A program made the position numbers and the translations under genes. Below, in pieces: positions 1 to 57,847 of a stretch of DNA of 57,847 nt. The notes below the pieces were generated by a model. It had not been told where the DNA came from. It ran no database searches and saw only the letters and a program-made list of their open reading frames with translations. Position 1 is the first letter of the stretch; each line of letters opens with the position of its first letter. This DNA comes from Lachnospiraceae bacterium (GTDB lineage Bacteria; Bacillota; Clostridia; Lachnospirales; Lachnospiraceae), in NCBI GenBank assembly GCA_017548765.1, contig JAFYZH010000005.1, positions 1-57,847 of the forward strand. Direction: 5' to 3'.

Positions 1-891
1 ACGACCATCGTTAAGAAGATACCGAAGTGGGTTCCGATGCTTAGCGCAGCGGCGGCGATCCTGGTATTATTTGTCGGAGGCTTCCTACTGTATAAGCATT
101 TCGGCGGCACGTCGGACGGACCGAAGGATCTGATCGCGAAGCACGTTCCCGCACCGGATGCAGCATCGGCAGTCACGGAGATCTACCGCGAGTACCCGTG
201 GAACGAGAGAATGAACCCGGAGCGTTTTCCGGTGACGGAGTATGATAGCCGCAAGTACACAACTCGCCTGATCCTGGTCCACGCGGAAAATGTGGGCGAG
301 AAACTCGGCGAGGGACATGTCAGCGGATACGACACGTATAACGAAGAGGCACATGAATTGAATGTTCCGGTCTATGCGATCCGCGGGATCGATCCGACCG
401 TCGGGATTTGTGTTTCATTTCCCGATGAGCCCGACCGGGCCTATGCCTACACGAACTTTTCCTACGTGCCGAAGGACCTGAAGGAGTTCATCGACGTGCT
501 GAGCCTGCGCGAGACGATGACGACCGGCCTGGTGTACGTGGGCGAATATACTGCCGATGGACAGATCGTGTACGAGGATGTTCCGACGTCGCTGATCTGG
601 GACATCCTTTTGGATGACACCTCCGTGGTCAATGACGGCACGGAGAACTACACAACGTACAGAAGAGCATTTTCGATCTCGACCAGCGTTAACCTGATCG
701 GCTGCCACAATCTGTCGATGAGCCTGACCTCGGATGGCGTGCTATTTACCAACGTCCCGGACTGGACGGGAAAGGCATTTCGGATCGGAGCCGAAAAAGT
801 GCAACGTTTCCTAAAGGAAGTCGAGGAGAACTACCAGGGCTACCGATATATTTACGACGAACCGGACGGAATGACCGGGCAGCCGGAGTGA
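1..891 (+). CDS. Membrane-anchored protein of unknown function, 5' end outside window
   Basis: The reading frame is open to the left edge, so the gene is probably truncated by the window; the first internal ATG is at 37. The visible protein starts with a basic stretch (KKIPKW), then one hydrophobic helix (around LSAAAAILVLFVGGFLLY), then about 250 soluble residues that would lie outside the membrane. I see no LRR, EF-hand, lipobox or catalytic motif. It stands directly upstream of the first sigma cassette. Basic segment plus single helix plus ectodomain resembles the layout of the receptors downstream, so it could be the end of another sigma-linked membrane protein, but that is inference. Function not recognised. 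Confidence 0.6.
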   Translation, partial: TTIVKKIPKWVPMLSAAAAILVLFVGGFLLYKHFGGTSDGPKDLIAKHVPAPDAASAVTEIYREYPWNERMNPERFPVTEYDSRKYTTRLILVHAENVGEKLGEGHVSGYDTYNEEAHELNVPVYAIRGIDPTVGICVSFPDEPDRAYAYTNFSYVPKDLKEFIDVLSLRETMTTGLVYVGEYTADGQIVYEDVPTSLIWDILLDDTSVVNDGTENYTTYRRAFSISTSVNLIGCHNLSMSLTSDGVLFTNVPDWTGKAFRIGAEKVQRFLKEVEENYQGYRYIYDEPDGMTGQPE

Positions 892-955
892 TCGCGTAGC
901 ATCACAACGAAAACGACAGGGTGCCTGCCACACCCGGAAAAAATATTTTTACACC

Positions 956-997
956 TGTAACCTTTCCTTTGCGACATCGGAGTAGATAAGTGAAAGG
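956..997 (+). promoter_or_regulatory. Probable ECF-type promoter of sigma cassette 1
   Basis: TGTAACCTTT at 956-965 is followed 26 bp later (start to start) by GTAGATAAGTGAAAGG at 982-997. The same pair stands before the other three sigma genes in this window. TGTAACC resembles -35 elements of ECF sigma factors. Direct conservation is seen; autoregulation is inferred. Confidence 0.7.
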
Positions 998-1035
998 CTT
1001 GAAACAAAAATCTACAGAAAGGACAGGGCCGGGAT

Positions 1036-1605
1036 ATGATGAAAGACGATGATATCATCGAGTTATACTTCCAACGGAACGAAAGCGCGCTCGTGGAGAC
1101 TTCCGATAAATACGGAAGTTACTGCAGGAGTATAGCCCGCAGAATATTGAATGACGAGGAGACGGCGAAGGAATGCCTGAACGATACTTTGTATCACAGC
1201 TGGAATGCTATCCCTCCGAAACGGCCGAACTGCCTCAAAACCTTCGTAGGCAAGATCGCCCGCAATGTCTCTCTGAAACGCCTGGAGAAAGCACAGGCCG
1301 TGAAACGCGGCGGCGGAGAGGCGGCCATAGCGATCGATGAACTCGAAGAGTGCGTGGCAGACATATCCGTCCGGGAAGCCGAGCAGATCGAGGAGGACAT
1401 GGTCATCCGCGAGGTGCTGGATCAGTTCCTGGCCGGATTGCCTAAGCAAACCCGCCGGGTATTCATGCGTCGCTACTGGTATTGCAGTTCTGTCCATGAG
1501 ATCGCACTCGCTTTCGGCCTGACCGAGAGCAATGTAAAGACAAGCCTTTCTCGAGCCAGAGGTAAACTAAAAGAGGCATTGGAGAAAGCAGGTGTCGTAT
1601 TATGA
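1036..1605 (+). CDS. ECF-like RNA polymerase sigma factor, cassette 1
   Basis: A 189-residue sigma-70 family protein. Region 2 lies at about residues 15-85 (core around SIARRILNDEETAKECLNDTL and the following W, then KIARNVSLKR). Region 4 lies at about 125-182 (FMRRYWYCSSVHEIA, then the recognition helix LTESNVKTSLSRARGKL). It would direct core polymerase to the promoter type seen at 956-997. The start is the first of two adjacent ATGs, behind an AGAAAGGACAGGG stretch. The stop overlaps the next gene by ATGA, so sigma and membrane partner are probably made together. Three close paralogues sit at 2750, 7019 and 18081. The family is clear; the target genes are unknown. Confidence 0.93.
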   Translation: MMKDDDIIELYFQRNESALVETSDKYGSYCRSIARRILNDEETAKECLNDTLYHSWNAIPPKRPNCLKTFVGKIARNVSLKRLEKAQAVKRGGGEAAIAIDELEECVADISVREAEQIEEDMVIREVLDQFLAGLPKQTRRVFMRRYWYCSSVHEIALAFGLTESNVKTSLSRARGKLKEALEKAGVVL

Positions 1606-2552
1606 GTAAAAAGATCGCAAAAAACCGCTTGATGAACCGCATCGGCGAAGTCGATGAGAAGTATGTTCAGGAAGCACAATACACGGAGAAAGAACTTAAA
1701 AACCTGAAACCGGATAAGGTAAGCTCGGCATTGGCCGAAGCAGAACAAATAGCGGGGGAGATCACGGCGGAAGAGCCGGCGATCACGCCCGTAGTAAACA
1801 CGGATCCCGAGATCGAGCAGGAATTCCTGCCGACGAAAAACAACAAGATCATAACGATCGTCCGCATCGCAGTCAGCGTGTCGCTCGTGGCGGCGGCGAT
1901 CCTGCTGTTTGTCTTCTTGTGGAACCCGAATCGCAGCCAGGTCGCCACGACGACGGACGCCACTGAGGCACCCACCGAGACGGAGGCTGAGCCTGACACG
2001 ACGCAGGAGATCACCGAGGCCACTACGGAAGCACCGACCACTGCAGTAGCCGGGGTGAGGATCGACGAGGAGCATTTCCCGGATCCTAACTTCCGGGCAT
2101 TTATCACGAAACACTTCGATACGAACAGAGATAATGCGCTGGACGAGCTCGAGATCCAGAATGCTAAGGAAATCTTTTTCTACACCGATGAAGATGATGG
2201 AACCGGAAGTTCTTGGGTCAATACGCTGGATGGAATCGAGTATTTCACCGCACTGGAAGTGCTTCATTGCGCGGACAATAAACTAACTGCGCTGGATGTC
2301 ACTAAGAATACTGCATTGAAAACGCTGGATATTTCAGGCAACGCTATTACTGAACTCGATCTGAGCCAGAATAAAGCATTGGAAATTCTTGATTGCTCCC
2401 GGAATGATATTCGGGAGGTGGACGTCAGTTCGAATACTTCACTGGAGACGCTTCGCTGCTCTGGTAACCCGTTGGAGGTACTGAATGTGGGACCTCTTCC
2501 CGAAAAGGAATCCTTCTTTTGTGATGTAGATACTTGGCATTTGGAAAAGTGA
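1602..2552 (+). CDS. Membrane LRR protein, putative anti-sigma receptor, cassette 1
   Basis: The 316-residue protein has a cytoplasmic N-terminus (1-82) with VDEKYVQEAQYTEKE, one membrane helix (about 83-107, ending FLWNPN), a Thr/Glu/Ala-rich linker (about 115-150), the cap HFPDPNFRAFI, an EF-hand-like loop (about D173-E184) and four 21-residue LRRs with the cysteine-ladder pattern (LxxLxCxxNxLxxLDVSxN). This is the shortest LRR ectodomain of the array. The ATGA overlap with the sigma gene, and the motif shared with the other three sigma-linked membrane proteins, suggest it holds and releases the sigma factor in response to an outside signal; that role is inferred. No LPXTG is present. A perfect hairpin terminator follows. 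Confidence 0.85.
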   Translation: MSKKIAKNRLMNRIGEVDEKYVQEAQYTEKELKNLKPDKVSSALAEAEQIAGEITAEEPAITPVVNTDPEIEQEFLPTKNNKIITIVRIAVSVSLVAAAILLFVFLWNPNRSQVATTTDATEAPTETEAEPDTTQEITEATTEAPTTAVAGVRIDEEHFPDPNFRAFITKHFDTNRDNALDELEIQNAKEIFFYTDEDDGTGSSWVNTLDGIEYFTALEVLHCADNKLTALDVTKNTALKTLDISGNAITELDLSQNKALEILDCSRNDIREVDVSSNTSLETLRCSGNPLEVLNVGPLPEKESFFCDVDTWHLEK

Positions 2553-2593
2553 AACGATCCGAATTCTAAGCACGATTAAAAGTGATGAATAGC

Positions 2594-2637
2594 AAAATGG
2601 CGAGGTCGGTTGAAAAATCGACCTCGCCATTTTATAC
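2594..2637 (+). terminator. Rho-independent terminator after cassette 1
   Basis: A perfect 15-bp stem (2594-2608 with 2619-2633), loop GTTGAAAAAT, ends in a short T run. The A-tract on the left arm makes it usable from both strands. The loop type and the sequence after it recur in the terminators at 5182 and 6844, showing that terminators were copied along with the cassettes. Confidence 0.9.
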
Positions 2638-2668
2638 TATAAGGGTAATGAACATCCGAAAGTTTTTT

Positions 2669-2710
2669 TGTCCGGTTTCGCACGTAATTCCTGTGTAGAT
2701 AAGTGAAAGG
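2669..2710 (+). promoter_or_regulatory. Probable ECF-type promoter of sigma cassette 2
   Basis: TGTCCGGTTT at 2669-2678, then GTAGATAAGTGAAAGG at 2695-2710. The downstream block is identical over 16 bp to that of cassette 1 and the spacing is the same (26 bp), while the centre of the upstream element differs. Confidence 0.65.
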
Positions 2711-2749
2711 GTTGAAGCTGACCACAAAAAACATGAAAGGATCACGACC

Positions 2750-3319
2750 ATGATGAGGGATGAACAGATCATTGAGTTATACTTCGGACGCGACGAGCGC
2801 GCGCTCGTTGAAACCTCCGATAAATACGGCAACTACTGCCGTAGTATTTCCCGTAGTATTCTGAACGACGAAGAATCGGCAAAGGAGTGCTTTAATGACA
2901 CGCTGTATCATAGTTGGAATGCAATTCCGCCGAAGCGCCCGAACAGCTTGAAAACGTTCGTGGGGAAGATCATCCGAAACCTGTCTTTGAACCGTTTGGA
3001 GAAAGCGCTTGCGAAGAAACGCGGAGGCGGCGAGGCGGAAGTCGCGATCGATGAACTCGTCCAATGTCTGGAAGACAAAACCATTCAGAACGCGGAGCAG
3101 TTGGAGGAAAGCCTGGTGATCCGCGAAGTCATGGACCAGTTCATGGCTGAACTGAAACCGCAGAACCGCCGTATTTTCGTGCGCCGCTACTGGTATTGCA
3201 GTTCAGTGCGGGAGATCGCGGTAGCCATGGGAATGTCCGAGAGCAATGTTGAAAAGAGCCTGTATCGTGTCAGGGGTCAGCTTCGAAAAGCCCTGGAGAA
3301 AGCAGGTGTCGTAGTATGA
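2750..3319 (+). CDS. ECF-like RNA polymerase sigma factor, cassette 2
   Basis: A 189-residue paralogue of the cassette 1 sigma factor, with the same region 2 (SISRSILNDEESAKECFNDT) and region 4 (FVRRYWYCSSVREIAVAMG, then MSESNVEKSLYRVRGQL). The recognition helix differs (VEKSLYRVRGQL against VKTSLSRARGKL), so promoter preference may have shifted slightly, although the promoter blocks are very alike. The start is supported by GAAAGGATC about 8 bases upstream. The stop overlaps the LRR receptor gene by ATGA. It probably works as a pair with that gene. Confidence 0.93.
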   Translation: MMRDEQIIELYFGRDERALVETSDKYGNYCRSISRSILNDEESAKECFNDTLYHSWNAIPPKRPNSLKTFVGKIIRNLSLNRLEKALAKKRGGGEAEVAIDELVQCLEDKTIQNAEQLEESLVIREVMDQFMAELKPQNRRIFVRRYWYCSSVREIAVAMGMSESNVEKSLYRVRGQLRKALEKAGVVV

Positions 3320-5145
3320 GTAAGCGAGAAGATAAGTACATCTTGATGGGTTGGGTCGGCGAGATCGACGATAAGTACATTCGTGAGGCAGAATACACGA
3401 AGCAGGAACAGGCGAACCTGAAAGCGAGCGGTATAAGTGTCGTGGTGGAGAGCACTGCGACATACGCGGGCGAAGCGGCGGATGAGGCGGATGAAGTATT
3501 TGAAGGGGTTGATCCTTCTTTCGATAACGGGGATCCTGCTAATGAAGAGGGAGAGAGAACCGAAAAGAAAAACAAGATCGTTACCTTTGTAGCAGTTGCG
3601 ACGGGCATTTCGCTCGTGGCGGCAGCGATCCTGCTGTTCGTCTTCTTGTGGAACCCGAATCGCAGCCAGGTCGCCACGACGACGGAGGCAGACACGACGC
3701 AGGAGGCCACCGAGGCTCCTGCCGAGACAGAAACTGAGCCGGTCACAACGCAGGAGGTTACGGAAGAAGCGACGGTCGAAGTGTCCGGAATAAGGATCAA
3801 CGAGGAGAATTTCCCGAGTGAGACGTTCCGTAAGTATATCCGAGAAAAATATGACAAGGATGGAGACGGAGCTCTCAGTGAGAAGGAAGTCAGCGTAGAG
3901 CTCGTATTGTACGTGGATGAAATCTGGACTGAGGAGCAGATCGCAAACGGAGAGGTGGACCTTAAGGGACTCGAAGTATTTTCTGCGTTGAGCTATCTCG
4001 ATTGCAAAAATGCGCATTTGGGGAAACTGGATGTTAGTTGTTATCCGAATTTGGAAGTGTTGTACTGCAGCGAAAATGATCTGACGGAGCTTGATCTGAG
4101 CCACAATCCGATATTATCGGAGTTGGATTGCGAAAAAAACAAATTAAAGAAACTTGATCTGAGTCACAATCCTGCTCTGAGATTTCTGAAATGCATGCAA
4201 AACGAGCTGTCCGTGTTGGACGTAAGCCAAAATCCGGAGTTGACATATATCGATTGTTCAGATAACGAATTGGGTTCACTGGATGTGAGTAAAAACCCGA
4301 AGTTGGAGGATCTGATCTGCGGTAGTACCAACCTGATCTCGCTGGATGTGACCTATAATCCGGAGTTATCGTCGTTGTACTGTCCGGGCAATTCTCTTAC
4401 CGAACTGGACGTAAGTCAAAACCCGAATTTGTACTACCTGTTATGCGACGATAATTCTCTGACGAAGTTGGATGTAAGTCATAATCCCGAACTTGGCATC
4501 CTCGGCTGTGTCAAAAATTCTCTGAAGGAACTGAGTGTGAGCCAAAACCCGAACCTGAAAGAATTGCACTGCTCGCAAAACGAGTTGGCAGAGCTGGATG
4601 TCACGAATAATCCGGCGCTGGAATTTCTGGATTGTAACGTTAATAAACTGACTCGACTGGATGTGAGCCAAAACCCGAACCTGAAAGAATTGCGCTGCAC
4701 ACGCAACTACCTGACGGAACTGGATGTCACAAACAATCCGGACCTGGAGAACTTATTATGTTGTCTAAACAGCGCATTGGCTTCGCTGGATGTCAGCCAC
4801 AATGAAAAATTGAAACATCTGGACTGCGCAAAATGTGCTCTGGAAGCATTGAATGTCAGTCAGAATACGGAGCTGTATTTCCTGTACTGTAACCATAACA
4901 GTATTAAAGAACTGGATCTCGGTACGTACACAAATCGGCACCTGGTTCTTATCGACTGTGCCGGTAACCCTTTGACGCAACTGAATGTAAGTAATTTTCC
5001 CGAAGTGCAGGCTATCAGATGCAATAAAGATCTTCCGGTTTTGGGACTGGGAGAGGGATTTGAGGTCGTTCGGGAGGATGCGGGAGAGTCCGGATATGAA
5101 ACGGATTACTATTTTCGGATCAATGCCGGTATAGATTTGAACTAA
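3316..5145 (+). CDS. Membrane LRR protein, putative anti-sigma receptor, cassette 2
   Basis: The 609-residue protein has a cytoplasmic part (1-87) with IDDKYIREAEYTKQE, a membrane helix at about 88-112 (ending FLWNPN), a Thr/Glu linker, the cap NFPSETFRKYI, a canonical EF-hand loop (D180 to E191) and about 16 LRRs of 21 residues, most with the ladder cysteine. Two LRRs (42 residues) are tandemly duplicated: the same 30 bp recurs at 4537 and 4663, exactly 126 bp apart. The DNA for the membrane helix is almost identical to that of the cassette 1 receptor over 77 bp. It overlaps its sigma gene by ATGA. Predicted role: surface sensor controlling that sigma factor (inferred). Confidence 0.87.
   Translation: MSKREDKYILMGWVGEIDDKYIREAEYTKQEQANLKASGISVVVESTATYAGEAADEADEVFEGVDPSFDNGDPANEEGERTEKKNKIVTFVAVATGISLVAAAILLFVFLWNPNRSQVATTTEADTTQEATEAPAETETEPVTTQEVTEEATVEVSGIRINEENFPSETFRKYIREKYDKDGDGALSEKEVSVELVLYVDEIWTEEQIANGEVDLKGLEVFSALSYLDCKNAHLGKLDVSCYPNLEVLYCSENDLTELDLSHNPILSELDCEKNKLKKLDLSHNPALRFLKCMQNELSVLDVSQNPELTYIDCSDNELGSLDVSKNPKLEDLICGSTNLISLDVTYNPELSSLYCPGNSLTELDVSQNPNLYYLLCDDNSLTKLDVSHNPELGILGCVKNSLKELSVSQNPNLKELHCSQNELAELDVTNNPALEFLDCNVNKLTRLDVSQNPNLKELRCTRNYLTELDVTNNPDLENLLCCLNSALASLDVSHNEKLKHLDCAKCALEALNVSQNTELYFLYCNHNSIKELDLGTYTNRHLVLIDCAGNPLTQLNVSNFPEVQAIRCNKDLPVLGLGEGFEVVREDAGESGYETDYYFRINAGIDLN
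4537..4692 (+). repeat. In-frame tandem duplication of two LRRs
   Basis: An identical 30-bp stretch beginning GTGAGCCAAAACCCG occurs at 4537 and 4663, 126 bp apart, which is exactly two 63-bp repeat units. This points to recent in-frame repeat gain inside the receptor gene. Confidence 0.8.
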
Positions 5146-5181
5146 AGATTTTATTAAAAATTTAACGAGTTCCTCATGATT

Positions 5182-5217
5182 CGACGGGTTCGGTTAAAAA
5201 ACGAACCCGTCGTTTTA
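5182..5217 (+). terminator. Rho-independent terminator after cassette 2
   Basis: An 11-bp stem CGACGGGTTCG / CGAACCCGTCG (5182-5192 with 5202-5212), with an A-rich loop and a TTTTAT tail. Confidence 0.88.
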
Positions 5218-5323
5218 TACCAATAGTGTCCCGCCTGAAAATACTGTATTGACCGTTCGATTTTTTTATCCTCACGAAGAGATCACGATCCTCCCTACGA
5301 TTAAAAGAGATCGCCCACGTTTA

Positions 5324-5339
5324 TTCAAGTTAACTTGAA
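5324..5339. promoter_or_regulatory. 16-bp perfect palindrome upstream of LRR gene
   Basis: TTCAAGTTAACTTGAA is a perfect 16-bp inverted repeat, about 90 bp before the chosen start of the next gene. It has the size of a dimeric repressor site. No clear sigma-A promoter is visible around it. Function inferred only from symmetry. Confidence 0.45.
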
Positions 5340-5426
5340 AGGATAAGCCTGCCGCACTATGATTAGCATATGGAAAGCATATGCGGGCGCAGAAGCGACC
5401 CGATCGAGAAAGGGATGAATAGCAAC

Positions 5427-6767
5427 ATGACGGATAATAAGATCATTAAGAGGGAACACGCATGGATGAAGGATCCGAGTAACAGTCGGTTTTTATTTCG
5501 CCGGCACCCGTGGTTAGGGGTGGTTTTGCTCCTGACGGCAGCGGTTCTGCTCGTTATCCAATACCAGTACTGGTGGCGTTTCACTCCCGCGGAGATCAAC
5601 GAGAAGAACTTCCCGGATGAACTGTTTCGTGAGTATGTACAAAGGTTTGATGCGGACAGAGATGGGACACTGGGCAGAGCCGAACTGAAAGCAGTGACGG
5701 AGATCGAGATAGCTGATGAGATAGACTCTTCGGATAAGTTCAATGTCAAAGTGATACGAAGTGTTACCAGCTTAAAAGGCATAGAGTATTTTTTGAACTT
5801 GGAATCACTGTTTTGTGACGGCTGTGAAGATCTACATCAACTGGATCTAAGCAAAAACCGTTCGCTAAAGGAACTGGCCTGCATCCGTACCGGGGTGACG
5901 ACGTTGGACGTGAGTCATAACAAGGAATTGACGACCCTTGCTTTCACAAATGTTTCTTCCTCTATTTTTGAGAGAGGCAATCTGACAGAACTGGATGTAA
6001 GTAAAAACAAAAAACTTGAGTATTTATGGTGCGCAGCGGAAAGACTTACGACCCTGGATGTAAGTAAAAACAAGGCTTTGACGACACTGAACTGTGCGGA
6101 TAATTATCTGACGGAGTTGGATGTCAGCCGAAACAAAGCGCTACAGGAGCTCGATTGTGGGGGCAATCAATTGGCCGCGATCGACGTGAGTAAGAACCCC
6201 AACCTGTCTACGCTAGATTGCAGTGAAAACCAATTGACTTCCATCGATGTGAGTAGGAACTCGCATCTGTCGATGCTTGAGTGCGAAAAAAATCAGTTGA
6301 CTGTGATCGATGTGGGTCAGAACCCGGAGCTGCTTAAACTTTTCTGTAATGAGAATCGATTGACGTCGATCGATGTGAGCCAAAACACTGTTTTGGAAAC
6401 CCTTTACTGCGGTCATAACGCGATCGATGAACTGGATGTAAGCCGGAACGTTCAGTTGGTGAACCTTGATTGCGACTACACTTTGTTGAGGGAACTGGAT
6501 GTAAAACAGAACCCCAAGTTGGAGGATCTGAGTTGCGAATACATCGGCCTCTCCAAACTGGACATCAGTGAGAACTCCAATCTGGAGTATCTCAGTTATC
6601 GCGGAAACAAATTCCGGACGATCGTTGTCAACAAGCATCCGTACATGAAGCGGATCTTATGCGATGATCCGTCGATGGTCATGGGAGCGAACCGAAACTG
6701 CAAGGTCCTGACCATGACGGAATATGAAAAGAAAGAAGCCGCAGAAGAGAGTGCGTCGACGACGTAA
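5427..6767 (+). CDS. Signal-anchored LRR surface protein without sigma partner
   Basis: About 446 residues. An N-terminal cytoplasmic stub is followed by one helix (WLGVVLLLTAAVLLVI), an EF-hand loop (D75 to E86, DADRDG) and about 13 LRRs of 21 residues, many ending IDVSxN. The sigma-linked motif (DxxYxxEA) is absent and no sigma gene precedes it, so it is probably an accessory surface LRR protein. The start is uncertain: ATGs at 5370, 5415 and 5427 are in frame. AGAAAGGG at 5407-5414 best fits 5427, although the spacing is long. A 16-bp palindrome lies upstream and a terminator follows. Confidence 0.8.
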   Translation: MTDNKIIKREHAWMKDPSNSRFLFRRHPWLGVVLLLTAAVLLVIQYQYWWRFTPAEINEKNFPDELFREYVQRFDADRDGTLGRAELKAVTEIEIADEIDSSDKFNVKVIRSVTSLKGIEYFLNLESLFCDGCEDLHQLDLSKNRSLKELACIRTGVTTLDVSHNKELTTLAFTNVSSSIFERGNLTELDVSKNKKLEYLWCAAERLTTLDVSKNKALTTLNCADNYLTELDVSRNKALQELDCGGNQLAAIDVSKNPNLSTLDCSENQLTSIDVSRNSHLSMLECEKNQLTVIDVGQNPELLKLFCNENRLTSIDVSQNTVLETLYCGHNAIDELDVSRNVQLVNLDCDYTLLRELDVKQNPKLEDLSCEYIGLSKLDISENSNLEYLSYRGNKFRTIVVNKHPYMKRILCDDPSMVMGANRNCKVLTMTEYEKKEAAEESASTT

Positions 6768-6843
6768 GTATAGAGAGTTCGGTGCGCGGGATCGCGGTGA
6801 AACTTACGAAGAAATAAAAATTTATTACAGTTTAATTAATTTT

Positions 6844-6880
6844 TGGCGGGGACGGTTGTAAAATCGCCCCCGCCATTATA
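6844..6880 (+). terminator. Rho-independent terminator after LRR gene
   Basis: Stem TGGCGGGG (6844-6851) / CCCCGCCA (6868-6875) extends inward by two more pairs across one mismatch, with loop GTTGTAAAAT. The loop and the following TATATGCTATAAT stretch resemble the terminator at 2594. Confidence 0.8.
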
Positions 6881-6922
6881 TGCTATAATAGTCCTGAATG
6901 TACGAGAAAAAAATTTCAGGCT

Positions 6923-6963
6923 TGTAACCTTTTTATCGGGATTAGTACTATATAGGTGAGAGG
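6923..6963 (+). promoter_or_regulatory. Probable ECF-type promoter of sigma cassette 3
   Basis: TGTAACCTTT at 6923-6932 is identical to the element of cassette 1. CTATATAGGTGAGAGG follows at 6948-6963, spaced 25 bp start to start. An extended -10-like TGCTATAAT also lies at 6881-6889. Confidence 0.65.
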
Positions 6964-7018
6964 CTGATGAAACATATGCTGCCGGCTCGCAGATCATGCA
7001 TTTGAAGGGGATTTGGCA

Positions 7019-7588
7019 ATGATGCAAGACGAACAGATCATCGATCTATATTTTCTAAGGGATGAAAATGCTCTCACCGAGACGACGGATAAGTACGGCA
7101 ACTACTGCCGGACTATCGCGCGTAACATCGTGCACGACGAGGAGACGGTGAAAGAGTGCTTCAACGATACGCTCTTTCACAGTTGGAACTCCATGCCTCC
7201 GCAGCGCCCGAACTGCCTTAAGGCTTTTTTAGGCAGAATTACGCGCAACATTTCATTGAAGCGGATCACGGCGCTCACCGCGCTCAAACGCGGCGGCGGC
7301 GAGGTGGTGCTGGCTCTCGACGAGTTGGGAGAATGTGTCTCGGATAACTCCGCGTACAGCACGGAGCAGTTCGAGGAAGACATGGCGATCCACGAGACCT
7401 TGAAGACTTTTCTGGCAGGGCTCCCCGTCCAGACCCGTCGCATTTTCGTGCGTCGCTACTGGTATTGCAGCTCGATCCAGGAGATCGCGACCGCCATGGC
7501 TCTGTCCGAGGGCAATGTTAAGACCACATTATCCCGCGGGCGCAACAAGCTAAAGGCACTATTAGAGAAAGCAGGTATAACGGTATGA
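7019..7588 (+). CDS. ECF-like RNA polymerase sigma factor, cassette 3
   Basis: A 189-residue sigma factor: region 2 (IARNIVHDEETVKECFNDTL, W, ITRNISLKR) and region 4 (FVRRYWYCSSIQEIATAMA, LSEGNVKTTLSRGRNKL). I take the ATG at 7019, matching the MMxDxxII start of the paralogues, with GAAGGGGAT at 7004-7012 as ribosome site; a TTG two codons earlier is less likely. It overlaps the receptor gene at 7585 by ATGA. It probably heads a four-gene operon of sigma, receptor, lipoprotein LRR and long anchored LRR (7019-12659), whose gaps are only 28 and 55 bp. Confidence 0.93.
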   Translation: MMQDEQIIDLYFLRDENALTETTDKYGNYCRTIARNIVHDEETVKECFNDTLFHSWNSMPPQRPNCLKAFLGRITRNISLKRITALTALKRGGGEVVLALDELGECVSDNSAYSTEQFEEDMAIHETLKTFLAGLPVQTRRIFVRRYWYCSSIQEIATAMALSEGNVKTTLSRGRNKLKALLEKAGITV

Positions 7589-8748
7589 GTAAGCTCACGA
7601 AAGAACGCCTGCTGACTCTCTTTAGCGGCATCGACGACGAATATATCGTCGAAGCTGAGTATACCGAAGAAGAGCGTGCCCGCCTGACAGTAGCTGCCAG
7701 AGCAGCCACCGCGATCGCGAAAGAGGCCGAAGAGACTTCACAGCAGCAAACATCGACCCGAAACACGGACGAAGAGGATAAAATAATCGACGAGGAACTG
7801 CAGACCAAACCGGAGGCGCTCCCGAAGAATACGGCAGCTAAGATCATACGCATCACGTTTGGGGCTATGCTCGCGGCAGCGGCGCTCCTCGCACTGGTGC
7901 TCCTCTGGAACCCGGACTGGAGCGATGTTGCATCGACCACGAGCTCGGCAGAGCAGGAGGCGACAACTCCGGAGGATACAACAACGGAGGACTTTATAGA
8001 TGAAAAGGACCTCGCAGAAGTGCCAATCGACAGCGAGCATTTTCCGGATGCTCTGTTTAAGGAGTTCATCAGTGCCCGGTATGACAGCAACAAAGATGGG
8101 ATACTGGATCCGGCTGAGATCCTGGCTGTAAAAGAGATCCGTTTGTACAAAGCTGATGGCTCAGCCATGGAGATAGAGGATTTGAGTGGAGTCGAATACT
8201 TTCCGGCTCTGAAAGTGCTCGAGTGTCCGATATACGAATTGACCCGGTTGGATGTCAGCAAGAACACATTTCTCAGGGAGTTGAACTGTTCGTCTTCCCA
8301 ACTGACTGAGTTGGACGTCAGCAAGAACACGGCACTGAGAAAATTGAATTGTGGATCTACCTATATTTCCGAACTGGATCTGAGTTACGCTCCTGCGTTG
8401 GAAGAACTGGATGTTTCTTATGATCCGATGAACGCGATCGACCTCAGCCATAATCCTGCGCTTAGACACCTCACCGTCAGTTACACTCCGATGCTCGAAT
8501 TGGATATTACGCAAAACGCTGCACTGGAAGAACTGTTTGTTATGGGGATACAGAGTACGCAGATCGATATCAGCAGGAACACTGCCTTGAAGAATATCGT
8601 CGCTACGGCATCTAAACTGGAACGACTGGATATCAGTAATAATCAGGCGTTGGAGTCTGTGGTCGTAAATACGACAACGACCGTAACCGGCGCTAATGGA
8701 AGAGAAAGCATTATCGAAAGGATAAAAATACCGAACCCGCAGAGGTAG
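7585..8748 (+). CDS. Membrane LRR protein, putative anti-sigma receptor, cassette 3
   Basis: The 387-residue protein has a cytoplasmic part (1-85) with IDDEYIVEAEYTEEE, a membrane helix at about 86-108 (ending LLWNPD), an acidic linker, a canonical EF-hand (D167 to E178, DSNKDG) and seven to eight LRRs. Only the first three repeats keep the ladder cysteine; later ones have V or A in its place. The C-terminal cap (VVVNTTTTVTGANGRE) matches the end of the next gene (VFVNPKTIVTGVDGRE), and the two ectodomains align repeat by repeat, so the lipoprotein at 8777 is a duplicate of this ectodomain without the sigma-binding part. It overlaps its sigma gene by ATGA. Confidence 0.87.
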   Translation: MSKLTKERLLTLFSGIDDEYIVEAEYTEEERARLTVAARAATAIAKEAEETSQQQTSTRNTDEEDKIIDEELQTKPEALPKNTAAKIIRITFGAMLAAAALLALVLLWNPDWSDVASTTSSAEQEATTPEDTTTEDFIDEKDLAEVPIDSEHFPDALFKEFISARYDSNKDGILDPAEILAVKEIRLYKADGSAMEIEDLSGVEYFPALKVLECPIYELTRLDVSKNTFLRELNCSSSQLTELDVSKNTALRKLNCGSTYISELDLSYAPALEELDVSYDPMNAIDLSHNPALRHLTVSYTPMLELDITQNAALEELFVMGIQSTQIDISRNTALKNIVATASKLERLDISNNQALESVVVNTTTTVTGANGRESIIERIKIPNPQR

Positions 8749-8776
8749 AGAAAATAATAATTGGAGGGATGTTAGT

Positions 8777-9922
8777 ATGAAGAAAAAAGGACTGTCGCTT
8801 TTGGCGGCTTCAACACTCATGTTGGTTTCATTTGGATGTACCAATGTTAACACGCTGTCGGAAACGACTGCAAAAGAAACCGTGGAAACGGCGGAGTATA
8901 CGACCGCTGAAACGCCTGCAGAGACGGACGCTCCTACGGAGGTTGAACCTTCGACGGAGATCGAAACCACGGAGGTTGAGTTCTCGACTGAACTCAAAAC
9001 TACGGAAGTCGAGAGCACCGAAGAGGTAACCACGGCAGAGCCCGAGACCACGGAGGAGGAAACGACTTCAGAGCCTGCGACCGAGACGGAAGAGACATCG
9101 TCGGAAGCATCAACAGAGGAGCCGGAAACTGCAGAAGAGACGAACGCGGAAGAAACTACGGAGGCGCAGACCGAGGAAGATACGGAAACCATCGCGATCG
9201 ACGACGAGCATTTTCCGGATGGGGTATTCCGCAAGTATGTCAGCATGTACTGTGATACCAATAAGGACGGCGTGCTGGACGAAGACGAGCTTCTGAATGT
9301 GAAGGAGCTCCGCCTGTATAATCAGGTCGGAAAATCCTGGGAAGTGACCGATCTGACCGGCATCGAATACTTCACGGCTTTGGAAGTGCTCGAATGTATG
9401 GAGAATAAACTGACGCAGCTGGATGTGAGCCGCAACACTGCACTGGTGGAACTGGACTGCTCGAATTCCAGAATGACGAGCCTGGATGTCAGCAAGAATA
9501 CGGCGCTGAAGCGTCTGGCGTGTGAATACACCTACATTTCCGAGTTGGATGTGAGTCAAAATACCGCATTGGAAGAGCTGGATGTTTTCAGTACACAGTT
9601 AACTAAGATCGACGTGACGAACAATCTGGCCCTGAAGAAACTCGATATCAGCTATACGAAGATACCTGAAGTGGATATCACGAAAAATGCCGCTCTGGAG
9701 GTGCTGGTGGCAATGGGCACCATGATCCCTCAGTTCGATACCTCCTGCAATCCCGAACTCATAACGATCATTGCTTCCGCATCGAAACTGGAGCAACTGG
9801 ATCTTCAATACAATCAGAAGTTACAAGATGTATTCGTTAATCCGAAGACGATCGTGACCGGCGTCGACGGAAGGGAAGACATAGTTACTGTGATCGATGT
9901 CCGCTATGCCGGGGAGACGTAA
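8777..9922 (+). CDS. LRR lipoprotein on a long Thr/Glu stalk
   Basis: The 381-residue protein starts with a lipoprotein signal (basic MKKK, hydrophobic core, SFGC with the modified Cys at 21). A stalk of about 115 residues made almost only of Thr, Glu, Ser, Ala and Pro follows, then the HFPDGVFRKYV cap, an EF-hand (D160 to E171, DTNKDG) and seven to eight LRRs equivalent one-for-one to those of the receptor at 7585. It begins 28 bp after that receptor behind GGAGGGATG. It is probably outer-leaflet anchored and could compete for, or present, the ligand of the paired receptor; that is speculation. The stalk would span a thick wall. Confidence 0.85.
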   Translation: MKKKGLSLLAASTLMLVSFGCTNVNTLSETTAKETVETAEYTTAETPAETDAPTEVEPSTEIETTEVEFSTELKTTEVESTEEVTTAEPETTEEETTSEPATETEETSSEASTEEPETAEETNAEETTEAQTEEDTETIAIDDEHFPDGVFRKYVSMYCDTNKDGVLDEDELLNVKELRLYNQVGKSWEVTDLTGIEYFTALEVLECMENKLTQLDVSRNTALVELDCSNSRMTSLDVSKNTALKRLACEYTYISELDVSQNTALEELDVFSTQLTKIDVTNNLALKKLDISYTKIPEVDITKNAALEVLVAMGTMIPQFDTSCNPELITIIASASKLEQLDLQYNQKLQDVFVNPKTIVTGVDGREDIVTVIDVRYAGET

Positions 9923-9977
9923 ACGCAGGAAGATGTGCTCGGCGAGGAGCCGTAGCGGAAAATAGGGGAGAAAGAAA

Positions 9978-12659
9978 ATGAGCAAAAAAAGAAAGGCAAT
10001 AGCATTTGGAGTAACCGTAGCGGTAGCGTTAGCGGTTCTGTTGGTAGTGTTTGTATGGAAGCCGTGGGACGGCGCCGGCTCTGCCGTGAAAAACTTCGAG
10101 AAGATCAAGATCGATAAGGTACATTTTCCGGATAAGAATTTTCGGGACTTTGTCAGTGACAGGTATGACGAAAACGAAAACGGATCGCTGGATGTGTCGG
10201 AGTACGGAACGGTTTCCTGGATCGACGTGAGCGGTATGGAGATCACAAGCCTGAAGGGTATAGAGTACTTTTTGAGCTTGGAGTATCTGACTTGTGACCA
10301 GAATGCTCTGGAGGAACTGGATGTTAGCCAAAACCGGCTACTGACCAACCTCTCATGTGGTGATAACCACTTAAAAACGCTGGATGTGAGCCAGAATTCG
10401 ATCCTGACATCCTTACTCTGCCAGGGCAATGCTCTGGAAACTTTGGATGTCAGTAAAAATTCGTATATGGAAACGCTGCACTGCAGTAACAATCGATTGA
10501 CTCAGTTAGATCTCAGCCAGAATAAGCAGTTGTCATCTCTGGATTGCAGTGGGAATGCTCTAGGTTCATTATCCTTGGAAAATAATCCCTATCTCCGCCG
10601 TTTATTCTGCAAATCGATCGGGGCGTCATCCCTGGATATCAGTCGGAATACGATCCTTCAGGAACTGAATTGCTCGTTTAATGATCTGACATCCCTGGAT
10701 ACCAGTCATAATCCGAAACTAAAAATCGTGGACTGCTCCGATAATCAACTTACGGATCTGGATCTGAGCCAAAATCCCGTATTGAGATCTCTTCAGTGCA
10801 TGGATAATAAATTGACAACTGTGGATTTGAGAAATAATCCAGATATGACGACACCGACCTGTGACAGTAATGTTGAGATCCTTCGGGCGGAGGATCCGGA
10901 GGAGACTGCACTGGTTAAGATGGATCCGAACATTCATTTAGCGATAAATGAGGGGAACTTCCCTTCAAAATCCCTGCGAGAGTACGTTAAGTCAACGTAT
11001 GATCTGGATGGGGATGGTGTGCTTAACGATCAGGAGATGTTTGCGATCACGCGGATCGATACGAATGATATTTGGAAGTATGATCCGGAAGAAAGCGAGC
11101 CGATCGATCTTAAGGGGATCGAGTTGTTCGTCGCATTAGAGGAACTCGATTGCGCTTTTGACGATCTTACCGAATTAGATGTCAGCCAGTTTGCGGCATT
11201 GAAGTCCTTGCAGTGCAATGGCAACAAACTGACGAAGCTGGATGTGAGCCACAATCCGGAGTTAGAGGATCTTTGGTGTAGTGAAAATCAACTTTCAACA
11301 TTGGATGTGAGCCACAATTCGAAGTTGAAGTATTTAGCATGCTCCAATAATAACCTGACACTAGTGGATGTGAGCCATAATCCGAAGCTGATCCAGTTGG
11401 TGTGCGGCGGTAATCCGCTTACTTCACTGGATGTGAGTCACAACCCGGAATTGGAGAACCTGACAACGCTTGGGCATAAGAAGGATATCATAAACTCCTT
11501 AAACCTGACTCAAAACCCGGCCTTAAAGAAATTGTATCTCACTTGCAAGGCGAAACAGTTGGATTTGACTCAAAATCCGAAGCTGGAAGTAGTATACATC
11601 CGTGATGATGAATTGACCTCCATTGATCTGAGTAAATGTCCGGAACTGACGTCAGTCATTTTCTTTGGAAATAGCCTGACGACACTGGATCTGAGCCACA
11701 ATCCTGCACTGAATAGTGTCGACATCCGGTCCGAAAGCCTGACGACACTGGAACTGGAGAACGGCTCGAAATTGACAGGCCTTTCCTTTACCTGCCCTAA
11801 ACTTTCGATCCCCGACATTCGGCAGTTTCCTGAACTGCATAGTTTGGGTATATATCATAACGACCTGGCTCAGTTGGATGTGAGTCAGAACCCGCAACTG
11901 CAATTCTTATACTTATATCATACGAATGTCAGCGAACTGGACTTTAGCAAAAATGCCGGACTGAGGGAGGTTTATTGTCAATCAAATCGGTTAAGATCCC
12001 TTACCTTCGGCATTAATCTGAAACTGCATACGGTGGATTGTGCTAAGAATGAATTGACAAAACTTGACTTCAAAAATGTTCCCCAATTGCAGTTCTTATA
12101 TTGCTACTCAAATCCTCTGAAAGAGCTTGATCTCAGCTGGAATTTCTCGCTGAATACGATCATGGCCTATGATACCGAGCTGCCGAAGTTGGATATCAGT
12201 AATTGTTTTTCGCTCGCTGAGCTGATCCGCGATAAAAGTTCGAAGCTTCTTAAGGGTGACGAAGAATTCGAAGAAGCGAAGTACGATGGACAGCTCTCCT
12301 ATGAGGAACTCGAGGACGGCTTCATCCGCATGAAGGACGGCAGATATTACACGGTAACCGGATCCGTTCAAAACAGTGAGCAGTTGTTTGAAAGTATGTA
12401 CGATTGGCAGGAAGTATATCCCTATGAGATCCAGGGAGATGCCCTGATCATTCGGGAGAACTTTTATTTCACGACCGAGAAGGAGTCGACCATCTTTAGA
12501 GAAGGAAAGCGCGAGTTTACGAAACTGAAATTGAGCGACTCGGTGAAGATCATGAAAGATGGCAGCGATATCGACGCAGCTACCTTTAACACAAGTGCGT
12601 CGTGGCGGATCGAGATGCAGATCAAGGACGGCGTCGTAACGGAGATCTCGATGGATTAA
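9978..12659 (+). CDS. Long signal-anchored LRR protein with C-terminal domain, copy 1
   Basis: The 893-residue protein has a short basic N-terminus and one helix (about residues 8-27, then WKPWDG). Two EF-hand plus LRR modules follow: EF-hand D64-E75 with about 9 LRRs, and EF-hand D342-E353 (DLDGDG) with about 18 LRRs, several in the second half lacking the cysteine. A non-LRR C-terminal domain (about 770-893, starting DGQLSYEELEDGF) is shared with 12869 and 15394. The ribosome site is GGGGAG. It is the last gene of the cassette 3 operon, ended by a hairpin at 12722. It has no sigma-linked cytoplasmic domain. Likely a surface adhesin or co-receptor; ligand unknown. Confidence 0.85.
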   Translation: MSKKRKAIAFGVTVAVALAVLLVVFVWKPWDGAGSAVKNFEKIKIDKVHFPDKNFRDFVSDRYDENENGSLDVSEYGTVSWIDVSGMEITSLKGIEYFLSLEYLTCDQNALEELDVSQNRLLTNLSCGDNHLKTLDVSQNSILTSLLCQGNALETLDVSKNSYMETLHCSNNRLTQLDLSQNKQLSSLDCSGNALGSLSLENNPYLRRLFCKSIGASSLDISRNTILQELNCSFNDLTSLDTSHNPKLKIVDCSDNQLTDLDLSQNPVLRSLQCMDNKLTTVDLRNNPDMTTPTCDSNVEILRAEDPEETALVKMDPNIHLAINEGNFPSKSLREYVKSTYDLDGDGVLNDQEMFAITRIDTNDIWKYDPEESEPIDLKGIELFVALEELDCAFDDLTELDVSQFAALKSLQCNGNKLTKLDVSHNPELEDLWCSENQLSTLDVSHNSKLKYLACSNNNLTLVDVSHNPKLIQLVCGGNPLTSLDVSHNPELENLTTLGHKKDIINSLNLTQNPALKKLYLTCKAKQLDLTQNPKLEVVYIRDDELTSIDLSKCPELTSVIFFGNSLTTLDLSHNPALNSVDIRSESLTTLELENGSKLTGLSFTCPKLSIPDIRQFPELHSLGIYHNDLAQLDVSQNPQLQFLYLYHTNVSELDFSKNAGLREVYCQSNRLRSLTFGINLKLHTVDCAKNELTKLDFKNVPQLQFLYCYSNPLKELDLSWNFSLNTIMAYDTELPKLDISNCFSLAELIRDKSSKLLKGDEEFEEAKYDGQLSYEELEDGFIRMKDGRYYTVTGSVQNSEQLFESMYDWQEVYPYEIQGDALIIRENFYFTTEKESTIFREGKREFTKLKLSDSVKIMKDGSDIDAATFNTSASWRIEMQIKDGVVTEISMD
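10172..10269 (+). repeat. Near-identical segment shared with 13063-13160
   Basis: The DNA for the EF-hand and first LRR cap is nearly identical in the genes at 9978 and 12869 (only a handful of differences in about 98 bp), far more alike than the rest of the two genes. This suggests recent duplication or gene conversion. Confidence 0.7.
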
Positions 12660-12721
12660 AGGACTGTCGATCTCATGTAATTACTCCTTATGTGGAGACC
12701 ACAAGTCCGTAATATGTTTGG

Positions 12722-12757
12722 GTGGGAAGGGTTGAAAGACCCTTCCCGCTGATTTTA
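12722..12757 (+). terminator. Rho-independent terminator of the cassette 3 operon
   Basis: Stem GGGAAGGGT / ACCCTTCCC (12724-12732 with 12739-12747), loop TGAAAG, followed by GCTGATTTT. Confidence 0.8.
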
Positions 12758-12797
12758 AAAAAGACTTCCATCAACTCAGCCACCGGGCCGGCGAATA

Positions 12798-12826
12798 TTG
12801 ACCTGTTGCGCAGATTGTGATTTAAT
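12798..12826 (+). promoter_or_regulatory. Sigma-A promoter for the 12869-15394 gene pair
   Basis: TTGACC (12798-12803), a 17-bp spacer and TTTAAT (12821-12826). It lies just after the terminator and 42 bp before the next start, so these two LRR genes are probably transcribed by the housekeeping polymerase. Confidence 0.65.
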
Positions 12827-12868
12827 GTAAGCAGAACTATTTTTGATCTACAATGTAAGGAAGCAATA

Positions 12869-15352
12869 ATGAGTAAAGCGGTTGTAAATAAAAAAACGAT
12901 ACTCGGCGTGGTCGGCGCGTTAGCCTTAGCGGGCTTGCTGGTCTTTTTTTTGTGTTACCCATGGAAAAGCGGTGACGACCCTTTTACTAAAACGATACCG
13001 ATCGATGAAGAACACTTTCCGGATGAACACTTTCGCGATTATGTCTGCCAAAAATTTGATAGAAACGAAAACGGATCGTTGGATGTGTCGGAGTACGGAA
13101 CGGTTTCCTGGATCGACGTGAGCGATAAGGAGATCACAAGTCTGAAGGGTATAGAGTATTTTACGGGGCTGGAAAGATTGTCGTGTTATGGAAATGAACT
13201 GACAGAGTTGGATCTGAGCCAAAACAGGATACTGGGGTATCTCCAATGTGGGGGCAATTCTCTAACGGCCCTGGATGTAAGCAACAACCCGGAATTGTAT
13301 GAGTTGTCGTGTTATGGAAATCAACTGACGGAATTGGACGTGAGCCATAATCCGGACCTGAAAACACTCCAATGCTCTGAAAATCAACTGACGAAATTGA
13401 ATGTTAGCCCAAATCCGCTCCTCGATGAGTTGGTTTGTGATAACAATAAATTAACTGCGCTAGACGTGAGCCATAATCCGAGGTTGAAATGGTTGAATTG
13501 TAGCGAGAATGCGCTGAAAGAGTTGGATGTGAGTCACAATCCGCGCCTTAATTCGTTGGGTTGCGTAGGCAACAAACTGGCCGTGTTGGATTTGAGCCAA
13601 AATCCGAGGTTGACAAGTCTGAATTGCAGCGAGAATGTGCTGAAAGAACTGGATTTGAGCCATAATCCGAGAATGGAAACCCTCTATTGCAGGAGCAATG
13701 AATTTACTGCGTTGGATTTGAGTAAAAATCCTGAACTTACTTATTATCTGGTCTGCGATGAGAATGTTGCGATCGCACGCGCGGAAGAGAACGAAACGAT
13801 CCCGAGAGATTTCCGTGTTCAGATAGATGAGACAAATTTTCCGGATGAAGCCTTCCGACAGTATATCGCTGAAAATATTACCCGCAAGAATTACTTGGAT
13901 TATGAAAAGTTGTCACGGGTGAAATACCTCAGTTCAGACGATATTTGGAATGACATACAAAGAGAAGATGAGCAGAGAAGTTTAAAGGGCATCGAGTATT
14001 TTTTCGCGCTGAGAGAACTCACGTGCATTGATTGCAATCTTACCGAACTGGACGTCAGCAAAAATACCAAGCTGAGGGAATTGGATTGCAGTTATAATGA
14101 CTTGACGCATCTGGATGTCAGCAACAACCCGAATTTGCAGTCGCTGAAATGTGACAACAACAAATTGACGAGCCTGGATGTGAGTCATAACCGGATGTTA
14201 GAGGAATTGAGTTGCGAAAAGAATCTTTTGACCGGGCTGGATGTGAGCGGGAACCCTGAACTGGAGACCTTATGTGCTTATTGTGATACATTGCCCTCGT
14301 TGGATCTGAGTAACAACGCTGCATTAACCACGCTTGAATGTGGAGGCGCACTATTAACAGCCCTGGATCTAAGACATAATCCTATATTGGGATCGCTTGA
14401 TGTACAGGCTGAAAACCTGACTGTACTGAAGTTGGGAGACACTTCGGAAATACAGACGCTGATACTGCGATGCCCTGCGTTAGAGATCCCGGATATGAGA
14501 CGTTTTCCGGCTTTGACGGAGCTGGGGATCAGCGAAAATCCCCTTGCATCGTTGGATCTGAGTAAAAACACGCAATTGACTTCATTGACGATATGTAATA
14601 CAAATCTTAGCAAACTGGATTTGAGTAAAAATATAAGACTGAAAGAATTATACTGTCAAGAAAACCGATTAGATAAACTCAACATCGGCAACTGTACGAG
14701 ACTTCAGGTGTTGGATTGTGGCCGGAACCGGTTGAAAAAACTCGATTTAAGAAACGCACTGAAACTTGAGAAGTTGTATTGTTTTTTGAACCCAATGTCG
14801 TCGTTGGATATAAGCCGCAATGTCGGTCTCCGGACCCTGAAGTGTCATGGAACTTCCCTATCAAAATTGGATGCCCGTAACTGTAGTTTGCTAATGACTC
14901 TGACCTATGATAAAGGATTAGATCCTCTTGTATGGAACGACTTGGTTTACTTTACCACGATATATGATGGAGAGATCCCATACGAAGAACTCGGAGACGA
15001 TTATATTCGCCTCGAGGATGGCACTTATTCCTGGTATTTGAATGGCACTGAGGGCGAGGGAAAAACGCATGCCGATACCATTTTCAAAAAAGAACGAGAG
15101 ATGCCGTTTGAGCTCCAAGGAGATACCTTGATCTTTCACGGAAAGGTATCCTTGTTGAATGAAGAGCAGCACGTATACCGGAATGTTGATCGTAATTTTT
15201 CCAGATTGAAATGTATCGGCTTCGGGACGTCGGTTAGAGTTTGGAAATGGGGAATAGTGCATTATTTGGATTTTAACGAATGTAGCCCGGATGCAGTATG
15301 GATCAAAGTCGAAGACGGCGTTATAATAGATCTTTCGGCGCAAAAAAATTAG
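12869..15352 (+). CDS. Long signal-anchored LRR protein with C-terminal domain, copy 2
   Basis: The 827-residue protein has an N-terminal anchor helix (about ILGVVGALALAGLLVFFL, then CYPWKSG), an EF-hand (D64-E75, same DNA as in copy 1) with about 9 LRRs, and a second cap (NFPDEAFRQYIAEN) whose EF-hand loop is lost (RKNYLDYEK has none of the acidic ligands). About 14 more LRRs and the shared C-terminal domain (about 700-827, starting DGEIPYEELGDDYIRL) follow. The ribosome site is AAGGAAG. Together with 15394 (41 bp gap) it forms an operon with its own sigma-A promoter. Role as surface LRR protein is inferred; ligand unknown. Confidence 0.84.
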   Translation: MSKAVVNKKTILGVVGALALAGLLVFFLCYPWKSGDDPFTKTIPIDEEHFPDEHFRDYVCQKFDRNENGSLDVSEYGTVSWIDVSDKEITSLKGIEYFTGLERLSCYGNELTELDLSQNRILGYLQCGGNSLTALDVSNNPELYELSCYGNQLTELDVSHNPDLKTLQCSENQLTKLNVSPNPLLDELVCDNNKLTALDVSHNPRLKWLNCSENALKELDVSHNPRLNSLGCVGNKLAVLDLSQNPRLTSLNCSENVLKELDLSHNPRMETLYCRSNEFTALDLSKNPELTYYLVCDENVAIARAEENETIPRDFRVQIDETNFPDEAFRQYIAENITRKNYLDYEKLSRVKYLSSDDIWNDIQREDEQRSLKGIEYFFALRELTCIDCNLTELDVSKNTKLRELDCSYNDLTHLDVSNNPNLQSLKCDNNKLTSLDVSHNRMLEELSCEKNLLTGLDVSGNPELETLCAYCDTLPSLDLSNNAALTTLECGGALLTALDLRHNPILGSLDVQAENLTVLKLGDTSEIQTLILRCPALEIPDMRRFPALTELGISENPLASLDLSKNTQLTSLTICNTNLSKLDLSKNIRLKELYCQENRLDKLNIGNCTRLQVLDCGRNRLKKLDLRNALKLEKLYCFLNPMSSLDISRNVGLRTLKCHGTSLSKLDARNCSLLMTLTYDKGLDPLVWNDLVYFTTIYDGEIPYEELGDDYIRLEDGTYSWYLNGTEGEGKTHADTIFKKEREMPFELQGDTLIFHGKVSLLNEEQHVYRNVDRNFSRLKCIGFGTSVRVWKWGIVHYLDFNECSPDAVWIKVEDGVIIDLSAQKN

Positions 15353-15393
15353 CCGATATATATCAAAGCATCCGTTTCGGATCTGGGAGGAAA

Positions 15394-17940
15394 ATGATGA
15401 GAAAAAGACTATTTGCAATTATGGCTATGGGAACTCTGGTGCTTGCGGCCGGAGGCTGTAAGGGCGATACAGAACCGACATCTGAGGTCAGTGTGACGCA
15501 GCCGTCGAAGCCGCCACTCGATGACGCACCGGTGAAGATCGACGGGGAGGCATTTCCGGATGAGATTTTCAGAGAATATATCCGTGAGAATTTCGATAAA
15601 AACGGAGACGGTCAGTTGAGCGTTTCTGAACGCGGAGCGGTGGATGAAATATACGCGATCCACCGGGGATTTGAAGACGTAAAAGGTATAGAACTCTTTT
15701 ATGACCTGAAGTCGATATACTTTGACAGTAATAATTTAACGACACTGGACGTAAGCCAAAACAAAGGTCTGGAACGGATCAGCTGCACAGGCAATCAGTT
15801 GAAAAACCTGGATGTGAGCGATAATCCGAAACTGATCTCCCTGAGATGCGAAATGAATAGTTTGACCAAACTGGATGTCTCTCAGAACCCTGAACTTTCG
15901 TCGCTGTCCTGCGATGGCAACGATCTTATGTCCCTGGATGTCAGCAACAACCCTAAATTGGTTTGGCTAGAATGCAGCGAAACAAAAATAACTGCGTTGG
16001 ATCTCAGCAAAAATCCCGAATTGCATACTTTCAACTGCCATAAATGTAAATTGAGTTCCCTGGACGTCAGCAACAATCCAAAACTTTTTTCATTGAATTG
16101 CTCCGATAACGGTTTAACCGAACTGATCTTGGGCGAAAAACCGGAATTGATGATGTTAAACTGTGAGAGGAACCAAATAAAGGCGATCGATGTAAGCAGG
16201 GCTCCGCAACTGGTAGAGTTTTCATGTTCGGCTAACGATCTTTCAAGCCTGGATGTCAGCAACAATCCGGTGCTTTACAGTTTGTCATGCGGAGAGAACC
16301 ATTTGCAGACTTTGGATATAAGTCGGAATACGGCGCTGACCAAACTGTATTGCCCGGGTAATCCTCTGACCGCTTTGGATGCGCGCAACAACCCGAAACT
16401 GACGAGCTGTATTTGCGATGAAAGTGTTATCGTGGAGTACGCGATAAACGAGATCGATCCCAATATACTTTATGAGATCGATGAGAAGAATTTTCCGGAT
16501 GCCGCCGTCAGGAACTATCTTCGTTCCTACGTGGACGATGATGGAAACGGAGTGCTCGACGATTCGGAAATCCAAAAAGTGGAATATATCAAGGATGACG
16601 CGATCTGGGATGAGAAAGATAGGGAAAATGGCTCTGTGAACCTGAAAGGGCTGGAAATATTCACGTCGCTCACCGATTTGAGGCTTGAATCGCTGGGACT
16701 GGAAGAGCTGGACTTGAGTAGTTTCACGAAACTGGAGTCCTTGTATTGCAAATGTAACCGGCTCACGAAACTGGACGTAAGTCATAATCCCGAATTGGAG
16801 TGGGTGGAGTGTTCGGAGAATAACTTGACGGAACTGGATGTAAGTCATAATCCCAAACTGAAGGCTTTGCTCTGCAGAAAGAATGATCTGACAACTTTGG
16901 ATTTGAGTAATAATCCGAAATTGTGGTGGTTGGAGTATGAAGGAAAGGGCCTTAAGAAACTCGACCTGACGCATAATCCGGATATGGACTATTTGGAATG
17001 TGTTTGTGACGATCTGACTGACATTGACCTCGGTGAGAAAACAGCCTTAGGCTATCTGGATCTTCGTGGAAGCGGCTTGACAACGCTGGATCTGCGCCCG
17101 GCTTCCGAGTTATCGAATCTTTCTCTGTATTGTGACAACCTGACGAAACTGCTGATCAGTTCGACGGAATTGACCGACCTCAAATTACAGTGTGCAGAGC
17201 TTACGATGCGGGATATGAAGCAATTTCCGGAGTTGTGTACATTATGGATCCTGAATAATAAACTGGAATCCTTAGATCTGAGTAATAACCTGAAGCTGAC
17301 TACGCTCGTGGTCTGCGAAACGCAGTTGAAGGAACTGAATGTCAGTGACCTGCGTTCGTTATCCCACCTGATCCTTCGGTCGAATAAACTGTCTGAACTA
17401 GATGTGCGCGAGAACCATCGTCTGGAAGAGCTGATCTGTTACGGCAACCAACTGTCGAGTATCGATCTTCAATACTGTGTCAACCTCAAAAGCTTTATCT
17501 CCGATCCCGAAGTGGATGTTTCCGGAGATGAGCGGGTTTTGTATTCGTACAGATATGGCGGAGAGTCTTTATTCAAAGACGACGCATCCGGCATGTTGCA
17601 GCTGGAAGATGGCGAGTATCGTTTTACCAGCGCTTCACATTACAGGGTCGTAACCGATGGGTTCAAAGAGGAGTATGATATCAAAATAGAAGACGGAGTG
17701 CTTTTGATCGATGGTGCGCTCCATATCGTGAAAAACGACGAGAAGAAGTTTGTCTTGGAGTGTAAGCGCGAAGGAGTAAAACTTAAGCTCGCCCCTGATG
17801 TGAAGATCACCATAACGGGGCACGAGGCCAGCGTTGAAAAATTCAACTCGGAAAATGCATACTCCGTGGCGGATGAGGGTGTCATCTTGAAGATCAAAAA
17901 CGGTCTGGTGACGGAGATCGTTGAAAAGTCTCTGACCTGA
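15394..17940 (+). CDS. Long LRR lipoprotein with C-terminal domain, copy 3
   Basis: Start taken at 15394 because GGGAGG lies just upstream and the protein then begins with a textbook lipoprotein signal ending LAAGGC (Cys 22); an ATG at 15298 would extend it by 32 non-signal residues overlapping the previous gene. The mature 848-residue chain has two modules: EF-hand D68-E79 (DKNGDG) with about 11 LRRs, and EF-hand near 381 (DDDGNG) with about 15 LRRs, then the C-terminal domain (about 728-848) also seen in 9978 and 12869. It is the lipid-anchored version of those two. A run of short repeats near 17100-17170 is degenerate. Confidence 0.85.
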   Translation: MMRKRLFAIMAMGTLVLAAGGCKGDTEPTSEVSVTQPSKPPLDDAPVKIDGEAFPDEIFREYIRENFDKNGDGQLSVSERGAVDEIYAIHRGFEDVKGIELFYDLKSIYFDSNNLTTLDVSQNKGLERISCTGNQLKNLDVSDNPKLISLRCEMNSLTKLDVSQNPELSSLSCDGNDLMSLDVSNNPKLVWLECSETKITALDLSKNPELHTFNCHKCKLSSLDVSNNPKLFSLNCSDNGLTELILGEKPELMMLNCERNQIKAIDVSRAPQLVEFSCSANDLSSLDVSNNPVLYSLSCGENHLQTLDISRNTALTKLYCPGNPLTALDARNNPKLTSCICDESVIVEYAINEIDPNILYEIDEKNFPDAAVRNYLRSYVDDDGNGVLDDSEIQKVEYIKDDAIWDEKDRENGSVNLKGLEIFTSLTDLRLESLGLEELDLSSFTKLESLYCKCNRLTKLDVSHNPELEWVECSENNLTELDVSHNPKLKALLCRKNDLTTLDLSNNPKLWWLEYEGKGLKKLDLTHNPDMDYLECVCDDLTDIDLGEKTALGYLDLRGSGLTTLDLRPASELSNLSLYCDNLTKLLISSTELTDLKLQCAELTMRDMKQFPELCTLWILNNKLESLDLSNNLKLTTLVVCETQLKELNVSDLRSLSHLILRSNKLSELDVRENHRLEELICYGNQLSSIDLQYCVNLKSFISDPEVDVSGDERVLYSYRYGGESLFKDDASGMLQLEDGEYRFTSASHYRVVTDGFKEEYDIKIEDGVLLIDGALHIVKNDEKKFVLECKREGVKLKLAPDVKITITGHEASVEKFNSENAYSVADEGVILKIKNGLVTEIVEKSLT

Positions 17941-17996
17941 TCGTCGCTTTCCGTATAAGGTTTCATTCAACCCGGAATAAAAAAATGAAAAAATGT

Positions 17997-18038
17997 TGTA
18001 AGGTTTCCTCCGAAAAATCGTAATAGGACAATGAAAGG
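17997..18038 (+). promoter_or_regulatory. Probable ECF-type promoter of sigma cassette 4
   Basis: TGTAAGGTTT at 17997-18006, then ATAGGACAATGAAAGG at 18023-18038, again 26 bp start to start. It is the most diverged of the four copies but keeps TGT...TTT and TGAAAGG. Confidence 0.6.
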
Positions 18039-18080
18039 CTTATTACTTGCGGTTCAGACCGCAAAGGAAGGTGGATTGCT

Positions 18081-18650
18081 ATGATGCAAGATGGAAAGAT
18101 CATCGATTTATACTTCGAGCGTGATGAACGCGCTCTGGTGGAAGCCTCCGACAAATATGGGACGTATTGCCGAAGCATTGCCCGCAATATCTTGAATGAC
18201 CGGGAGACGGCGAAGGAGTGCTTCAACGATACTTTGTATCAGAGCTGGATGATCATCCCGCCGAACCGTCCGAACAGTTTGAAGGTTTTCCTGGGGAATA
18301 TAGCCCGCAACCTGTCGCTGAAGCGATGGGAGAGGGATCATGCCCAAAAGAGGGGCGGCATGGAAGCGTCGCTGGCCATCGATGAACTGGGCGAATGCGT
18401 GGCGGACCCGTCGGCACGCAACGCCGAGCAGATCGAGGATGAGATCGTGATCTGCGAGATCCTCGAAAAATTTCTCGCGGGCCTGACCGTGCAAAACCGC
18501 CGTATCTTCATGCGGAGATACTGGTACTGCAGTTCCATCAAAGAGATCTCTACAGCCCTCGGTCTGTCCGAGAGCAATGTTATGACAAGCCTTTCTCGTG
18601 TAAGAAGCAAGTTGAGAGATGCACTTGAGAAAGAAGGTGTCGTATTATGA
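18081..18650 (+). CDS. ECF-like RNA polymerase sigma factor, cassette 4
   Basis: A 189-residue sigma factor like the other three: region 2 (SIARNILNDRETAKECFNDTL, W, NIARNLSLKR) and region 4 (FMRRYWYCSSIKEISTALG, LSESNVMTSLSRVRSKL). The ribosome site AAGGAAGGTGG precedes the ATG at 18081. The stop overlaps the receptor gene by ATGA. No clear terminator separates it from the LRR lipoprotein upstream, so some read-through is possible, but it has its own conserved promoter. Confidence 0.93.
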   Translation: MMQDGKIIDLYFERDERALVEASDKYGTYCRSIARNILNDRETAKECFNDTLYQSWMIIPPNRPNSLKVFLGNIARNLSLKRWERDHAQKRGGMEASLAIDELGECVADPSARNAEQIEDEIVICEILEKFLAGLTVQNRRIFMRRYWYCSSIKEISTALGLSESNVMTSLSRVRSKLRDALEKEGVVL

Positions 18651-21181
18651 GTAAGAGAGACGGAAGACTTCATTTGATGGAATTACTCGGCCGGGCGGGG
18701 GAGAAATATGTCCTGGAGGCCGAATATTCGGAGCAGGAGCTGGCGAAACTGAAGGCGAGCGGAGCGGGCGTTCCGGTGGGCGCTGAGATAAGCGGGGCAT
18801 CCGAAAACGCTGAGATGGCGGGATGGCCGGCTTTCGGCGCGGACCAGGGCGAGACGGACCCGAAGGAAGATGTTGATTCGACGCCGAAGGTGGAAAAGAT
18901 ACCTGTCGTAAGAATTATTATGGGTGTGGCTCTCGTTGCAGCAGCGATCCTTTTAGTCGTATTTTTCTGGCATCCGGATCGCACGGACGTTATTTCGACC
19001 ACGGAGTCAAGCGTTGAGGAGACGACAACGGACGATGGAACGTTGAAGATCGACGAGGCGCATTTCCCGGATACGTATTTCCGGGAATATATTCAGTCGC
19101 AATTTGATGCGAACGAAGATGGTATTCTCGATGAAGGCGAGATCGCAAGCGTTAAGGAGATAGATCTGGACACCTACGAGGCCAGGACCTCGATACGGAG
19201 CCTGGCGGGAATAGAGTATCTGACGAAGTTGGAGCGGCTTGTTTGTCCGGCATTCGTTACAGAACTGGATGTGAGTAAGAACGAAGCACTTAGGTCGCTC
19301 AGCTGTCGTCACGGCAGTCTGCACGCTCTGGATGTGAGCGCGAATACGAGACTGACGGAACTGGACTGCAGTGGCAACGATCTGGGAACGCTGGATGTCA
19401 GCAAGAATGTCTCTCTGGTAACGCTTCGCTGTTCGGGCTGCGGTCTGACCGAGCTGGACGTTCGCAACAATCGGGCTTTAGTAACCCTGGTTTGCAATGA
19501 TAATGATCTGGAGTCGCTGGATGTCAGAAACAACCGTGTGCTGACCGAGTTGAACTTCGCTAACAATCATATCTCCGAGATCGATCTCAGCCAAAATAGT
19601 TTGCTTTCCTCGCTGTACTGCAAGGGCAACACCTTGGAGACGCTGGATGTCAGAAATAGCCCTCAATTAATCGCTGTAACGTGTGATCCTATGGTTCTCG
19701 TGGGGCGCTCAGATGACGAACTTGAGCATGTAAGAGTCTCCGAACGCAACTTCCCGGATGGACCTCTGTGGGAGACCTTGACTATCTATGACAGAGACAA
19801 TAATGGAGAACTGGACGAGAGTGAGATCGCCGAGGTTAAGACACTGGATCTGATGAGAGCGTATGATATGCTTAACGTATCATCAGAATCGCTTCGTTTC
19901 CTGACAGCGGTGGAAGAAGTCTACTGGCAGCATGGAGAAATCGATCCGAAGGTATTGTCATACTTCCCGAAGTTGAAAGTTCTGGACTGCTCATTCAGTG
20001 GTATCAGTTCGTTGGATCTAAGCTCCTTTACGGAACTGGAAGAACTGTGTTGCGTCAACTGCAATCTTTCACAACTGGATGTGAGCCGGAATACGAAACT
20101 TCAGATCCTCTACTGCGAAGGAAATCCGTTGACCTCCTTGAATGTCAGCCAAAATGAGGCTTTGACATATCTGGTCTGTGATCCCGATGTGGAAGTTGTC
20201 GGTATGCGTGACGTGCCGCAGAAAGACGAGGAAAATGCGATCCCTATAGATGTAGCGCATTTTCCAGACAGGTTTATTCGAAAATATGTTACGGAAAATG
20301 TGGATGCTGACCATGACGGTGTGCTGGACAGCAAAGAACTACAAAGCGTCACGGAACTGACTGTGGAGGATCGGTACACCTACACCCTGAAGGGAATCGA
20401 ATACTTTACAAATTTGCAGTCGCTGGTCTGCAATAACCTTGTATTGTCGTCTTTGGACGTGAGTAAAAATCCTGAGCTAAAGCATCTGGATTGTACACAA
20501 TGCGGTTTGCAAGCGTTGGATGTCAGCCACAATCCTTTGTTGGAAGAATTGAATTGTTATTCCAATAAGCTGACGGATCTGGATGTGAGCCGGAATCCTG
20601 CCTTAAAGGAACTGTATTGTCATTCCAATCCGCTGACGGATCTGGATGTGAGCCGCAATCCGGCGCTGGAAACTCTGGTAGTAGCTTCAGACCAATTGAC
20701 AACGCTGGATGTAAGTCACAATCCGAGGATGAAAACCCTGGCGGTTGAAGCTTCTTGCCTGGCTGAACTGGATGTGAGTCAGAATCCGATGCTAGAAGAA
20801 CTATCGGTCGACTCCGATATATTAGTCAAACTGGATGTAAGTTGTAATACGGCTTTGAAAGGTCTGGGTGTCCGGGCCGAGAACCTGACCGAGCTGAATG
20901 TCAGCCACAACGAGCTTTTGGAAATGTTGTATTGTATATATTGCTCTCTGACCGAACTGGACGTTAGCCACAACCCGGCATTAGCGGAGTTAAACTGCAC
21001 GTCAAATGCATTGACCTCGCTGGATGTGAGCCATAATCCTCTGTTGGTGTACTTGAGTTGTAATGTTAACCCTCTTGAGACGCTGGATTTGAGAGCAAAT
21101 CCGGAACTGACCACCCTCATAGTGGATGACAACGTCGATGTAATCGGCGCGAGGGAGGACTGCATCATCTTCCCGGCGTGA
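18647..21181 (+). CDS. Large membrane LRR protein, putative anti-sigma receptor, cassette 4
   Basis: At 844 residues this is the largest sigma-linked receptor. The cytoplasmic part (1-85) carries AGEKYVLEAEYSEQE; the helix is at about 86-108 (ending FFWHPD). Outside are three EF-hand plus LRR modules: D154-E165 with about 8 LRRs, 382 onward (DRDNNG) with about 5, and 553 onward (DADHDG) with about 12. Each module ends in a CDPxV-type cap. A 63-bp in-frame duplication of one LRR is visible (the same 22 bp starting at 20570 and 20633). It overlaps its sigma gene by ATGA. Predicted surface sensor for that sigma factor (inferred). Confidence 0.87.
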   Translation: MSKRDGRLHLMELLGRAGEKYVLEAEYSEQELAKLKASGAGVPVGAEISGASENAEMAGWPAFGADQGETDPKEDVDSTPKVEKIPVVRIIMGVALVAAAILLVVFFWHPDRTDVISTTESSVEETTTDDGTLKIDEAHFPDTYFREYIQSQFDANEDGILDEGEIASVKEIDLDTYEARTSIRSLAGIEYLTKLERLVCPAFVTELDVSKNEALRSLSCRHGSLHALDVSANTRLTELDCSGNDLGTLDVSKNVSLVTLRCSGCGLTELDVRNNRALVTLVCNDNDLESLDVRNNRVLTELNFANNHISEIDLSQNSLLSSLYCKGNTLETLDVRNSPQLIAVTCDPMVLVGRSDDELEHVRVSERNFPDGPLWETLTIYDRDNNGELDESEIAEVKTLDLMRAYDMLNVSSESLRFLTAVEEVYWQHGEIDPKVLSYFPKLKVLDCSFSGISSLDLSSFTELEELCCVNCNLSQLDVSRNTKLQILYCEGNPLTSLNVSQNEALTYLVCDPDVEVVGMRDVPQKDEENAIPIDVAHFPDRFIRKYVTENVDADHDGVLDSKELQSVTELTVEDRYTYTLKGIEYFTNLQSLVCNNLVLSSLDVSKNPELKHLDCTQCGLQALDVSHNPLLEELNCYSNKLTDLDVSRNPALKELYCHSNPLTDLDVSRNPALETLVVASDQLTTLDVSHNPRMKTLAVEASCLAELDVSQNPMLEELSVDSDILVKLDVSCNTALKGLGVRAENLTELNVSHNELLEMLYCIYCSLTELDVSHNPALAELNCTSNALTSLDVSHNPLLVYLSCNVNPLETLDLRANPELTTLIVDDNVDVIGAREDCIIFPA
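20570..20655 (+). repeat. 63-bp in-frame LRR duplication
   Basis: CTGACGGATCTGGATGTGAG recurs at 20570 and 20633, exactly one 63-bp LRR apart, followed by similar sequence. It indicates recent gain of one repeat. Confidence 0.7.
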
Positions 21182-21267
21182 CCGGTGGAGCAGGAACAGA
21201 TTTTTACAGATGTGACCCGTCGTGTTTACAAAATTGCAAGCAGGTAGATTCTGACGCGGAAATATGC

Positions 21268-21303
21268 TAATATGTTATCGAGGGGCGACCATGTCCCTCG
21301 ATA
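21268..21303 (+). other. Extended -10 and hairpin in the kinase leader
   Basis: TGCTAATAT (-10 hexamer at 21268-21273, no good -35) overlaps the upstream base of a 9-bp stem TATCGAGGG / CCCTCGATA (21276-21284 with 21295-21303). No T run follows, so this is not a clear terminator. It may be a leader structure of the kinase mRNA. Confidence 0.35.
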
Positions 21304-21359
21304 TTTCATGTGTGATGAAAGGGTTTTTAGGGGGGGCTCCTGAAACAGGAGATAAGGTT

Positions 21360-23309
21360 ATGGTTGAAAAGAAACAAAACAAGTTCATAAATCAGTTACT
21401 GGGACTTTTGCTCCCGTTTCTGGTCGTGATCTTCATCGGAGGATGGTATGTCTATGTCAATGGGCGGATGCAGACCTCGGCGGACATGGAGGGCATTGCC
21501 CCGAAGGATGGTGTCGTAGATGTGCGCGAATACTCGCTGGATGAGAAGGTTTACCACCTGGTCAATGACTGGGACTATTTTCCGGGAAAACTTTACACGC
21601 CGGAAGATTTCGTCGACGAAGCCAATGCGCCGGTGAAGGCCCTTCCGAACGAAAAAGACATGAATCTGGGCTCGTACCGTGTGCGCATCATCGCAAAGCC
21701 GCACATGTACCTGATGCTCGCCAGCTACACCATCGATTACAGCATGCGCGTATTTGTCGACGGAGAGGAAGTCTTGAACGTGGGCTACGTCACCGATGCC
21801 CCGGAGACGACCATTCACGATGGGCACTTTGTGACTATCCCGTTCTACACCGGCGAGGGCGAGACGGAGATCATTTACCAGTATGCAAACTACATGCATA
21901 AGGACGGCGGCTTCATCCAGTCGACCACGATCGGCACGCCGGAGCAGATCGCAAACTTCGTGCGCAACACGACGCTGTATTCCCTGTTCACGGGCGGTGG
22001 CCTGATCTTCCTGGCGTTCTACTTCCTGCTGTATGCCGCGTACCAGCGAAACCGCGAATACGGCGTTCTGGCCCTGTGCTGCCTGCTCATGGCCTTCCGT
22101 AATTCACACTTTATCAATGAATTCCTGCGCCCGGACGGCTTCCCGTTCGAGCTGCATTACCGCATCTTCATTTACACCGTGTCCACGATCCCTGCCATGG
22201 GTATTTTTGTGCCCGCGGCTTACTTCCCGAAGGTCATGAATAAGTGGTTCGAGCGTCTGTTCATGTCGCTCTGTGCGGTATCCATTATCCTTCATTTCAC
22301 GATCCCGACGGAGTCGCTCGTAGCGCTGTGCCACATTTGCTACTACTTTAGCGCCGCGTTCCTGCCGATCATCATCTTCCTGTTCATCCGTTACTATTGG
22401 AAAAAGAGAAAGATCGAGCGGACGGAGGTCTTGACGATCATTACCATCGTACTGTTGTACTGGTCCATGATCTTTGAAAGTCTGCATACGGGCAATAATT
22501 CCCTGATCGCGCATTTCGGTACGACACCGTTCATGATGCTGATCTGTATCCTGAGCTTGTCGATCGCGACGAATGTGAAGATCACACGGCGAATGGAACT
22601 CCTCACGGAGGAGCAGCACAAAAACGAGGTGCTGGGGCAGATGAACGCGATGAACCGCGACTTCCTGCAGACCGTGGCACACGAGTTGAAGACACCATTG
22701 GCCGTTATCTCGGGTTATGCACAGCTGACGCAGATGCAGATCGAGAAAGACAAACTCTCGCCGCAGGCGCCCGAGCGCTTGCAGACCATTCGTTCCGAGG
22801 CGGACCGCCTGGGCGCCATGGTTGCGAACCTGATGGCATTTACCTACGGACAGGTCTCCGAGGCGGAACTGCACATGGTCGATCCGGCCGAATTGATCAA
22901 AAATGCGGCCCTGATCGGTGAGCCGATCTGCGAGAAGAAGGGCAATAAACTCAAGAGCAGCTGCACTTCAAAGTCCATGGCGCACGGTAATTTCGAACTC
23001 CTGCTTCAGGTCTTCATCAACATGATCGTAAACGCGAACCGTCATACGCAGGACGGCGAACTGGAGCTGGAGGCCCACGATGTGGACCGCTATATTGCAT
23101 TTACCATAAAGGACACCGGCTCTGGTATAGCGCCGGAGGTGGCGGAGCATATCTTTGAGCGCGGCTATTCTGCGGACGGCGGCAGCGGTCTGGGACTGGC
23201 CATCTGCATGGATACCGTGAAGATGCACGGCGGCGAACTGAAACTGTTGTCGACGGGGCCGGAAGGCACGTCCTTTGAGATATTGATACCACAGGAGGCA
23301 GAGAAATAA
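21360..23309 (+). CDS. 7TMR-DISM-type sensor histidine kinase
   Basis: About 649 residues from the ATG at 21360, chosen because AGGAGAT lies 6 bases upstream; an ATG at 21264 is open but has no ribosome site. Order: N-terminal helix, an extracellular domain with the WDYFPGKLYTPEDF signature of 7TMR-DISM receptors, seven membrane helices, then a histidine kinase core with H441 in VAHELKTPLAVISGY, N-box NMIVNANRHT, DTGSGI and GGSGLGLAI. It phosphorylates itself and passes phosphate to the regulator directly downstream (no gap). 7TMR-DISM ectodomains are thought to bind carbohydrate-like ligands. Whether it controls the LRR array upstream or the giant surface proteins downstream cannot be read from sequence. 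Confidence 0.93.
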   Translation: MVEKKQNKFINQLLGLLLPFLVVIFIGGWYVYVNGRMQTSADMEGIAPKDGVVDVREYSLDEKVYHLVNDWDYFPGKLYTPEDFVDEANAPVKALPNEKDMNLGSYRVRIIAKPHMYLMLASYTIDYSMRVFVDGEEVLNVGYVTDAPETTIHDGHFVTIPFYTGEGETEIIYQYANYMHKDGGFIQSTTIGTPEQIANFVRNTTLYSLFTGGGLIFLAFYFLLYAAYQRNREYGVLALCCLLMAFRNSHFINEFLRPDGFPFELHYRIFIYTVSTIPAMGIFVPAAYFPKVMNKWFERLFMSLCAVSIILHFTIPTESLVALCHICYYFSAAFLPIIIFLFIRYYWKKRKIERTEVLTIITIVLLYWSMIFESLHTGNNSLIAHFGTTPFMMLICILSLSIATNVKITRRMELLTEEQHKNEVLGQMNAMNRDFLQTVAHELKTPLAVISGYAQLTQMQIEKDKLSPQAPERLQTIRSEADRLGAMVANLMAFTYGQVSEAELHMVDPAELIKNAALIGEPICEKKGNKLKSSCTSKSMAHGNFELLLQVFINMIVNANRHTQDGELELEAHDVDRYIAFTIKDTGSGIAPEVAEHIFERGYSADGGSGLGLAICMDTVKMHGGELKLLSTGPEGTSFEILIPQEAEK

Positions 23310-23981
23310 ATGAGTTATAAGATCCTGCTTGTGGAAGATAACCCACACATCATGGAGATCAACCATGAAGCGCTTATGATGGCGGATTATGATGTCCTCG
23401 AGGCTTTCGACGGAAAGCAGTGCATGGATCAGCTGAGATCGGGCGATGTGGACCTGGTGGTCCTGGACATCATGCTGCCCGACAGCGACGGTGTGACCTT
23501 ATGCCGCCAGATCAAAAAGGAATACGATGTTCCGATCTTGTTTCTGTCCGCGCTCGGCGAGAACGAACAGATCATACGCGCGCTTCGCGAGGGCGGCGAC
23601 GACTACATGACGAAGCCCTACGACCTCGGCGTGCTGCTGGCGCATGTGGAGGCCCGTCTGCGCGACTCCAAAGGCAAAAAGCGCATCATTTACCACGAAG
23701 GACTCAAACTGGACACGGTCGCGATGGTCGCCTTCTTCGGCGATACCGACCTGCTCCTGACGAAGAAGGAATTTTCCCTGCTTATGGTGCTGGCGACCCG
23801 CGGCACGCATCCACTATCGAAAGAAGAATTATGCCAATACATTTGGAGTTCATCTGCGCAGCTCTGTTGCAATGCGCTGTACACGACGATCTCCCGCCTC
23901 AACAAGAAACTTCTGAACGCCGGTGTAGAATTAACGGCCGAAATGGTTGGTAACGACGGATATATATTGACCGAGATATAA
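23310..23981 (+). CDS. OmpR/PhoB-type response regulator
   Basis: A 223-residue regulator. The receiver domain (about 1-115) has acidic residues E9/D10, phosphoacceptor D53 in VVLDIMLPDSDG, S80 and K102 (TKPYD). A C-terminal winged helix (about 130-223, LLLTKKEFSLLMVLATRG, then LCCNALYTTISRLNKKL) follows. Its ATG comes immediately after the kinase stop, so the two are one operon, and it is the partner of that kinase. A terminator follows at 24005. The targets are unknown; the adjacent giant surface-protein operon is a reasonable guess. Confidence 0.95.
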   Translation: MSYKILLVEDNPHIMEINHEALMMADYDVLEAFDGKQCMDQLRSGDVDLVVLDIMLPDSDGVTLCRQIKKEYDVPILFLSALGENEQIIRALREGGDDYMTKPYDLGVLLAHVEARLRDSKGKKRIIYHEGLKLDTVAMVAFFGDTDLLLTKKEFSLLMVLATRGTHPLSKEELCQYIWSSSAQLCCNALYTTISRLNKKLLNAGVELTAEMVGNDGYILTEI

Positions 23982-24004
23982 TCTCCTTTGTAGAATAAAT
24001 CCCC

Positions 24005-24051
24005 AAAGAAACAGAGTCCGACTCTTGGAGAAGCCGGGCTCTGTTTCTTTT
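24005..24051 (+). terminator. Rho-independent terminator after two-component system
   Basis: A 12-bp stem AAAGAAACAGAG / CTCTGTTTCTTT (24005-24016 with 24039-24050); the right arm ends in a T run. Confidence 0.88.
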
Positions 24052-24130
24052 GATGTGTTCCTGTTGACCTACAACGGGGACGGTTCTGGTCTTGCAATTC
24101 TGTAAGAAATACGAGAGTGCTTATAAACCA

Positions 24131-24139
24131 TGCTATAGT
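24131..24139 (+). promoter_or_regulatory. Possible extended -10 for the surface-protein operon
   Basis: TGCTATAGT about 63 bp before the start of the first giant gene fits an extended -10 (TGnTATAAT). No convincing -35 is 17 bp upstream, which would suit an activator-dependent promoter. Confidence 0.35.
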
Positions 24140-24201
24140 AAACACAGTGGGCAAGTATGCCTGATATGACTAGTGAAAGGAAAAGAAAGGAAAAAAAGAC
24201 C

Positions 24202-27200
24202 ATGAGTACGAATAGTAGTAAGATGAAAAAAGCGATCAGTTTGCTACTGACCCTGACGCTGGTATTGAACACGCTTCCACCGAATTTTCTGCCTACGACT
24301 TCGCAGGTGGTACAGGCAGCGCCCAATACCTCGAATGATGCCCTGGAGTATAAGCGCGTGGACGCTCCCGAGGTGGCGATCTTTAACGCGTTTACCGGAC
24401 AGGATGATGCGTTTTACCAGAGCGTGATGGGTAGCAGCAACTACAACGCAGTCGAGGCGGGGTATTTCGGTACCTTGAGGTATAGCACAAAGGTGACCGG
24501 TACGGCAGAATACTCCTGGAGCAGTTTTTCCGGAAGCACTATCAACTCGCTGCGGAAGAACAACTCCGATATACAGATGGGTTATTCTGTAACGCGGACG
24601 AGCAACCCTCACTCGCACACGGCCTATCTGGTCGTGAGATACGAAATGACCAGTTACTCCAACACCAGCCTGGGCTTTGGTCTCGGCGGCCTTGCTCTTA
24701 GCGGAGTATTCAACTATTCGGGGTATAATAAGTCTCAAGATACGTACCGCGCGGGAAATAAAAAGTTTAAAACGTATGTTCCCCAGGATGGTAAGAGCCT
24801 GGATCTGGCGTTCAATGTCAGCCCCATAAAATATAATGATAACAATAATACCTGTGGCTGCGGCGGCACTTCTGAAGGCTGCATGGTTTGCTTCTACGAT
24901 GGTAACCGCCCATATATCACGCAACTGTATATTCGTAACAGTAGCGACAATTATTGTGATAATTTCAAGCCCGGCGATAGTGTCAACATTGTGCTGACCT
25001 GTTCCGAGCCTATTCGCTTTGCTGATGACAGCGCCAGCGGAAAAGGCAACGTGTACATCGGTTTGAAATTGAACGGCTCGACCAATATGCTTTATGCCCA
25101 TTTGACGAAACTGAATGGGAACCAACTCACTTTCACGTATAATGCCCCGGCAGATTTGAAAACGATCTATGATATCGCTGCGATCGATCTTACCAAAGCT
25201 CCCCAGGGAGGGACAGCTCTGCTAAATAGTGACGCGGTGGTGCCTTTAAAGCAACTCAAAAAAAGCGGTGCCTTTACTGCGACGAAGCCTGAAAACTCTG
25301 GTGAGCAAGGTATCACTAAGACCACCAGCCCCGTCACCGATATCGCAGGCAACGCCTTATATCTGAACTCCGGTGATGCAACCAATATCGCCCGATCTTT
25401 CAACATCGATGGCGAGAAGCCTCGTGCGGTTGAGGTCGATATCGTTGCCGATACCAAGAATGCGGATATCAAGGAGTTGCTGGATAAGACCAAACTTCCG
25501 CCGGACGATAAGAACTATAGGGACGGGAGTGATAATTACCTGGGCGTAGGGGATACGCTGCTTCTGAAAGTGTATATGAATGAAGTCGTTAAGATGCCCG
25601 GTAGTGCTACTTTGACGACGAATATCAAAAAGAAAGACGGCACCTACCTTACGTTTACAGCGACACCTACGTATAACATAAGTGCAACATCTGCGAACCT
25701 GGGGTCGCAGTACGGTTTGGGTGCATCTAAGGGAGAAGTCTCTGTTCTGCAAACCCATTCAAAGACGATCGAAAAAGGTATGACGATCGATGACCCTGAG
25801 GGAATTATCAAGATTACCAAAATAGTTTATTCTGACATGAAGGATCTGGCCGGAAATGTAGCGAACGATACGAGCGAGCCACCCTCCCCGAAACAGCATT
25901 ACCAAATCGATACCGATGCTCCGACGGCGGAAGTCGACAATGTAACAGGAGCAAATAAAACCGAATATGGTTTCTGCGTTCCTTTCAAGGTAACGGATAA
26001 TACCAAAGGATCAGACGTGCAGAAACTTCCCGCTACTCTGAAACTGGGCAGTGGCGGGTCTACCGGCAAATTTATGTATGCGGTGACATCAAATGGTGAT
26101 ACGCCGAAGGATAAGGATTGGAACGAAGGACAAGAGGGTCTGTCTCTGCCATTTACACAGTCCGGCGGCACACAGTACCTGCATGTAAAGAAGATATCCG
26201 GCGAAAACTATGATATGAGAGAGTTGAGCTTTTTTCTGTCGGACTACGCCGGCAACATGGCCGAAACGACTAAAGTCACTGTTACAGGAGTGGGCTTTGA
26301 CTCTGTAGGCCCTGTCATTATAGCCGGGAAAAGCAGCACGTCTTATAATAATAGCACGAATTCAGGTACCCTTACAGCGGAAATCGTATCAAAGGATCCC
26401 AGCGGTGTGGCATCTGTACAGTATCTGTGGAATGACGGTACAGAGGTTACGGAGAAGAGCGGTGGTTGGATCGATGCTACAGGTACCACAGGCGAAACTT
26501 CTATCAGCGTGAATGCCACCGCTGAAGTGGCTTCCCACACATCCTTCACGCAGACCCTTTGGATCAAAGCAACGGATGCAGTCGGCAATGTCAGTGTTTT
26601 AAGCCTTGGCGAGTACACCTATTCTCTGACTGGAATCAATTATGACATTGAGTTTCCCGCTGGTGTGGTCACTGAACCAAGCCTGAATGTCAAATCGATC
26701 GAAGGCGGTGGAGCACTGGTGTTTGACGTGCAAAAACCCGGAGATTCCACCCACTATATCTCGGTTTATAATGATGTTGACCCGAGTAGTACTGATACTA
26801 ATATTTTCAGTTTGAGCCAAAAATGGTTTGCTGCTACTCTGGTAAATGATAATGGCGGGATTAAGTATACTGATCTGACCGAAGCAAACAAGTTTGTGTT
26901 TTATCAGGGCGACGATCACTTCACCGGAAACGTGTCGGTGAAGGTTTACTCCGGCACGTGCAATAGGTCGGATAACGTGCAATCTGCAGACATTTCGCGT
27001 TCGAGCTGGGGATCATCTTCAACCGAAGATATTATCATCACTACCAACGCTGAGGCAAAGGAAATCATACTGAAGGTTTCTTGGGCTCACAACTACAACG
27101 GGCGAGATGAAGTATTTAGTAAATTCGATTTTTCTGTCAGTCCCGATATAGCTAGCGTTGGCAAACTTTCCGGCCCGTGGGAATACAATGAGAATAGTCA

Positions 27201-30200
27201 ATACTGCCTCGCATACCATATCTCCACACTTGAGGGGGTTCAGGTCTCTTTCGATTTGGGTGAGGATGTAAATGGTTGGGATTTCGCGGATATTGACTGG
27301 GAGAATTCATATATCTCGCTTGAAGACGAGACCACTAAAGAGAAAATAAAGGTCTGCGGAATCGGCTACGGTCCGAAGCAGACGATCACGCTTCCCGCAA
27401 TCGACGTCGAAACAGGCAAGTACAGGATCCGGCTATATCTGCATCGGCATTCCTCTGATTGGTCTTACTACTACAATAGTAAACAAATTTTTATCGATAC
27501 CACAGAGCCAGGCAACATGAAACTGGAAATGCTCGCAAAAAGATCAAGCGAAGGTACTTGGAAAGCCGAAGATACTACCACAGCGCCTTATGAATCCTTG
27601 GCCTTTGACCCGAATAAAACAATTTACCTTCCCACTCAGCAATGCAATACATTCCTCTCTGTGGATGTGTTGGACCCGGATGGCGTCACACCTCATGAGA
27701 TGAAAAATATCGAGGATTACCTTTCGGTGGGGGAAACAACCATCATAGCGTGGAATACTGCCCATCCTGAACAGAAGATCACCCTTCAACGGGCATGCCT
27801 TGTTACGGATGAAACGACCGGGAAAATCTCTTTTCACGAGCTTGAGGAAACAGATACCTCCAGCAAACGTCTACTTTATTTCGGTATCACAGCAGAACAT
27901 GGCACAGATGCTACTAGATACAGCCTTGGCTTGGAACCGGATCAGGATAATGTGATCGCAATTCAGGTACGTTATTCCAACGGAAAAGCATCGGATATCA
28001 CCTATCTGACGATCCATCCTGTTAGCATTGCATTGGAGGGAATAACTACTACACTTCCCGTCCGAATGAGTAACTGGGCCACTTGGTTGCCTGAGCCGCA
28101 GCCTCTGGATGAAGACTGGACCGGCATCCAAACCGCCGACCCCGAAAAGGCCACTGTGGTCTTTACACCCGGTGATGAATACGCCGGTTTGCTCGCTACT
28201 TCCGGAGTGCGATTGTACTGTCGCTTAGGAGAAGAAGTCGGTGCTCTTTATGCTAACAAGAGCACGCTCAGCAACAGAAGCTACGCCTATTATACTGTTT
28301 TTGAGTGGGATGAATCTTCTGAACCCAGGGAAATGATAGCTCAGGGAGATGGTAGCTACACTGTTACAGTTCCGGTTTACGATAAATCGGTCAAAGACGT
28401 TCTGGACACTTTTAAGTCCGACGGAAAGTTTAAAGAAATTTATTGTATTTATGCGGAGGATATCTACGGAAACCGGGTCGATGTAAGTTATGCGCCGGTA
28501 TGGATCGTCGCCGACGCCAAGGCTCCGGTCATCAGTAACGCGAAAGTCACCGCCGATGCCAATGGAAAGTTCACTGCGACCTATCAGGTATATGATGACA
28601 GCCTGTATTCTTTCGGAGGACTATTCGATAATAAGGGCACTTATGTTAATGCCCCTCCGATAACATTGGAGCTTTCCTATAACAACGAATACGCCCAAGC
28701 GATCGGAGCGTTCGGAGAAGGTCTGATCCTGACTGCAGATCTGACAAAAGGTGATTATGTATGGACAGCGACGGATTCCACCTCTATGGGAATTCGGAAA
28801 GTAACTGCATCTTTAGTGAGAGAAGACCCGGTAAAGATAAACTATTATGGCTTCGAATGCCCGACGGACGTCTATCTCACAGTTACGGTAGAGGGTTATG
28901 TAAGTCCGAAGATCTCAAGTGCTACGGATATGACACTGAACCTGAAAGCCACGGATGGACATGACAACGCCTGTGATGCAGTGGGTGCGACGGCATCTGT
29001 CACCGGCGTTACTCCGGCCGTAATAGATAAGCAGTATAAAATACTTGATTCTGCATATTCGTGGGCTACTAACCGGGCGTTGTTCCTGACCTTTAATGTT
29101 CCGGTACAGCCGAAAGAAAGTTGGATCAATCGTAACATCGAAGGATTTGACACCGAGTGGCACGACGCCTTCCCTATCTGGAAAGACGGCACCTGGGATA
29201 TCACCTTCACCGATGTATTTGGCACGGAATATACCCAGAGCCTGGTACTGGAGGATGTGATCGGTAAGTACGGCTTCGAACTCGCCTTCTCTACTCTGGA
29301 TTATGTGGCTGCCAGCGAGGGTGTAACGATTTCCTACATGCCCGATGACGGTGATGAGAAAGTTACCCACAACTTGTTCCCTGACAGCTATACATTTAAC
29401 GAAAACGGATTGTATTACATTGCCCGTGAGGGTGACGGAGGGTACGACTCTCTGCCTATCTATTTGAATAACATCATCTCCGGCGGGCCGGAAGAAAAAC
29501 TGTTCTTCTACATCGACGAGTTTAAGGAGCAGTACGAGGCCGGTTCGGAAGGTCAGTTCCGCGGAACTACAAGCGGCCCTGTCACAGTATCCTACCGGAC
29601 CAGTCGTGAGACCAGCCCTGTGGGTGATACGACTCTGACCTTTAAGGACGGAGACAACGATACCTTTACATTTAAATACTATGACGCAGCTACGGCTTTC
29701 ACTTATACCATTACAGGAAAGCTCAGTGACTATGGTATTACCATTACAACTCCGCCGGCTCCTTATGCGGATGTCGATGCACCGAGTATTGATCTTGTGG
29801 GTATCTGGAAGCAGCAGGGTGGTGGCTTTGTTCAGGCCGAGGCATTCCCCGGCGGTGCGGACGAGAGCACTGTAAAGAGCGCCATCGCAAGAACCGGAGC
29901 TGCCCAGGGTTTTGACTTCGTAGTTAACGCTTCTGACTACTCCAAGTGGAAAGTCGTCGTGAAATCCGCTGCACCTACCAGCATGAGTTATGCTTCGGCA
30001 ACCAGCGACACGATCCCTGGTGTATCCGTGAGCGGAAACAACGTTTTGATCACAGAGGACATTGCAAGCGATTTCTATATCGTTGTGGTGGACAATGCGA
30101 AGACAGACTCTGCAGCGACTGCGGACAATTTCTCGTATGTTAAGGTTCCGAATGGCAGCTATCAGTTTGATACTATAGCACCGGAGATCGTAACGACCAC

Positions 30201-31917
30201 TGTCGCCGATAATCTCTATTCCAGAACCGTGTATATCAAGGCCACAGATAATGATAATGCAGGAAATGATACCGGCAAGAACGTGACCATTACCGGCGCA
30301 AATGTTATAGCAAATACCGATGCAAATGCAGCGGAATATCCTTACAAGCTGTTGTTCACAAATAACAGCACCGTTGTTACCGTTACTGCAACCGATGCAG
30401 CCGGAAACAGCGCCTCCGTCAACCTTCAGGTTTCGGGCATTGACGCAACTGCTCCGATCCTGGCGGTTACCTGGTCGCCTTGCTTCCAGGATCCGGTCAC
30501 CGGAAAACTGGACAGAAGCAATCCTACGATCGGCCCTGTAAACACGGATGTAGTAGCCCATATCACCAGTGACAAGGATATCATGGAGGTTACGGCAACC
30601 TACACGAGTTATTGGGGTGGAACGGTAGAGTATGATTTTAACAACCCGTACCAATATTGGTGGGGATATATCGACTACACCAGTCAGCGGGTTTCGGTAC
30701 ACTTTTACGACAGTGATTCCCATGATTTCGTGGTTAATCTGAATGTCAAGGCTCCCAACGGGCAGATCACACCGATCACCTTGACGCTGAAAGGCGGTGT
30801 GATCGATAAGTATGAGCCCTATATCATCCTGGATGATGTCAAAGAATTGAAGCGGGACGGTTACAGCGTGCCTTACGCTTTGTCATTACTGATCCGGCCT
30901 ACAGAGGAGGCCTACTGTACGAATTATGGTCCCCTTGGCAAACTGTATTACGACGACGCAGATGATCCGCATCTGTTGACAGTGACGCTTACGGACTACG
31001 ATCCGCAGATATTCTACTTTGTGGATAAAGCCGGTAACCAAGGTAAACTTGAAATCACAAAAGACTTCTTTGAGTATATGTTCCCTCATTTCGACAGTGT
31101 GGCCCCGACGATCCAGGTGGACGTTCCGGATAACGCGAACGCAACAAACTCGGCTGTACCTGTGACTGTTACTGCAAATGAAAAATGCTCACTGAGTTGC
31201 TATGACGGCTCCGTGACCTGCGGAACCATGACATTGCAAGGAACGGACAGCGAAGGAAACGAGATTTGGGCCGGCGTAGTCAACGCAAGCGCGAACGGAA
31301 CCTTCCGTGTATATGCTACGGATGAAGCAGGAAATACGACCAGCGCATTATTTACGGTCCACAACGTCGACAAGACGATGCCGATCATCCGCTTTGATCC
31401 TACGACGGTCAAATTGCGTCAGGACAGCGAAGCCTCTGCATTGACCAAACTTCTGGGTGACGGAGTCACGACTTGGGACAATGTTGCGATTCAGGCGGAT
31501 ACACTGGCTTATGACGCTTCCGGTGTACTGCTCGATACCGTAGGCATCTATTCTGTTACCTACACGGTAAGCGATTCGGCCGGCAACGTCGGGGAGGCGG
31601 TACGTTATGTCAAAATCATCGACAAGAATCAGCCGATCATTTCGATTGACGGTATCCTGACAGAAGATAACGGCACGACAAGTGTAAACGTTGGTTCGCA
31701 TGCACTGTCCGTCAGTGGCTTGAGGACAGAAAACGAACCTTATACTTTAAAACTCGTCAAGGGCATCTGGTCCTCCGGCCAGATGAAGAGGGCTTCCTCC
31801 GACATTCCGGTCGGAGAGGACGGAAGCTTTACCGTTGATACTGAAGGTTTCTATACTGTTTACATTGTGACCCAATCGCGGCAGACCTATCGGACTCTGC
31901 TCTATGTAGAGAACTAA
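24202..31917 (+). CDS. Giant secreted multidomain surface protein
   Basis: About 2571 residues from the ATG at 24202, where a Sec signal begins (KKAISLLLTLTLVLNTL, likely cut after QVVQAA); an ATG at 24157 would add 15 charged residues. The chain is a string of Ig-like/cadherin-like beta domains, marked by recurring boundaries such as DTDAPTAEV, DSVGPVII, DTTEPGNM, DVDAPSIDL, DTIAPEIV, DATAPIL and DKTMPIIRF. Near residue 216 there is a cysteine cluster, CGCGGTSEGCMVC, unusual in a secreted protein and reminiscent of metal binding. I see no LPXTG, membrane anchor, SLH or choline-binding domain at the C-terminus. It is followed 11 bp later by another giant gene, which carries a membrane anchor and may hold it. 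Confidence 0.85.
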   Translation: MSTNSSKMKKAISLLLTLTLVLNTLPPNFLPTTSQVVQAAPNTSNDALEYKRVDAPEVAIFNAFTGQDDAFYQSVMGSSNYNAVEAGYFGTLRYSTKVTGTAEYSWSSFSGSTINSLRKNNSDIQMGYSVTRTSNPHSHTAYLVVRYEMTSYSNTSLGFGLGGLALSGVFNYSGYNKSQDTYRAGNKKFKTYVPQDGKSLDLAFNVSPIKYNDNNNTCGCGGTSEGCMVCFYDGNRPYITQLYIRNSSDNYCDNFKPGDSVNIVLTCSEPIRFADDSASGKGNVYIGLKLNGSTNMLYAHLTKLNGNQLTFTYNAPADLKTIYDIAAIDLTKAPQGGTALLNSDAVVPLKQLKKSGAFTATKPENSGEQGITKTTSPVTDIAGNALYLNSGDATNIARSFNIDGEKPRAVEVDIVADTKNADIKELLDKTKLPPDDKNYRDGSDNYLGVGDTLLLKVYMNEVVKMPGSATLTTNIKKKDGTYLTFTATPTYNISATSANLGSQYGLGASKGEVSVLQTHSKTIEKGMTIDDPEGIIKITKIVYSDMKDLAGNVANDTSEPPSPKQHYQIDTDAPTAEVDNVTGANKTEYGFCVPFKVTDNTKGSDVQKLPATLKLGSGGSTGKFMYAVTSNGDTPKDKDWNEGQEGLSLPFTQSGGTQYLHVKKISGENYDMRELSFFLSDYAGNMAETTKVTVTGVGFDSVGPVIIAGKSSTSYNNSTNSGTLTAEIVSKDPSGVASVQYLWNDGTEVTEKSGGWIDATGTTGETSISVNATAEVASHTSFTQTLWIKATDAVGNVSVLSLGEYTYSLTGINYDIEFPAGVVTEPSLNVKSIEGGGALVFDVQKPGDSTHYISVYNDVDPSSTDTNIFSLSQKWFAATLVNDNGGIKYTDLTEANKFVFYQGDDHFTGNVSVKVYSGTCNRSDNVQSADISRSSWGSSSTEDIIITTNAEAKEIILKVSWAHNYNGRDEVFSKFDFSVSPDIASVGKLSGPWEYNENSQYCLAYHISTLEGVQVSFDLGEDVNGWDFADIDWENSYISLEDETTKEKIKVCGIGYGPKQTITLPAIDVETGKYRIRLYLHRHSSDWSYYYNSKQIFIDTTEPGNMKLEMLAKRSSEGTWKAEDTTTAPYESLAFDPNKTIYLPTQQCNTFLSVDVLDPDGVTPHEMKNIEDYLSVGETTIIAWNTAHPEQKITLQRACLVTDETTGKISFHELEETDTSSKRLLYFGITAEHGTDATRYSLGLEPDQDNVIAIQVRYSNGKASDITYLTIHPVSIALEGITTTLPVRMSNWATWLPEPQPLDEDWTGIQTADPEKATVVFTPGDEYAGLLATSGVRLYCRLGEEVGALYANKSTLSNRSYAYYTVFEWDESSEPREMIAQGDGSYTVTVPVYDKSVKDVLDTFKSDGKFKEIYCIYAEDIYGNRVDVSYAPVWIVADAKAPVISNAKVTADANGKFTATYQVYDDSLYSFGGLFDNKGTYVNAPPITLELSYNNEYAQAIGAFGEGLILTADLTKGDYVWTATDSTSMGIRKVTASLVREDPVKINYYGFECPTDVYLTVTVEGYVSPKISSATDMTLNLKATDGHDNACDAVGATASVTGVTPAVIDKQYKILDSAYSWATNRALFLTFNVPVQPKESWINRNIEGFDTEWHDAFPIWKDGTWDITFTDVFGTEYTQSLVLEDVIGKYGFELAFSTLDYVAASEGVTISYMPDDGDEKVTHNLFPDSYTFNENGLYYIAREGDGGYDSLPIYLNNIISGGPEEKLFFYIDEFKEQYEAGSEGQFRGTTSGPVTVSYRTSRETSPVGDTTLTFKDGDNDTFTFKYYDAATAFTYTITGKLSDYGITITTPPAPYADVDAPSIDLVGIWKQQGGGFVQAEAFPGGADESTVKSAIARTGAAQGFDFVVNASDYSKWKVVVKSAAPTSMSYASATSDTIPGVSVSGNNVLITEDIASDFYIVVVDNAKTDSAATADNFSYVKVPNGSYQFDTIAPEIVTTTVADNLYSRTVYIKATDNDNAGNDTGKNVTITGANVIANTDANAAEYPYKLLFTNNSTVVTVTATDAAGNSASVNLQVSGIDATAPILAVTWSPCFQDPVTGKLDRSNPTIGPVNTDVVAHITSDKDIMEVTATYTSYWGGTVEYDFNNPYQYWWGYIDYTSQRVSVHFYDSDSHDFVVNLNVKAPNGQITPITLTLKGGVIDKYEPYIILDDVKELKRDGYSVPYALSLLIRPTEEAYCTNYGPLGKLYYDDADDPHLLTVTLTDYDPQIFYFVDKAGNQGKLEITKDFFEYMFPHFDSVAPTIQVDVPDNANATNSAVPVTVTANEKCSLSCYDGSVTCGTMTLQGTDSEGNEIWAGVVNASANGTFRVYATDEAGNTTSALFTVHNVDKTMPIIRFDPTTVKLRQDSEASALTKLLGDGVTTWDNVAIQADTLAYDASGVLLDTVGIYSVTYTVSDSAGNVGEAVRYVKIIDKNQPIISIDGILTEDNGTTSVNVGSHALSVSGLRTENEPYTLKLVKGIWSSGQMKRASSDIPVGEDGSFTVDTEGFYTVYIVTQSRQTYRTLLYVEN

Positions 31918-31928
31918 GGAGTGAAAAC

Positions 31929-34900
31929 ATGAGGAATATGAAACGATTTTTGGCGATTTTGCTTTGCATCGCGCTGATCCTGCCCATGCGACCTGCATAC
32001 GTTTCAGCGAAAGATGAAGATGTGCTGAAGCTCGATAATGGTTATATAGAGGTCAGCGTGTCGAAGAAAAACGGCGGATTTCTGGTCAATACCGTAGAGG
32101 GTAACCAGCTGAAAAAATCCGACAACAACAAGAAGTTGCTCTATCACAGTGACGCCTATGATACCTCCTTTGTGTCTTTCCGCGTAGGAGAGGGAGCGAA
32201 TGCGAAAGATTATATTTTCGGCGGAAAATATGATACTTCCAGCGCTGTCAAAGTGACGCAGGCGACTGCAGGCGGAGACATCGTCGCCGTATGGTCGGTC
32301 GATGGGATCACCTTTACACAGACGATCACACTCGCTGCGGATAATGCCAGCGAACATGGTCTGGTATCCATTAGTCTTGCTGCACAAAACAACAGCGGTA
32401 AGGCAGTTCCTGTTCAGGCGCGTATCTTGTTTGATACGTGCCTGGGCGACCAGGATTATGCTTACTATCAGGTGTCCGGAGGAAACTTGACCAACACCAT
32501 GAAGACCGAGCAGATCATCACAGATGAGGCATCTTTAAGAAGTTTCTATGCTGTGGATGACATTGGTTCTCCTACGCTGAATGCTTATGTAGTCTCTAGT
32601 CCTACGAAGGCGGCTATCGGTCACTGGAACAACCTGGCATCAAGCCTGTTTGACTTTGCACCGGATACATCTCTTAACTTTACCAACGCTATCAACGACT
32701 ATCTGACGGCGGACAGCGCCTGTGCGTTGTTTTACGATCTGGGCACCGTGGATAACGGTCAGTCCGCTTCCTTAGTCAGCTATTACGGCGTGTATTCCAA
32801 CCATACGGTAAATCTGGAAAACCGTGTAGCGATCAATACCGTTGCTCCGTTGCGTCTGGAGTTAAACAGCGACAAGAGTGCGTATGTACGTCAGAGCGAA
32901 GTGGGTATCGCGGATTTTGCCGTGAATGTCAGCGCTGAGAACTATAACAGCGAGACTTCCGGCGATCTGGAAAATGTGGTCCTGGCCGTACGCAGCACCG
33001 GCGGACTTCGTTCTCTTAGTGATGACGGACAGGCCATGAACGGATTTGAATACGACACCTACGATCCATTGACCATCCCCTATACGAAGATGGCAGAGGG
33101 CCAGACGATCTCCAAGACGCTGTATTTCCAGGCGAAGGCACCTGTCAACGCAAGTTATGAGCGCATCACCATCGGAATGTATAAGGGCTCCGCGACTACG
33201 GAGAATTTGTTGGGAGAGAAGACGGTTTACATCTTGCTTCCAGGCAGTGACGGGAATATTCCTAAGGTCAGCTTCGTATCCATGACACCGACCACGATCT
33301 ATTCCTCCGGCTCTCGCCACCTGTATGTGGCGGTGACCAACGAGACGATCCTCTCGAATGCACTGGCACAGGGTACATGTTTTGTTAAGGCATACAGCGC
33401 CGACGGCAAAACGGTACGGGACATCCCTTCCGATGCGATCACAGTTACAGACGGTATCGCAGATATCGCGATATCAAATGACATTTCCCTCGCCCTCGGC
33501 AGCTGGTACCTGCAGCTGGAATGGACCGACGACGCTGTCAGCAACGGCATCGTTTCCAAGGACTTCCAGAAACAGACATCGTCCATCCTGAATTTCACGG
33601 TTTCGGACGACCCGAAATACAAAAACGAATCCTACGGCGTCCTGGCGGCTGTAAAATATGAGAAGGGAAAAGGTTCCTCTCAAACGTATTATTATCGTCT
33701 GGAGAGCTTCAAGGATGAAGACGCGTATAAGAAATTCGCCGAGGATAAAAACCATACGTGGAAAGAGATCCTTTTGGTATTCCGCGGAGAATTTACCGGA
33801 GACAACCGTTACCCTGTGAAGAATGAGAACGGTGCGGTCGTTGGTTACCGTTACTATACGGCAGTCAGCAAAAAGTCGGTAGATCCCGAAACGCGTGTGA
33901 CTACAGTAGACAACCCCGTCACGATCAACAACTGCCTCGATTTTGAGGGTGGTACGATGTCCCTCTACTACGAGGACTATGAAAACGTCAGTCAGGACAG
34001 AGCCATGGAGTCCGCGATCCTGACAGAGTTTGACGGCGATCTCTACACCAGCGACGAACGCAGCTCTGTTTGGACAGGTAAGGCGGCTCTGAGCAAATTG
34101 GTTCAGGGACAGGATTTCGCATTGATCCAGTATGATCAAAACGGTGTCAGGAAGAGCACACCGGCCGAAGCCATCACACTGATCTGGCCGAACGTATTCA
34201 GTTATGCTCAGACACTGGCGGGTATGGCATTTAAGCTGGCATACGGACAGTTTGGCGTAATGAAAAAGAGCGACGGAACGGAGATCGGCCGCACCATCGG
34301 TTTTGCGGCAAGTCTGAGCCTGAGTTTTATGAATTCTCCGGATCCGGAGGATGATACTGCCGTGCCGGATACATACTTCGGTCGAATGAAGGAGTTGTGG
34401 ACGGACTGGAATGGAGCCAGCATCTATCAGTATGCGTATCGTGGCGATCGTTTCAATAAGTTGACCAATATCGACATGAACGACAGTACCTCTGCCCACA
34501 GTAACGCTCAGAAGGGCGTCGCGGCATCCGTCATGGTAAAGGATATCCTGTTCGGATGTGGCCAGGGCTTTGTAGGTCTGAACTTTACGGTAGCTGTTAC
34601 CGTGAAAAACCTGATCGACGAGCTGCCGAAGGTGGAAGGTACCCTTTCCATCAATACCATTAACAACTGGTCCGTCGCGATGTCCGGTTCGTGTAAGTTT
34701 ACGGACAACATGAGGATGGAGGCGAAGCTTAGCTTCAAGAGTTATGAAAATATCCCGATACCGGATGATTTCTACTTCTATATCGGCGGATTTAAACCCG
34801 GCTTGAATGTAGACGGCGGTGGCGTACTCTGGCTCACCGGAGGCGGTGGAGGTTTCTCAAACCTTTACGACACTATCTTCTGCACGAGCGGTTTGCCACC

Positions 34901-37900
34901 TCTTAAACTCATCATTACTGCAAGTTTCAGTATCGTTCAGGTTCTGAATGGTACGGCAACGCTGACTGTGGGCCTGACCGGTATTGATCTGACCGCAAAA
35001 GATATTAAGGTCATGGATCAGATCGAAGTGATCAAAAAGATCCAGTTGGGATTGCAATGGTATCCGGATCTCAAACTTCAGGCAGGTATCTATGTCAGCA
35101 TGTTTGAAAAGACCATCGAGGGTCAGGGGTATATTATCCTTTTGGGTAAGGATTATACGGACTGGTTCTTTGAGATGTTTGTCCGTGCTGCTTTGAAGGT
35201 TCCTGAATCCGTTCCTGCAGTGGGCGGAATGACGCTCGTTGGAGCGGATCTGGGTATCAGTACGGAAAAGATCTGGGGCTGTGTGAAAGCTCTCAGTATC
35301 AATATCGGCGTATCCTATTACTGGGGTGAGGACAGCGTAAACTTCGGCTCCGGCGGAGACAAAGCACAGCCTACCTACCCGAACCTTTTGCTCACCGGCT
35401 ATGACGGCGAATGTGAGGATTTCCCCATCGTCCATGACGATGAGAATAATCGGACTCTCTACGCGCACTTTGGTACGAACTTCGAAGCACCCAGAGGAGC
35501 GCAAGTTCTTTACGAGGGCGATCTGATCCTGATGGATGTGGCCGGCGTATGGTCGAACCTGGAAAAGACTTCTCATAAGTTCAATCTGGGCAAATACAAT
35601 GCCGGAAACAATGAGGCTACAGTCGTACAGTTAAACTATAAGGCAGAAAGTCTCGAAGAGGCAAAAACACTGGCGAAGAGCTTTACTGTTAAAGACGAGC
35701 AGGATGGCGCATTCCCGCTCACCTTCTATAACGGTAATAATCCGGACACTGCCAATGCGAATATTACGTGGAACAGCGAGAGCGGGATGGCCGCATACGC
35801 GTTCACGGTAACGAACCAAAACCTGTTTGATAAGAACTGGTTTGTTTCTACAGGCACGACAGCCGCGGATATAGTTCTGTACAATGTTCTGCCCATGCCG
35901 GAACTCACTTCTGTATCGGCATCCGGTTCCATTGCTGCAGGCGGCAGCGCAGATATCAGCTGGAATGGTACCGGCCTGGATGAACTGGATAGCATCAGTT
36001 TCTTCCTTTGCACCGATACAGATCCCAGTGTGGATGCCGGATATCCGCTTACCAGAGAATATGATACTACAGGCATCACTGACAGTAGCGTGATCCAAAG
36101 CGGTACAGCGACACTGAGTGTTCCTGCGGAGATCCCGAGCGGAGACTATTATCTGCGAGCGGTTTACTCCAAGGACGAGCAGCTTAACGGTGTCTTTTAC
36201 AGCAGTAGTAAGATTACGGTAACAAACATAAATACACCTGCTGCGATCGGAACACCCACTATCAGCGCGGCGGGTGACCTGAAATACAAGGTTTCCATCC
36301 CGGCAACGGCGGATGCCAATACCACTGGTTACAGGGTATCTGTGTACAATACAGATGGAACGGAAACAGACATTACCGGTATGACCTATGATAAGGCTGA
36401 AAATGGCGCGACCGTCTTTGAGATCGGCGGCAGTTATATTGCCCCGGTAAAGACGGATGACAAAGATCCGAATTCGGCCGTTACGGGAACACAGACCTTC
36501 GGCCTTACGGGCGGAAAGAGTTACGTCATCAGCATCACTCCTTACAAATTGGCGGACGGAGATGGTGACGGTGAGCCGGATACCATTATTTACGGAGCGG
36601 AAAAGCGGTCCTCTGCAACTCTGCTTCCGAAGGCGGTTGCACCTACGGCTTCCCTTACCTTCGACGGAAAGACTCTGACAGCCCTTTCGGACATGAAGAA
36701 TGGCGGAACATTCCCGACATTTACAACGGATGCATTAAATATCAAGGCATCGTTCTCTGAAGCGGTTACCGGCATTTGGACGCTGGACAACAGCGAACTT
36801 TGGGCGAAGGCTGACGGCGACACTTCCGTTGTTTCAGGAACATTTAAAAACACAAAGGATACATTCCTCAATATTCCGGAGCTCAGCGACGGGGATCATA
36901 CCCTGACCCTGACCGGAAAGGCGGCGGATGGAGATAGCTTCTCTTATAGCTATCACTTCACCGTCGATACCACAGCACCCAGGCTGATCCTTTCGTCCCC
37001 GCTTAACGGAAGTCCTTTCCGTGCGGATGGTACTCTGACCATCGCCGGTGTGACGGATGAAGATGCGAAACTCATGATCAGCATTGACGGAGGACTTCAG
37101 CAGAAACTGACAGTCACGAGAAATGCAGACGGAGTATTCTCAGAAACGATCAGCATTCCGAATTATGACAGTGCAGCCATCCACAGCCTGAGTATTTACG
37201 CGGCAGATCTAAGCGGAAACCGCACAGAGCTTAAGAAGATCTCCGTGATCCACCCGGCTCTCGGCGATTTGGACGATATCGTAGTCATGGTAGACGGCGC
37301 AGTTCCGAATAGCGGTTGCATCAGCACGGTATTCCCTGCGAATGACGTCGCATTGACAGTCACCGGTGTCACTTCGGACGGCAAGCGTTTTGCCATGGAT
37401 CCGTCGAGAGTATTCTGGAGAAGTTTTGCTGCCGATGGTAACATCACGATCGACGATGGCAGATTAAACTACTCCGATTATTCGAAGGGCTTCGTGGAAG
37501 CTATGGTCGAAGTATCTACCGGCGCTTACCTGACTTCTTCGATCGTACTCAATTCCGACATGCCCGGCAACACAGTATCCGTTTCAGCAACACTGGGTGG
37601 ACGTGCGACCGGCGGCGGAGAATACAATGTGGGAGACAGCGTAACGTTGACAGCGGTTCCGGAAGATGACTATCGTTTTGATGGTTGGGAACTGAACGGC
37701 GTTGACGGCTTGGATCTCACCAGCGCAACACTGAATTTCACCATGCCGGAGAATTCCGTTTCGGCAAAGGCTCGTTTCGTTACGACCGTAGTCGTCGGTG
37801 ATCTGAACGGCGACGGTACTCTGGACGAGGCGGATCTGGCACTGCTGAAGGATTACCTGCTTGGTAAAGACGTGACACTTACAAACTCCGGAGACCTCAA

Positions 37901-40337
37901 CGGAGACGGCAGCGTGAATACACTGGATCTGATCCACCTGTATAAATACCTGCTGAATAACGAGGGCAATTCCTCCAACGTGATGACGGATGCACCGATC
38001 CTGGCACTTTCAAAAGTGATCGCAGAGTCCGGTGACGACGTAACGATCCAGGTCGACCTCTCTGAAAATCCCGGTATCATGGCGATGCTGCTTAAGATCG
38101 ATTATGATCATGCATCGCTCACATTGACCGGATGCGAGGACGGCGGACTGACCAAATGGGATCAGAACGGCGACATGGTTCTGTGGCTGGGTAAGACAGA
38201 CAGCGGCTACAACGGTAAAGTGCTCGATCTGAAGTTCCATGTTGCAGACACTGCAACTTCCGGCGATATTGCCGTAACGCTTTCGAGCAAAAACGGCGAC
38301 GTGGGAAACTACAGTGAGGACACGTTCCAGCCGAGCGTAACAGCCGGAGCGGTTCATATTCACGAATGGGGCGCACCGACCTACACCTGGGCGGCTGACA
38401 ACAGTAGCGTAACTGCGAAGGCAGTCTGTGAGGGCGACGCTTCCCACGTGGAAGAGGAGGTTGCAAAAACCGTTTATACCGTGACCACAATGCCGACCGG
38501 TGATAAGAACGGTACAGGTACTTACACGGCAACGTTTAAGAATGCGCGGTTCTCCGCACAGACTAAGACCGTGGATATCCCGGCGACCGGTTTTGAGTAT
38601 GAGACACCGACCTATACCTGGGCGGATGATCTCAGCACCGTTACTGCGAAGGTAGTCTGCACGAATGACGCTTCCCATACAGTGGAGGAGACGGTTAGAA
38701 CCGTTTATGTCGTTACGGCGAACGCTACTTGCGAGGCGAACGGTACAGGCACTTATACGGCAACATTTACAAATGCAATGCTCTCGACACAGGTGAAGAC
38801 GGAGACGATCCCTGCGACGGGCCATAACTATGGCGAGCCGACCTACACCTGGGCGGACGACAAGAGCGCCGTGACTGCAAAAGTAGTCTGCGCGAACGAT
38901 GCTTCCCATGTGATCGAGGAGACCGTTGACACGACGTATGCTGTATCTACATTGCCCACGGTTGAAAAAGAAGGCACGGGCGTTTACACGGCAACATTTA
39001 CCAATTCCAGGTTCTCGACACAGACGAAGACAGTGACCATTCCGGTTACGATCCGCGTCTATGGTGAGCCGACCTACACTTGGGCCGCTGACAACAGCAC
39101 CGTAACAGCTAAGGCAGTCTGCAAGGATGATGCATCCGATGTGATCGAGGAGACCGTGAACACCACATATATGGTGACAAAGTATCCGACGGAAGCTGAA
39201 GAAGGCACAGGTACATATACCGCTTCATTTACCAATGAAATGTTCTCAACGCAGACGAAGACAGTGACCATCGCCGCAACGGGTCATAAGTACGGCACGC
39301 CTACCTATAGCTGGGCCGACGATAATAAGACCGCAACTGCGAAATTGGTTTGTCTGGACGATGCGTCCCTTACGATCGAGGAAACGGTAAATACTACTTA
39401 TACGGTGATGACGGCTCCGGCGTGTGAAACCGATGGAGCAGGTATCTACAGGGCGAACTTTACAAATACCCTGTTCTCGTCACAGTCGAAGACGGTGACC
39501 CTGTTTGCAACAGGCCATGACTGGGGTATCCCGACCTATGTATGGGCGGAAGATAACAGCTCCGTGACAGCTAAGGTTGTCTGCAACAAAGACACCTCCC
39601 ATGTGATCGAAGAGACAGTCAAGACCGTCTATGAAGTAACAACATTCCCGACCGGTGACAGAGCCGGTATAGGAACATACACCGCGACATTTACCAATGC
39701 TATGTTCTCTGCACAGGTGAAGACGGAAACCATTGCTGCAACGGAACACACCTACGGCGTACCGACCTATGTCTGGAGCGAAGACGGAAAATCCGTAACT
39801 GCAAAAGCAGTAAGCATGGATGATGAAAGCGTTGTGCTTGAAGAGACAGTGACCGCTGAATTCGTGGTGGAGACAGAAGCTACTTGTGAAACCGAAGGAA
39901 AAGGCGTTTATAAGGCTAACTTCACAAATCCGCTGTTCTCAACGCAGACCAAGGATGAAGTCATTCCTGCAAAGGGACATGACTGGGGTGCTCCGACCTA
40001 TGTTTGGGCGGAAGATAACAGCACCGTAACTGCGAAGATCGTCTGCAAGAACGATCCTTCTCATGTAGTTGAGGAGAAGGTGAATACCGTTTACGAGGTA
40101 ACAACACCTGCCGGAGATAACACAGAAGGCACAGGCACCTACACGGCGAACTTTACTAATTCGCAGTTCACTTCGCAGACGAAGACAGTGACCATTCCGG
40201 TATCGGAGATCGCAGCAGCGGAAAAGAGTACTAACGTTGTACCGTATGTGATCCTGGCTATAGCCGGCGCGGCAATTTTGGCCGGAGTCATCATCTTCCT
40301 CCTTCTGAGGAAGAAAAAGAAGTCGGGCGGTAAATAA
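31929..40337 (+). CDS. Giant membrane-anchored surface protein with dockerin and cohesin-like domains
   Basis: About 2802 residues, ribosome site AAGGAGTG. Sec signal (KRFLAILLCIALILPM) first. A long N-terminal half of unclear fold is followed by Ig-like domains (VDTTAPRLIL) and a Gly-rich InlB B-repeat-like domain (EDDYRFDGWELNGV). A dockerin at about 1955-2015 has two Ca-binding loops (GDLNGDGTLDEADL, GDLNGDGSVNTLDL). A cohesin-like domain follows at about 2020-2140 (VTIQVDLSENPGIMAMLLKI). Then come eight 77-residue repeats, one membrane helix (about 2768-2790) and a KKKKSGGK tail. It would be fixed in the membrane with the ectodomain outside. Dockerin and cohesin could pair within or between chains. 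Second gene of a three-gene operon. Confidence 0.85.
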   Translation: MRNMKRFLAILLCIALILPMRPAYVSAKDEDVLKLDNGYIEVSVSKKNGGFLVNTVEGNQLKKSDNNKKLLYHSDAYDTSFVSFRVGEGANAKDYIFGGKYDTSSAVKVTQATAGGDIVAVWSVDGITFTQTITLAADNASEHGLVSISLAAQNNSGKAVPVQARILFDTCLGDQDYAYYQVSGGNLTNTMKTEQIITDEASLRSFYAVDDIGSPTLNAYVVSSPTKAAIGHWNNLASSLFDFAPDTSLNFTNAINDYLTADSACALFYDLGTVDNGQSASLVSYYGVYSNHTVNLENRVAINTVAPLRLELNSDKSAYVRQSEVGIADFAVNVSAENYNSETSGDLENVVLAVRSTGGLRSLSDDGQAMNGFEYDTYDPLTIPYTKMAEGQTISKTLYFQAKAPVNASYERITIGMYKGSATTENLLGEKTVYILLPGSDGNIPKVSFVSMTPTTIYSSGSRHLYVAVTNETILSNALAQGTCFVKAYSADGKTVRDIPSDAITVTDGIADIAISNDISLALGSWYLQLEWTDDAVSNGIVSKDFQKQTSSILNFTVSDDPKYKNESYGVLAAVKYEKGKGSSQTYYYRLESFKDEDAYKKFAEDKNHTWKEILLVFRGEFTGDNRYPVKNENGAVVGYRYYTAVSKKSVDPETRVTTVDNPVTINNCLDFEGGTMSLYYEDYENVSQDRAMESAILTEFDGDLYTSDERSSVWTGKAALSKLVQGQDFALIQYDQNGVRKSTPAEAITLIWPNVFSYAQTLAGMAFKLAYGQFGVMKKSDGTEIGRTIGFAASLSLSFMNSPDPEDDTAVPDTYFGRMKELWTDWNGASIYQYAYRGDRFNKLTNIDMNDSTSAHSNAQKGVAASVMVKDILFGCGQGFVGLNFTVAVTVKNLIDELPKVEGTLSINTINNWSVAMSGSCKFTDNMRMEAKLSFKSYENIPIPDDFYFYIGGFKPGLNVDGGGVLWLTGGGGGFSNLYDTIFCTSGLPPLKLIITASFSIVQVLNGTATLTVGLTGIDLTAKDIKVMDQIEVIKKIQLGLQWYPDLKLQAGIYVSMFEKTIEGQGYIILLGKDYTDWFFEMFVRAALKVPESVPAVGGMTLVGADLGISTEKIWGCVKALSINIGVSYYWGEDSVNFGSGGDKAQPTYPNLLLTGYDGECEDFPIVHDDENNRTLYAHFGTNFEAPRGAQVLYEGDLILMDVAGVWSNLEKTSHKFNLGKYNAGNNEATVVQLNYKAESLEEAKTLAKSFTVKDEQDGAFPLTFYNGNNPDTANANITWNSESGMAAYAFTVTNQNLFDKNWFVSTGTTAADIVLYNVLPMPELTSVSASGSIAAGGSADISWNGTGLDELDSISFFLCTDTDPSVDAGYPLTREYDTTGITDSSVIQSGTATLSVPAEIPSGDYYLRAVYSKDEQLNGVFYSSSKITVTNINTPAAIGTPTISAAGDLKYKVSIPATADANTTGYRVSVYNTDGTETDITGMTYDKAENGATVFEIGGSYIAPVKTDDKDPNSAVTGTQTFGLTGGKSYVISITPYKLADGDGDGEPDTIIYGAEKRSSATLLPKAVAPTASLTFDGKTLTALSDMKNGGTFPTFTTDALNIKASFSEAVTGIWTLDNSELWAKADGDTSVVSGTFKNTKDTFLNIPELSDGDHTLTLTGKAADGDSFSYSYHFTVDTTAPRLILSSPLNGSPFRADGTLTIAGVTDEDAKLMISIDGGLQQKLTVTRNADGVFSETISIPNYDSAAIHSLSIYAADLSGNRTELKKISVIHPALGDLDDIVVMVDGAVPNSGCISTVFPANDVALTVTGVTSDGKRFAMDPSRVFWRSFAADGNITIDDGRLNYSDYSKGFVEAMVEVSTGAYLTSSIVLNSDMPGNTVSVSATLGGRATGGGEYNVGDSVTLTAVPEDDYRFDGWELNGVDGLDLTSATLNFTMPENSVSAKARFVTTVVVGDLNGDGTLDEADLALLKDYLLGKDVTLTNSGDLNGDGSVNTLDLIHLYKYLLNNEGNSSNVMTDAPILALSKVIAESGDDVTIQVDLSENPGIMAMLLKIDYDHASLTLTGCEDGGLTKWDQNGDMVLWLGKTDSGYNGKVLDLKFHVADTATSGDIAVTLSSKNGDVGNYSEDTFQPSVTAGAVHIHEWGAPTYTWAADNSSVTAKAVCEGDASHVEEEVAKTVYTVTTMPTGDKNGTGTYTATFKNARFSAQTKTVDIPATGFEYETPTYTWADDLSTVTAKVVCTNDASHTVEETVRTVYVVTANATCEANGTGTYTATFTNAMLSTQVKTETIPATGHNYGEPTYTWADDKSAVTAKVVCANDASHVIEETVDTTYAVSTLPTVEKEGTGVYTATFTNSRFSTQTKTVTIPVTIRVYGEPTYTWAADNSTVTAKAVCKDDASDVIEETVNTTYMVTKYPTEAEEGTGTYTASFTNEMFSTQTKTVTIAATGHKYGTPTYSWADDNKTATAKLVCLDDASLTIEETVNTTYTVMTAPACETDGAGIYRANFTNTLFSSQSKTVTLFATGHDWGIPTYVWAEDNSSVTAKVVCNKDTSHVIEETVKTVYEVTTFPTGDRAGIGTYTATFTNAMFSAQVKTETIAATEHTYGVPTYVWSEDGKSVTAKAVSMDDESVVLEETVTAEFVVETEATCETEGKGVYKANFTNPLFSTQTKDEVIPAKGHDWGAPTYVWAEDNSTVTAKIVCKNDPSHVVEEKVNTVYEVTTPAGDNTEGTGTYTANFTNSQFTSQTKTVTIPVSEIAAAEKSTNVVPYVILAIAGAAILAGVIIFLLLRKKKKSGGK
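38361..40208 (+). repeat. Eight tandem 231-bp repeats (77 residues each)
   Basis: Eight in-frame copies, each starting H-x-[WY]-G-x-PTYxWAxD, with a middle VCxxDASHVxEETV and an end [TA]FTNxxFSxQTKTVTI. Copies have diverged but keep their length. They form a stalk between the cohesin-like domain and the membrane helix. Confidence 0.88.
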
Positions 40338-40365
40338 GCGCCCGGGTAATTCCAAGAGGCATCCT

Positions 40366-41394
40366 ATGAAAAGAAAGAGATTATTCTCCATTTTTCTGAT
40401 GTTATGTTGTCTTTTGCTCATGCCGGCAGCTGCGCTGCCGGTTGGAGCGGAAGCAGAACCTGATCCGGGACATGCGGGCGCTTCAGCGCCCGTCCGGATC
40501 GCGTTTATTGACAGCGGTATCTCCACGAAGCATATTGACAGTTCCCAGGTTTTGCAGGGTGTCAACTATATCTTTTCGGGATCGGATACCGAGGATCGCA
40601 TCGGACATGGAACCGCCACAGCCGGTTTGGTTTTGGGCGCCGAGGATCTGGGGGTCACCGGCATTTGCCCGGATGCCCTCGCTATCCCTCTGGTAGTGGT
40701 GGATACTTTTCCTTCCGGCGCGGTTAAGAACGGCGGACCCGATGCTTTGTGTAAAGCGATCTATGATGCGGTGGACCGTTACGGTTGCCGGGTCGTAAAT
40801 ATCAGCCTTTGCACGACGGAAGATTCGGCCGAGCTTCGGGCGGCGGTCGATCATGCGGAAGCAAACGGTGCCATCCTGATCGCTGCCGTCGGAAATGACG
40901 GGGAAGACGGAAAAACCTATTATCCCGCAGCTTATGAAACGGTGATCGCCGTCGGCTCCGCTGACGGAGGCGCGGTTGCGTCATTTTCCCAAAGCGGCGC
41001 AGATATCCTGGCGGAAGGCGTGAACCTGCGCACAGCCACAAACCGCAATTCAGCGACTCCGACATCGGTATCAGGGACATCGTATTCCTGTGCTTTGATC
41101 TCCGGCATTTGCGCACGGATGATCATGGAGGATCCGGGACTGACGCCTGAGGCCGTGCGAAACACCTTATTCTCGCGTGCGAAGGATCTGTTGGAGCCGG
41201 GCTTTGACTCCAGGAGCGGCTGGGGCGTTATCTCAGCTTATCAGCCGAAAGCAGTGCAGGCAGGCGATACCATGCCGAAGGGCTTGTGGATCGCATTGGG
41301 CATATCACTGATCGGTATGACCGGAACGATGATGGCCGGCACATCGCAAAAAAAGACAAAAACAAAGATCAAACCGAGAAGAAAGGTTAGATAA
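40366..41394 (+). CDS. Membrane-anchored subtilisin-like serine protease
   Basis: A 342-residue S8 family protease with signal peptide (LFSIFLMLCCLLLM), catalytic D49 (IAFIDSGI), H81 (GHGTATAG), oxyanion N177 (AAVGNDG) and S239 (GTSYSCALISG). A C-terminal helix (LWIALGISLIGMTGTMMAG) and a very basic tail (KKTKTKIKPRRKVR) follow. The domain is compact, with no obvious propeptide between signal and catalytic Asp. It sits 28 bp after the second giant surface gene, so it is probably a processing enzyme acting outside the membrane on those proteins. Its layout resembles type VII mycosins, but no ESX genes are present here. Confidence 0.93.
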   Translation: MKRKRLFSIFLMLCCLLLMPAAALPVGAEAEPDPGHAGASAPVRIAFIDSGISTKHIDSSQVLQGVNYIFSGSDTEDRIGHGTATAGLVLGAEDLGVTGICPDALAIPLVVVDTFPSGAVKNGGPDALCKAIYDAVDRYGCRVVNISLCTTEDSAELRAAVDHAEANGAILIAAVGNDGEDGKTYYPAAYETVIAVGSADGGAVASFSQSGADILAEGVNLRTATNRNSATPTSVSGTSYSCALISGICARMIMEDPGLTPEAVRNTLFSRAKDLLEPGFDSRSGWGVISAYQPKAVQAGDTMPKGLWIALGISLIGMTGTMMAGTSQKKTKTKIKPRRKVR

Positions 41395-41397
41395 GAA

Positions 41398-41438
41398 AAC
41401 GGGCCGGCTCCGCATGGAGACTGGCCCGTTCTGCGTTC
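41398..41438. terminator. Bidirectional terminator between convergent genes
   Basis: Stem AACGGGCC (41398-41405) with GGCCCGTT (41423-41430) and an inner CTCC/GGAG helix. It lies between the protease gene (plus) and mgtA (minus), with A and T tracts on both sides. Confidence 0.8.
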
Positions 41439-41447
41439 TATTTGGTT

Positions 41448-44066
41448 TTATACCCACTCTTTGTTTTTCTTCATGTATATTCCTTTCAGCACCTGTGCCA
41501 GGATGGTGTAGACCACCATCAGTCCGGCGAGCCAGAGGCCGAAGGAAGCGACCATGACGGGCAGGTCGAAGAGGTTCGCGATCGCGGTGAAGCCGATCAG
41601 CAGGGTCACGAGGACGACAGCGAGGGTCGAGATGGTGAGCTGCTTGGAGGCGCGGTCCTGAAGGAAGGGCACCTTCGGCGTGCGGATCGTGTGGATGACG
41701 AAGGTCTGCGAGATGACGCCGAACATGAACCAGCCGTTCTGGAAGAAGCCGGCCTGAGAGACGTCATTGAACTTGAAGATGTACCAGAGAACCAGGAAGC
41801 ACAGGACGTCGAGGACGGTACTGAGCAGTCCGAAGATGACCATGAACTTCTTGATGCCCGGGATGTTCCACTTTTTGGGCTTCTGGATGCTTTCGTCTTC
41901 GACGTGGTCGAAGGGCATGCCGAGCTGGGCGAAATCGTTGAGGATGTTCTGCACCAGGATGTGGATGGGCAGCAGGGGCAGGAAAGGGAGGAAAATGCTC
42001 GCGATCAGGACCGAGAACATGTTTCCGAAGTTGCCGCTGACGGACATCTTTAGGTATTTGGACATATTGGCAAATGTACGGCGGCCTTCGATGACACCTT
42101 CGTCCAGGACGTTGAGATCCTTCTCGAGGAGAATGATGTCCGCGACTTCCTTCGCGATATCCACGGCGGTGTCGACGGAGATGCCGACGTCGGCCTGCTT
42201 CAGCGGCAGGCTGTCGTTGATGCCGTCGCCCATGTAGCCGACGGTGTGGCCATTGGTCTGGAAGGCCTTAACGACGCGCTGCTTCTGGTACGGCGAAAGC
42301 TTCGAATAAATGTGGCATTTTTCGCAGGAGGCGAGGAGTTCCTCGTCGGACATTGCCTCGACCTGCGCGCCCGTGAGCGTGTACTCCGTGGGGATGCCGA
42401 GCCGGCCGCAGATATTGATCGCGACGCCCTCGGTATCGCCGGTCAGTACGACCGTGCGCACGCCGTTCTTCTGCAGAGCCTTGATCGCGGTCTCGGCCGA
42501 TGGCTTCGGCGGATCCAGGAAGCCGACGAAACCGATCAGCACCATCGCGCTTTCATCTTCCACGCCGAAATCGCCTGCATCGCGTAACTCGTTCTTCTGC
42601 GCGACCGCGATGACGCGGATGCCTTCGAGGTTATTTTCCGTCGCGAGTTTCTGCGCACCGTCCACGAGTTCGGGCGAGATCGGCTTCACCTCACCATCGA
42701 TCTCGATGAAACTGCAGATGGAGAGGATCTCCTCCACGGCGCCCTTCGTCACGAGCTGGCGTTTACCGCTTTTGTCACGCAGGACGACGCTCATGCGCCG
42801 GCGGCTGAAATCGAACGGGATCTCGTCCTCGCGGACGTAGGTCTCCTTCAGGTAGGAGAGGTCCTCGCGTTCCGCGCGGTTGATGATCGCGACGTCCATC
42901 AGGTTTTTCAGGCCGGTCTGGAAGTAACTGTTGAGGAAGGCGTGGCGCAGGATGCGCTTATCCTCGCGGCCTAAAACGTCCATGTATTTTTCCAGGACGA
43001 TCTCGTCCTGGGTCAATGTACCTGTCTTATCGGTACACAGGATGTCCATTTCACCAAAGGTCTGGATCGCGCCGAGACGCTTCACGATGGTCTGCTTGCG
43101 GGACATATTGACCGCGCCCTTTGCGAGGGAGGAGGTCATGATGACGGGGAGCATCTCCGGCATGAGGCCGACGGCGATGGTGATGCCGAACATCAGGGAG
43201 TCGAGCCAGCTGCCCTTCGTGATGAAGTTGGCGATGAAGATGACCGGCACCATGATGACCATGAATTTGATCAGGAGGCTGCTGATCGAGTTGATATTGC
43301 GCTCGAAGCTGCTTTTATCCTGGTAGGTGTTGAGGCTTTTCGCCATGCTGCCCAGGTAGGTGCGGTTGCCGGTGGTCAGGATCACGGCCTTCGCGCTACC
43401 GGAGACGATGTTGCTGCCCATGAAGCCGATGTTGTCGAGCTCGGTGATCTCGGTGCCTTCCGGGTCCGGGCCTGCGAACTTCTCGACGGGCTGGCTTTCA
43501 CCGGTCAGCTGAGACATGTCGGTGAACAGGTCCTTCGTCTCGATGAAACGCACGTCGCCGGGGAGCATGTCGCCGGACGCGAGTTTCACGACGTCGCCGG
43601 GGACGACTTCCTCGATGCTGACTTCCATGACGCTGCCGTTGCGGATCACGTCGATACGGTTCGTGATCATGTTCTGCAGTTTCTGCGCGGCACTGTTGGA
43701 CTTCTCCTCCTGCACGAAGGAGATGATGCCCGACACCGCTACGACGAAGATCAGCATCAAAAAGGTGGCCCAGCTCGGTTTATCCGCGATGATGACGTCG
43801 GTCACCAGGGTCACACCTGCGACGATCAAAAGTACGATGTTGAATGGGTTGATGATGGCCTCGCGAACACGCTTAAAGAGGCTGTTCGCATTGCCCGTGT
43901 CGATGATGTTGCGGCCGTATTCTTCCAGACGGTCGCCGGCCTCGACTTGGTTCAGACCCTCCGGGTCCGTCCCCAGCCGTTCAAACAGCTCCTCGTCGGA
44001 AATCTTCGCGATCTCCGCCAGCTGCTGCTCGGTGGCACGCTGCTTATCCAATGATTTCTCTGCCAT
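41448..44066 (-). CDS. mgtA: Magnesium-importing P-type ATPase
   Basis: An 872-residue type IIIB P-ATPase, close to the usual length of about 900. Visible: TGES (188-191), GLMPEMLPVI in the ion-binding fourth helix, phosphorylated D346 in CTDKTGTLTQDE, and the hinge GDGINDSLPLKQADVGISV. The IIIB-type N-terminus (EEYGRNIIDTGNANS) and ten-helix layout fit MgtA/MgtB, which imports Mg2+ in the inner membrane. Hinge residue S stands where most have A (GDGINDA). The ribosome site on the minus strand is AAAGGAG. Its promoter gives a short leader (about 35 nt), so no M-box fits. Confidence 0.93.
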   Translation of the reverse strand: MAEKSLDKQRATEQQLAEIAKISDEELFERLGTDPEGLNQVEAGDRLEEYGRNIIDTGNANSLFKRVREAIINPFNIVLLIVAGVTLVTDVIIADKPSWATFLMLIFVVAVSGIISFVQEEKSNSAAQKLQNMITNRIDVIRNGSVMEVSIEEVVPGDVVKLASGDMLPGDVRFIETKDLFTDMSQLTGESQPVEKFAGPDPEGTEITELDNIGFMGSNIVSGSAKAVILTTGNRTYLGSMAKSLNTYQDKSSFERNINSISSLLIKFMVIMVPVIFIANFITKGSWLDSLMFGITIAVGLMPEMLPVIMTSSLAKGAVNMSRKQTIVKRLGAIQTFGEMDILCTDKTGTLTQDEIVLEKYMDVLGREDKRILRHAFLNSYFQTGLKNLMDVAIINRAEREDLSYLKETYVREDEIPFDFSRRRMSVVLRDKSGKRQLVTKGAVEEILSICSFIEIDGEVKPISPELVDGAQKLATENNLEGIRVIAVAQKNELRDAGDFGVEDESAMVLIGFVGFLDPPKPSAETAIKALQKNGVRTVVLTGDTEGVAINICGRLGIPTEYTLTGAQVEAMSDEELLASCEKCHIYSKLSPYQKQRVVKAFQTNGHTVGYMGDGINDSLPLKQADVGISVDTAVDIAKEVADIILLEKDLNVLDEGVIEGRRTFANMSKYLKMSVSGNFGNMFSVLIASIFLPFLPLLPIHILVQNILNDFAQLGMPFDHVEDESIQKPKKWNIPGIKKFMVIFGLLSTVLDVLCFLVLWYIFKFNDVSQAGFFQNGWFMFGVISQTFVIHTIRTPKVPFLQDRASKQLTISTLAVVLVTLLIGFTAIANLFDLPVMVASFGLWLAGLMVVYTILAQVLKGIYMKKNKEWV

Positions 44067-44103
44067 AGTTCTCCTTTCGAATTACATAGGAAAATGTATT
44101 GAT

Positions 44104-44132
44104 ATTATACTAGGGATGGGGCGGGAAATCAA
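44104..44132 (-). promoter_or_regulatory. Sigma-A promoter of mgtA
   Basis: On the minus strand TTGATT (44127-44132), 17 bp, TATAAT (44104-44109), about 38 bp before the start codon. Confidence 0.75.
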
Positions 44133-44222
44133 TCTGAAAGCGGGGGGGGACGCCAGTAGGGCTTGTTTCGCCAAGCAACTGGCTAAGAAGAGCGAGATTC
44201 CGGTGAGCCTCCTTATATTTTA

Positions 44223-44251
44223 TTGACGCCTGAAATCTGAAATGATATAAT
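44223..44251 (+). promoter_or_regulatory. Sigma-A promoter of the Ca2+-ATPase gene
   Basis: TTGACG (44223-44228), 17 bp, TATAAT (44246-44251). Confidence 0.85.
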
Positions 44252-44325
44252 TGGCTGTGGCGTCTGTGTAGGAGCCCGCGGGTGCGGGGCCGTAGGCCGG
44301 GCGTCAGATCGGAGGATCATTTAGA

Positions 44326-46980
44326 ATGTCAGAACAGAGGAAGGGCCTCACGAGTGCGGAGGTCGCCGAACTTCAGCAGAAGTACGGAAAGAATGAGTTT
44401 ACACAAGGAAAGAAGAAGAGTATATATCGGACCATACTGGAGCAGTTCTCCAGCCCGCTGATCTTGCTTCTCATCGTGGCGTCGGTGATTTCGTTCGTGA
44501 CCGGTGAGGTCGTAGACGGTGCCATCATCATCTTCGTAGTTATCCTGAACGCCGTGATCGGAACGGTGCAGGAGGTCAGCGCCGAGAAATCGGTCGACAA
44601 ACTGCGGCAAATGAGCGTCGCTACGGCGGTAGTCATCCGTGACGGCAAGACCATAGAGATCCCGTCCACCGAACTGGTGGTCGGCGACTATTGTATCCTG
44701 GAAGCCGGCCGTATCGTTCCGGCGGACCTGCACTTGACGCAGACCGCGTCCCTGCAGATCAACGAGTCCGCATTGACCGGCGAGAGCATCGCGGCGGAAA
44801 AAGACGCCACGTTCGACAGCGATGACAAGACACCGCTCGGCGACCGCAAAGACTGCGCGTTCATGTCGACGCTCATCGAGTACGGCCGCGGCGAGGGCGT
44901 GGTCACCGGCATCGGCGATCACACCGAGATCGGCAAGATCTCCCAGATGCTCAACAAGATCACAAAAGACGAGACCCCGCTGCAGAAGAACCTGAATAAG
45001 ATCAGCATGGTGCTCGGCCTGGCCGGCATCGTCCTGTGTCTCCTGATGTTCTTCACCCAGCTGTTCTTGTATAAAGAAGATGTCATCCAGACCCTGATGA
45101 TCTCCATCGCATTTGCCGTAGCGGTCATCCCCGAGGGCCTGGCGACCGTAGTCACCATCGTGCTGTCGCTCGGTATTAAGAAGATGTCGGAGCGCAACGC
45201 CATCGTGAAGCAGATCCACGCGGTGGAGACGCTGGGCGCGGTCAATGTCATTTGTTCCGATAAAACGGGTACGCTTACGCAGAACCGCATGACGGTGGTG
45301 AAGTGGTTCTTCCGCAACACGACCATCGAGGCGGACCAGGCGAAGAACAACGACGAGCTGTTCGAGATGCTGCTGCGCGGCTTCGTAGCCTGCAACGATG
45401 CGACCTACAATGTAAATGAGAAGAGCGGAACGGGCGATCCGACCGAGATTGCGTTCATCAAGTACGCTCTGGAGAATAATTTCGACTGCGATATCCTGCG
45501 CCGGAAGATGGCGCGTATCGACGAGATCCCGTTCGACAGCGACCGTAAGATGATGACGGTGCTGGATGCGACACGTGATGCCGACGGCCGCGTGACGGAG
45601 AGCATCTCCTTCACGAAGGGCGCGATCGACTCGATCATCGTCCGTTGTGACCGGATCATGACCGACGAGGGCGTGCGCAAGATCAACAACCAGGACATCG
45701 TGACGATCACCCGCACGGCGGAGTCGATGTCTTCGTCCGCACTGCGTGTGCTGGCGCTCGCGTACCGCGAGGGCGATGAGAAGCCGCAGGAGAAGGACAT
45801 GATCTTCGTCGGCCTGGGCGCTATGATCGACCCGCCGAAGGAAGGCGTGCGCGAGACCATTGACCAGTGCCACAATGCGGGCATCGAGGTGGCCATGATC
45901 ACCGGCGACCACAAGATCACGGCGTTCGCGATCGCGGAAGCGCTGAACATCGCGACGGATATCTCCCAGTGTATCTCCGGCGCGGAGATCGACGAGATGG
46001 ATCCCGAGGTCTTCAAGCAGAACATTCTGAATTATCGCGTGTTCGCACGCGTGTCACCGCAGCATAAGGTGCAGATCGTGCAGGCGTTCCGCTCGCATGA
46101 TAAGATCGTTTCGATGACCGGCGACGGCGTCAACGATGCGCCTTCACTGAAGGCGGCCAATATCGGTGTTTCCATGGGTATCGGCGGCACGGAGGTCGCA
46201 AAAGACGCGGCCGAGATGATCCTGGTGGACGATAACTTCATCACGATCAAAAACGCCGTCATGGAGGGCCGTAACCTCTTCAACAACATCAAGAAATCGA
46301 TCATTTACCTGCTTCGCGCGAACTTCGGTGAGGTCGTGCTGATGGCATCCGCGATCTTCGCAGGACTGACATCGCCCCTGACCACCATCCAGATCCTCTG
46401 GGTGAACCTGCTCACCGATACCGTGCCTTCGCTGGCGCTCGGCATGGATAAGAGCACCGATGAAGTCATGCATGAGCAGCCGCGTGACGTCAACAAGGGC
46501 CTGCTGAATAAGGGCGACTACCTCAGCATCCTGATCCAGGGTGCGATCTGCGGTCTGACCGCGCTGTTCGCCTTCCTGCTGCCGGCGCTGTACGACAATG
46601 GCCTCAACGGTTTCATCGGAGCCATCAAGGACTCCGCGCAGGCGACCGAAGGCGCGGCGATGGACCTGATCCGCGAGTGCCGTACCTACTGCTTCACGAC
46701 GCTGGTATTCAACGAATTGTTGATGGTCTATGTATGTAAAAACCTGCGGGCACGCCGCCTCCTCTCGAAGGAGATGTTTAACAACAAGATCCTGAACCTG
46801 TCCGTGATCATCGGATTTGCGCTTCAGATCCTGGTACTCTTTGCGGCACCGCTTCGCAATCTTTTGAAGCTTTACCCGGTCGGCGTGAAAGACGTAGCGA
46901 TCATGTTCGTCGTAGCACTTGTCGGTATGATCTTGAACTTCATGATCTCCGTTTGGAAGGCGCGTTTGGAAAGCAAGTAA
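44326..46980 (+). CDS. Calcium-transporting P-type ATPase (PacL/SERCA-like)
   Basis: An 884-residue type II P-ATPase with TGES (151-154), the fourth-helix ion site AVIPEGLATVVTIVLSLGIKKM, phosphorylated D312 in ICSDKTGTLTQNRM, KGA nucleotide-binding motif, and hinge MTGDGVNDAPSLKAANIGVSMG. The PEGL motif and the cation-ATPase N- and C-terminal domains identify a Ca2+ (possibly Mn2+) exporter of the PMR1/PacL group in the cell membrane. It has a strong sigma-A promoter and GGAGG-type ribosome site, and diverges from mgtA. It is bacterial-type length with no regulatory extension. Ca2+ over Mn2+ is a family-level inference. Confidence 0.92.
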   Translation: MSEQRKGLTSAEVAELQQKYGKNEFTQGKKKSIYRTILEQFSSPLILLLIVASVISFVTGEVVDGAIIIFVVILNAVIGTVQEVSAEKSVDKLRQMSVATAVVIRDGKTIEIPSTELVVGDYCILEAGRIVPADLHLTQTASLQINESALTGESIAAEKDATFDSDDKTPLGDRKDCAFMSTLIEYGRGEGVVTGIGDHTEIGKISQMLNKITKDETPLQKNLNKISMVLGLAGIVLCLLMFFTQLFLYKEDVIQTLMISIAFAVAVIPEGLATVVTIVLSLGIKKMSERNAIVKQIHAVETLGAVNVICSDKTGTLTQNRMTVVKWFFRNTTIEADQAKNNDELFEMLLRGFVACNDATYNVNEKSGTGDPTEIAFIKYALENNFDCDILRRKMARIDEIPFDSDRKMMTVLDATRDADGRVTESISFTKGAIDSIIVRCDRIMTDEGVRKINNQDIVTITRTAESMSSSALRVLALAYREGDEKPQEKDMIFVGLGAMIDPPKEGVRETIDQCHNAGIEVAMITGDHKITAFAIAEALNIATDISQCISGAEIDEMDPEVFKQNILNYRVFARVSPQHKVQIVQAFRSHDKIVSMTGDGVNDAPSLKAANIGVSMGIGGTEVAKDAAEMILVDDNFITIKNAVMEGRNLFNNIKKSIIYLLRANFGEVVLMASAIFAGLTSPLTTIQILWVNLLTDTVPSLALGMDKSTDEVMHEQPRDVNKGLLNKGDYLSILIQGAICGLTALFAFLLPALYDNGLNGFIGAIKDSAQATEGAAMDLIRECRTYCFTTLVFNELLMVYVCKNLRARRLLSKEMFNNKILNLSVIIGFALQILVLFAAPLRNLLKLYPVGVKDVAIMFVVALVGMILNFMISVWKARLESK

Positions 46981-47016
46981 TGCGGTTTTCGGCACGCTGA
47001 ACGAAATATAGGACGC

Positions 47017-47060
47017 AAAAGCGAACAAATCAGGCGAAGAGCCTGGCTTGTTCGCTTTTT
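47017..47060 (+). terminator. Rho-independent terminator after the Ca2+-ATPase
   Basis: AAAAGCGAACAA (47017-47028) pairs with TTGTTCGCTTTT (from 47049), with an inner CAGGC/GCCTG helix and a T run. The GCGAACAA arm recurs at 47094 as a repeat. Confidence 0.88.
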
Positions 47061-47093
47061 TGAGGATATGTCGGGAGGGTGCGAGGGCGGCAG

Positions 47094-47112
47094 GCGAACA
47101 AAAGGGTGGAAA
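47094..47112 (+). repeat. Interspersed repeat GCGAACAAAAGGG, copy 1
   Basis: GCGAACAAAAGGGTGGAAA occurs here and identically at 49441-49459, each time just after a terminator. Related sequence forms the array at 50789. Confidence 0.75.
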
Positions 47113-47136
47113 CTTTAGTTTTAACGCCTAAAGGGC

Positions 47137-47165
47137 TTGACAAGTGCGGACTACTATTGTAGTAT
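47137..47165 (+). promoter_or_regulatory. Sigma-A promoter of the 47235 lipoprotein
   Basis: TTGACA (47137-47142), exactly 17 bp, TAGTAT (47160-47165). The -10 box and start region are covered by two dyads. Confidence 0.85.
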
Positions 47166-47183
47166 GGACTACGAGGGTAGTCC
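47148..47183. promoter_or_regulatory. Two tandem operator-like dyads over the promoter
   Basis: GGACTAC-TATT-GTAGT at 47148-47163 and GGACTAC-GAGG-GTAGTCC at 47166-47183; the GGACTAC half-sites are 18 bp apart. ACTAC-N4-GTAGT resembles operators of BlaI/MecI/CopY-type repressors. No such repressor gene is in the window. Confidence 0.65.
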
Positions 47184-47234
47184 ATTGAACCATCCTGAAG
47201 AATGTTTTTGAGAATTATACGGGGAGAATGACCT

Positions 47235-49355
47235 ATGAAATATAAGTGTGTGAATAAGGCGATGGCCTGTGTCCTGGCGGTGGGGATGACATTGACCGGG
47301 TGCGGTAAGAGCGCGGAACCTGCTAAGGAAACGACGGCAGGTGGCATCGGAAACACGGCGGATACCGCCGAAGCGACCGCGAAAGAACCCGGGACGACGC
47401 AGGGAACGCAGGCTACGGAGCAGACAACGAAGGCAACGGAGTCTGCAACGGTTTCCGGGGACAGCGGGTTCGATGCGTTAAAACGGGTCGCGGAGCAGGA
47501 TGTATTTTCCCGTGTCACGGTGAGCCATGACCGCGTGTTGAAATGTGACTCCATCAAAGACGAAGTGCTCGGAACTGTAAAACCCAGGATCCGTGTGATG
47601 GATAAATTCGGAAACGTCGAGTTTTCCTACATGCCTCGCTCGGAAGGGAGTTTTAAATTCGAAGCAGCTACGGGAGACGGGGGAATCCTGTTTGTTATGA
47701 GCCGGGTTTCGGCCGATGGCGTGGCAGAATGCCGGATCATTAAGCTGGGCAACGACGGAAATGTGCAGTTTGAAACACCGCTCGAAGGATTTAACCTCGA
47801 CGCATTCAATTACTGCTATGAAGCGGATGGTTCCTACTATTTGTTCGGGACGATGAAGCGCGTGAACACGGGCATAATCGATGTGTACACGTTTGAGATC
47901 GATCCGAACGGCACGGTCATTAACCAAAGGAAGATCGGCGGCGGGGAGGATACCAAACTGATCCTCGCGGAACAGATCGACGACGGTTTCCGCCTTTTGG
48001 TAGATACCCGTTCGGCCTCGGGCGATTTTAAGGATATCAATTTCTGGGCTGACCATATCAATGCTTCTGTCATTTTGGATAAAGACTTGAATATTCAGGA
48101 AATGACAAAAGTGGAGACGGAGGAGTTGCAGGAGAAGCCGGTCACGCCGCTCGGAGAAAAAGCCGGAAAGCCCGTATACGGCAGTGATCCGTTGGTGCAG
48201 GCGTCTGGGCTTGAAGATCCGAGCCTGTTTATCGACTACGGGGATCATTACCTCATCCGCGGCCGGAGGGAGATCGGAAGGTTTTATTCCAAGGGATCGA
48301 ATTACGAAGAAGCTCTGGAAAAAGTTTATGAGACCGTTTACACTGTCTATGATATGGACGGAAATGTAGTGTTCAGGGAAGCGATCGATCGCTCTCTGGA
48401 GGTGGGGGATCCATTTGCCAGATGCTTACCCACCACACAGCCTTCACGTACGCATGACTCGGAGGCATGGTATTGTAATCGGTTTATGTCAGTGGGAGAA
48501 CCTCCGTTCTCTATGCCGGCGGATGCAAAACAGGATGAAAACTCGGTGGAAGGGGTATATATATGCTCAAACGGCTCCAGAGCGGATTATGAAGATTTCC
48601 TGGACGGAATAAAATCGAGAGGATTTAAAAGATATCCGACTGATAATGTGAATTATATGTTCCGGGAAGATTGCCTGATCGTTACGTGGTATAATTATAT
48701 TAGCGGTTCTTATCAGTTCTATTGGTATGCAGGAAGCGTGCCCGTGCCTGAAGGTGGTATGTCCGGCGAGGAGGCTGCAAAATGGCTGCTTACGGAGAGA
48801 GATGAGAGTTCATCTTTAAGTGCCCTTCATCCGGTCGATGTTTCGCCCGAGGGATTTTATGAGCGCACCGGAGGACAGCTGTTTGTTGCTCCGAGGTACG
48901 GCAATGAGAGGTGGGGTAACCTTAGCCTGTTCTATGTGAAAGCAAATGAAGTATGGAATTCCTCCTTAGAGAGCGTAGCCGTATATGATGTTGACGATGA
49001 TGGTAAGGATGAAGTTTTGCTTCTTTCCTATGGCCCTACTTCAGGATTATTCACAGTGACCTTGGAATGCCTGACGGGTGAAGATAACCTCGATATATCG
49101 CTTTTATCGCTTAACGGCTCAGAGAGGAACTTCAACACCGACGAAAACGGAAGCCTTCTCATAGGGAACAGATATATAGGCATCAAAGATGTACTCGGGG
49201 AGAAGGAACTGCTGATATACGAGGAAGTGATCTTTGAAAGCATCGACGGAGAAAAGACAGAGTACCTGCAGGTGGATTATGGCTGGGGAGGCCCGAACTT
49301 TTTAAAGCACTTGCGAGAAGAAAATAACGAATATATTCGCATTATTAGAAGATAA
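47235..49355 (+). CDS. Large lipoprotein of unknown function
   Basis: A 706-residue secreted lipoprotein: signal ending LTGC (Cys 23), then a Thr/Glu/Ala-rich linker to about residue 75, then a long soluble region. It contains beta-propeller-like stretches (ILFVMSRVSADGVAECRIIKLG, YLFGTMKRVNTGIIDVYTFEID) and, near the end, VAVYDVDDDGKDEVLLLSYG, similar to FG-GAP/VCBS Ca-binding loops. I do not recognise the family. It is a single gene with a strong promoter overlapped by two dyads, so it is probably tightly repressed by an outside regulator and induced by some stress or ligand. It ends at a hairpin terminator. Confidence 0.75.
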   Translation: MKYKCVNKAMACVLAVGMTLTGCGKSAEPAKETTAGGIGNTADTAEATAKEPGTTQGTQATEQTTKATESATVSGDSGFDALKRVAEQDVFSRVTVSHDRVLKCDSIKDEVLGTVKPRIRVMDKFGNVEFSYMPRSEGSFKFEAATGDGGILFVMSRVSADGVAECRIIKLGNDGNVQFETPLEGFNLDAFNYCYEADGSYYLFGTMKRVNTGIIDVYTFEIDPNGTVINQRKIGGGEDTKLILAEQIDDGFRLLVDTRSASGDFKDINFWADHINASVILDKDLNIQEMTKVETEELQEKPVTPLGEKAGKPVYGSDPLVQASGLEDPSLFIDYGDHYLIRGRREIGRFYSKGSNYEEALEKVYETVYTVYDMDGNVVFREAIDRSLEVGDPFARCLPTTQPSRTHDSEAWYCNRFMSVGEPPFSMPADAKQDENSVEGVYICSNGSRADYEDFLDGIKSRGFKRYPTDNVNYMFREDCLIVTWYNYISGSYQFYWYAGSVPVPEGGMSGEEAAKWLLTERDESSSLSALHPVDVSPEGFYERTGGQLFVAPRYGNERWGNLSLFYVKANEVWNSSLESVAVYDVDDDGKDEVLLLSYGPTSGLFTVTLECLTGEDNLDISLLSLNGSERNFNTDENGSLLIGNRYIGIKDVLGEKELLIYEEVIFESIDGEKTEYLQVDYGWGGPNFLKHLREENNEYIRIIRR

Positions 49356-49364
49356 AGACCACAA

Positions 49365-49398
49365 AAAAGAGCTCGGGCTTAACTGCCCGGGCTCTTTT
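49365..49398 (+). terminator. Rho-independent terminator after the lipoprotein
   Basis: AAAAGAGCTCGGGC / GCCCGGGCTCTTTT (49365-49378 with 49385-49398), loop TTAACT, followed by ACGCGCAAAAGG, which is the repeat motif of the 50789 array. Confidence 0.88.
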
Positions 49399-49440
49399 AC
49401 GCGCAAAAGGGGCTAAACTGCCCGGATGTGCGGGTGACGG

Positions 49441-49459
49441 GCGAACAAAAGGGTGGAAA
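49441..49459 (+). repeat. Interspersed repeat GCGAACAAAAGGG, copy 2
   Basis: Exact 19-bp match to 47094-47112. Confidence 0.75.
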
Positions 49460-49503
49460 AAGCAGGTCGTTGTGGGTGTAGATAACCCGACGACCTGCTT
49501 TTA
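49457..49503. terminator. Strong bidirectional terminator
   Basis: AAAAGCAGGTCGT (49458-49470) pairs with ACGACCTGCTTTT (49490-49502), with an inner GGGT/ACCC helix. It lies at the 3' side of the minus-strand regulator gene and also closes off plus-strand reading. Confidence 0.85.
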
Positions 49504-49537
49504 ATTTTGGGGCGTTTGATTTGTTTTGCTTATATTT

Positions 49538-49867
49538 TCATTTTTTTACGGCTTCAGCAAATGCTCCGAGGATCTTCAGTGCACGTGCTTGATTGTCGGG
49601 GGATAGGGAGTTGTACAAGAATAGCACATCCTCACATGCTTCGTGATCTGGGCTCTCTGAACCGTTCACAACATAATCCGTGGAAATCATAAGTGCTGTA
49701 GAGAGTTTGCGAAGAGTGGTCACGGTCATGTTTTTGCGCCCTTTTTCAATGTCCGCCAAGAACTGAACGGAGATGTCTGCCATCTCGGCGAGGCGTTCCC
49801 TGGTCAATCCGCGTTCTTTGCGAAGCATAAAAATTCGGTTTCCGGTTTCTTCGTAAGGATAATTCAT
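49538..49867 (-). CDS. XRE-family HTH regulator
   Basis: A 109-residue protein with a Cro/CI-type helix-turn-helix at about residues 8-65 (RIFMLRKERGLTRERLAEMADISVQFLADIEKG, then TLRKLSTALMISTDYVV) and a short helical C-terminus probably used to form dimers. The minus-strand ribosome site is GAGAGG. It diverges from the zinc-ribbon/DUF2085 pair; half-sites related to CAACTAAAG in the shared gap overlap the -35 of that pair, so it probably represses both directions (inferred). The module is visibly more AT-rich than its neighbours. Confidence 0.92.
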   Translation of the reverse strand: MNYPYEETGNRIFMLRKERGLTRERLAEMADISVQFLADIEKGRKNMTVTTLRKLSTALMISTDYVVNGSESPDHEACEDVLFLYNSLSPDNQARALKILGAFAEAVKK

Positions 49868-49965
49868 AAGTTGCCTCTCGGTGCAGGCGGGTATGTATGC
49901 GCCGTTGCGCCTGCGACAACGACGAAGTTAATTGTCTGTTATATTCTATAGATATAATATAAGAC

Positions 49966-50020
49966 CAACTAAAGAAATAAAAAATCATCTAAAGTTGTTG
50001 ACAAAACACAACTGAAGATG
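49966..50020. promoter_or_regulatory. Operator-like half-sites in the XRE intergenic region
   Basis: CATCTAAAGTTG (49986-49997) and CAACTGAAGATG (50009-50020) form an inverted repeat matching at 10 of 12 positions around the -35, and a third half-site CAACTAAAG lies at 49966-49974. These are plausible binding sites of the divergent XRE protein. Confidence 0.55.
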
Positions 50021-50026
50021 TACAAT
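49998..50026 (+). promoter_or_regulatory. Sigma-A promoter of the zinc-ribbon gene
   Basis: TTGACA (49998-50003), 17 bp, TACAAT (50021-50026). Confidence 0.85.
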
Positions 50027-50086
50027 TGTAACACAATATATAAGTTTGTTGAATTGAAAGAAAAACAAAATGGGAGGTAAAAACAT

Positions 50087-50374
50087 ATGGTATGTCCAAA
50101 TTGCGGAAGTGAAAATGTTCAAGCCTTTACTGAACAATATACAACGGGTGAAATGCGCGGAAAGAGTAAGCAAAAGGGCTTTGGTGGATGCAAAGCCTGT
50201 ATTGGAACTATTCTTCTTGGACCGATAGGCTTCTTCTGTGGTCTGTGTGGAATGGGTAAAGGAAAAGGGAAAATAGTAGACACCAGACAAACTAAAACGG
50301 ATATAGTATTCTGTTGTATGAGTTGCGGATACAAATTTAATGCAAATGATCTACCACAAAACAAAGGCCGATAG
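50087..50374 (+). CDS. Small zinc-ribbon membrane-associated protein
   Basis: A 95-residue protein starting VCPNCGS and ending with a second pair, CCMSCGYKF, so the two CxxC pairs can form one zinc ribbon. In between is a Gly/Cys-rich hydrophobic stretch (GCKACIGTILLGPIGFFCGLCGMGKGKGK), which looks like a short membrane hairpin. GGGAGG lies upstream. It overlaps the DUF2085 gene by 35 bp, so the two are co-translated. Function unknown; the layout resembles small zinc-ribbon proteins next to stress or phage-like regulators. Confidence 0.8.
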   Translation: MVCPNCGSENVQAFTEQYTTGEMRGKSKQKGFGGCKACIGTILLGPIGFFCGLCGMGKGKGKIVDTRQTKTDIVFCCMSCGYKFNANDLPQNKGR

Positions 50375-50717
50375 CGTATGGATCGCCCTGATGAAAATGG
50401 GCGCGAAGACCGGATGCCATCAAAGAGCGGACAGAAGTTTCTTCTTCAAAGGTTACCAATTCCCTGTTTGCGCAAGGTGTTGCGGTGTGCTGTGTGGCGA
50501 GCTGATGGCTATTATGTTCGGCCGCAAGTGTCACAACGTGAAAATAGGCAGTGTAATGATGGGCATTATGTTTCTGGATTGGCTGGTACAGTACTTGGAT
50601 ATCCAAGAATCGAATAATCCAAGAAGATTCGTAACTGGAATTCTGGGCGGCTACGGAGCATGGTCTATCTATTTGGTTTTCTTTAAAGAAATGCGAAAAG
50701 TTATTGAAAGTCGCTAA
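50340..50717 (+). CDS. DUF2085-family membrane protein
   Basis: A 125-residue protein with the DUF2085 signature CHQRADRSFFFKGYQFPVCARCCGVLCGE, followed by hydrophobic helices (GSVMMGIMFLDWLVQYL, FVTGILGGYGAWSIYLVFF). The family consists of small membrane proteins with conserved Cys/His, function unknown. The start is uncertain (ATGs at 50340 and 50346; 50391 lies just before the signature). It overlaps the zinc-ribbon gene and probably shares its promoter. A perfect hairpin terminator follows at 50761. Confidence 0.82.
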   Translation: MQMIYHKTKADSVWIALMKMGAKTGCHQRADRSFFFKGYQFPVCARCCGVLCGELMAIMFGRKCHNVKIGSVMMGIMFLDWLVQYLDIQESNNPRRFVTGILGGYGAWSIYLVFFKEMRKVIESR

Positions 50718-50760
50718 ATCGGTGTATATGTTTCAGAAAAGTGGTTTTAGCGCAAGTTAC

Positions 50761-50790
50761 GAGCTCGGGCTTGGTTGCCCGAGCTCTTTT
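50761..50790 (+). terminator. Rho-independent terminator after DUF2085 gene
   Basis: Perfect 10-bp stem GAGCTCGGGC / GCCCGAGCTC, loop TTGGTT, then TTTT. Almost the same hairpin as at 49365, and it also runs directly into the ACGCGCAAAAGG repeat. Confidence 0.9.
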
Positions 50791-51020
50791 ACGCGCAAAA
50801 AGGAGGAAAATGGCTGCGCGCGCGTAGGATTTCCTGGGTGAGTGACGGTTTCTTACGCGCAAAAGGGAGAAAAGAGGTAAAATGCGCGTAAGGATGCCTG
50901 GGTGAGGGCGTGTTTCTTACGCGCAAAAGGGTGAAAAGAGGTAAAATGCGCGTAAGGATGCCTGGGCGAGTGGCGATTTCTTACGCGCAAAAGGGAGGAA
51001 ATAGGCAAAATGCGCGTAAG
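50789..51020 (+). repeat. 64-bp tandem repeat array, about 3.6 copies
   Basis: TTACGCGCAAAA begins copies at 50789, 50853, 50917 and 50981, exactly 64 bp apart. Copies 2 to 4 each contain the inverted repeat TTACGCGCA ... TGCGCGTAA (about 20-bp loop), so each can form a hairpin; the second arm is altered in copy 1. The connecting part reads like GGATGCCTGGGTGAGGGCG. The array fills most of the 370-bp gap between DUF2085 and the MBL gene; no gene is visible in it. Confidence 0.9.
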
Positions 51021-51085
51021 TTCCGATACCCTTCCGGGCGTTGGTGTGGTATATTGTTAGCAGGAAGTTTTATGGAGGGATTGAA

Positions 51086-51961
51086 ATGAACAGCGTTCGT
51101 TTATTGAAATATGGTACGACGAATACTTACCTCATCGAGGGGCGGGATGGGTTCCTGCTAGTGGATACCGGCTGGGCCGGGAAACTGCCTGAGTTCTTTC
51201 GGGCGCTGGATGAGTTGCATATTGTGGCGCAGGAGATAAGCTACGTGCTGCTGACGCACTTTCATCCTGACCACATGGGGATCGCGCAGGACATCGCGGA
51301 AATAGGTGCGCAGGTGCTGATCATGGATGTGCAGAAGGAGTTTGTGCACTGCAGTGACGCGATCTTTGCGAAGGAGCGCGGGAGCAGTTTTAAGCCGATC
51401 GATGAGAGTCGGGCGCGGGCGCTCAGGTGCGCGGAGAGCCGCGCGTTTTTGCGGGACTTCGGGATCGAAGGCGAGATCCTGCATACGCCGGGCCACAGCG
51501 ACGACAGTGTTTCACTGTGGCTGGACCAGGGCGACCTGTTCGTCGGCGACCTGAACCCGCTGTATGAGCTGGAACTGCATCGCGACACGCAGATCGGTAC
51601 GACTTGGGAAATGCTGCTCGCGAAGAAGCCGAAGAAGGTGTACTACGGGCATGCGAACCCGGCGGTGCTGAGCACTGAGGAGCTGGCGCAGAGCGAGGGC
51701 CATGACGAGAATGATGACGGGGCCTTCATAGCGGGCGACCATGAAGGGACGGCGGGAAACCCCGCGTCCTCTGATCCACACCTATACTCCCTCGTTGAAA
51801 AGATCATGAAATACATCGACAAGGGCATGGATCTGAAGAAGATCGAGAAGAAGACCGGGGCAGATCCGGTTTTCGTGGAGGATGTGACCCGGATGTATTT
51901 GACGCACACGAACGTGGGCGTGCAGGGCATCTTGGATCGAATTGAGATCAAGGGGCGGTAA
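51086..51961 (+). CDS. MBL-fold metallo-hydrolase
   Basis: A 291-residue protein from the ATG at 51086, supported by TATGGAGGG upstream (an in-frame ATG at 51041 lacks a ribosome site). The metallo-beta-lactamase metal motif is H58-F-H60-P-D62-H63, with further ligands in HTPGHSDDSVSLW and GDLNP. A C-terminal helical part (VEKIMKYIDKGMDLKKIEKKTG) is typical of MBL hydrolases in Firmicutes. The substrate is not evident. The next gene, a radical-SAM protein, starts 3 bp after the stop, so the two are one operon. Confidence 0.9.
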   Translation: MNSVRLLKYGTTNTYLIEGRDGFLLVDTGWAGKLPEFFRALDELHIVAQEISYVLLTHFHPDHMGIAQDIAEIGAQVLIMDVQKEFVHCSDAIFAKERGSSFKPIDESRARALRCAESRAFLRDFGIEGEILHTPGHSDDSVSLWLDQGDLFVGDLNPLYELELHRDTQIGTTWEMLLAKKPKKVYYGHANPAVLSTEELAQSEGHDENDDGAFIAGDHEGTAGNPASSDPHLYSLVEKIMKYIDKGMDLKKIEKKTGADPVFVEDVTRMYLTHTNVGVQGILDRIEIKGR

Positions 51962-51964
51962 GCC

Positions 51965-52885
51965 ATGGATTATACAAACTGTACTTTATGCCCGCGGATG
52001 TGCGGCGTGGATCGTACGAAGACGGTGGGTGCCTGCCGCATGCCGGCAGAACTTAGAATAGGCAGAGTGGGGCTGCACCAGTGGGAAGAACCGTGTATTT
52101 CCTATAAAAGTGGGGCAGGAACGGTATTTTTCTCCGGATGCAACCTGCATTGTGTGTATTGTCAGAACCACGCGATCAGCAACGAGCTACATGGACGGAG
52201 CATCACGACGCAGGAACTGGCGGACGCCTTCCTGTCCCTGCAGGAGCAGGGCGCGGACAATATTGACCTCGTGACACCGACGCATTACGTGCCGGATATT
52301 TTGCGTGCCTTGGATCTGGTGCGGCATAAACTCACCATTCCGGTGGTCTACAACACCGGGGGCTATGAAAACGTCGAGACCCTTCGGGCGCTGGAGGGAT
52401 ATGTGGACATATATCTGCCGGACATCAAGTATTACGAGAGCGAGACAGCGCTACGCTACTCGCACGCGGCAGATTACTTTGAGAAAGCGTCGGCGGCTGT
52501 GATCGAGATGGCGCGGCAGACCGGAGCCCCGGCCTATAACTCCGAGGGCGGCCTCGTGCGGGGTACGGTGATCCGCCACCTGGTGCTGCCCGGCCACCGC
52601 AAGGAGTCCATGCAGATCCTGGACTGGATCCGCGGGCATTTCGAGCCGGAGCAGATCCTGATCAGCCTGATGAGCCAGTACACACCCCTGCCGAGCCTGC
52701 CCGAAGCATTTTCCGAGTTAAAACGCAGGGTCACGAGCTTTGAATACAACAGCGTCGTCGACCACGCCGCCGAGCTCGGACTGGAAGGTTTCATGCAGGA
52801 AAAAAGCTCCGCCCGGGAAACCTACATCCCGGACTTTTACGAGGGGGAAAATGAAGCCGAAATAGGACAGGGAACCGGTAAATAG
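51965..52885 (+). CDS. Radical SAM protein, PflX/pyruvate-formate-lyase-activase-like
   Basis: A 306-residue protein with the radical-SAM cluster C59-N-L-H-C63-V-Y-C66 and an additional N-terminal cysteine set (C6, C9, C13, C24). SAM-binding and barrel motifs are visible (VVYNTGGYENVETL, DIYLPDIKYY, VIRHLVLPGH). It belongs to the group called PflX or 'putative pyruvate formate-lyase activating enzyme' (COG1313), about 300 residues, whose target is not established. Co-transcribed with the MBL hydrolase. Whether it activates a glycyl-radical enzyme cannot be read here; none is in the window. Confidence 0.88.
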   Translation: MDYTNCTLCPRMCGVDRTKTVGACRMPAELRIGRVGLHQWEEPCISYKSGAGTVFFSGCNLHCVYCQNHAISNELHGRSITTQELADAFLSLQEQGADNIDLVTPTHYVPDILRALDLVRHKLTIPVVYNTGGYENVETLRALEGYVDIYLPDIKYYESETALRYSHAADYFEKASAAVIEMARQTGAPAYNSEGGLVRGTVIRHLVLPGHRKESMQILDWIRGHFEPEQILISLMSQYTPLPSLPEAFSELKRRVTSFEYNSVVDHAAELGLEGFMQEKSSARETYIPDFYEGENEAEIGQGTGK

Positions 52886-52888
52886 GAC

Positions 52889-52918
52889 TTGAAAAATCGC
52901 CCCGTTTCATGGTATAAT
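52889..52918 (+). promoter_or_regulatory. Sigma-A promoter of the 52953 gene
   Basis: TTGAAA (52889-52894), 18 bp, TATAAT (52913-52918). Confidence 0.8.
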
Positions 52919-52952
52919 TTAACAAATACATCGTGCGAAGGAGGTATTATAA

Positions 52953-53480
52953 ATGGGTTTATTTTCTAAACTGTTTGGCGCCAAGGTCGAGAAGGACGCC
53001 ATGGATGCTTTGAAGACGTTTACACAGGCGGCTGTGGATGCGCAGAAGAACCAGAACGCACAGGGTGCACAGAGCGCTCCGAGCGTGAATTCCGCACCTG
53101 CCGCACCGGCATACGATTACGAAGAGGATGGCCCTTCGGGCTTTTCCTGGGGTCCGAAAATGCCTGCTGAGGAGAATCAGTATAATTTCTCCGGCACGTT
53201 CGAGCAGTATTTCGACAGCATTTTCCTGAAGGAGTACCCGCAGTACCGCGTTGAGAAGGAGAAGGTAAGCGGCGGATTGACCCTCGTATACACATTCTAC
53301 AACGGCGACAGCAAGGCACTGGTAGTGGAGATCCTCTCCAGAACGTCCGGCGCGCAGAAGCGTCGCAACGACTGCCGCAAGAACGGGGTGGCATACCTTC
53401 GTTACTACCACAACTACCATGGTTGGTGGAATGTAAAGCAGTACGTGATCCAGCGTACCAACAAAGCACTCGGCATTTGA
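52953..53480 (+). CDS. Protein of unknown function
   Basis: A 175-residue protein with a consensus AAGGAGG ribosome site and own promoter. The N-terminus is amphipathic (GLFSKLFGAKVEKDAM), followed by an Ala/Gln/Pro-rich linker (about 30-55). A compact C-terminal domain (about 80-175) contains FEQYFDSIFLKEYPQYRVEKE, TLVYTFYNGDSKALVVEIL and CRKNGVAYLRYYHNYHGWWN. The last segment has the look of a small alpha/beta fold similar to nuclease-like cores, but the key acidic-Lys set is not clear, so I make no functional call. Expressed alone; no terminator seen after it. Confidence 0.7.
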   Translation: MGLFSKLFGAKVEKDAMDALKTFTQAAVDAQKNQNAQGAQSAPSVNSAPAAPAYDYEEDGPSGFSWGPKMPAEENQYNFSGTFEQYFDSIFLKEYPQYRVEKEKVSGGLTLVYTFYNGDSKALVVEILSRTSGAQKRRNDCRKNGVAYLRYYHNYHGWWNVKQYVIQRTNKALGI

Positions 53481-53528
53481 TCGCGGGGTGCCGCTAAAAC
53501 AGTTAAAACCGGAATAAGAACGCTTAGC

Positions 53529-53672
53529 GCCCGCGGTGGGTCCGGCGTGGATGCAGAGTATGATTTCGCGGGCAATCCATCCACGTACGATCCGGTAGAA
53601 TTCAGGAATTTTCCTGAATTTAACGATTTCTTAATTCCGTTTATCGTAGAGGCTCCGCATGGTCGGAGCCTT
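53529..53672 (+). ncRNA. Structured leader/candidate RNA upstream of the reverse transcriptase
   Basis: Four inverted repeats lie in this gap: GCCCGCG/CGCGGGC (53529-53535 with 53567-53573), CGTGGATG/CATCCACG (53546-53553 with 53578-53585), AATTCAGGAA/TTCCTGAATT (53599-53608 with 53611-53620) and GGCTCCG/CGGAGCC (53652-53658 with 53665-53671). The first two interleave, so they form either a pseudoknot or alternative folds. Candidate only. Confidence 0.4.
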
Positions 53673-53700
53673 TACAACTTTTAAGGAAGGACAGCGCTAT

Positions 53701-54894
53701 ATGTCGATCATGGACAAGCTCTCGCAGAAGGAAAGCTGGGAGCTCTTTTATGAATATAAAACGTCGCTCGTCTGCGCGAAGTTCTTTCGGGAGCAGCTGC
53801 GGGAGTTCATTGACCGCGAAGAGTACCTCCCCGTGACGGAGCGGATCATGCGCGGCGAGGCGTGGCCCCTGCCGAAGAAGACGGTCATCAGCAAGATGAG
53901 CACGCAAAAAAAGCGGACGGTGTACACCTATCCGCCGGCGGAGAACATGGTTCTGAAGCTGCTCACTTTCCTGCTGCTTCGGGAGTACGACGACTGCTTC
54001 GCTCCGGGTCTGTTTTCGTTCCGTCCGGCGCACAGCGCGAAGGACGCCATCCGCTACCTGATGCGGGAGGATCTATCGCAGATGTACTCCTATAAGGTCG
54101 ATGTGAGCAACTATTTCAATTCGATCCCGGTGGACCGGATGCTCGCGCGGCTCCGGCAGATCGCGGGTCGGGATCCGCAACTCTGCGTGTTTGTGGAGGG
54201 CCTGCTGACCGAGCCGGACGTTCTGACCGAGGACGGCTCGCACATCACGGAGCAGAAGGGCATCATGGCGGGCACGCCGATCGCTGCCTTTCTGGCCAAT
54301 GTATATCTGATGGACCTGGATGCGCGGTTTTGCGAGGTGGGCATCCTGTATGCGCGTTATTCGGACGATATCATCGTGTTCGCGAAGACGCGGGAGGAGG
54401 TCGAGGCGCACGCCGAGACGATCCGCCGCATCCTGGGCGAGTACGGCCTCGGGGTGAACCCGAAGAAGGAATGCTTCCAAAACCCGGAGGACGGTTTTAC
54501 GTTCCTGGGCTTCCACGTGCGCGGGGAGGAGATCGACATTGCCCCTGCTTCTGTAGAGAAATTGAAGGCGAAGATGCGGCGCAAGACACGCGCCCTACAG
54601 CGCTGGAGCCGCCGCAACGAGATCGAAGGGCGGTCCGCCGCGAAGGCATTCATCCGCATCTTTAACCGGAAACTTATGGAGAGTTCCATGGATAACGACC
54701 TTACCTGGAGTTTCTGGTATTTCTCCGTGCTGACCACGACGAAGAGTCTGCAGGAGATCGACCGCTACGCTCAAGATTGCATACGGTACCTCATCACCGG
54801 GAAGCGGACGAAAGCACGGTTTAATGCACGCTACGAGCAGTTGAAGGAGCTCGGATACAAAAGCCTCGTGCACGCATTCTATGAAGGTGGCTGA
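53701..54894 (+). CDS. Orphan reverse transcriptase
   Basis: A 397-residue protein from the ATG at 53701, with AAGGAAGG about 10 bases upstream (an ATG at 53659 sits in a hairpin loop). Reverse transcriptase motifs: catalytic D134 in KVDVSNYFNSIP, KGIMAGTPIAAFLANVYL at 186-203 (RT4), and YSDD at 220-223 in ARYSDDIIVFAK, then LGFHVRGEEIDIAP (RT7 area). The C-terminal thumb-like region ends RTKARFNARYEQLKELGYKSL. There is no HNH domain and no group II intron RNA is evident. RT4 reads KG...TP, not the common QG...SP or the SQ of diversity-generating elements; no retron NAxxH/VTG motif is seen. Best described as a group II-like or unclassified stand-alone RT. Confidence 0.9.
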   Translation: MSIMDKLSQKESWELFYEYKTSLVCAKFFREQLREFIDREEYLPVTERIMRGEAWPLPKKTVISKMSTQKKRTVYTYPPAENMVLKLLTFLLLREYDDCFAPGLFSFRPAHSAKDAIRYLMREDLSQMYSYKVDVSNYFNSIPVDRMLARLRQIAGRDPQLCVFVEGLLTEPDVLTEDGSHITEQKGIMAGTPIAAFLANVYLMDLDARFCEVGILYARYSDDIIVFAKTREEVEAHAETIRRILGEYGLGVNPKKECFQNPEDGFTFLGFHVRGEEIDIAPASVEKLKAKMRRKTRALQRWSRRNEIEGRSAAKAFIRIFNRKLMESSMDNDLTWSFWYFSVLTTTKSLQEIDRYAQDCIRYLITGKRTKARFNARYEQLKELGYKSLVHAFYEGG

Positions 54895-54898
54895 GGGA

Positions 54899-54927
54899 TT
54901 GCATGTTTCCCCGATTCATGCTAATAT
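54899..54927 (+). promoter_or_regulatory. Probable promoter of thrH
   Basis: TTGCAT (54899-54904), 17 bp, TAATAT (54922-54927) with an extended TGC before it. The same TGCTAATATGTT occurs at 21265-21276 before the kinase. Confidence 0.55.
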
Positions 54928-55032
54928 GTTGCGTGTATGATGAGTTCAGCTTCTGTTGGTCGAGTCATAGGAAAGCATAGAACGCGGCGAGGTGCGCCGG
55001 TTTGAAATTGGAATATGAAAGGATATAGTAAC

Positions 55033-55635
55033 ATGGACGTTGTATGTTTGGATATGGAGGGCGTGTTAGTCCCTGAGATATGGATCGCATTTTCCGAGGA
55101 GTCCGGAATTCCGGAACTGAGAAAGACGACGCGGGACGAGCCCGACTATGATAAGTTGATGCGCTGGAGGATCGGTGTTTTGAAGGAGCACGGACTGGGC
55201 CTGAAGGAGATCCAGGACACGATCTCCCGGATCGATCCGCTGCCGGGCGCGAAGGAGTTCCTGGACGCGTTGCGCGCCGAGGCTCAGGTCATCATCATCA
55301 GCGACACATTTACCCAGTTCGCGATGCCGCTCATGAAGAAACTCGGCTATCCGACCCTGTTCTGCAACACCCTGGAGGTAGCGGAGGACGGTGAGATCAC
55401 CGGCTTCAAGATGCGCTGCGAGCAGTCGAAACTGACGACCGTTCGCGCACTGCAGTCCATGGGCTTCGACACGATCGCGGCCGGCGACAGCTTCAACGAT
55501 CTGGCCATGATCCGCGCGAGCCGTGCAGGCTTCCTGTTCCGCACTACGGAGCAGATCAAAAAGGATAATCCGGACCTTCAGGCATTCGAGGAGTTCGATG
55601 ATTTCCTCGCAGCGATAAAGGCAGAACTGCACTGA
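55033..55635 (+). CDS. thrH: Phosphoserine phosphatase / homoserine phosphotransferase ThrH
   Basis: About 200 residues, matching the 205-residue ThrH of Pseudomonas. Motifs: CLDMEGVLVPEIWIAFSEESGI at the N-terminus, where the second acid of the haloacid-dehalogenase DxD is E (D7, E9), as in ThrH; DYDKLMRWR; ISDTFTQFAMPLM; and the last motif AAGDSFNDLAMI. The enzyme moves phosphate from phosphoserine to homoserine, linking serine and threonine pathways. The start at 55033 fits GAAAGGAT; an ATG at 55015 overlaps that site. Single gene; no threonine-pathway neighbours here. Confidence 0.93.
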   Translation: MDVVCLDMEGVLVPEIWIAFSEESGIPELRKTTRDEPDYDKLMRWRIGVLKEHGLGLKEIQDTISRIDPLPGAKEFLDALRAEAQVIIISDTFTQFAMPLMKKLGYPTLFCNTLEVAEDGEITGFKMRCEQSKLTTVRALQSMGFDTIAAGDSFNDLAMIRASRAGFLFRTTEQIKKDNPDLQAFEEFDDFLAAIKAELH

Positions 55636-55670
55636 TCGATCGGATGATGGCAGACCCTCTATGCATAGGA

Positions 55671-55828
55671 TTGACGCAGGTGTTCCCGCAGTGGTATACT
55701 TAACTTACCACACGAGGGTGTATATGTGCGTGTTTTCCAGCATTGCATCTTCACACAGAAAGATAAACTGAAATGATCCGGCTGCAGAGCCGGGAATACA
55801 AGACGGGGGCTCATCGAAAGGTGAGCCC
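55671..55828 (+). other. Promoter and hairpins with no clear gene, candidate small RNA
   Basis: In the 378-bp gap after thrH, TTGACG (55671-55676), 18 bp, TATACT (55695-55700) forms a good promoter. Downstream are two hairpins, CCGGCT-GCAG-AGCCGG (55778-55793) and GGGCTCA/TGAGCCC (55807-55813 with 55822-55828), and a 15-codon ORF. No terminator T run follows. It may be a small RNA or a long leader. Confidence 0.4.
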
Positions 55829-55891
55829 TCGCTCATGAGAAGCATTTTCCGCGCAGAGATGACGTCGGCCCTCGAAATGGGCGTTGGCATA

Positions 55892-55920
55892 TTGACACAG
55901 GGCGTCTCAAATGATAGAAT
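55892..55920 (+). promoter_or_regulatory. Sigma-A promoter of the DUF6442-like gene
   Basis: TTGACA (55892-55897), 17 bp, TAGAAT (55915-55920). Confidence 0.85.
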
Positions 55921-56013
55921 ATGTGCAGGAAAATGAATCGGCAAAACGGGCATGATCGGGGAGGAAACGTCATGTTTCGGGATGCAAAGTTGTATCATGG
56001 GAGGTATGTTCGT

Positions 56014-56355
56014 ATGAGTGAAAACACTGAGCAGGAGAAAACAAGTAAAGAAAAAGACCCGAAGATCAAGGAATTGTATCTGATCGAGATCGAATCAAAG
56101 GGTATCCGGATCGCGAGCATCGTCAGCATCATCCTGGCGATCATCCTGTTCATCCTGGAGATCGTGCTTCAGGGTAAGCAGAATTTCGGTATGTATGCGT
56201 TGGTAGGATCGTTCTGTACGGTAAGCTTTTACTATTATGGCCTTCGGACGAAGCGCCTGCCATACACGCTTACCGGTTTGATCTGGGGCGCGCTCACCGT
56301 CTTCTTTATCGTGATGTATATTCTCGATATGGTGGATCACGGCGGAGTGCTGTAA
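56014..56355 (+). CDS. Small membrane protein, DUF6442-like
   Basis: A 113-residue protein starting at 56014, just after GGGAGG; upstream in-frame ATGs (55921, 55972) lack this site. A charged N-terminus (KTSKEKDPKIKELYLIEIESKG) is followed by three membrane helices (ASIVSIILAIILFILEIVL, MYALVGSFCTVSFYYYGL, TGLIWGALTVFFIVMYIL). Length, helix spacing and the N-terminal charged segment fit DUF6442, a family of small three-helix Firmicute proteins of unknown role, often beside XRE regulators; none is adjacent here. Single gene with own promoter. Confidence 0.72.
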   Translation: MSENTEQEKTSKEKDPKIKELYLIEIESKGIRIASIVSIILAIILFILEIVLQGKQNFGMYALVGSFCTVSFYYYGLRTKRLPYTLTGLIWGALTVFFIVMYILDMVDHGGVL

Positions 56356-56391
56356 GTGTTCGGACTGACAGTCGTGAGATGATTTATAAAT

Positions 56392-56442
56392 GACCGCCCG
56401 GACGGAGACCGGTGAAGGCTTCCGCCCGGGCGTCGTGTTTTT
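56392..56442 (+). terminator. Probable terminator before the 56459 gene
   Basis: CGCCCGG (56395-56401) pairs with CCGGGCG (56426-56432), followed by TCGTGTTTTT. It probably ends the DUF6442-like transcript; the next start is 17 bp beyond, so it may also act as an attenuator. Confidence 0.65.
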
Positions 56443-56458
56443 GAAAAGAGGGGTTTTT

Positions 56459-57028
56459 ATGGAGATCGGGACAATGATGACCTTTGAGGCGGACGGCGTG
56501 AAGATCGTTTTGCGGTGCGTGGACGGCGAAACGTTCCGGCAGACATTTGCCGAGAAACGGGCCGGGATGAAGCGCGGCTGTTTTCTGGCGCCGCCCGAGG
56601 ACAATGATTATGATCAGCAGGAGAACTTCCTGACGGACGACGGGGACGCGGGCTTTTCCATCACCGAGGACGGCTGGCTGGTGTCGCTGTTTTCGACCCG
56701 TCCGGGGCGCGGATTTGTCAAATGTGTCGCGCCGCTTTTGCGTGAGAAGGTCGTGCGGCTGGGCTGCATCTGCACGCGGGAGCCGGGCCGGGAGTCGCGG
56801 GAACCTCTGGTCGAGACCTATCAGAGGGATCTCGGCTTTTACGTAGCGGCGCGGACGTTGGACGACCATGTGGTCATGGGAGAGTATTACGGCGAGGAGT
56901 TCATAAGCCGCTTTATGAAGGAATTCGGGACGCCGTACCACGTGTTTTTGACGCGTAAGGAACCGCCGGCACCGGCACCGACATTTGACGATTTTTTTGA
57001 GGCGGAAGCGTACGTTTTGTCGCTGTGA
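56459..57028 (+). CDS. Protein of unknown function
   Basis: A 189-residue protein; start at 56459 because AGAGGGG lies upstream (an in-frame ATG at 56390 falls before the terminator). No signal or membrane helix. The middle part (FSITEDGWLVSLFSTRPGRGFVKCVAPLLREKVVRLGCICTREPG, then LVETYQRDLGFYVAARTLDD) has the strand-loop-helix order of GNAT-like acyltransferases, but the acyl-CoA loop is not convincing, so this is only a hint. The end is acidic (PTFDDFFEAEAYVLSL). Neighbours give no clue. Confidence 0.65.
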   Translation: MEIGTMMTFEADGVKIVLRCVDGETFRQTFAEKRAGMKRGCFLAPPEDNDYDQQENFLTDDGDAGFSITEDGWLVSLFSTRPGRGFVKCVAPLLREKVVRLGCICTREPGRESREPLVETYQRDLGFYVAARTLDDHVVMGEYYGEEFISRFMKEFGTPYHVFLTRKEPPAPAPTFDDFFEAEAYVLSL

Positions 57029-57044
57029 CGGGGGCGCGGCCGCG

Positions 57045-57073
57045 TTGACAATGCCGTGCTTTCGTGCTAGAAT
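57045..57073 (+). promoter_or_regulatory. Sigma-A promoter of bioY
   Basis: TTGACA (57045-57050), 17 bp, TAGAAT (57068-57073). A small hairpin GCTGCG-AAT-CGCAGC (57091-57105) lies in the leader. Confidence 0.85.
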
Positions 57074-57121
57074 AACGGGCGTATCAAAAGGCTGCGAATC
57101 GCAGCGAAAAGAGGCATCACT

Positions 57122-57709
57122 ATGGCAGAAGAAAAAGTAAAACAAGTTATTTCAACGAAGTCGCTGACGATCATCGGGCTGATGACGGCGGTGTGCTGTG
57201 TGCTGGGTCCCATCTCGGTCCCGATCGGCGCGGTCCCGGTTTCACTCGGTGTGCTGGCCGTCCTGCTGACCGTGTACGTGCTGGGCACGTTTAAGGGCAC
57301 GGTGGCGACGCTGGTCTATATTTTACTCGGCACTGTCGGCCTTCCCGTGTTCTCGGGATACCAGGGCGGACTGCAGAAGGTCTCCGGCCCGACCGGCGGC
57401 TACATCATCGGCTTCATCTTTCTGGCATTGATCGCAGGAGCGTTCATTGACCGCTTCTCATATAAGAAATGTTACATGCACGTGGTGGGCATGGTTTTGG
57501 GCCTGGCGGTCTGCTACCTGTTCGGCACGGTCTGGTTTATGTTCGTAACGAAGATGGGCTTCGTCGCATCCCTCACCGTGTGCGTCGTTCCCTTCCTTTT
57601 GTTCGACGCGTTGAAGATCGCGTTCTGCTTCACGATGGGCATCGGTATCCGCAAAGCGCTGACAGCAGCGCATCTGGTGAATTATTATGACAATACGAAG
57701 AGCAATTGA
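57122..57709 (+). CDS. bioY: Biotin transporter BioY
   Basis: A 195-residue membrane protein, the usual length of BioY, the substrate-binding S component of ECF biotin transporters. Family hallmarks: ITIGLMTAVCCVLGPISVPIGAVPVSLG-like first helix region (here TIIGLMTAVCCVLGPISVPI), LGTVGLPVFSGYQGG, and GPTGGYIIGF. About six helices. It would take up biotin with an energizing module (EcfAAT) encoded elsewhere. Strong own promoter; GAAAAGAGG ribosome site. The next gene overlaps its end by 23 bp. Confidence 0.94.
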   Translation: MAEEKVKQVISTKSLTIIGLMTAVCCVLGPISVPIGAVPVSLGVLAVLLTVYVLGTFKGTVATLVYILLGTVGLPVFSGYQGGLQKVSGPTGGYIIGFIFLALIAGAFIDRFSYKKCYMHVVGMVLGLAVCYLFGTVWFMFVTKMGFVASLTVCVVPFLLFDALKIAFCFTMGIGIRKALTAAHLVNYYDNTKSN

Positions 57710-57847
57710 AACTGACATTCCCCGCATTCTGGAACTGCTGGTCCAGGTGAATAATGTGCATCAGGTCCGGAGGCCGGACCTGTTTTTGGCGGATAAAACG
57801 AAGTACAACGCGGAGCAGCTGCGCGAGATCCTGAAGTCGGAAGAGAC
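57687..57847 (+). CDS. GNAT-family N-acetyltransferase, 3' end outside window
   Basis: The frame starting ATGACAATACGAAGAGC at 57687 runs open to the right edge. Its N-terminus (MTIRRAIETDIPRILELL, then VNNVHQVRRPDLF and TKYNAEQL) matches the start of a common GNAT acetyltransferase group. The start lies inside bioY (23-bp overlap), pointing to translational coupling. Substrate unknown; only the first third is visible. Confidence 0.8.
   Translation, partial: MTIRRAIETDIPRILELLVQVNNVHQVRRPDLFLADKTKYNAEQLREILKSEE

What the first reader, a model, noticed from the sequence alone, without database searches (positions are those of the whole stretch)
1036..21181. Array of four sigma factor / LRR-receptor cassettes: a putative LRR-based surface sensing system
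Four ECF-like sigma genes each overlap by ATGA with a single-pass membrane protein that has a shared cytoplasmic motif and an EF-hand plus C-type LRR ectodomain of very different length (4, about 16, 7-8, about 24 repeats). Five further LRR proteins without the cytoplasmic part lie between them. Anti-sigma proteins with sugar-binding sensors (RsgI with SigI) are known in clostridia; LRR ectodomains as the sensor, in a tandem multi-receptor locus, are not something I know described. Inference: each LRR receptor controls its own sigma factor and the array gives a repertoire of surface ligands.
Basis: partly seen in the sequence, partly recalled or inferred. Interest (0 to 1): 0.88.

Follow-up and report, generated by a model that had tools for sequence, protein, structure and literature searches.

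The report
Swappable LRR sensors on sigma factors
A bacterium whose close relatives live in the rumen carries a row of gene pairs in which a membrane protein with a repeat-built outer sensor appears to hold its own transcription switch, each switch with its own promoter, and the sensors have been exchanged between pairs during evolution.

Summary
Confirmed: four ECF sigma genes each overlap (ATGA) a membrane LRR protein, with five more LRR proteins between. A fifth receptor, cut off, opens the contig; the genome has 12 sigma matches of this group. The pair, with a constant ~18-residue cytoplasmic motif and changing ectodomains, is widespread in Lachnospiraceae: 146 of 153 unfused sigmas examined have it behind them. 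Computation supports the coupling. Sigma region 4.1 covaries with the motif (R140/E14; charge swap 133/10, best of 207 position pairs), though tree-based tests are only nominally significant. In three genomes sigma, motif, TM and LRR are one protein. Three window sigmas have a clear ECF promoter just upstream, S4 a weak one. Across 97 sigmas, DNA-reading residues 168, 169 and 69 covary with their own promoter (95 of 97 agree at the main site); the four window promoters differ. Sensors swap: S1 is 95% identical to its orthologs, but R1's ectodomain best matches a receptor of another sigma. Pfam LRRs: 23 of 33 core receptors, 0 of 104 others, which carry serpin, RsiV-type, propeller or VWA domains, or nothing known. 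Inhibition, proteolysis and ligands are untested; the structure job never finished.

The parts
1..891 (+). Tail (TM + ectodomain) of a fifth receptor, cut off by the contig start; non-LRR ectodomain (weak DUF6281 similarity)
   Evidence: open from base 1; 57% identical over 301 aa to the receptor of a full cassette in L070; DUF6281 E 0.0016, below cut-off
956..998 (+). ECF promoter of S1: TGTAACCTTT-N16-GTAGATAAGTGAAAGGC
   Evidence: found also with a PWM trained without the own genome, 41.8 bits
1036..1605 (+). S1, ECF sigma factor, specificity residues K168 T169 / T69
1602..2552 (+). R1, receptor: cytoplasmic motif LMNRIGEVDEKYVQEAQY, TM, EF-hand-like cap, short LRR
2669..2711 (+). ECF promoter of S2: TGTCCGGTTT-N16-GTAGATAAGTGAAAGGG
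   Evidence: 33.4 bits with a genus PWM without the own genome, 17.1 with a PWM from more distant sigmas, inside the range of shuffled windows
2750..3319 (+). S2, ECF sigma factor, specificity residues E168 K169 / T69
3316..5145 (+). R2, receptor with long LRR ectodomain (15 strict repeats)
5370..6767 (+). L1, LRR protein without the cytoplasmic motif, TM read by eye (start possibly 5415)
   Evidence: ectodomain similar to R2 and R4
6923..6964 (+). ECF promoter of S3: TGTAACCTTT-N15-CTATATAGGTGAGAGGC
7019..7588 (+). S3, ECF sigma factor, specificity residues K168 T169 / A69
7585..8748 (+). R3, receptor with LRR ectodomain
8777..9922 (+). L2, lipoprotein-like LRR protein 28 nt behind R3, 54% identical to the R3 ectodomain over 237 aa
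   Evidence: lipobox read by eye
9978..12659 (+). L3, LRR protein 55 nt behind L2, TM read by eye
12869..15352 (+). L4, LRR protein, TM read by eye
15298..17940 (+). L5, lipoprotein-like LRR protein (start 15397 assumed)
17997..18039 (+). probable ECF promoter of S4: TGTAAGGTTT-N16-ATAGGACAATGAAAGGC (weak -10)
   Evidence: 18.8 bits with the own genome left out (highest of 50 shuffled windows 19.1), 11.9 with a PWM from more distant sigmas, i.e. chance level
18081..18650 (+). S4, ECF sigma factor, specificity residues M168 T169 / V69
18647..21181 (+). R4, receptor with the longest LRR ectodomain (20 strict repeats, EF-hand above cut-off)

Best explanation
Each cassette is a self-contained cell-surface signalling unit. 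The bitopic receptor is a minimal membrane anti-sigma factor. Its N-terminal cytoplasmic motif (~18 residues; two short helices around a G-x-I-D turn, inferred from the pattern only) docks on region 4 of the co-translated ECF sigma and holds it at the membrane. The LRR ectodomain, on a Thr-rich stalk behind one TM helix, is the sensor. A ligand change on the LRR releases the sigma, probably by regulated intramembrane proteolysis as for RsiV, RsiP and RsgI. The freed sigma transcribes its own operon (positive feedback) and a small set of surface and secreted proteins from promoters of the type TGTAA-N5-N15/16-[CG]TANATA. Paralogous sigmas are insulated because DNA-reading residues 168/169 (sigma4) and 69 (sigma2) co-change with their own promoter. 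Receptors are diversified by swapping and lengthening the ectodomain on a conserved chassis. Shown by sequence: architecture, pairing, promoters, both covariations, fusion, swapping. Inferred: inhibition, the direction of signalling, proteolysis, ligands, and that L2/L3, behind S3-R3, are made with R3.
For: Pairing: 36 of 36 strong receptor N-terminus matches in 6 genomes abut a sigma; 146 of 153 unfused sigmas have the motif protein behind them, 116 of them at exactly -4. Contact: motif 14 is E/D in 107 of 126 pairs with R/K at sigma 140 and in 0 of 15 without (p 3e-11; p 0.003 among 48 below 50% identity). Sigma133/motif10 carry opposite charges in 50 and like charges in 6 of the 56 doubly charged of 141 pairs; best of 207 position pairs in the 107 pairs of more distant sigmas. 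Fusions in 3 genomes, dN/dS 0.25-0.32 (from dN and dS). Promoters: 97 of 156 sigmas above the 99% shuffle level, 1.6 expected; of all sigma columns, residue 168 is best for -35 bases 6 and 7 (z 26, 21), 169 for bases 3 and 4 (z 14, 11), 69 for the first -10 base (z 14); agreement 95 of 97 against at most 67 in 10,000 shuffles; 7 joint switches on the tree, of 9 and 10. Anti-sigma precedent: two relatives carry an RsiV-type ectodomain behind this motif (E 1.3e-51, 1.9e-50). Swaps. An M50 site-2-type protease is present.
Against: No experiment. The motif is much shorter than class I anti-sigma domains and has no Pfam or NCBIfam match, so inhibition is by analogy; it could activate or only tether. 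Three of 12 own-genome sigmas (C64, C22 and the fused C2) show no such promoter. S4's -10 is poor; with a PWM from more distant sigmas its site is at chance level and S2's lies inside the shuffle range. Of the five sigma/motif column pairs above the permuted maximum only two (133/11, 140/14) lie in region 4.1; 151/17, 112/17 and 113/3 do not fit so neatly. Tree-based tests of the covariation are only nominally significant (p 0.011 and 0.034), and among 26 sequences below 45% identity 133/11 fades (p 0.098). E168 was seen once (S2 itself) and V69 has no clear base, so the code does not independently predict all of S2's and S4's promoter. M50 proteases were found in all 14 control genomes, so that hit is weak support. 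No structure was obtained.
Confidence: 0.8

Rival explanations
1. The LRR membrane proteins are only cargo: the sigma autoregulates and co-expresses a surface adhesin, which does not touch it.
For: Sigma and LRR gene overlap behind the sigma's own promoter; internalin-J-like LRRs are known surface proteins (best NCBIfam hit; the role is recalled); five LRR proteins without the motif sit in the array.
Against: A constant cytoplasmic motif persists while ectodomains change completely. It covaries with sigma region 4.1. It is fused to sigma in 3 genomes. RsiV-type ectodomains ride on it.
Confidence: 0.08
2. The receptor is a carrier or co-activator that delivers or stabilises sigma rather than inhibiting it, in the manner of some FecR-like regulators (recalled).
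For: The same coupling evidence; the fused proteins keep sigma and receptor in one chain under purifying selection, which an inhibitor that must be destroyed does not require.
Against: The best covarying sigma residues lie in region 4.1, near the RNA-polymerase-binding face blocked by known anti-sigmas (recalled; PMC7406223 passages on anti-sigma helices binding sigma4). RsiV-type ectodomains on the same chassis point to anti-sigma function.
Confidence: 0.1
3. The array is a contingency or decay locus: repeated recombination among LRR genes, most cassettes silent or broken.
For: Contigs end inside such genes (window base 1, C8); one sigma in a sister genome is split over two frames (G001:C63); repeat-number changes.
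Against: All four window sigmas and receptors are open and intact. S1 orthologs have dN/dS 0.04-0.07. Promoters are conserved and agree with the code.
Confidence: 0.05

Closest known systems
SigI/RsgI biomass-sensing pairs of Clostridium thermocellum (PMC4711584 abstract and outline; PMC12203970 start of abstract in the listing)
   Same: Several paralogous sigma/membrane anti-sigma pairs in one genome, sensing outside substrates, with sigma-specific promoters including the sigma's own; the PMC12203970 abstract states RseP cleavage of RsgI.
   Different: SigI is not an ECF sigma; RsgI sensors bind carbohydrate and its N-terminal domain is another family (recalled). Here the sigma is a short ECF, the cytoplasmic domain is a different and much smaller motif, and the sensors are LRRs.
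SigV/RsiV and the DUF4179 anti-sigmas, ECF30 (PMC6066255 and PMC8844934 passages; PMC5014341 listing)
   Same: ECF sigma plus bitopic anti-sigma that is itself the ligand receptor (lysozyme); Firmicutes; two relatives of our family carry an RsiV-type ectodomain.
   Different: Window receptors have no DUF3298 or DUF4179 hit; the RsiV match starts at residue 36-41 of the relatives, behind the motif; no LRR in RsiV.
CnrH/CnrY, class II anti-sigma (PMC7406223 passages)
   Same: Very short cytoplasmic anti-sigma part made of two helices; one of them binds sigma4.
   Different: Sequence kinship was not tested; CnrY has no LRR and responds to metals through other proteins (recalled); the fold here is unproven.
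Class I anti-sigmas (RsiW/SigW 5wuq, RseA/SigE; PMC7406223 and PMC5358783 passages)
   Same: Membrane anti-sigma behind an ECF sigma. SigW is the best-scoring solved sigma for our profile (E 1.7e-6).
   Different: Class I domains average 101 aa and those under 50 aa were left out of that classification (PMC7406223 passages); here the conserved part is ~18 aa, with no Pfam match.
Internalin J-type LRR proteins
   Same: Repeats of ~21 aa with a Cys ladder; InlJ is the best NCBIfam hit for the five receptor and LRR proteins scanned (R1-R4 and L5).
   Different: All scores far below the InlJ cut-off (at most 286 against 1700 bits); no cytoplasmic motif or sigma is known with InlJ (recalled).

Membership tests
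ECF sigma factor (group IV) | only sigma2 and sigma4 regions, ECF model match | tested here: met
   189 aa, TIGR02937 above cut-off in 4 of 4 window sigmas; Sigma70_r4_2 above cut-off in 4 of 4, Sigma70_r2 in 2 of 4
ECF sigma factor (group IV) | autoregulated AAC-type -35 promoter upstream | tested here: met
   S1, S3 have TGTAAC; S2 and S4 have variants TGTCCG and TGTAAG, as other M168 sigmas do for S4; S4 weak and S2 found only with a genus PWM beyond shuffle range; activity itself untested
ECF sigma factor (group IV) | placement in a numbered ECF group | not testable with these tools
   no ECF Hub models at hand; among the 25 shown NCBIfam hits per sigma no subfamily cut-off is reached
Class I anti-sigma | conserved cytoplasmic domain over ~50 aa | tested here: not met
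   conserved part is 18 columns; the most hydrophobic stretch begins at residue 49 (median), 34 at the 5th percentile; no domain match in the N-terminus of the window receptors and none tallied
Class II (CnrY-like) anti-sigma | short two-helix domain gripping sigma4 and sigma2 | tested here: inconclusive
   covariation points to sigma 129-141, with weaker links at 96/99, 150 and 177; no structure obtained
RsiV | NCBIfam RsiV equivalog / DUF3298 ectodomain | tested here: not met
   no hit in window receptors; 2 of 104 relatives match at 172-176 bits, below the 250-bit cut-off
RsgI | RsgI N-terminal domain and SigI partner | tested here: not met
   no RsgI domain in Pfam scans of 4 window receptors (E up to 1) or in the family tallies of 33 and 104 receptors; sigmas are ECF
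Internalin J | NF033187 cut-off 1700 bits | tested here: not met
   best 286 bits

The most novel reading that the evidence does not exclude
A bacterial family of plug-in sigma receptors: one ~18-residue sigma4-binding motif plus TM serves as a universal socket. LRR, serpin, RsiV, propeller, VWA and other ectodomains are swapped onto it between cassettes, while each sigma keeps a private promoter address through co-changing DNA-reading residues. In this genus it has grown into an LRR receptor repertoire, functionally like an innate-immune receptor set, wired to sigma factors, with one member reduced to a single membrane-tethered sigma-LRR protein.
Probability: 0.55. Interest if true: 0.9.

Novelty: new variant of a known kind. 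Interest (0 to 1): 0.8.

Why it matters
If right, it adds LRR ectodomains (and, in relatives, serpins) to the sensors wired directly to transcription in bacteria. It gives a compact candidate anti-sigma motif that can be recognised in uncharacterised Lachnospiraceae genes, and it offers a natural set of sigma/promoter/receptor triples whose specificity residues can be read off: usable as orthogonal genetic switches, and for asking what gut bacteria sense at their surface. It also shows sensor swapping in action, with a conserved sigma and a replaced ectodomain.

Tried and rejected
Considered and set aside: RsgI and RsiV membership (no domain match in the window); the LRR proteins as mere surface cargo (covariation and fusions speak against it). 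LRR genes L1 and L4-L5 as regulon members: no such promoter in front of them. Mirror-tree correlation in the 107 pairs of more distant sigmas is weak though above its null (r 0.28 against at most 0.09). The covariation list also holds pairs I do not trust (low-entropy columns, such as 124/12 with z 199 and tiny corrected MI) and three above-threshold pairs outside my reading (151/17, 112/17, 113/3). Standard sigma70 and terminator scans were at chance level (27 against 23.3, 22 against 18.2), and that scan did not list the hairpins that I read by eye behind R1, R2 and L3. No listed title is on LRR or serpin ectodomain anti-sigmas, but listings are capped (10 of 2,314) and the library lacks most subscription journals, so absence is weak. 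The Pfam census used 137 of 141 motif receptors (those of 150 aa or more); the NCBIfam census only the 104 of more distant sigmas. A fold comparison or a complex model was not made: the structure job was accepted but not finished at any of 15 collecting calls (last one).
Full report
WHAT IS THERE. The window is one whole contig (C26, 57,847 bases) of a 2.6 Mb genome in 106 contigs. Bases 1036-21181 hold four ECF sigma genes, each overlapping the next gene by ATGA. The partner proteins have an N-terminal cytoplasmic stretch with a shared motif, a TM helix, a Thr-rich stalk, an EF-hand-like cap and a Cys-ladder LRR domain of very different length. Five further LRR proteins lack the motif. Bases 1-891 are the tail of a fifth receptor whose sigma lies beyond the contig end. 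It is 57% identical over 301 aa to the receptor of a full cassette in a sister species, about 5 kb upstream of the S1/R1 ortholog there (L070).

SAME GENOME, SAME FAMILY. A profile of ten own sigmas gives 12 matches in the own genome (one of them fused) and 12, 9, 5, 7 and 4 in five sister genomes (one G001 gene counts twice because it is split); 18 of 41 genomes have a match, the own one included. In the wider family 61 of 150 genomes (60 of 149 genera) have at least one, across the phylum sample 7 of 119, the own genome included in both. A profile of the receptor N-terminus gives 36 matches at E below 1e-20 in the six genus genomes, and all 36 abut the 3' end of a sigma (coordinates compared by me; one of those sigmas, G001:C63, is the split one). 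Twelve weaker matches (E 9e-6 to 0.01) are mostly to the TM part; three are at or near sigmas (G001:C54 fused, G003:C35, G007:C49), the others were not followed up.

THE CONSTANT PART. From all fetched loci I took 156 non-identical sigmas. Three are fused to their receptor. Of the other 153, 141 have a motif-bearing ORF within -80 to +150 nt, 116 of them at -4, and five more have it 168-332 nt downstream. The other seven: L160 and L203 end at the contig, L043 has a serpin-like gene next (its genome has a weak receptor match about 1.5 kb behind the sigma), L061 has none, and L197, L207 and L208 have only candidates below my threshold. Six of seven new phylum-level loci also have the receptor at -4; the seventh (L222) ends at the contig. 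The motif consensus is LMDAMGEIDDKYIKEAEY. Real scores are 8.2 or more, against a 99% level of -2.6 for shuffles; 98.6% of the proteins have a clear hydrophobic stretch. No Pfam or NCBIfam match covers it in the window receptors, and none is tallied for the others (NCBIfam not run on the 33 core receptors as a set).

IT TOUCHES SIGMA. On 141 pairs, five column pairs exceed the 95% level of the permuted maximum (60 permutations): 133/11 and 140/14, in region 4.1, and 151/17, 112/17 and 113/3, with lower z. By z, after one degenerate column pair, 140/14, 133/11, 129/11, 96/1, 141/14 and 133/10 lead. Region 4.1 is placed by the Sigma70_r4_2 match at 126-178 and the SigW alignment. Motif 14 is Glu/Asp in 107 of 126 pairs with Arg/Lys140 and in 0 of 15 without. 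Position 133 and motif 10 swap charge: opposite 50, like 6, of 56 doubly charged pairs among 141. In the 107 pairs of more distant sigmas this pair ranks first of 207 position pairs (47 to 5). Among 48 sequences below 50% identity both signals remain (p 0.003 for 140/14; p 0.001 for small133/aromatic11), while on the tree joint switches are only modestly enriched (p 0.011 and 0.034). In three genomes (own C2, G001, G005) sigma, motif, TM and LRR form one protein, open frames of 569-592 aa, under purifying selection (0.25-0.32 from dN and dS, the largest dS near saturation); two LRR genes precede it in each.

EACH SIGMA HAS ITS OWN PROMOTER. Upstream of many sigmas lies TGTAA-[CG]-N-TTT, 15-16 nt, [CG]TANATA-RGTGAAAGGC. 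In the window a PWM gives exactly four sites above 14 bits, one 80-96 nt before each sigma start and none elsewhere on either strand (expected 0.15 per strand). With the own genome left out of the training, the same four rank first (41.8, 37.1, 33.4, 18.8; shuffled windows reach 19.1). With a PWM from more distant sigmas S1-S3 stay first, but S2 (17.1) is inside the shuffle range and S4 (11.9) is at chance. A strict pattern scan of six genomes gives 30 matches against 0 for the reversed pattern; by coordinates 20 of the 30 lie before a sigma.

A SPECIFICITY CODE. With a scan blind to -35 bases 6-10 (not to the other positions), 97 of 156 sigmas have a promoter above 99% of shuffles. K or R at position 168 goes with C at base 6 in 48 of 49; other residues have C in 1 of 48. 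All variable sigma columns were then tested: 168 is best for bases 6 and 7, 169 for bases 3 and 4, 69 for the first -10 base. In detail K gives CC in 31 of 38, R gives CA in 10 of 11, M and L give GG in 11 of 11, T69 gives G in 32 of 33, A69 gives C in 32 of 40. Below 50% identity it is 18 of 19 against 0 of 11 (p 2e-7); 7 branches carry both switches, of 9 residue and 10 base switches on 192 branches. Agreement is 95 of 97, and 29 of 29 in the core group. The window sigmas read K-T/T, E-K/T, K-T/A and M-T/V and have four different promoters. S1, S3 and S4's -35 fit well-sampled rules; E168 occurs only in S2 and V69 has no clear base. That ECF promoters can be predicted from such residues is known (PMC8103513, passages read); the family-specific table and its use inside one array are what is added here.

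SENSORS ARE EXCHANGED. S1 is 95% identical to its orthologs, but by BLAST R1's ectodomain is only 40% identical to that of the ortholog L014 (54% over the 202 columns of a gapped alignment that includes the stalk) and 68.5% identical over 165 aa to the ectodomain of a receptor (L021) whose sigma is 68% identical to S1. Synonymous divergence between the window and its orthologs is 0.45-0.53 in sigma and 2.6 or saturated in the ectodomain; among the three sister species the ectodomain is less diverged (0.03-0.04) than sigma (0.10-0.14), as after recent transfer. One ortholog differs by 127 residues of LRR. By the rule 'best sigma partner at least 85%, another ectodomain at least 15 points closer or the only match, with sigma under 80%', 6 of 33 core receptors are clear swaps (my count from the table, where 31 of the 33 are printed; its own label 'discordant' on 23 of 33 is looser). 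In the core group 23 of 33 receptors have Pfam LRRs and 8 DUF6273. Of the 104 receptors of more distant sigmas (7 of them in genus genomes) none shows an LRR; 9 have a serpin, 3 DUF4179, 2 DUF3298, 1 a beta-propeller, others VWA or Ig-like domains, most nothing known. Two receptors match RsiV at E 1.3e-51 and 1.9e-50 over the part behind the motif, below the equivalog cut-off. RsiV is a known anti-sigma and lysozyme receptor (PMC6066255, PMC8844934, passages read), which is the best outside argument that this chassis is an anti-sigma.

WHAT IT PROBABLY SWITCHES. Own-genome sites away from the sigmas precede a solute-binding lipoprotein (SBP_bac_1), a BACON/Listeria-Bacteroides-repeat protein, two proteins sharing a block (one with Ig-like domains), a further protein with a signal-like start, and a membrane protein (signal sequences read by eye; the two C64 sites come from the PWM, not the strict pattern). 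S3 likely also drives L2 and L3: gaps of 28 and 55 nt, and L2 is 54% identical to the R3 ectodomain, so a free copy of the sensor would be made with it (decoy or co-receptor: inference). Hairpins followed by T-rich stretches behind R1, R2 and L3 were read by eye; the scan tool did not list them and was at chance.

HOW IT WORKS, AND HOW SURE. Shown by sequence: pairing, motif, covariation with sigma4, fusion, promoters, code, swapping. Inferred: that the motif inhibits, that ligand binding by the LRR releases sigma, that signal peptidase-like and RseP-like cleavage is the route (an M50 protease is present, as in all 14 control genomes), and that ligands differ between receptors. Class II anti-sigma CnrY, two helices with one on sigma4, is the nearest mechanical model (PMC7406223, passages read). 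SigI/RsgI is the nearest system in logic (PMC4711584 abstract and outline read; PMC12203970 start of abstract seen in a listing).

VERDICT. New variant of a known kind.

Noticed in passing
L047, L133, L142, L143, L147, L154, L168, L199, L202: Nine of 104 receptors of more distant sigmas match Pfam Serpin. The nine are taken to be this BLAST group; only L142 was scanned by name. A candidate protease sensor wired to an ECF sigma.
   Followed up: partly
L067 (own C2), L068, L069: Sigma, receptor motif, TM and LRR in a single protein (open frames 569-592 aa) in three species, with two LRR genes in front and no family promoter above threshold.
   Followed up: partly
window 1-891: Tail of a fifth receptor with a non-LRR ectodomain at the contig start.
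   Followed up: yes
window 8777-9922: Lipoprotein-like L2 resembles the R3 ectodomain (54% over 237 aa), 28 nt behind R3: possible decoy or co-receptor.
   Followed up: partly
window 21264-23981: Histidine kinase with a below-cut-off 7TMR-DISM match and a response regulator with a Trans_reg_C domain behind S4-R4, 82 nt gap.
   Followed up: no
window 24157-41394: Two giant proteins (2586 and 2802 aa; the second with dockerin and InlB-B-type repeats) and a subtilase with a C-terminal TM-like stretch read by eye. Giant proteins with a similar start stand in L070 and L081, which hold S1/R1 orthologs.
   Followed up: no
L074 (G001:C63): A sigma of this family split over two frames in front of a receptor; described only.
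   Followed up: no
L118, L178, L182, L183, L189 (G150): In one genome the receptor lies 168-332 nt behind sigma instead of overlapping it.
   Followed up: no
L014, L015, L016: Among three sister species the R1 ectodomain is less diverged at synonymous sites than sigma, as if recently transferred.
   Followed up: partly
L112, L066:8255-9889: Two proteins sharing a GAGGICTWCAFTNLLNR block behind family promoters; a cysteine-peptidase-like look by eye, but the first has no Pfam match.
   Followed up: no
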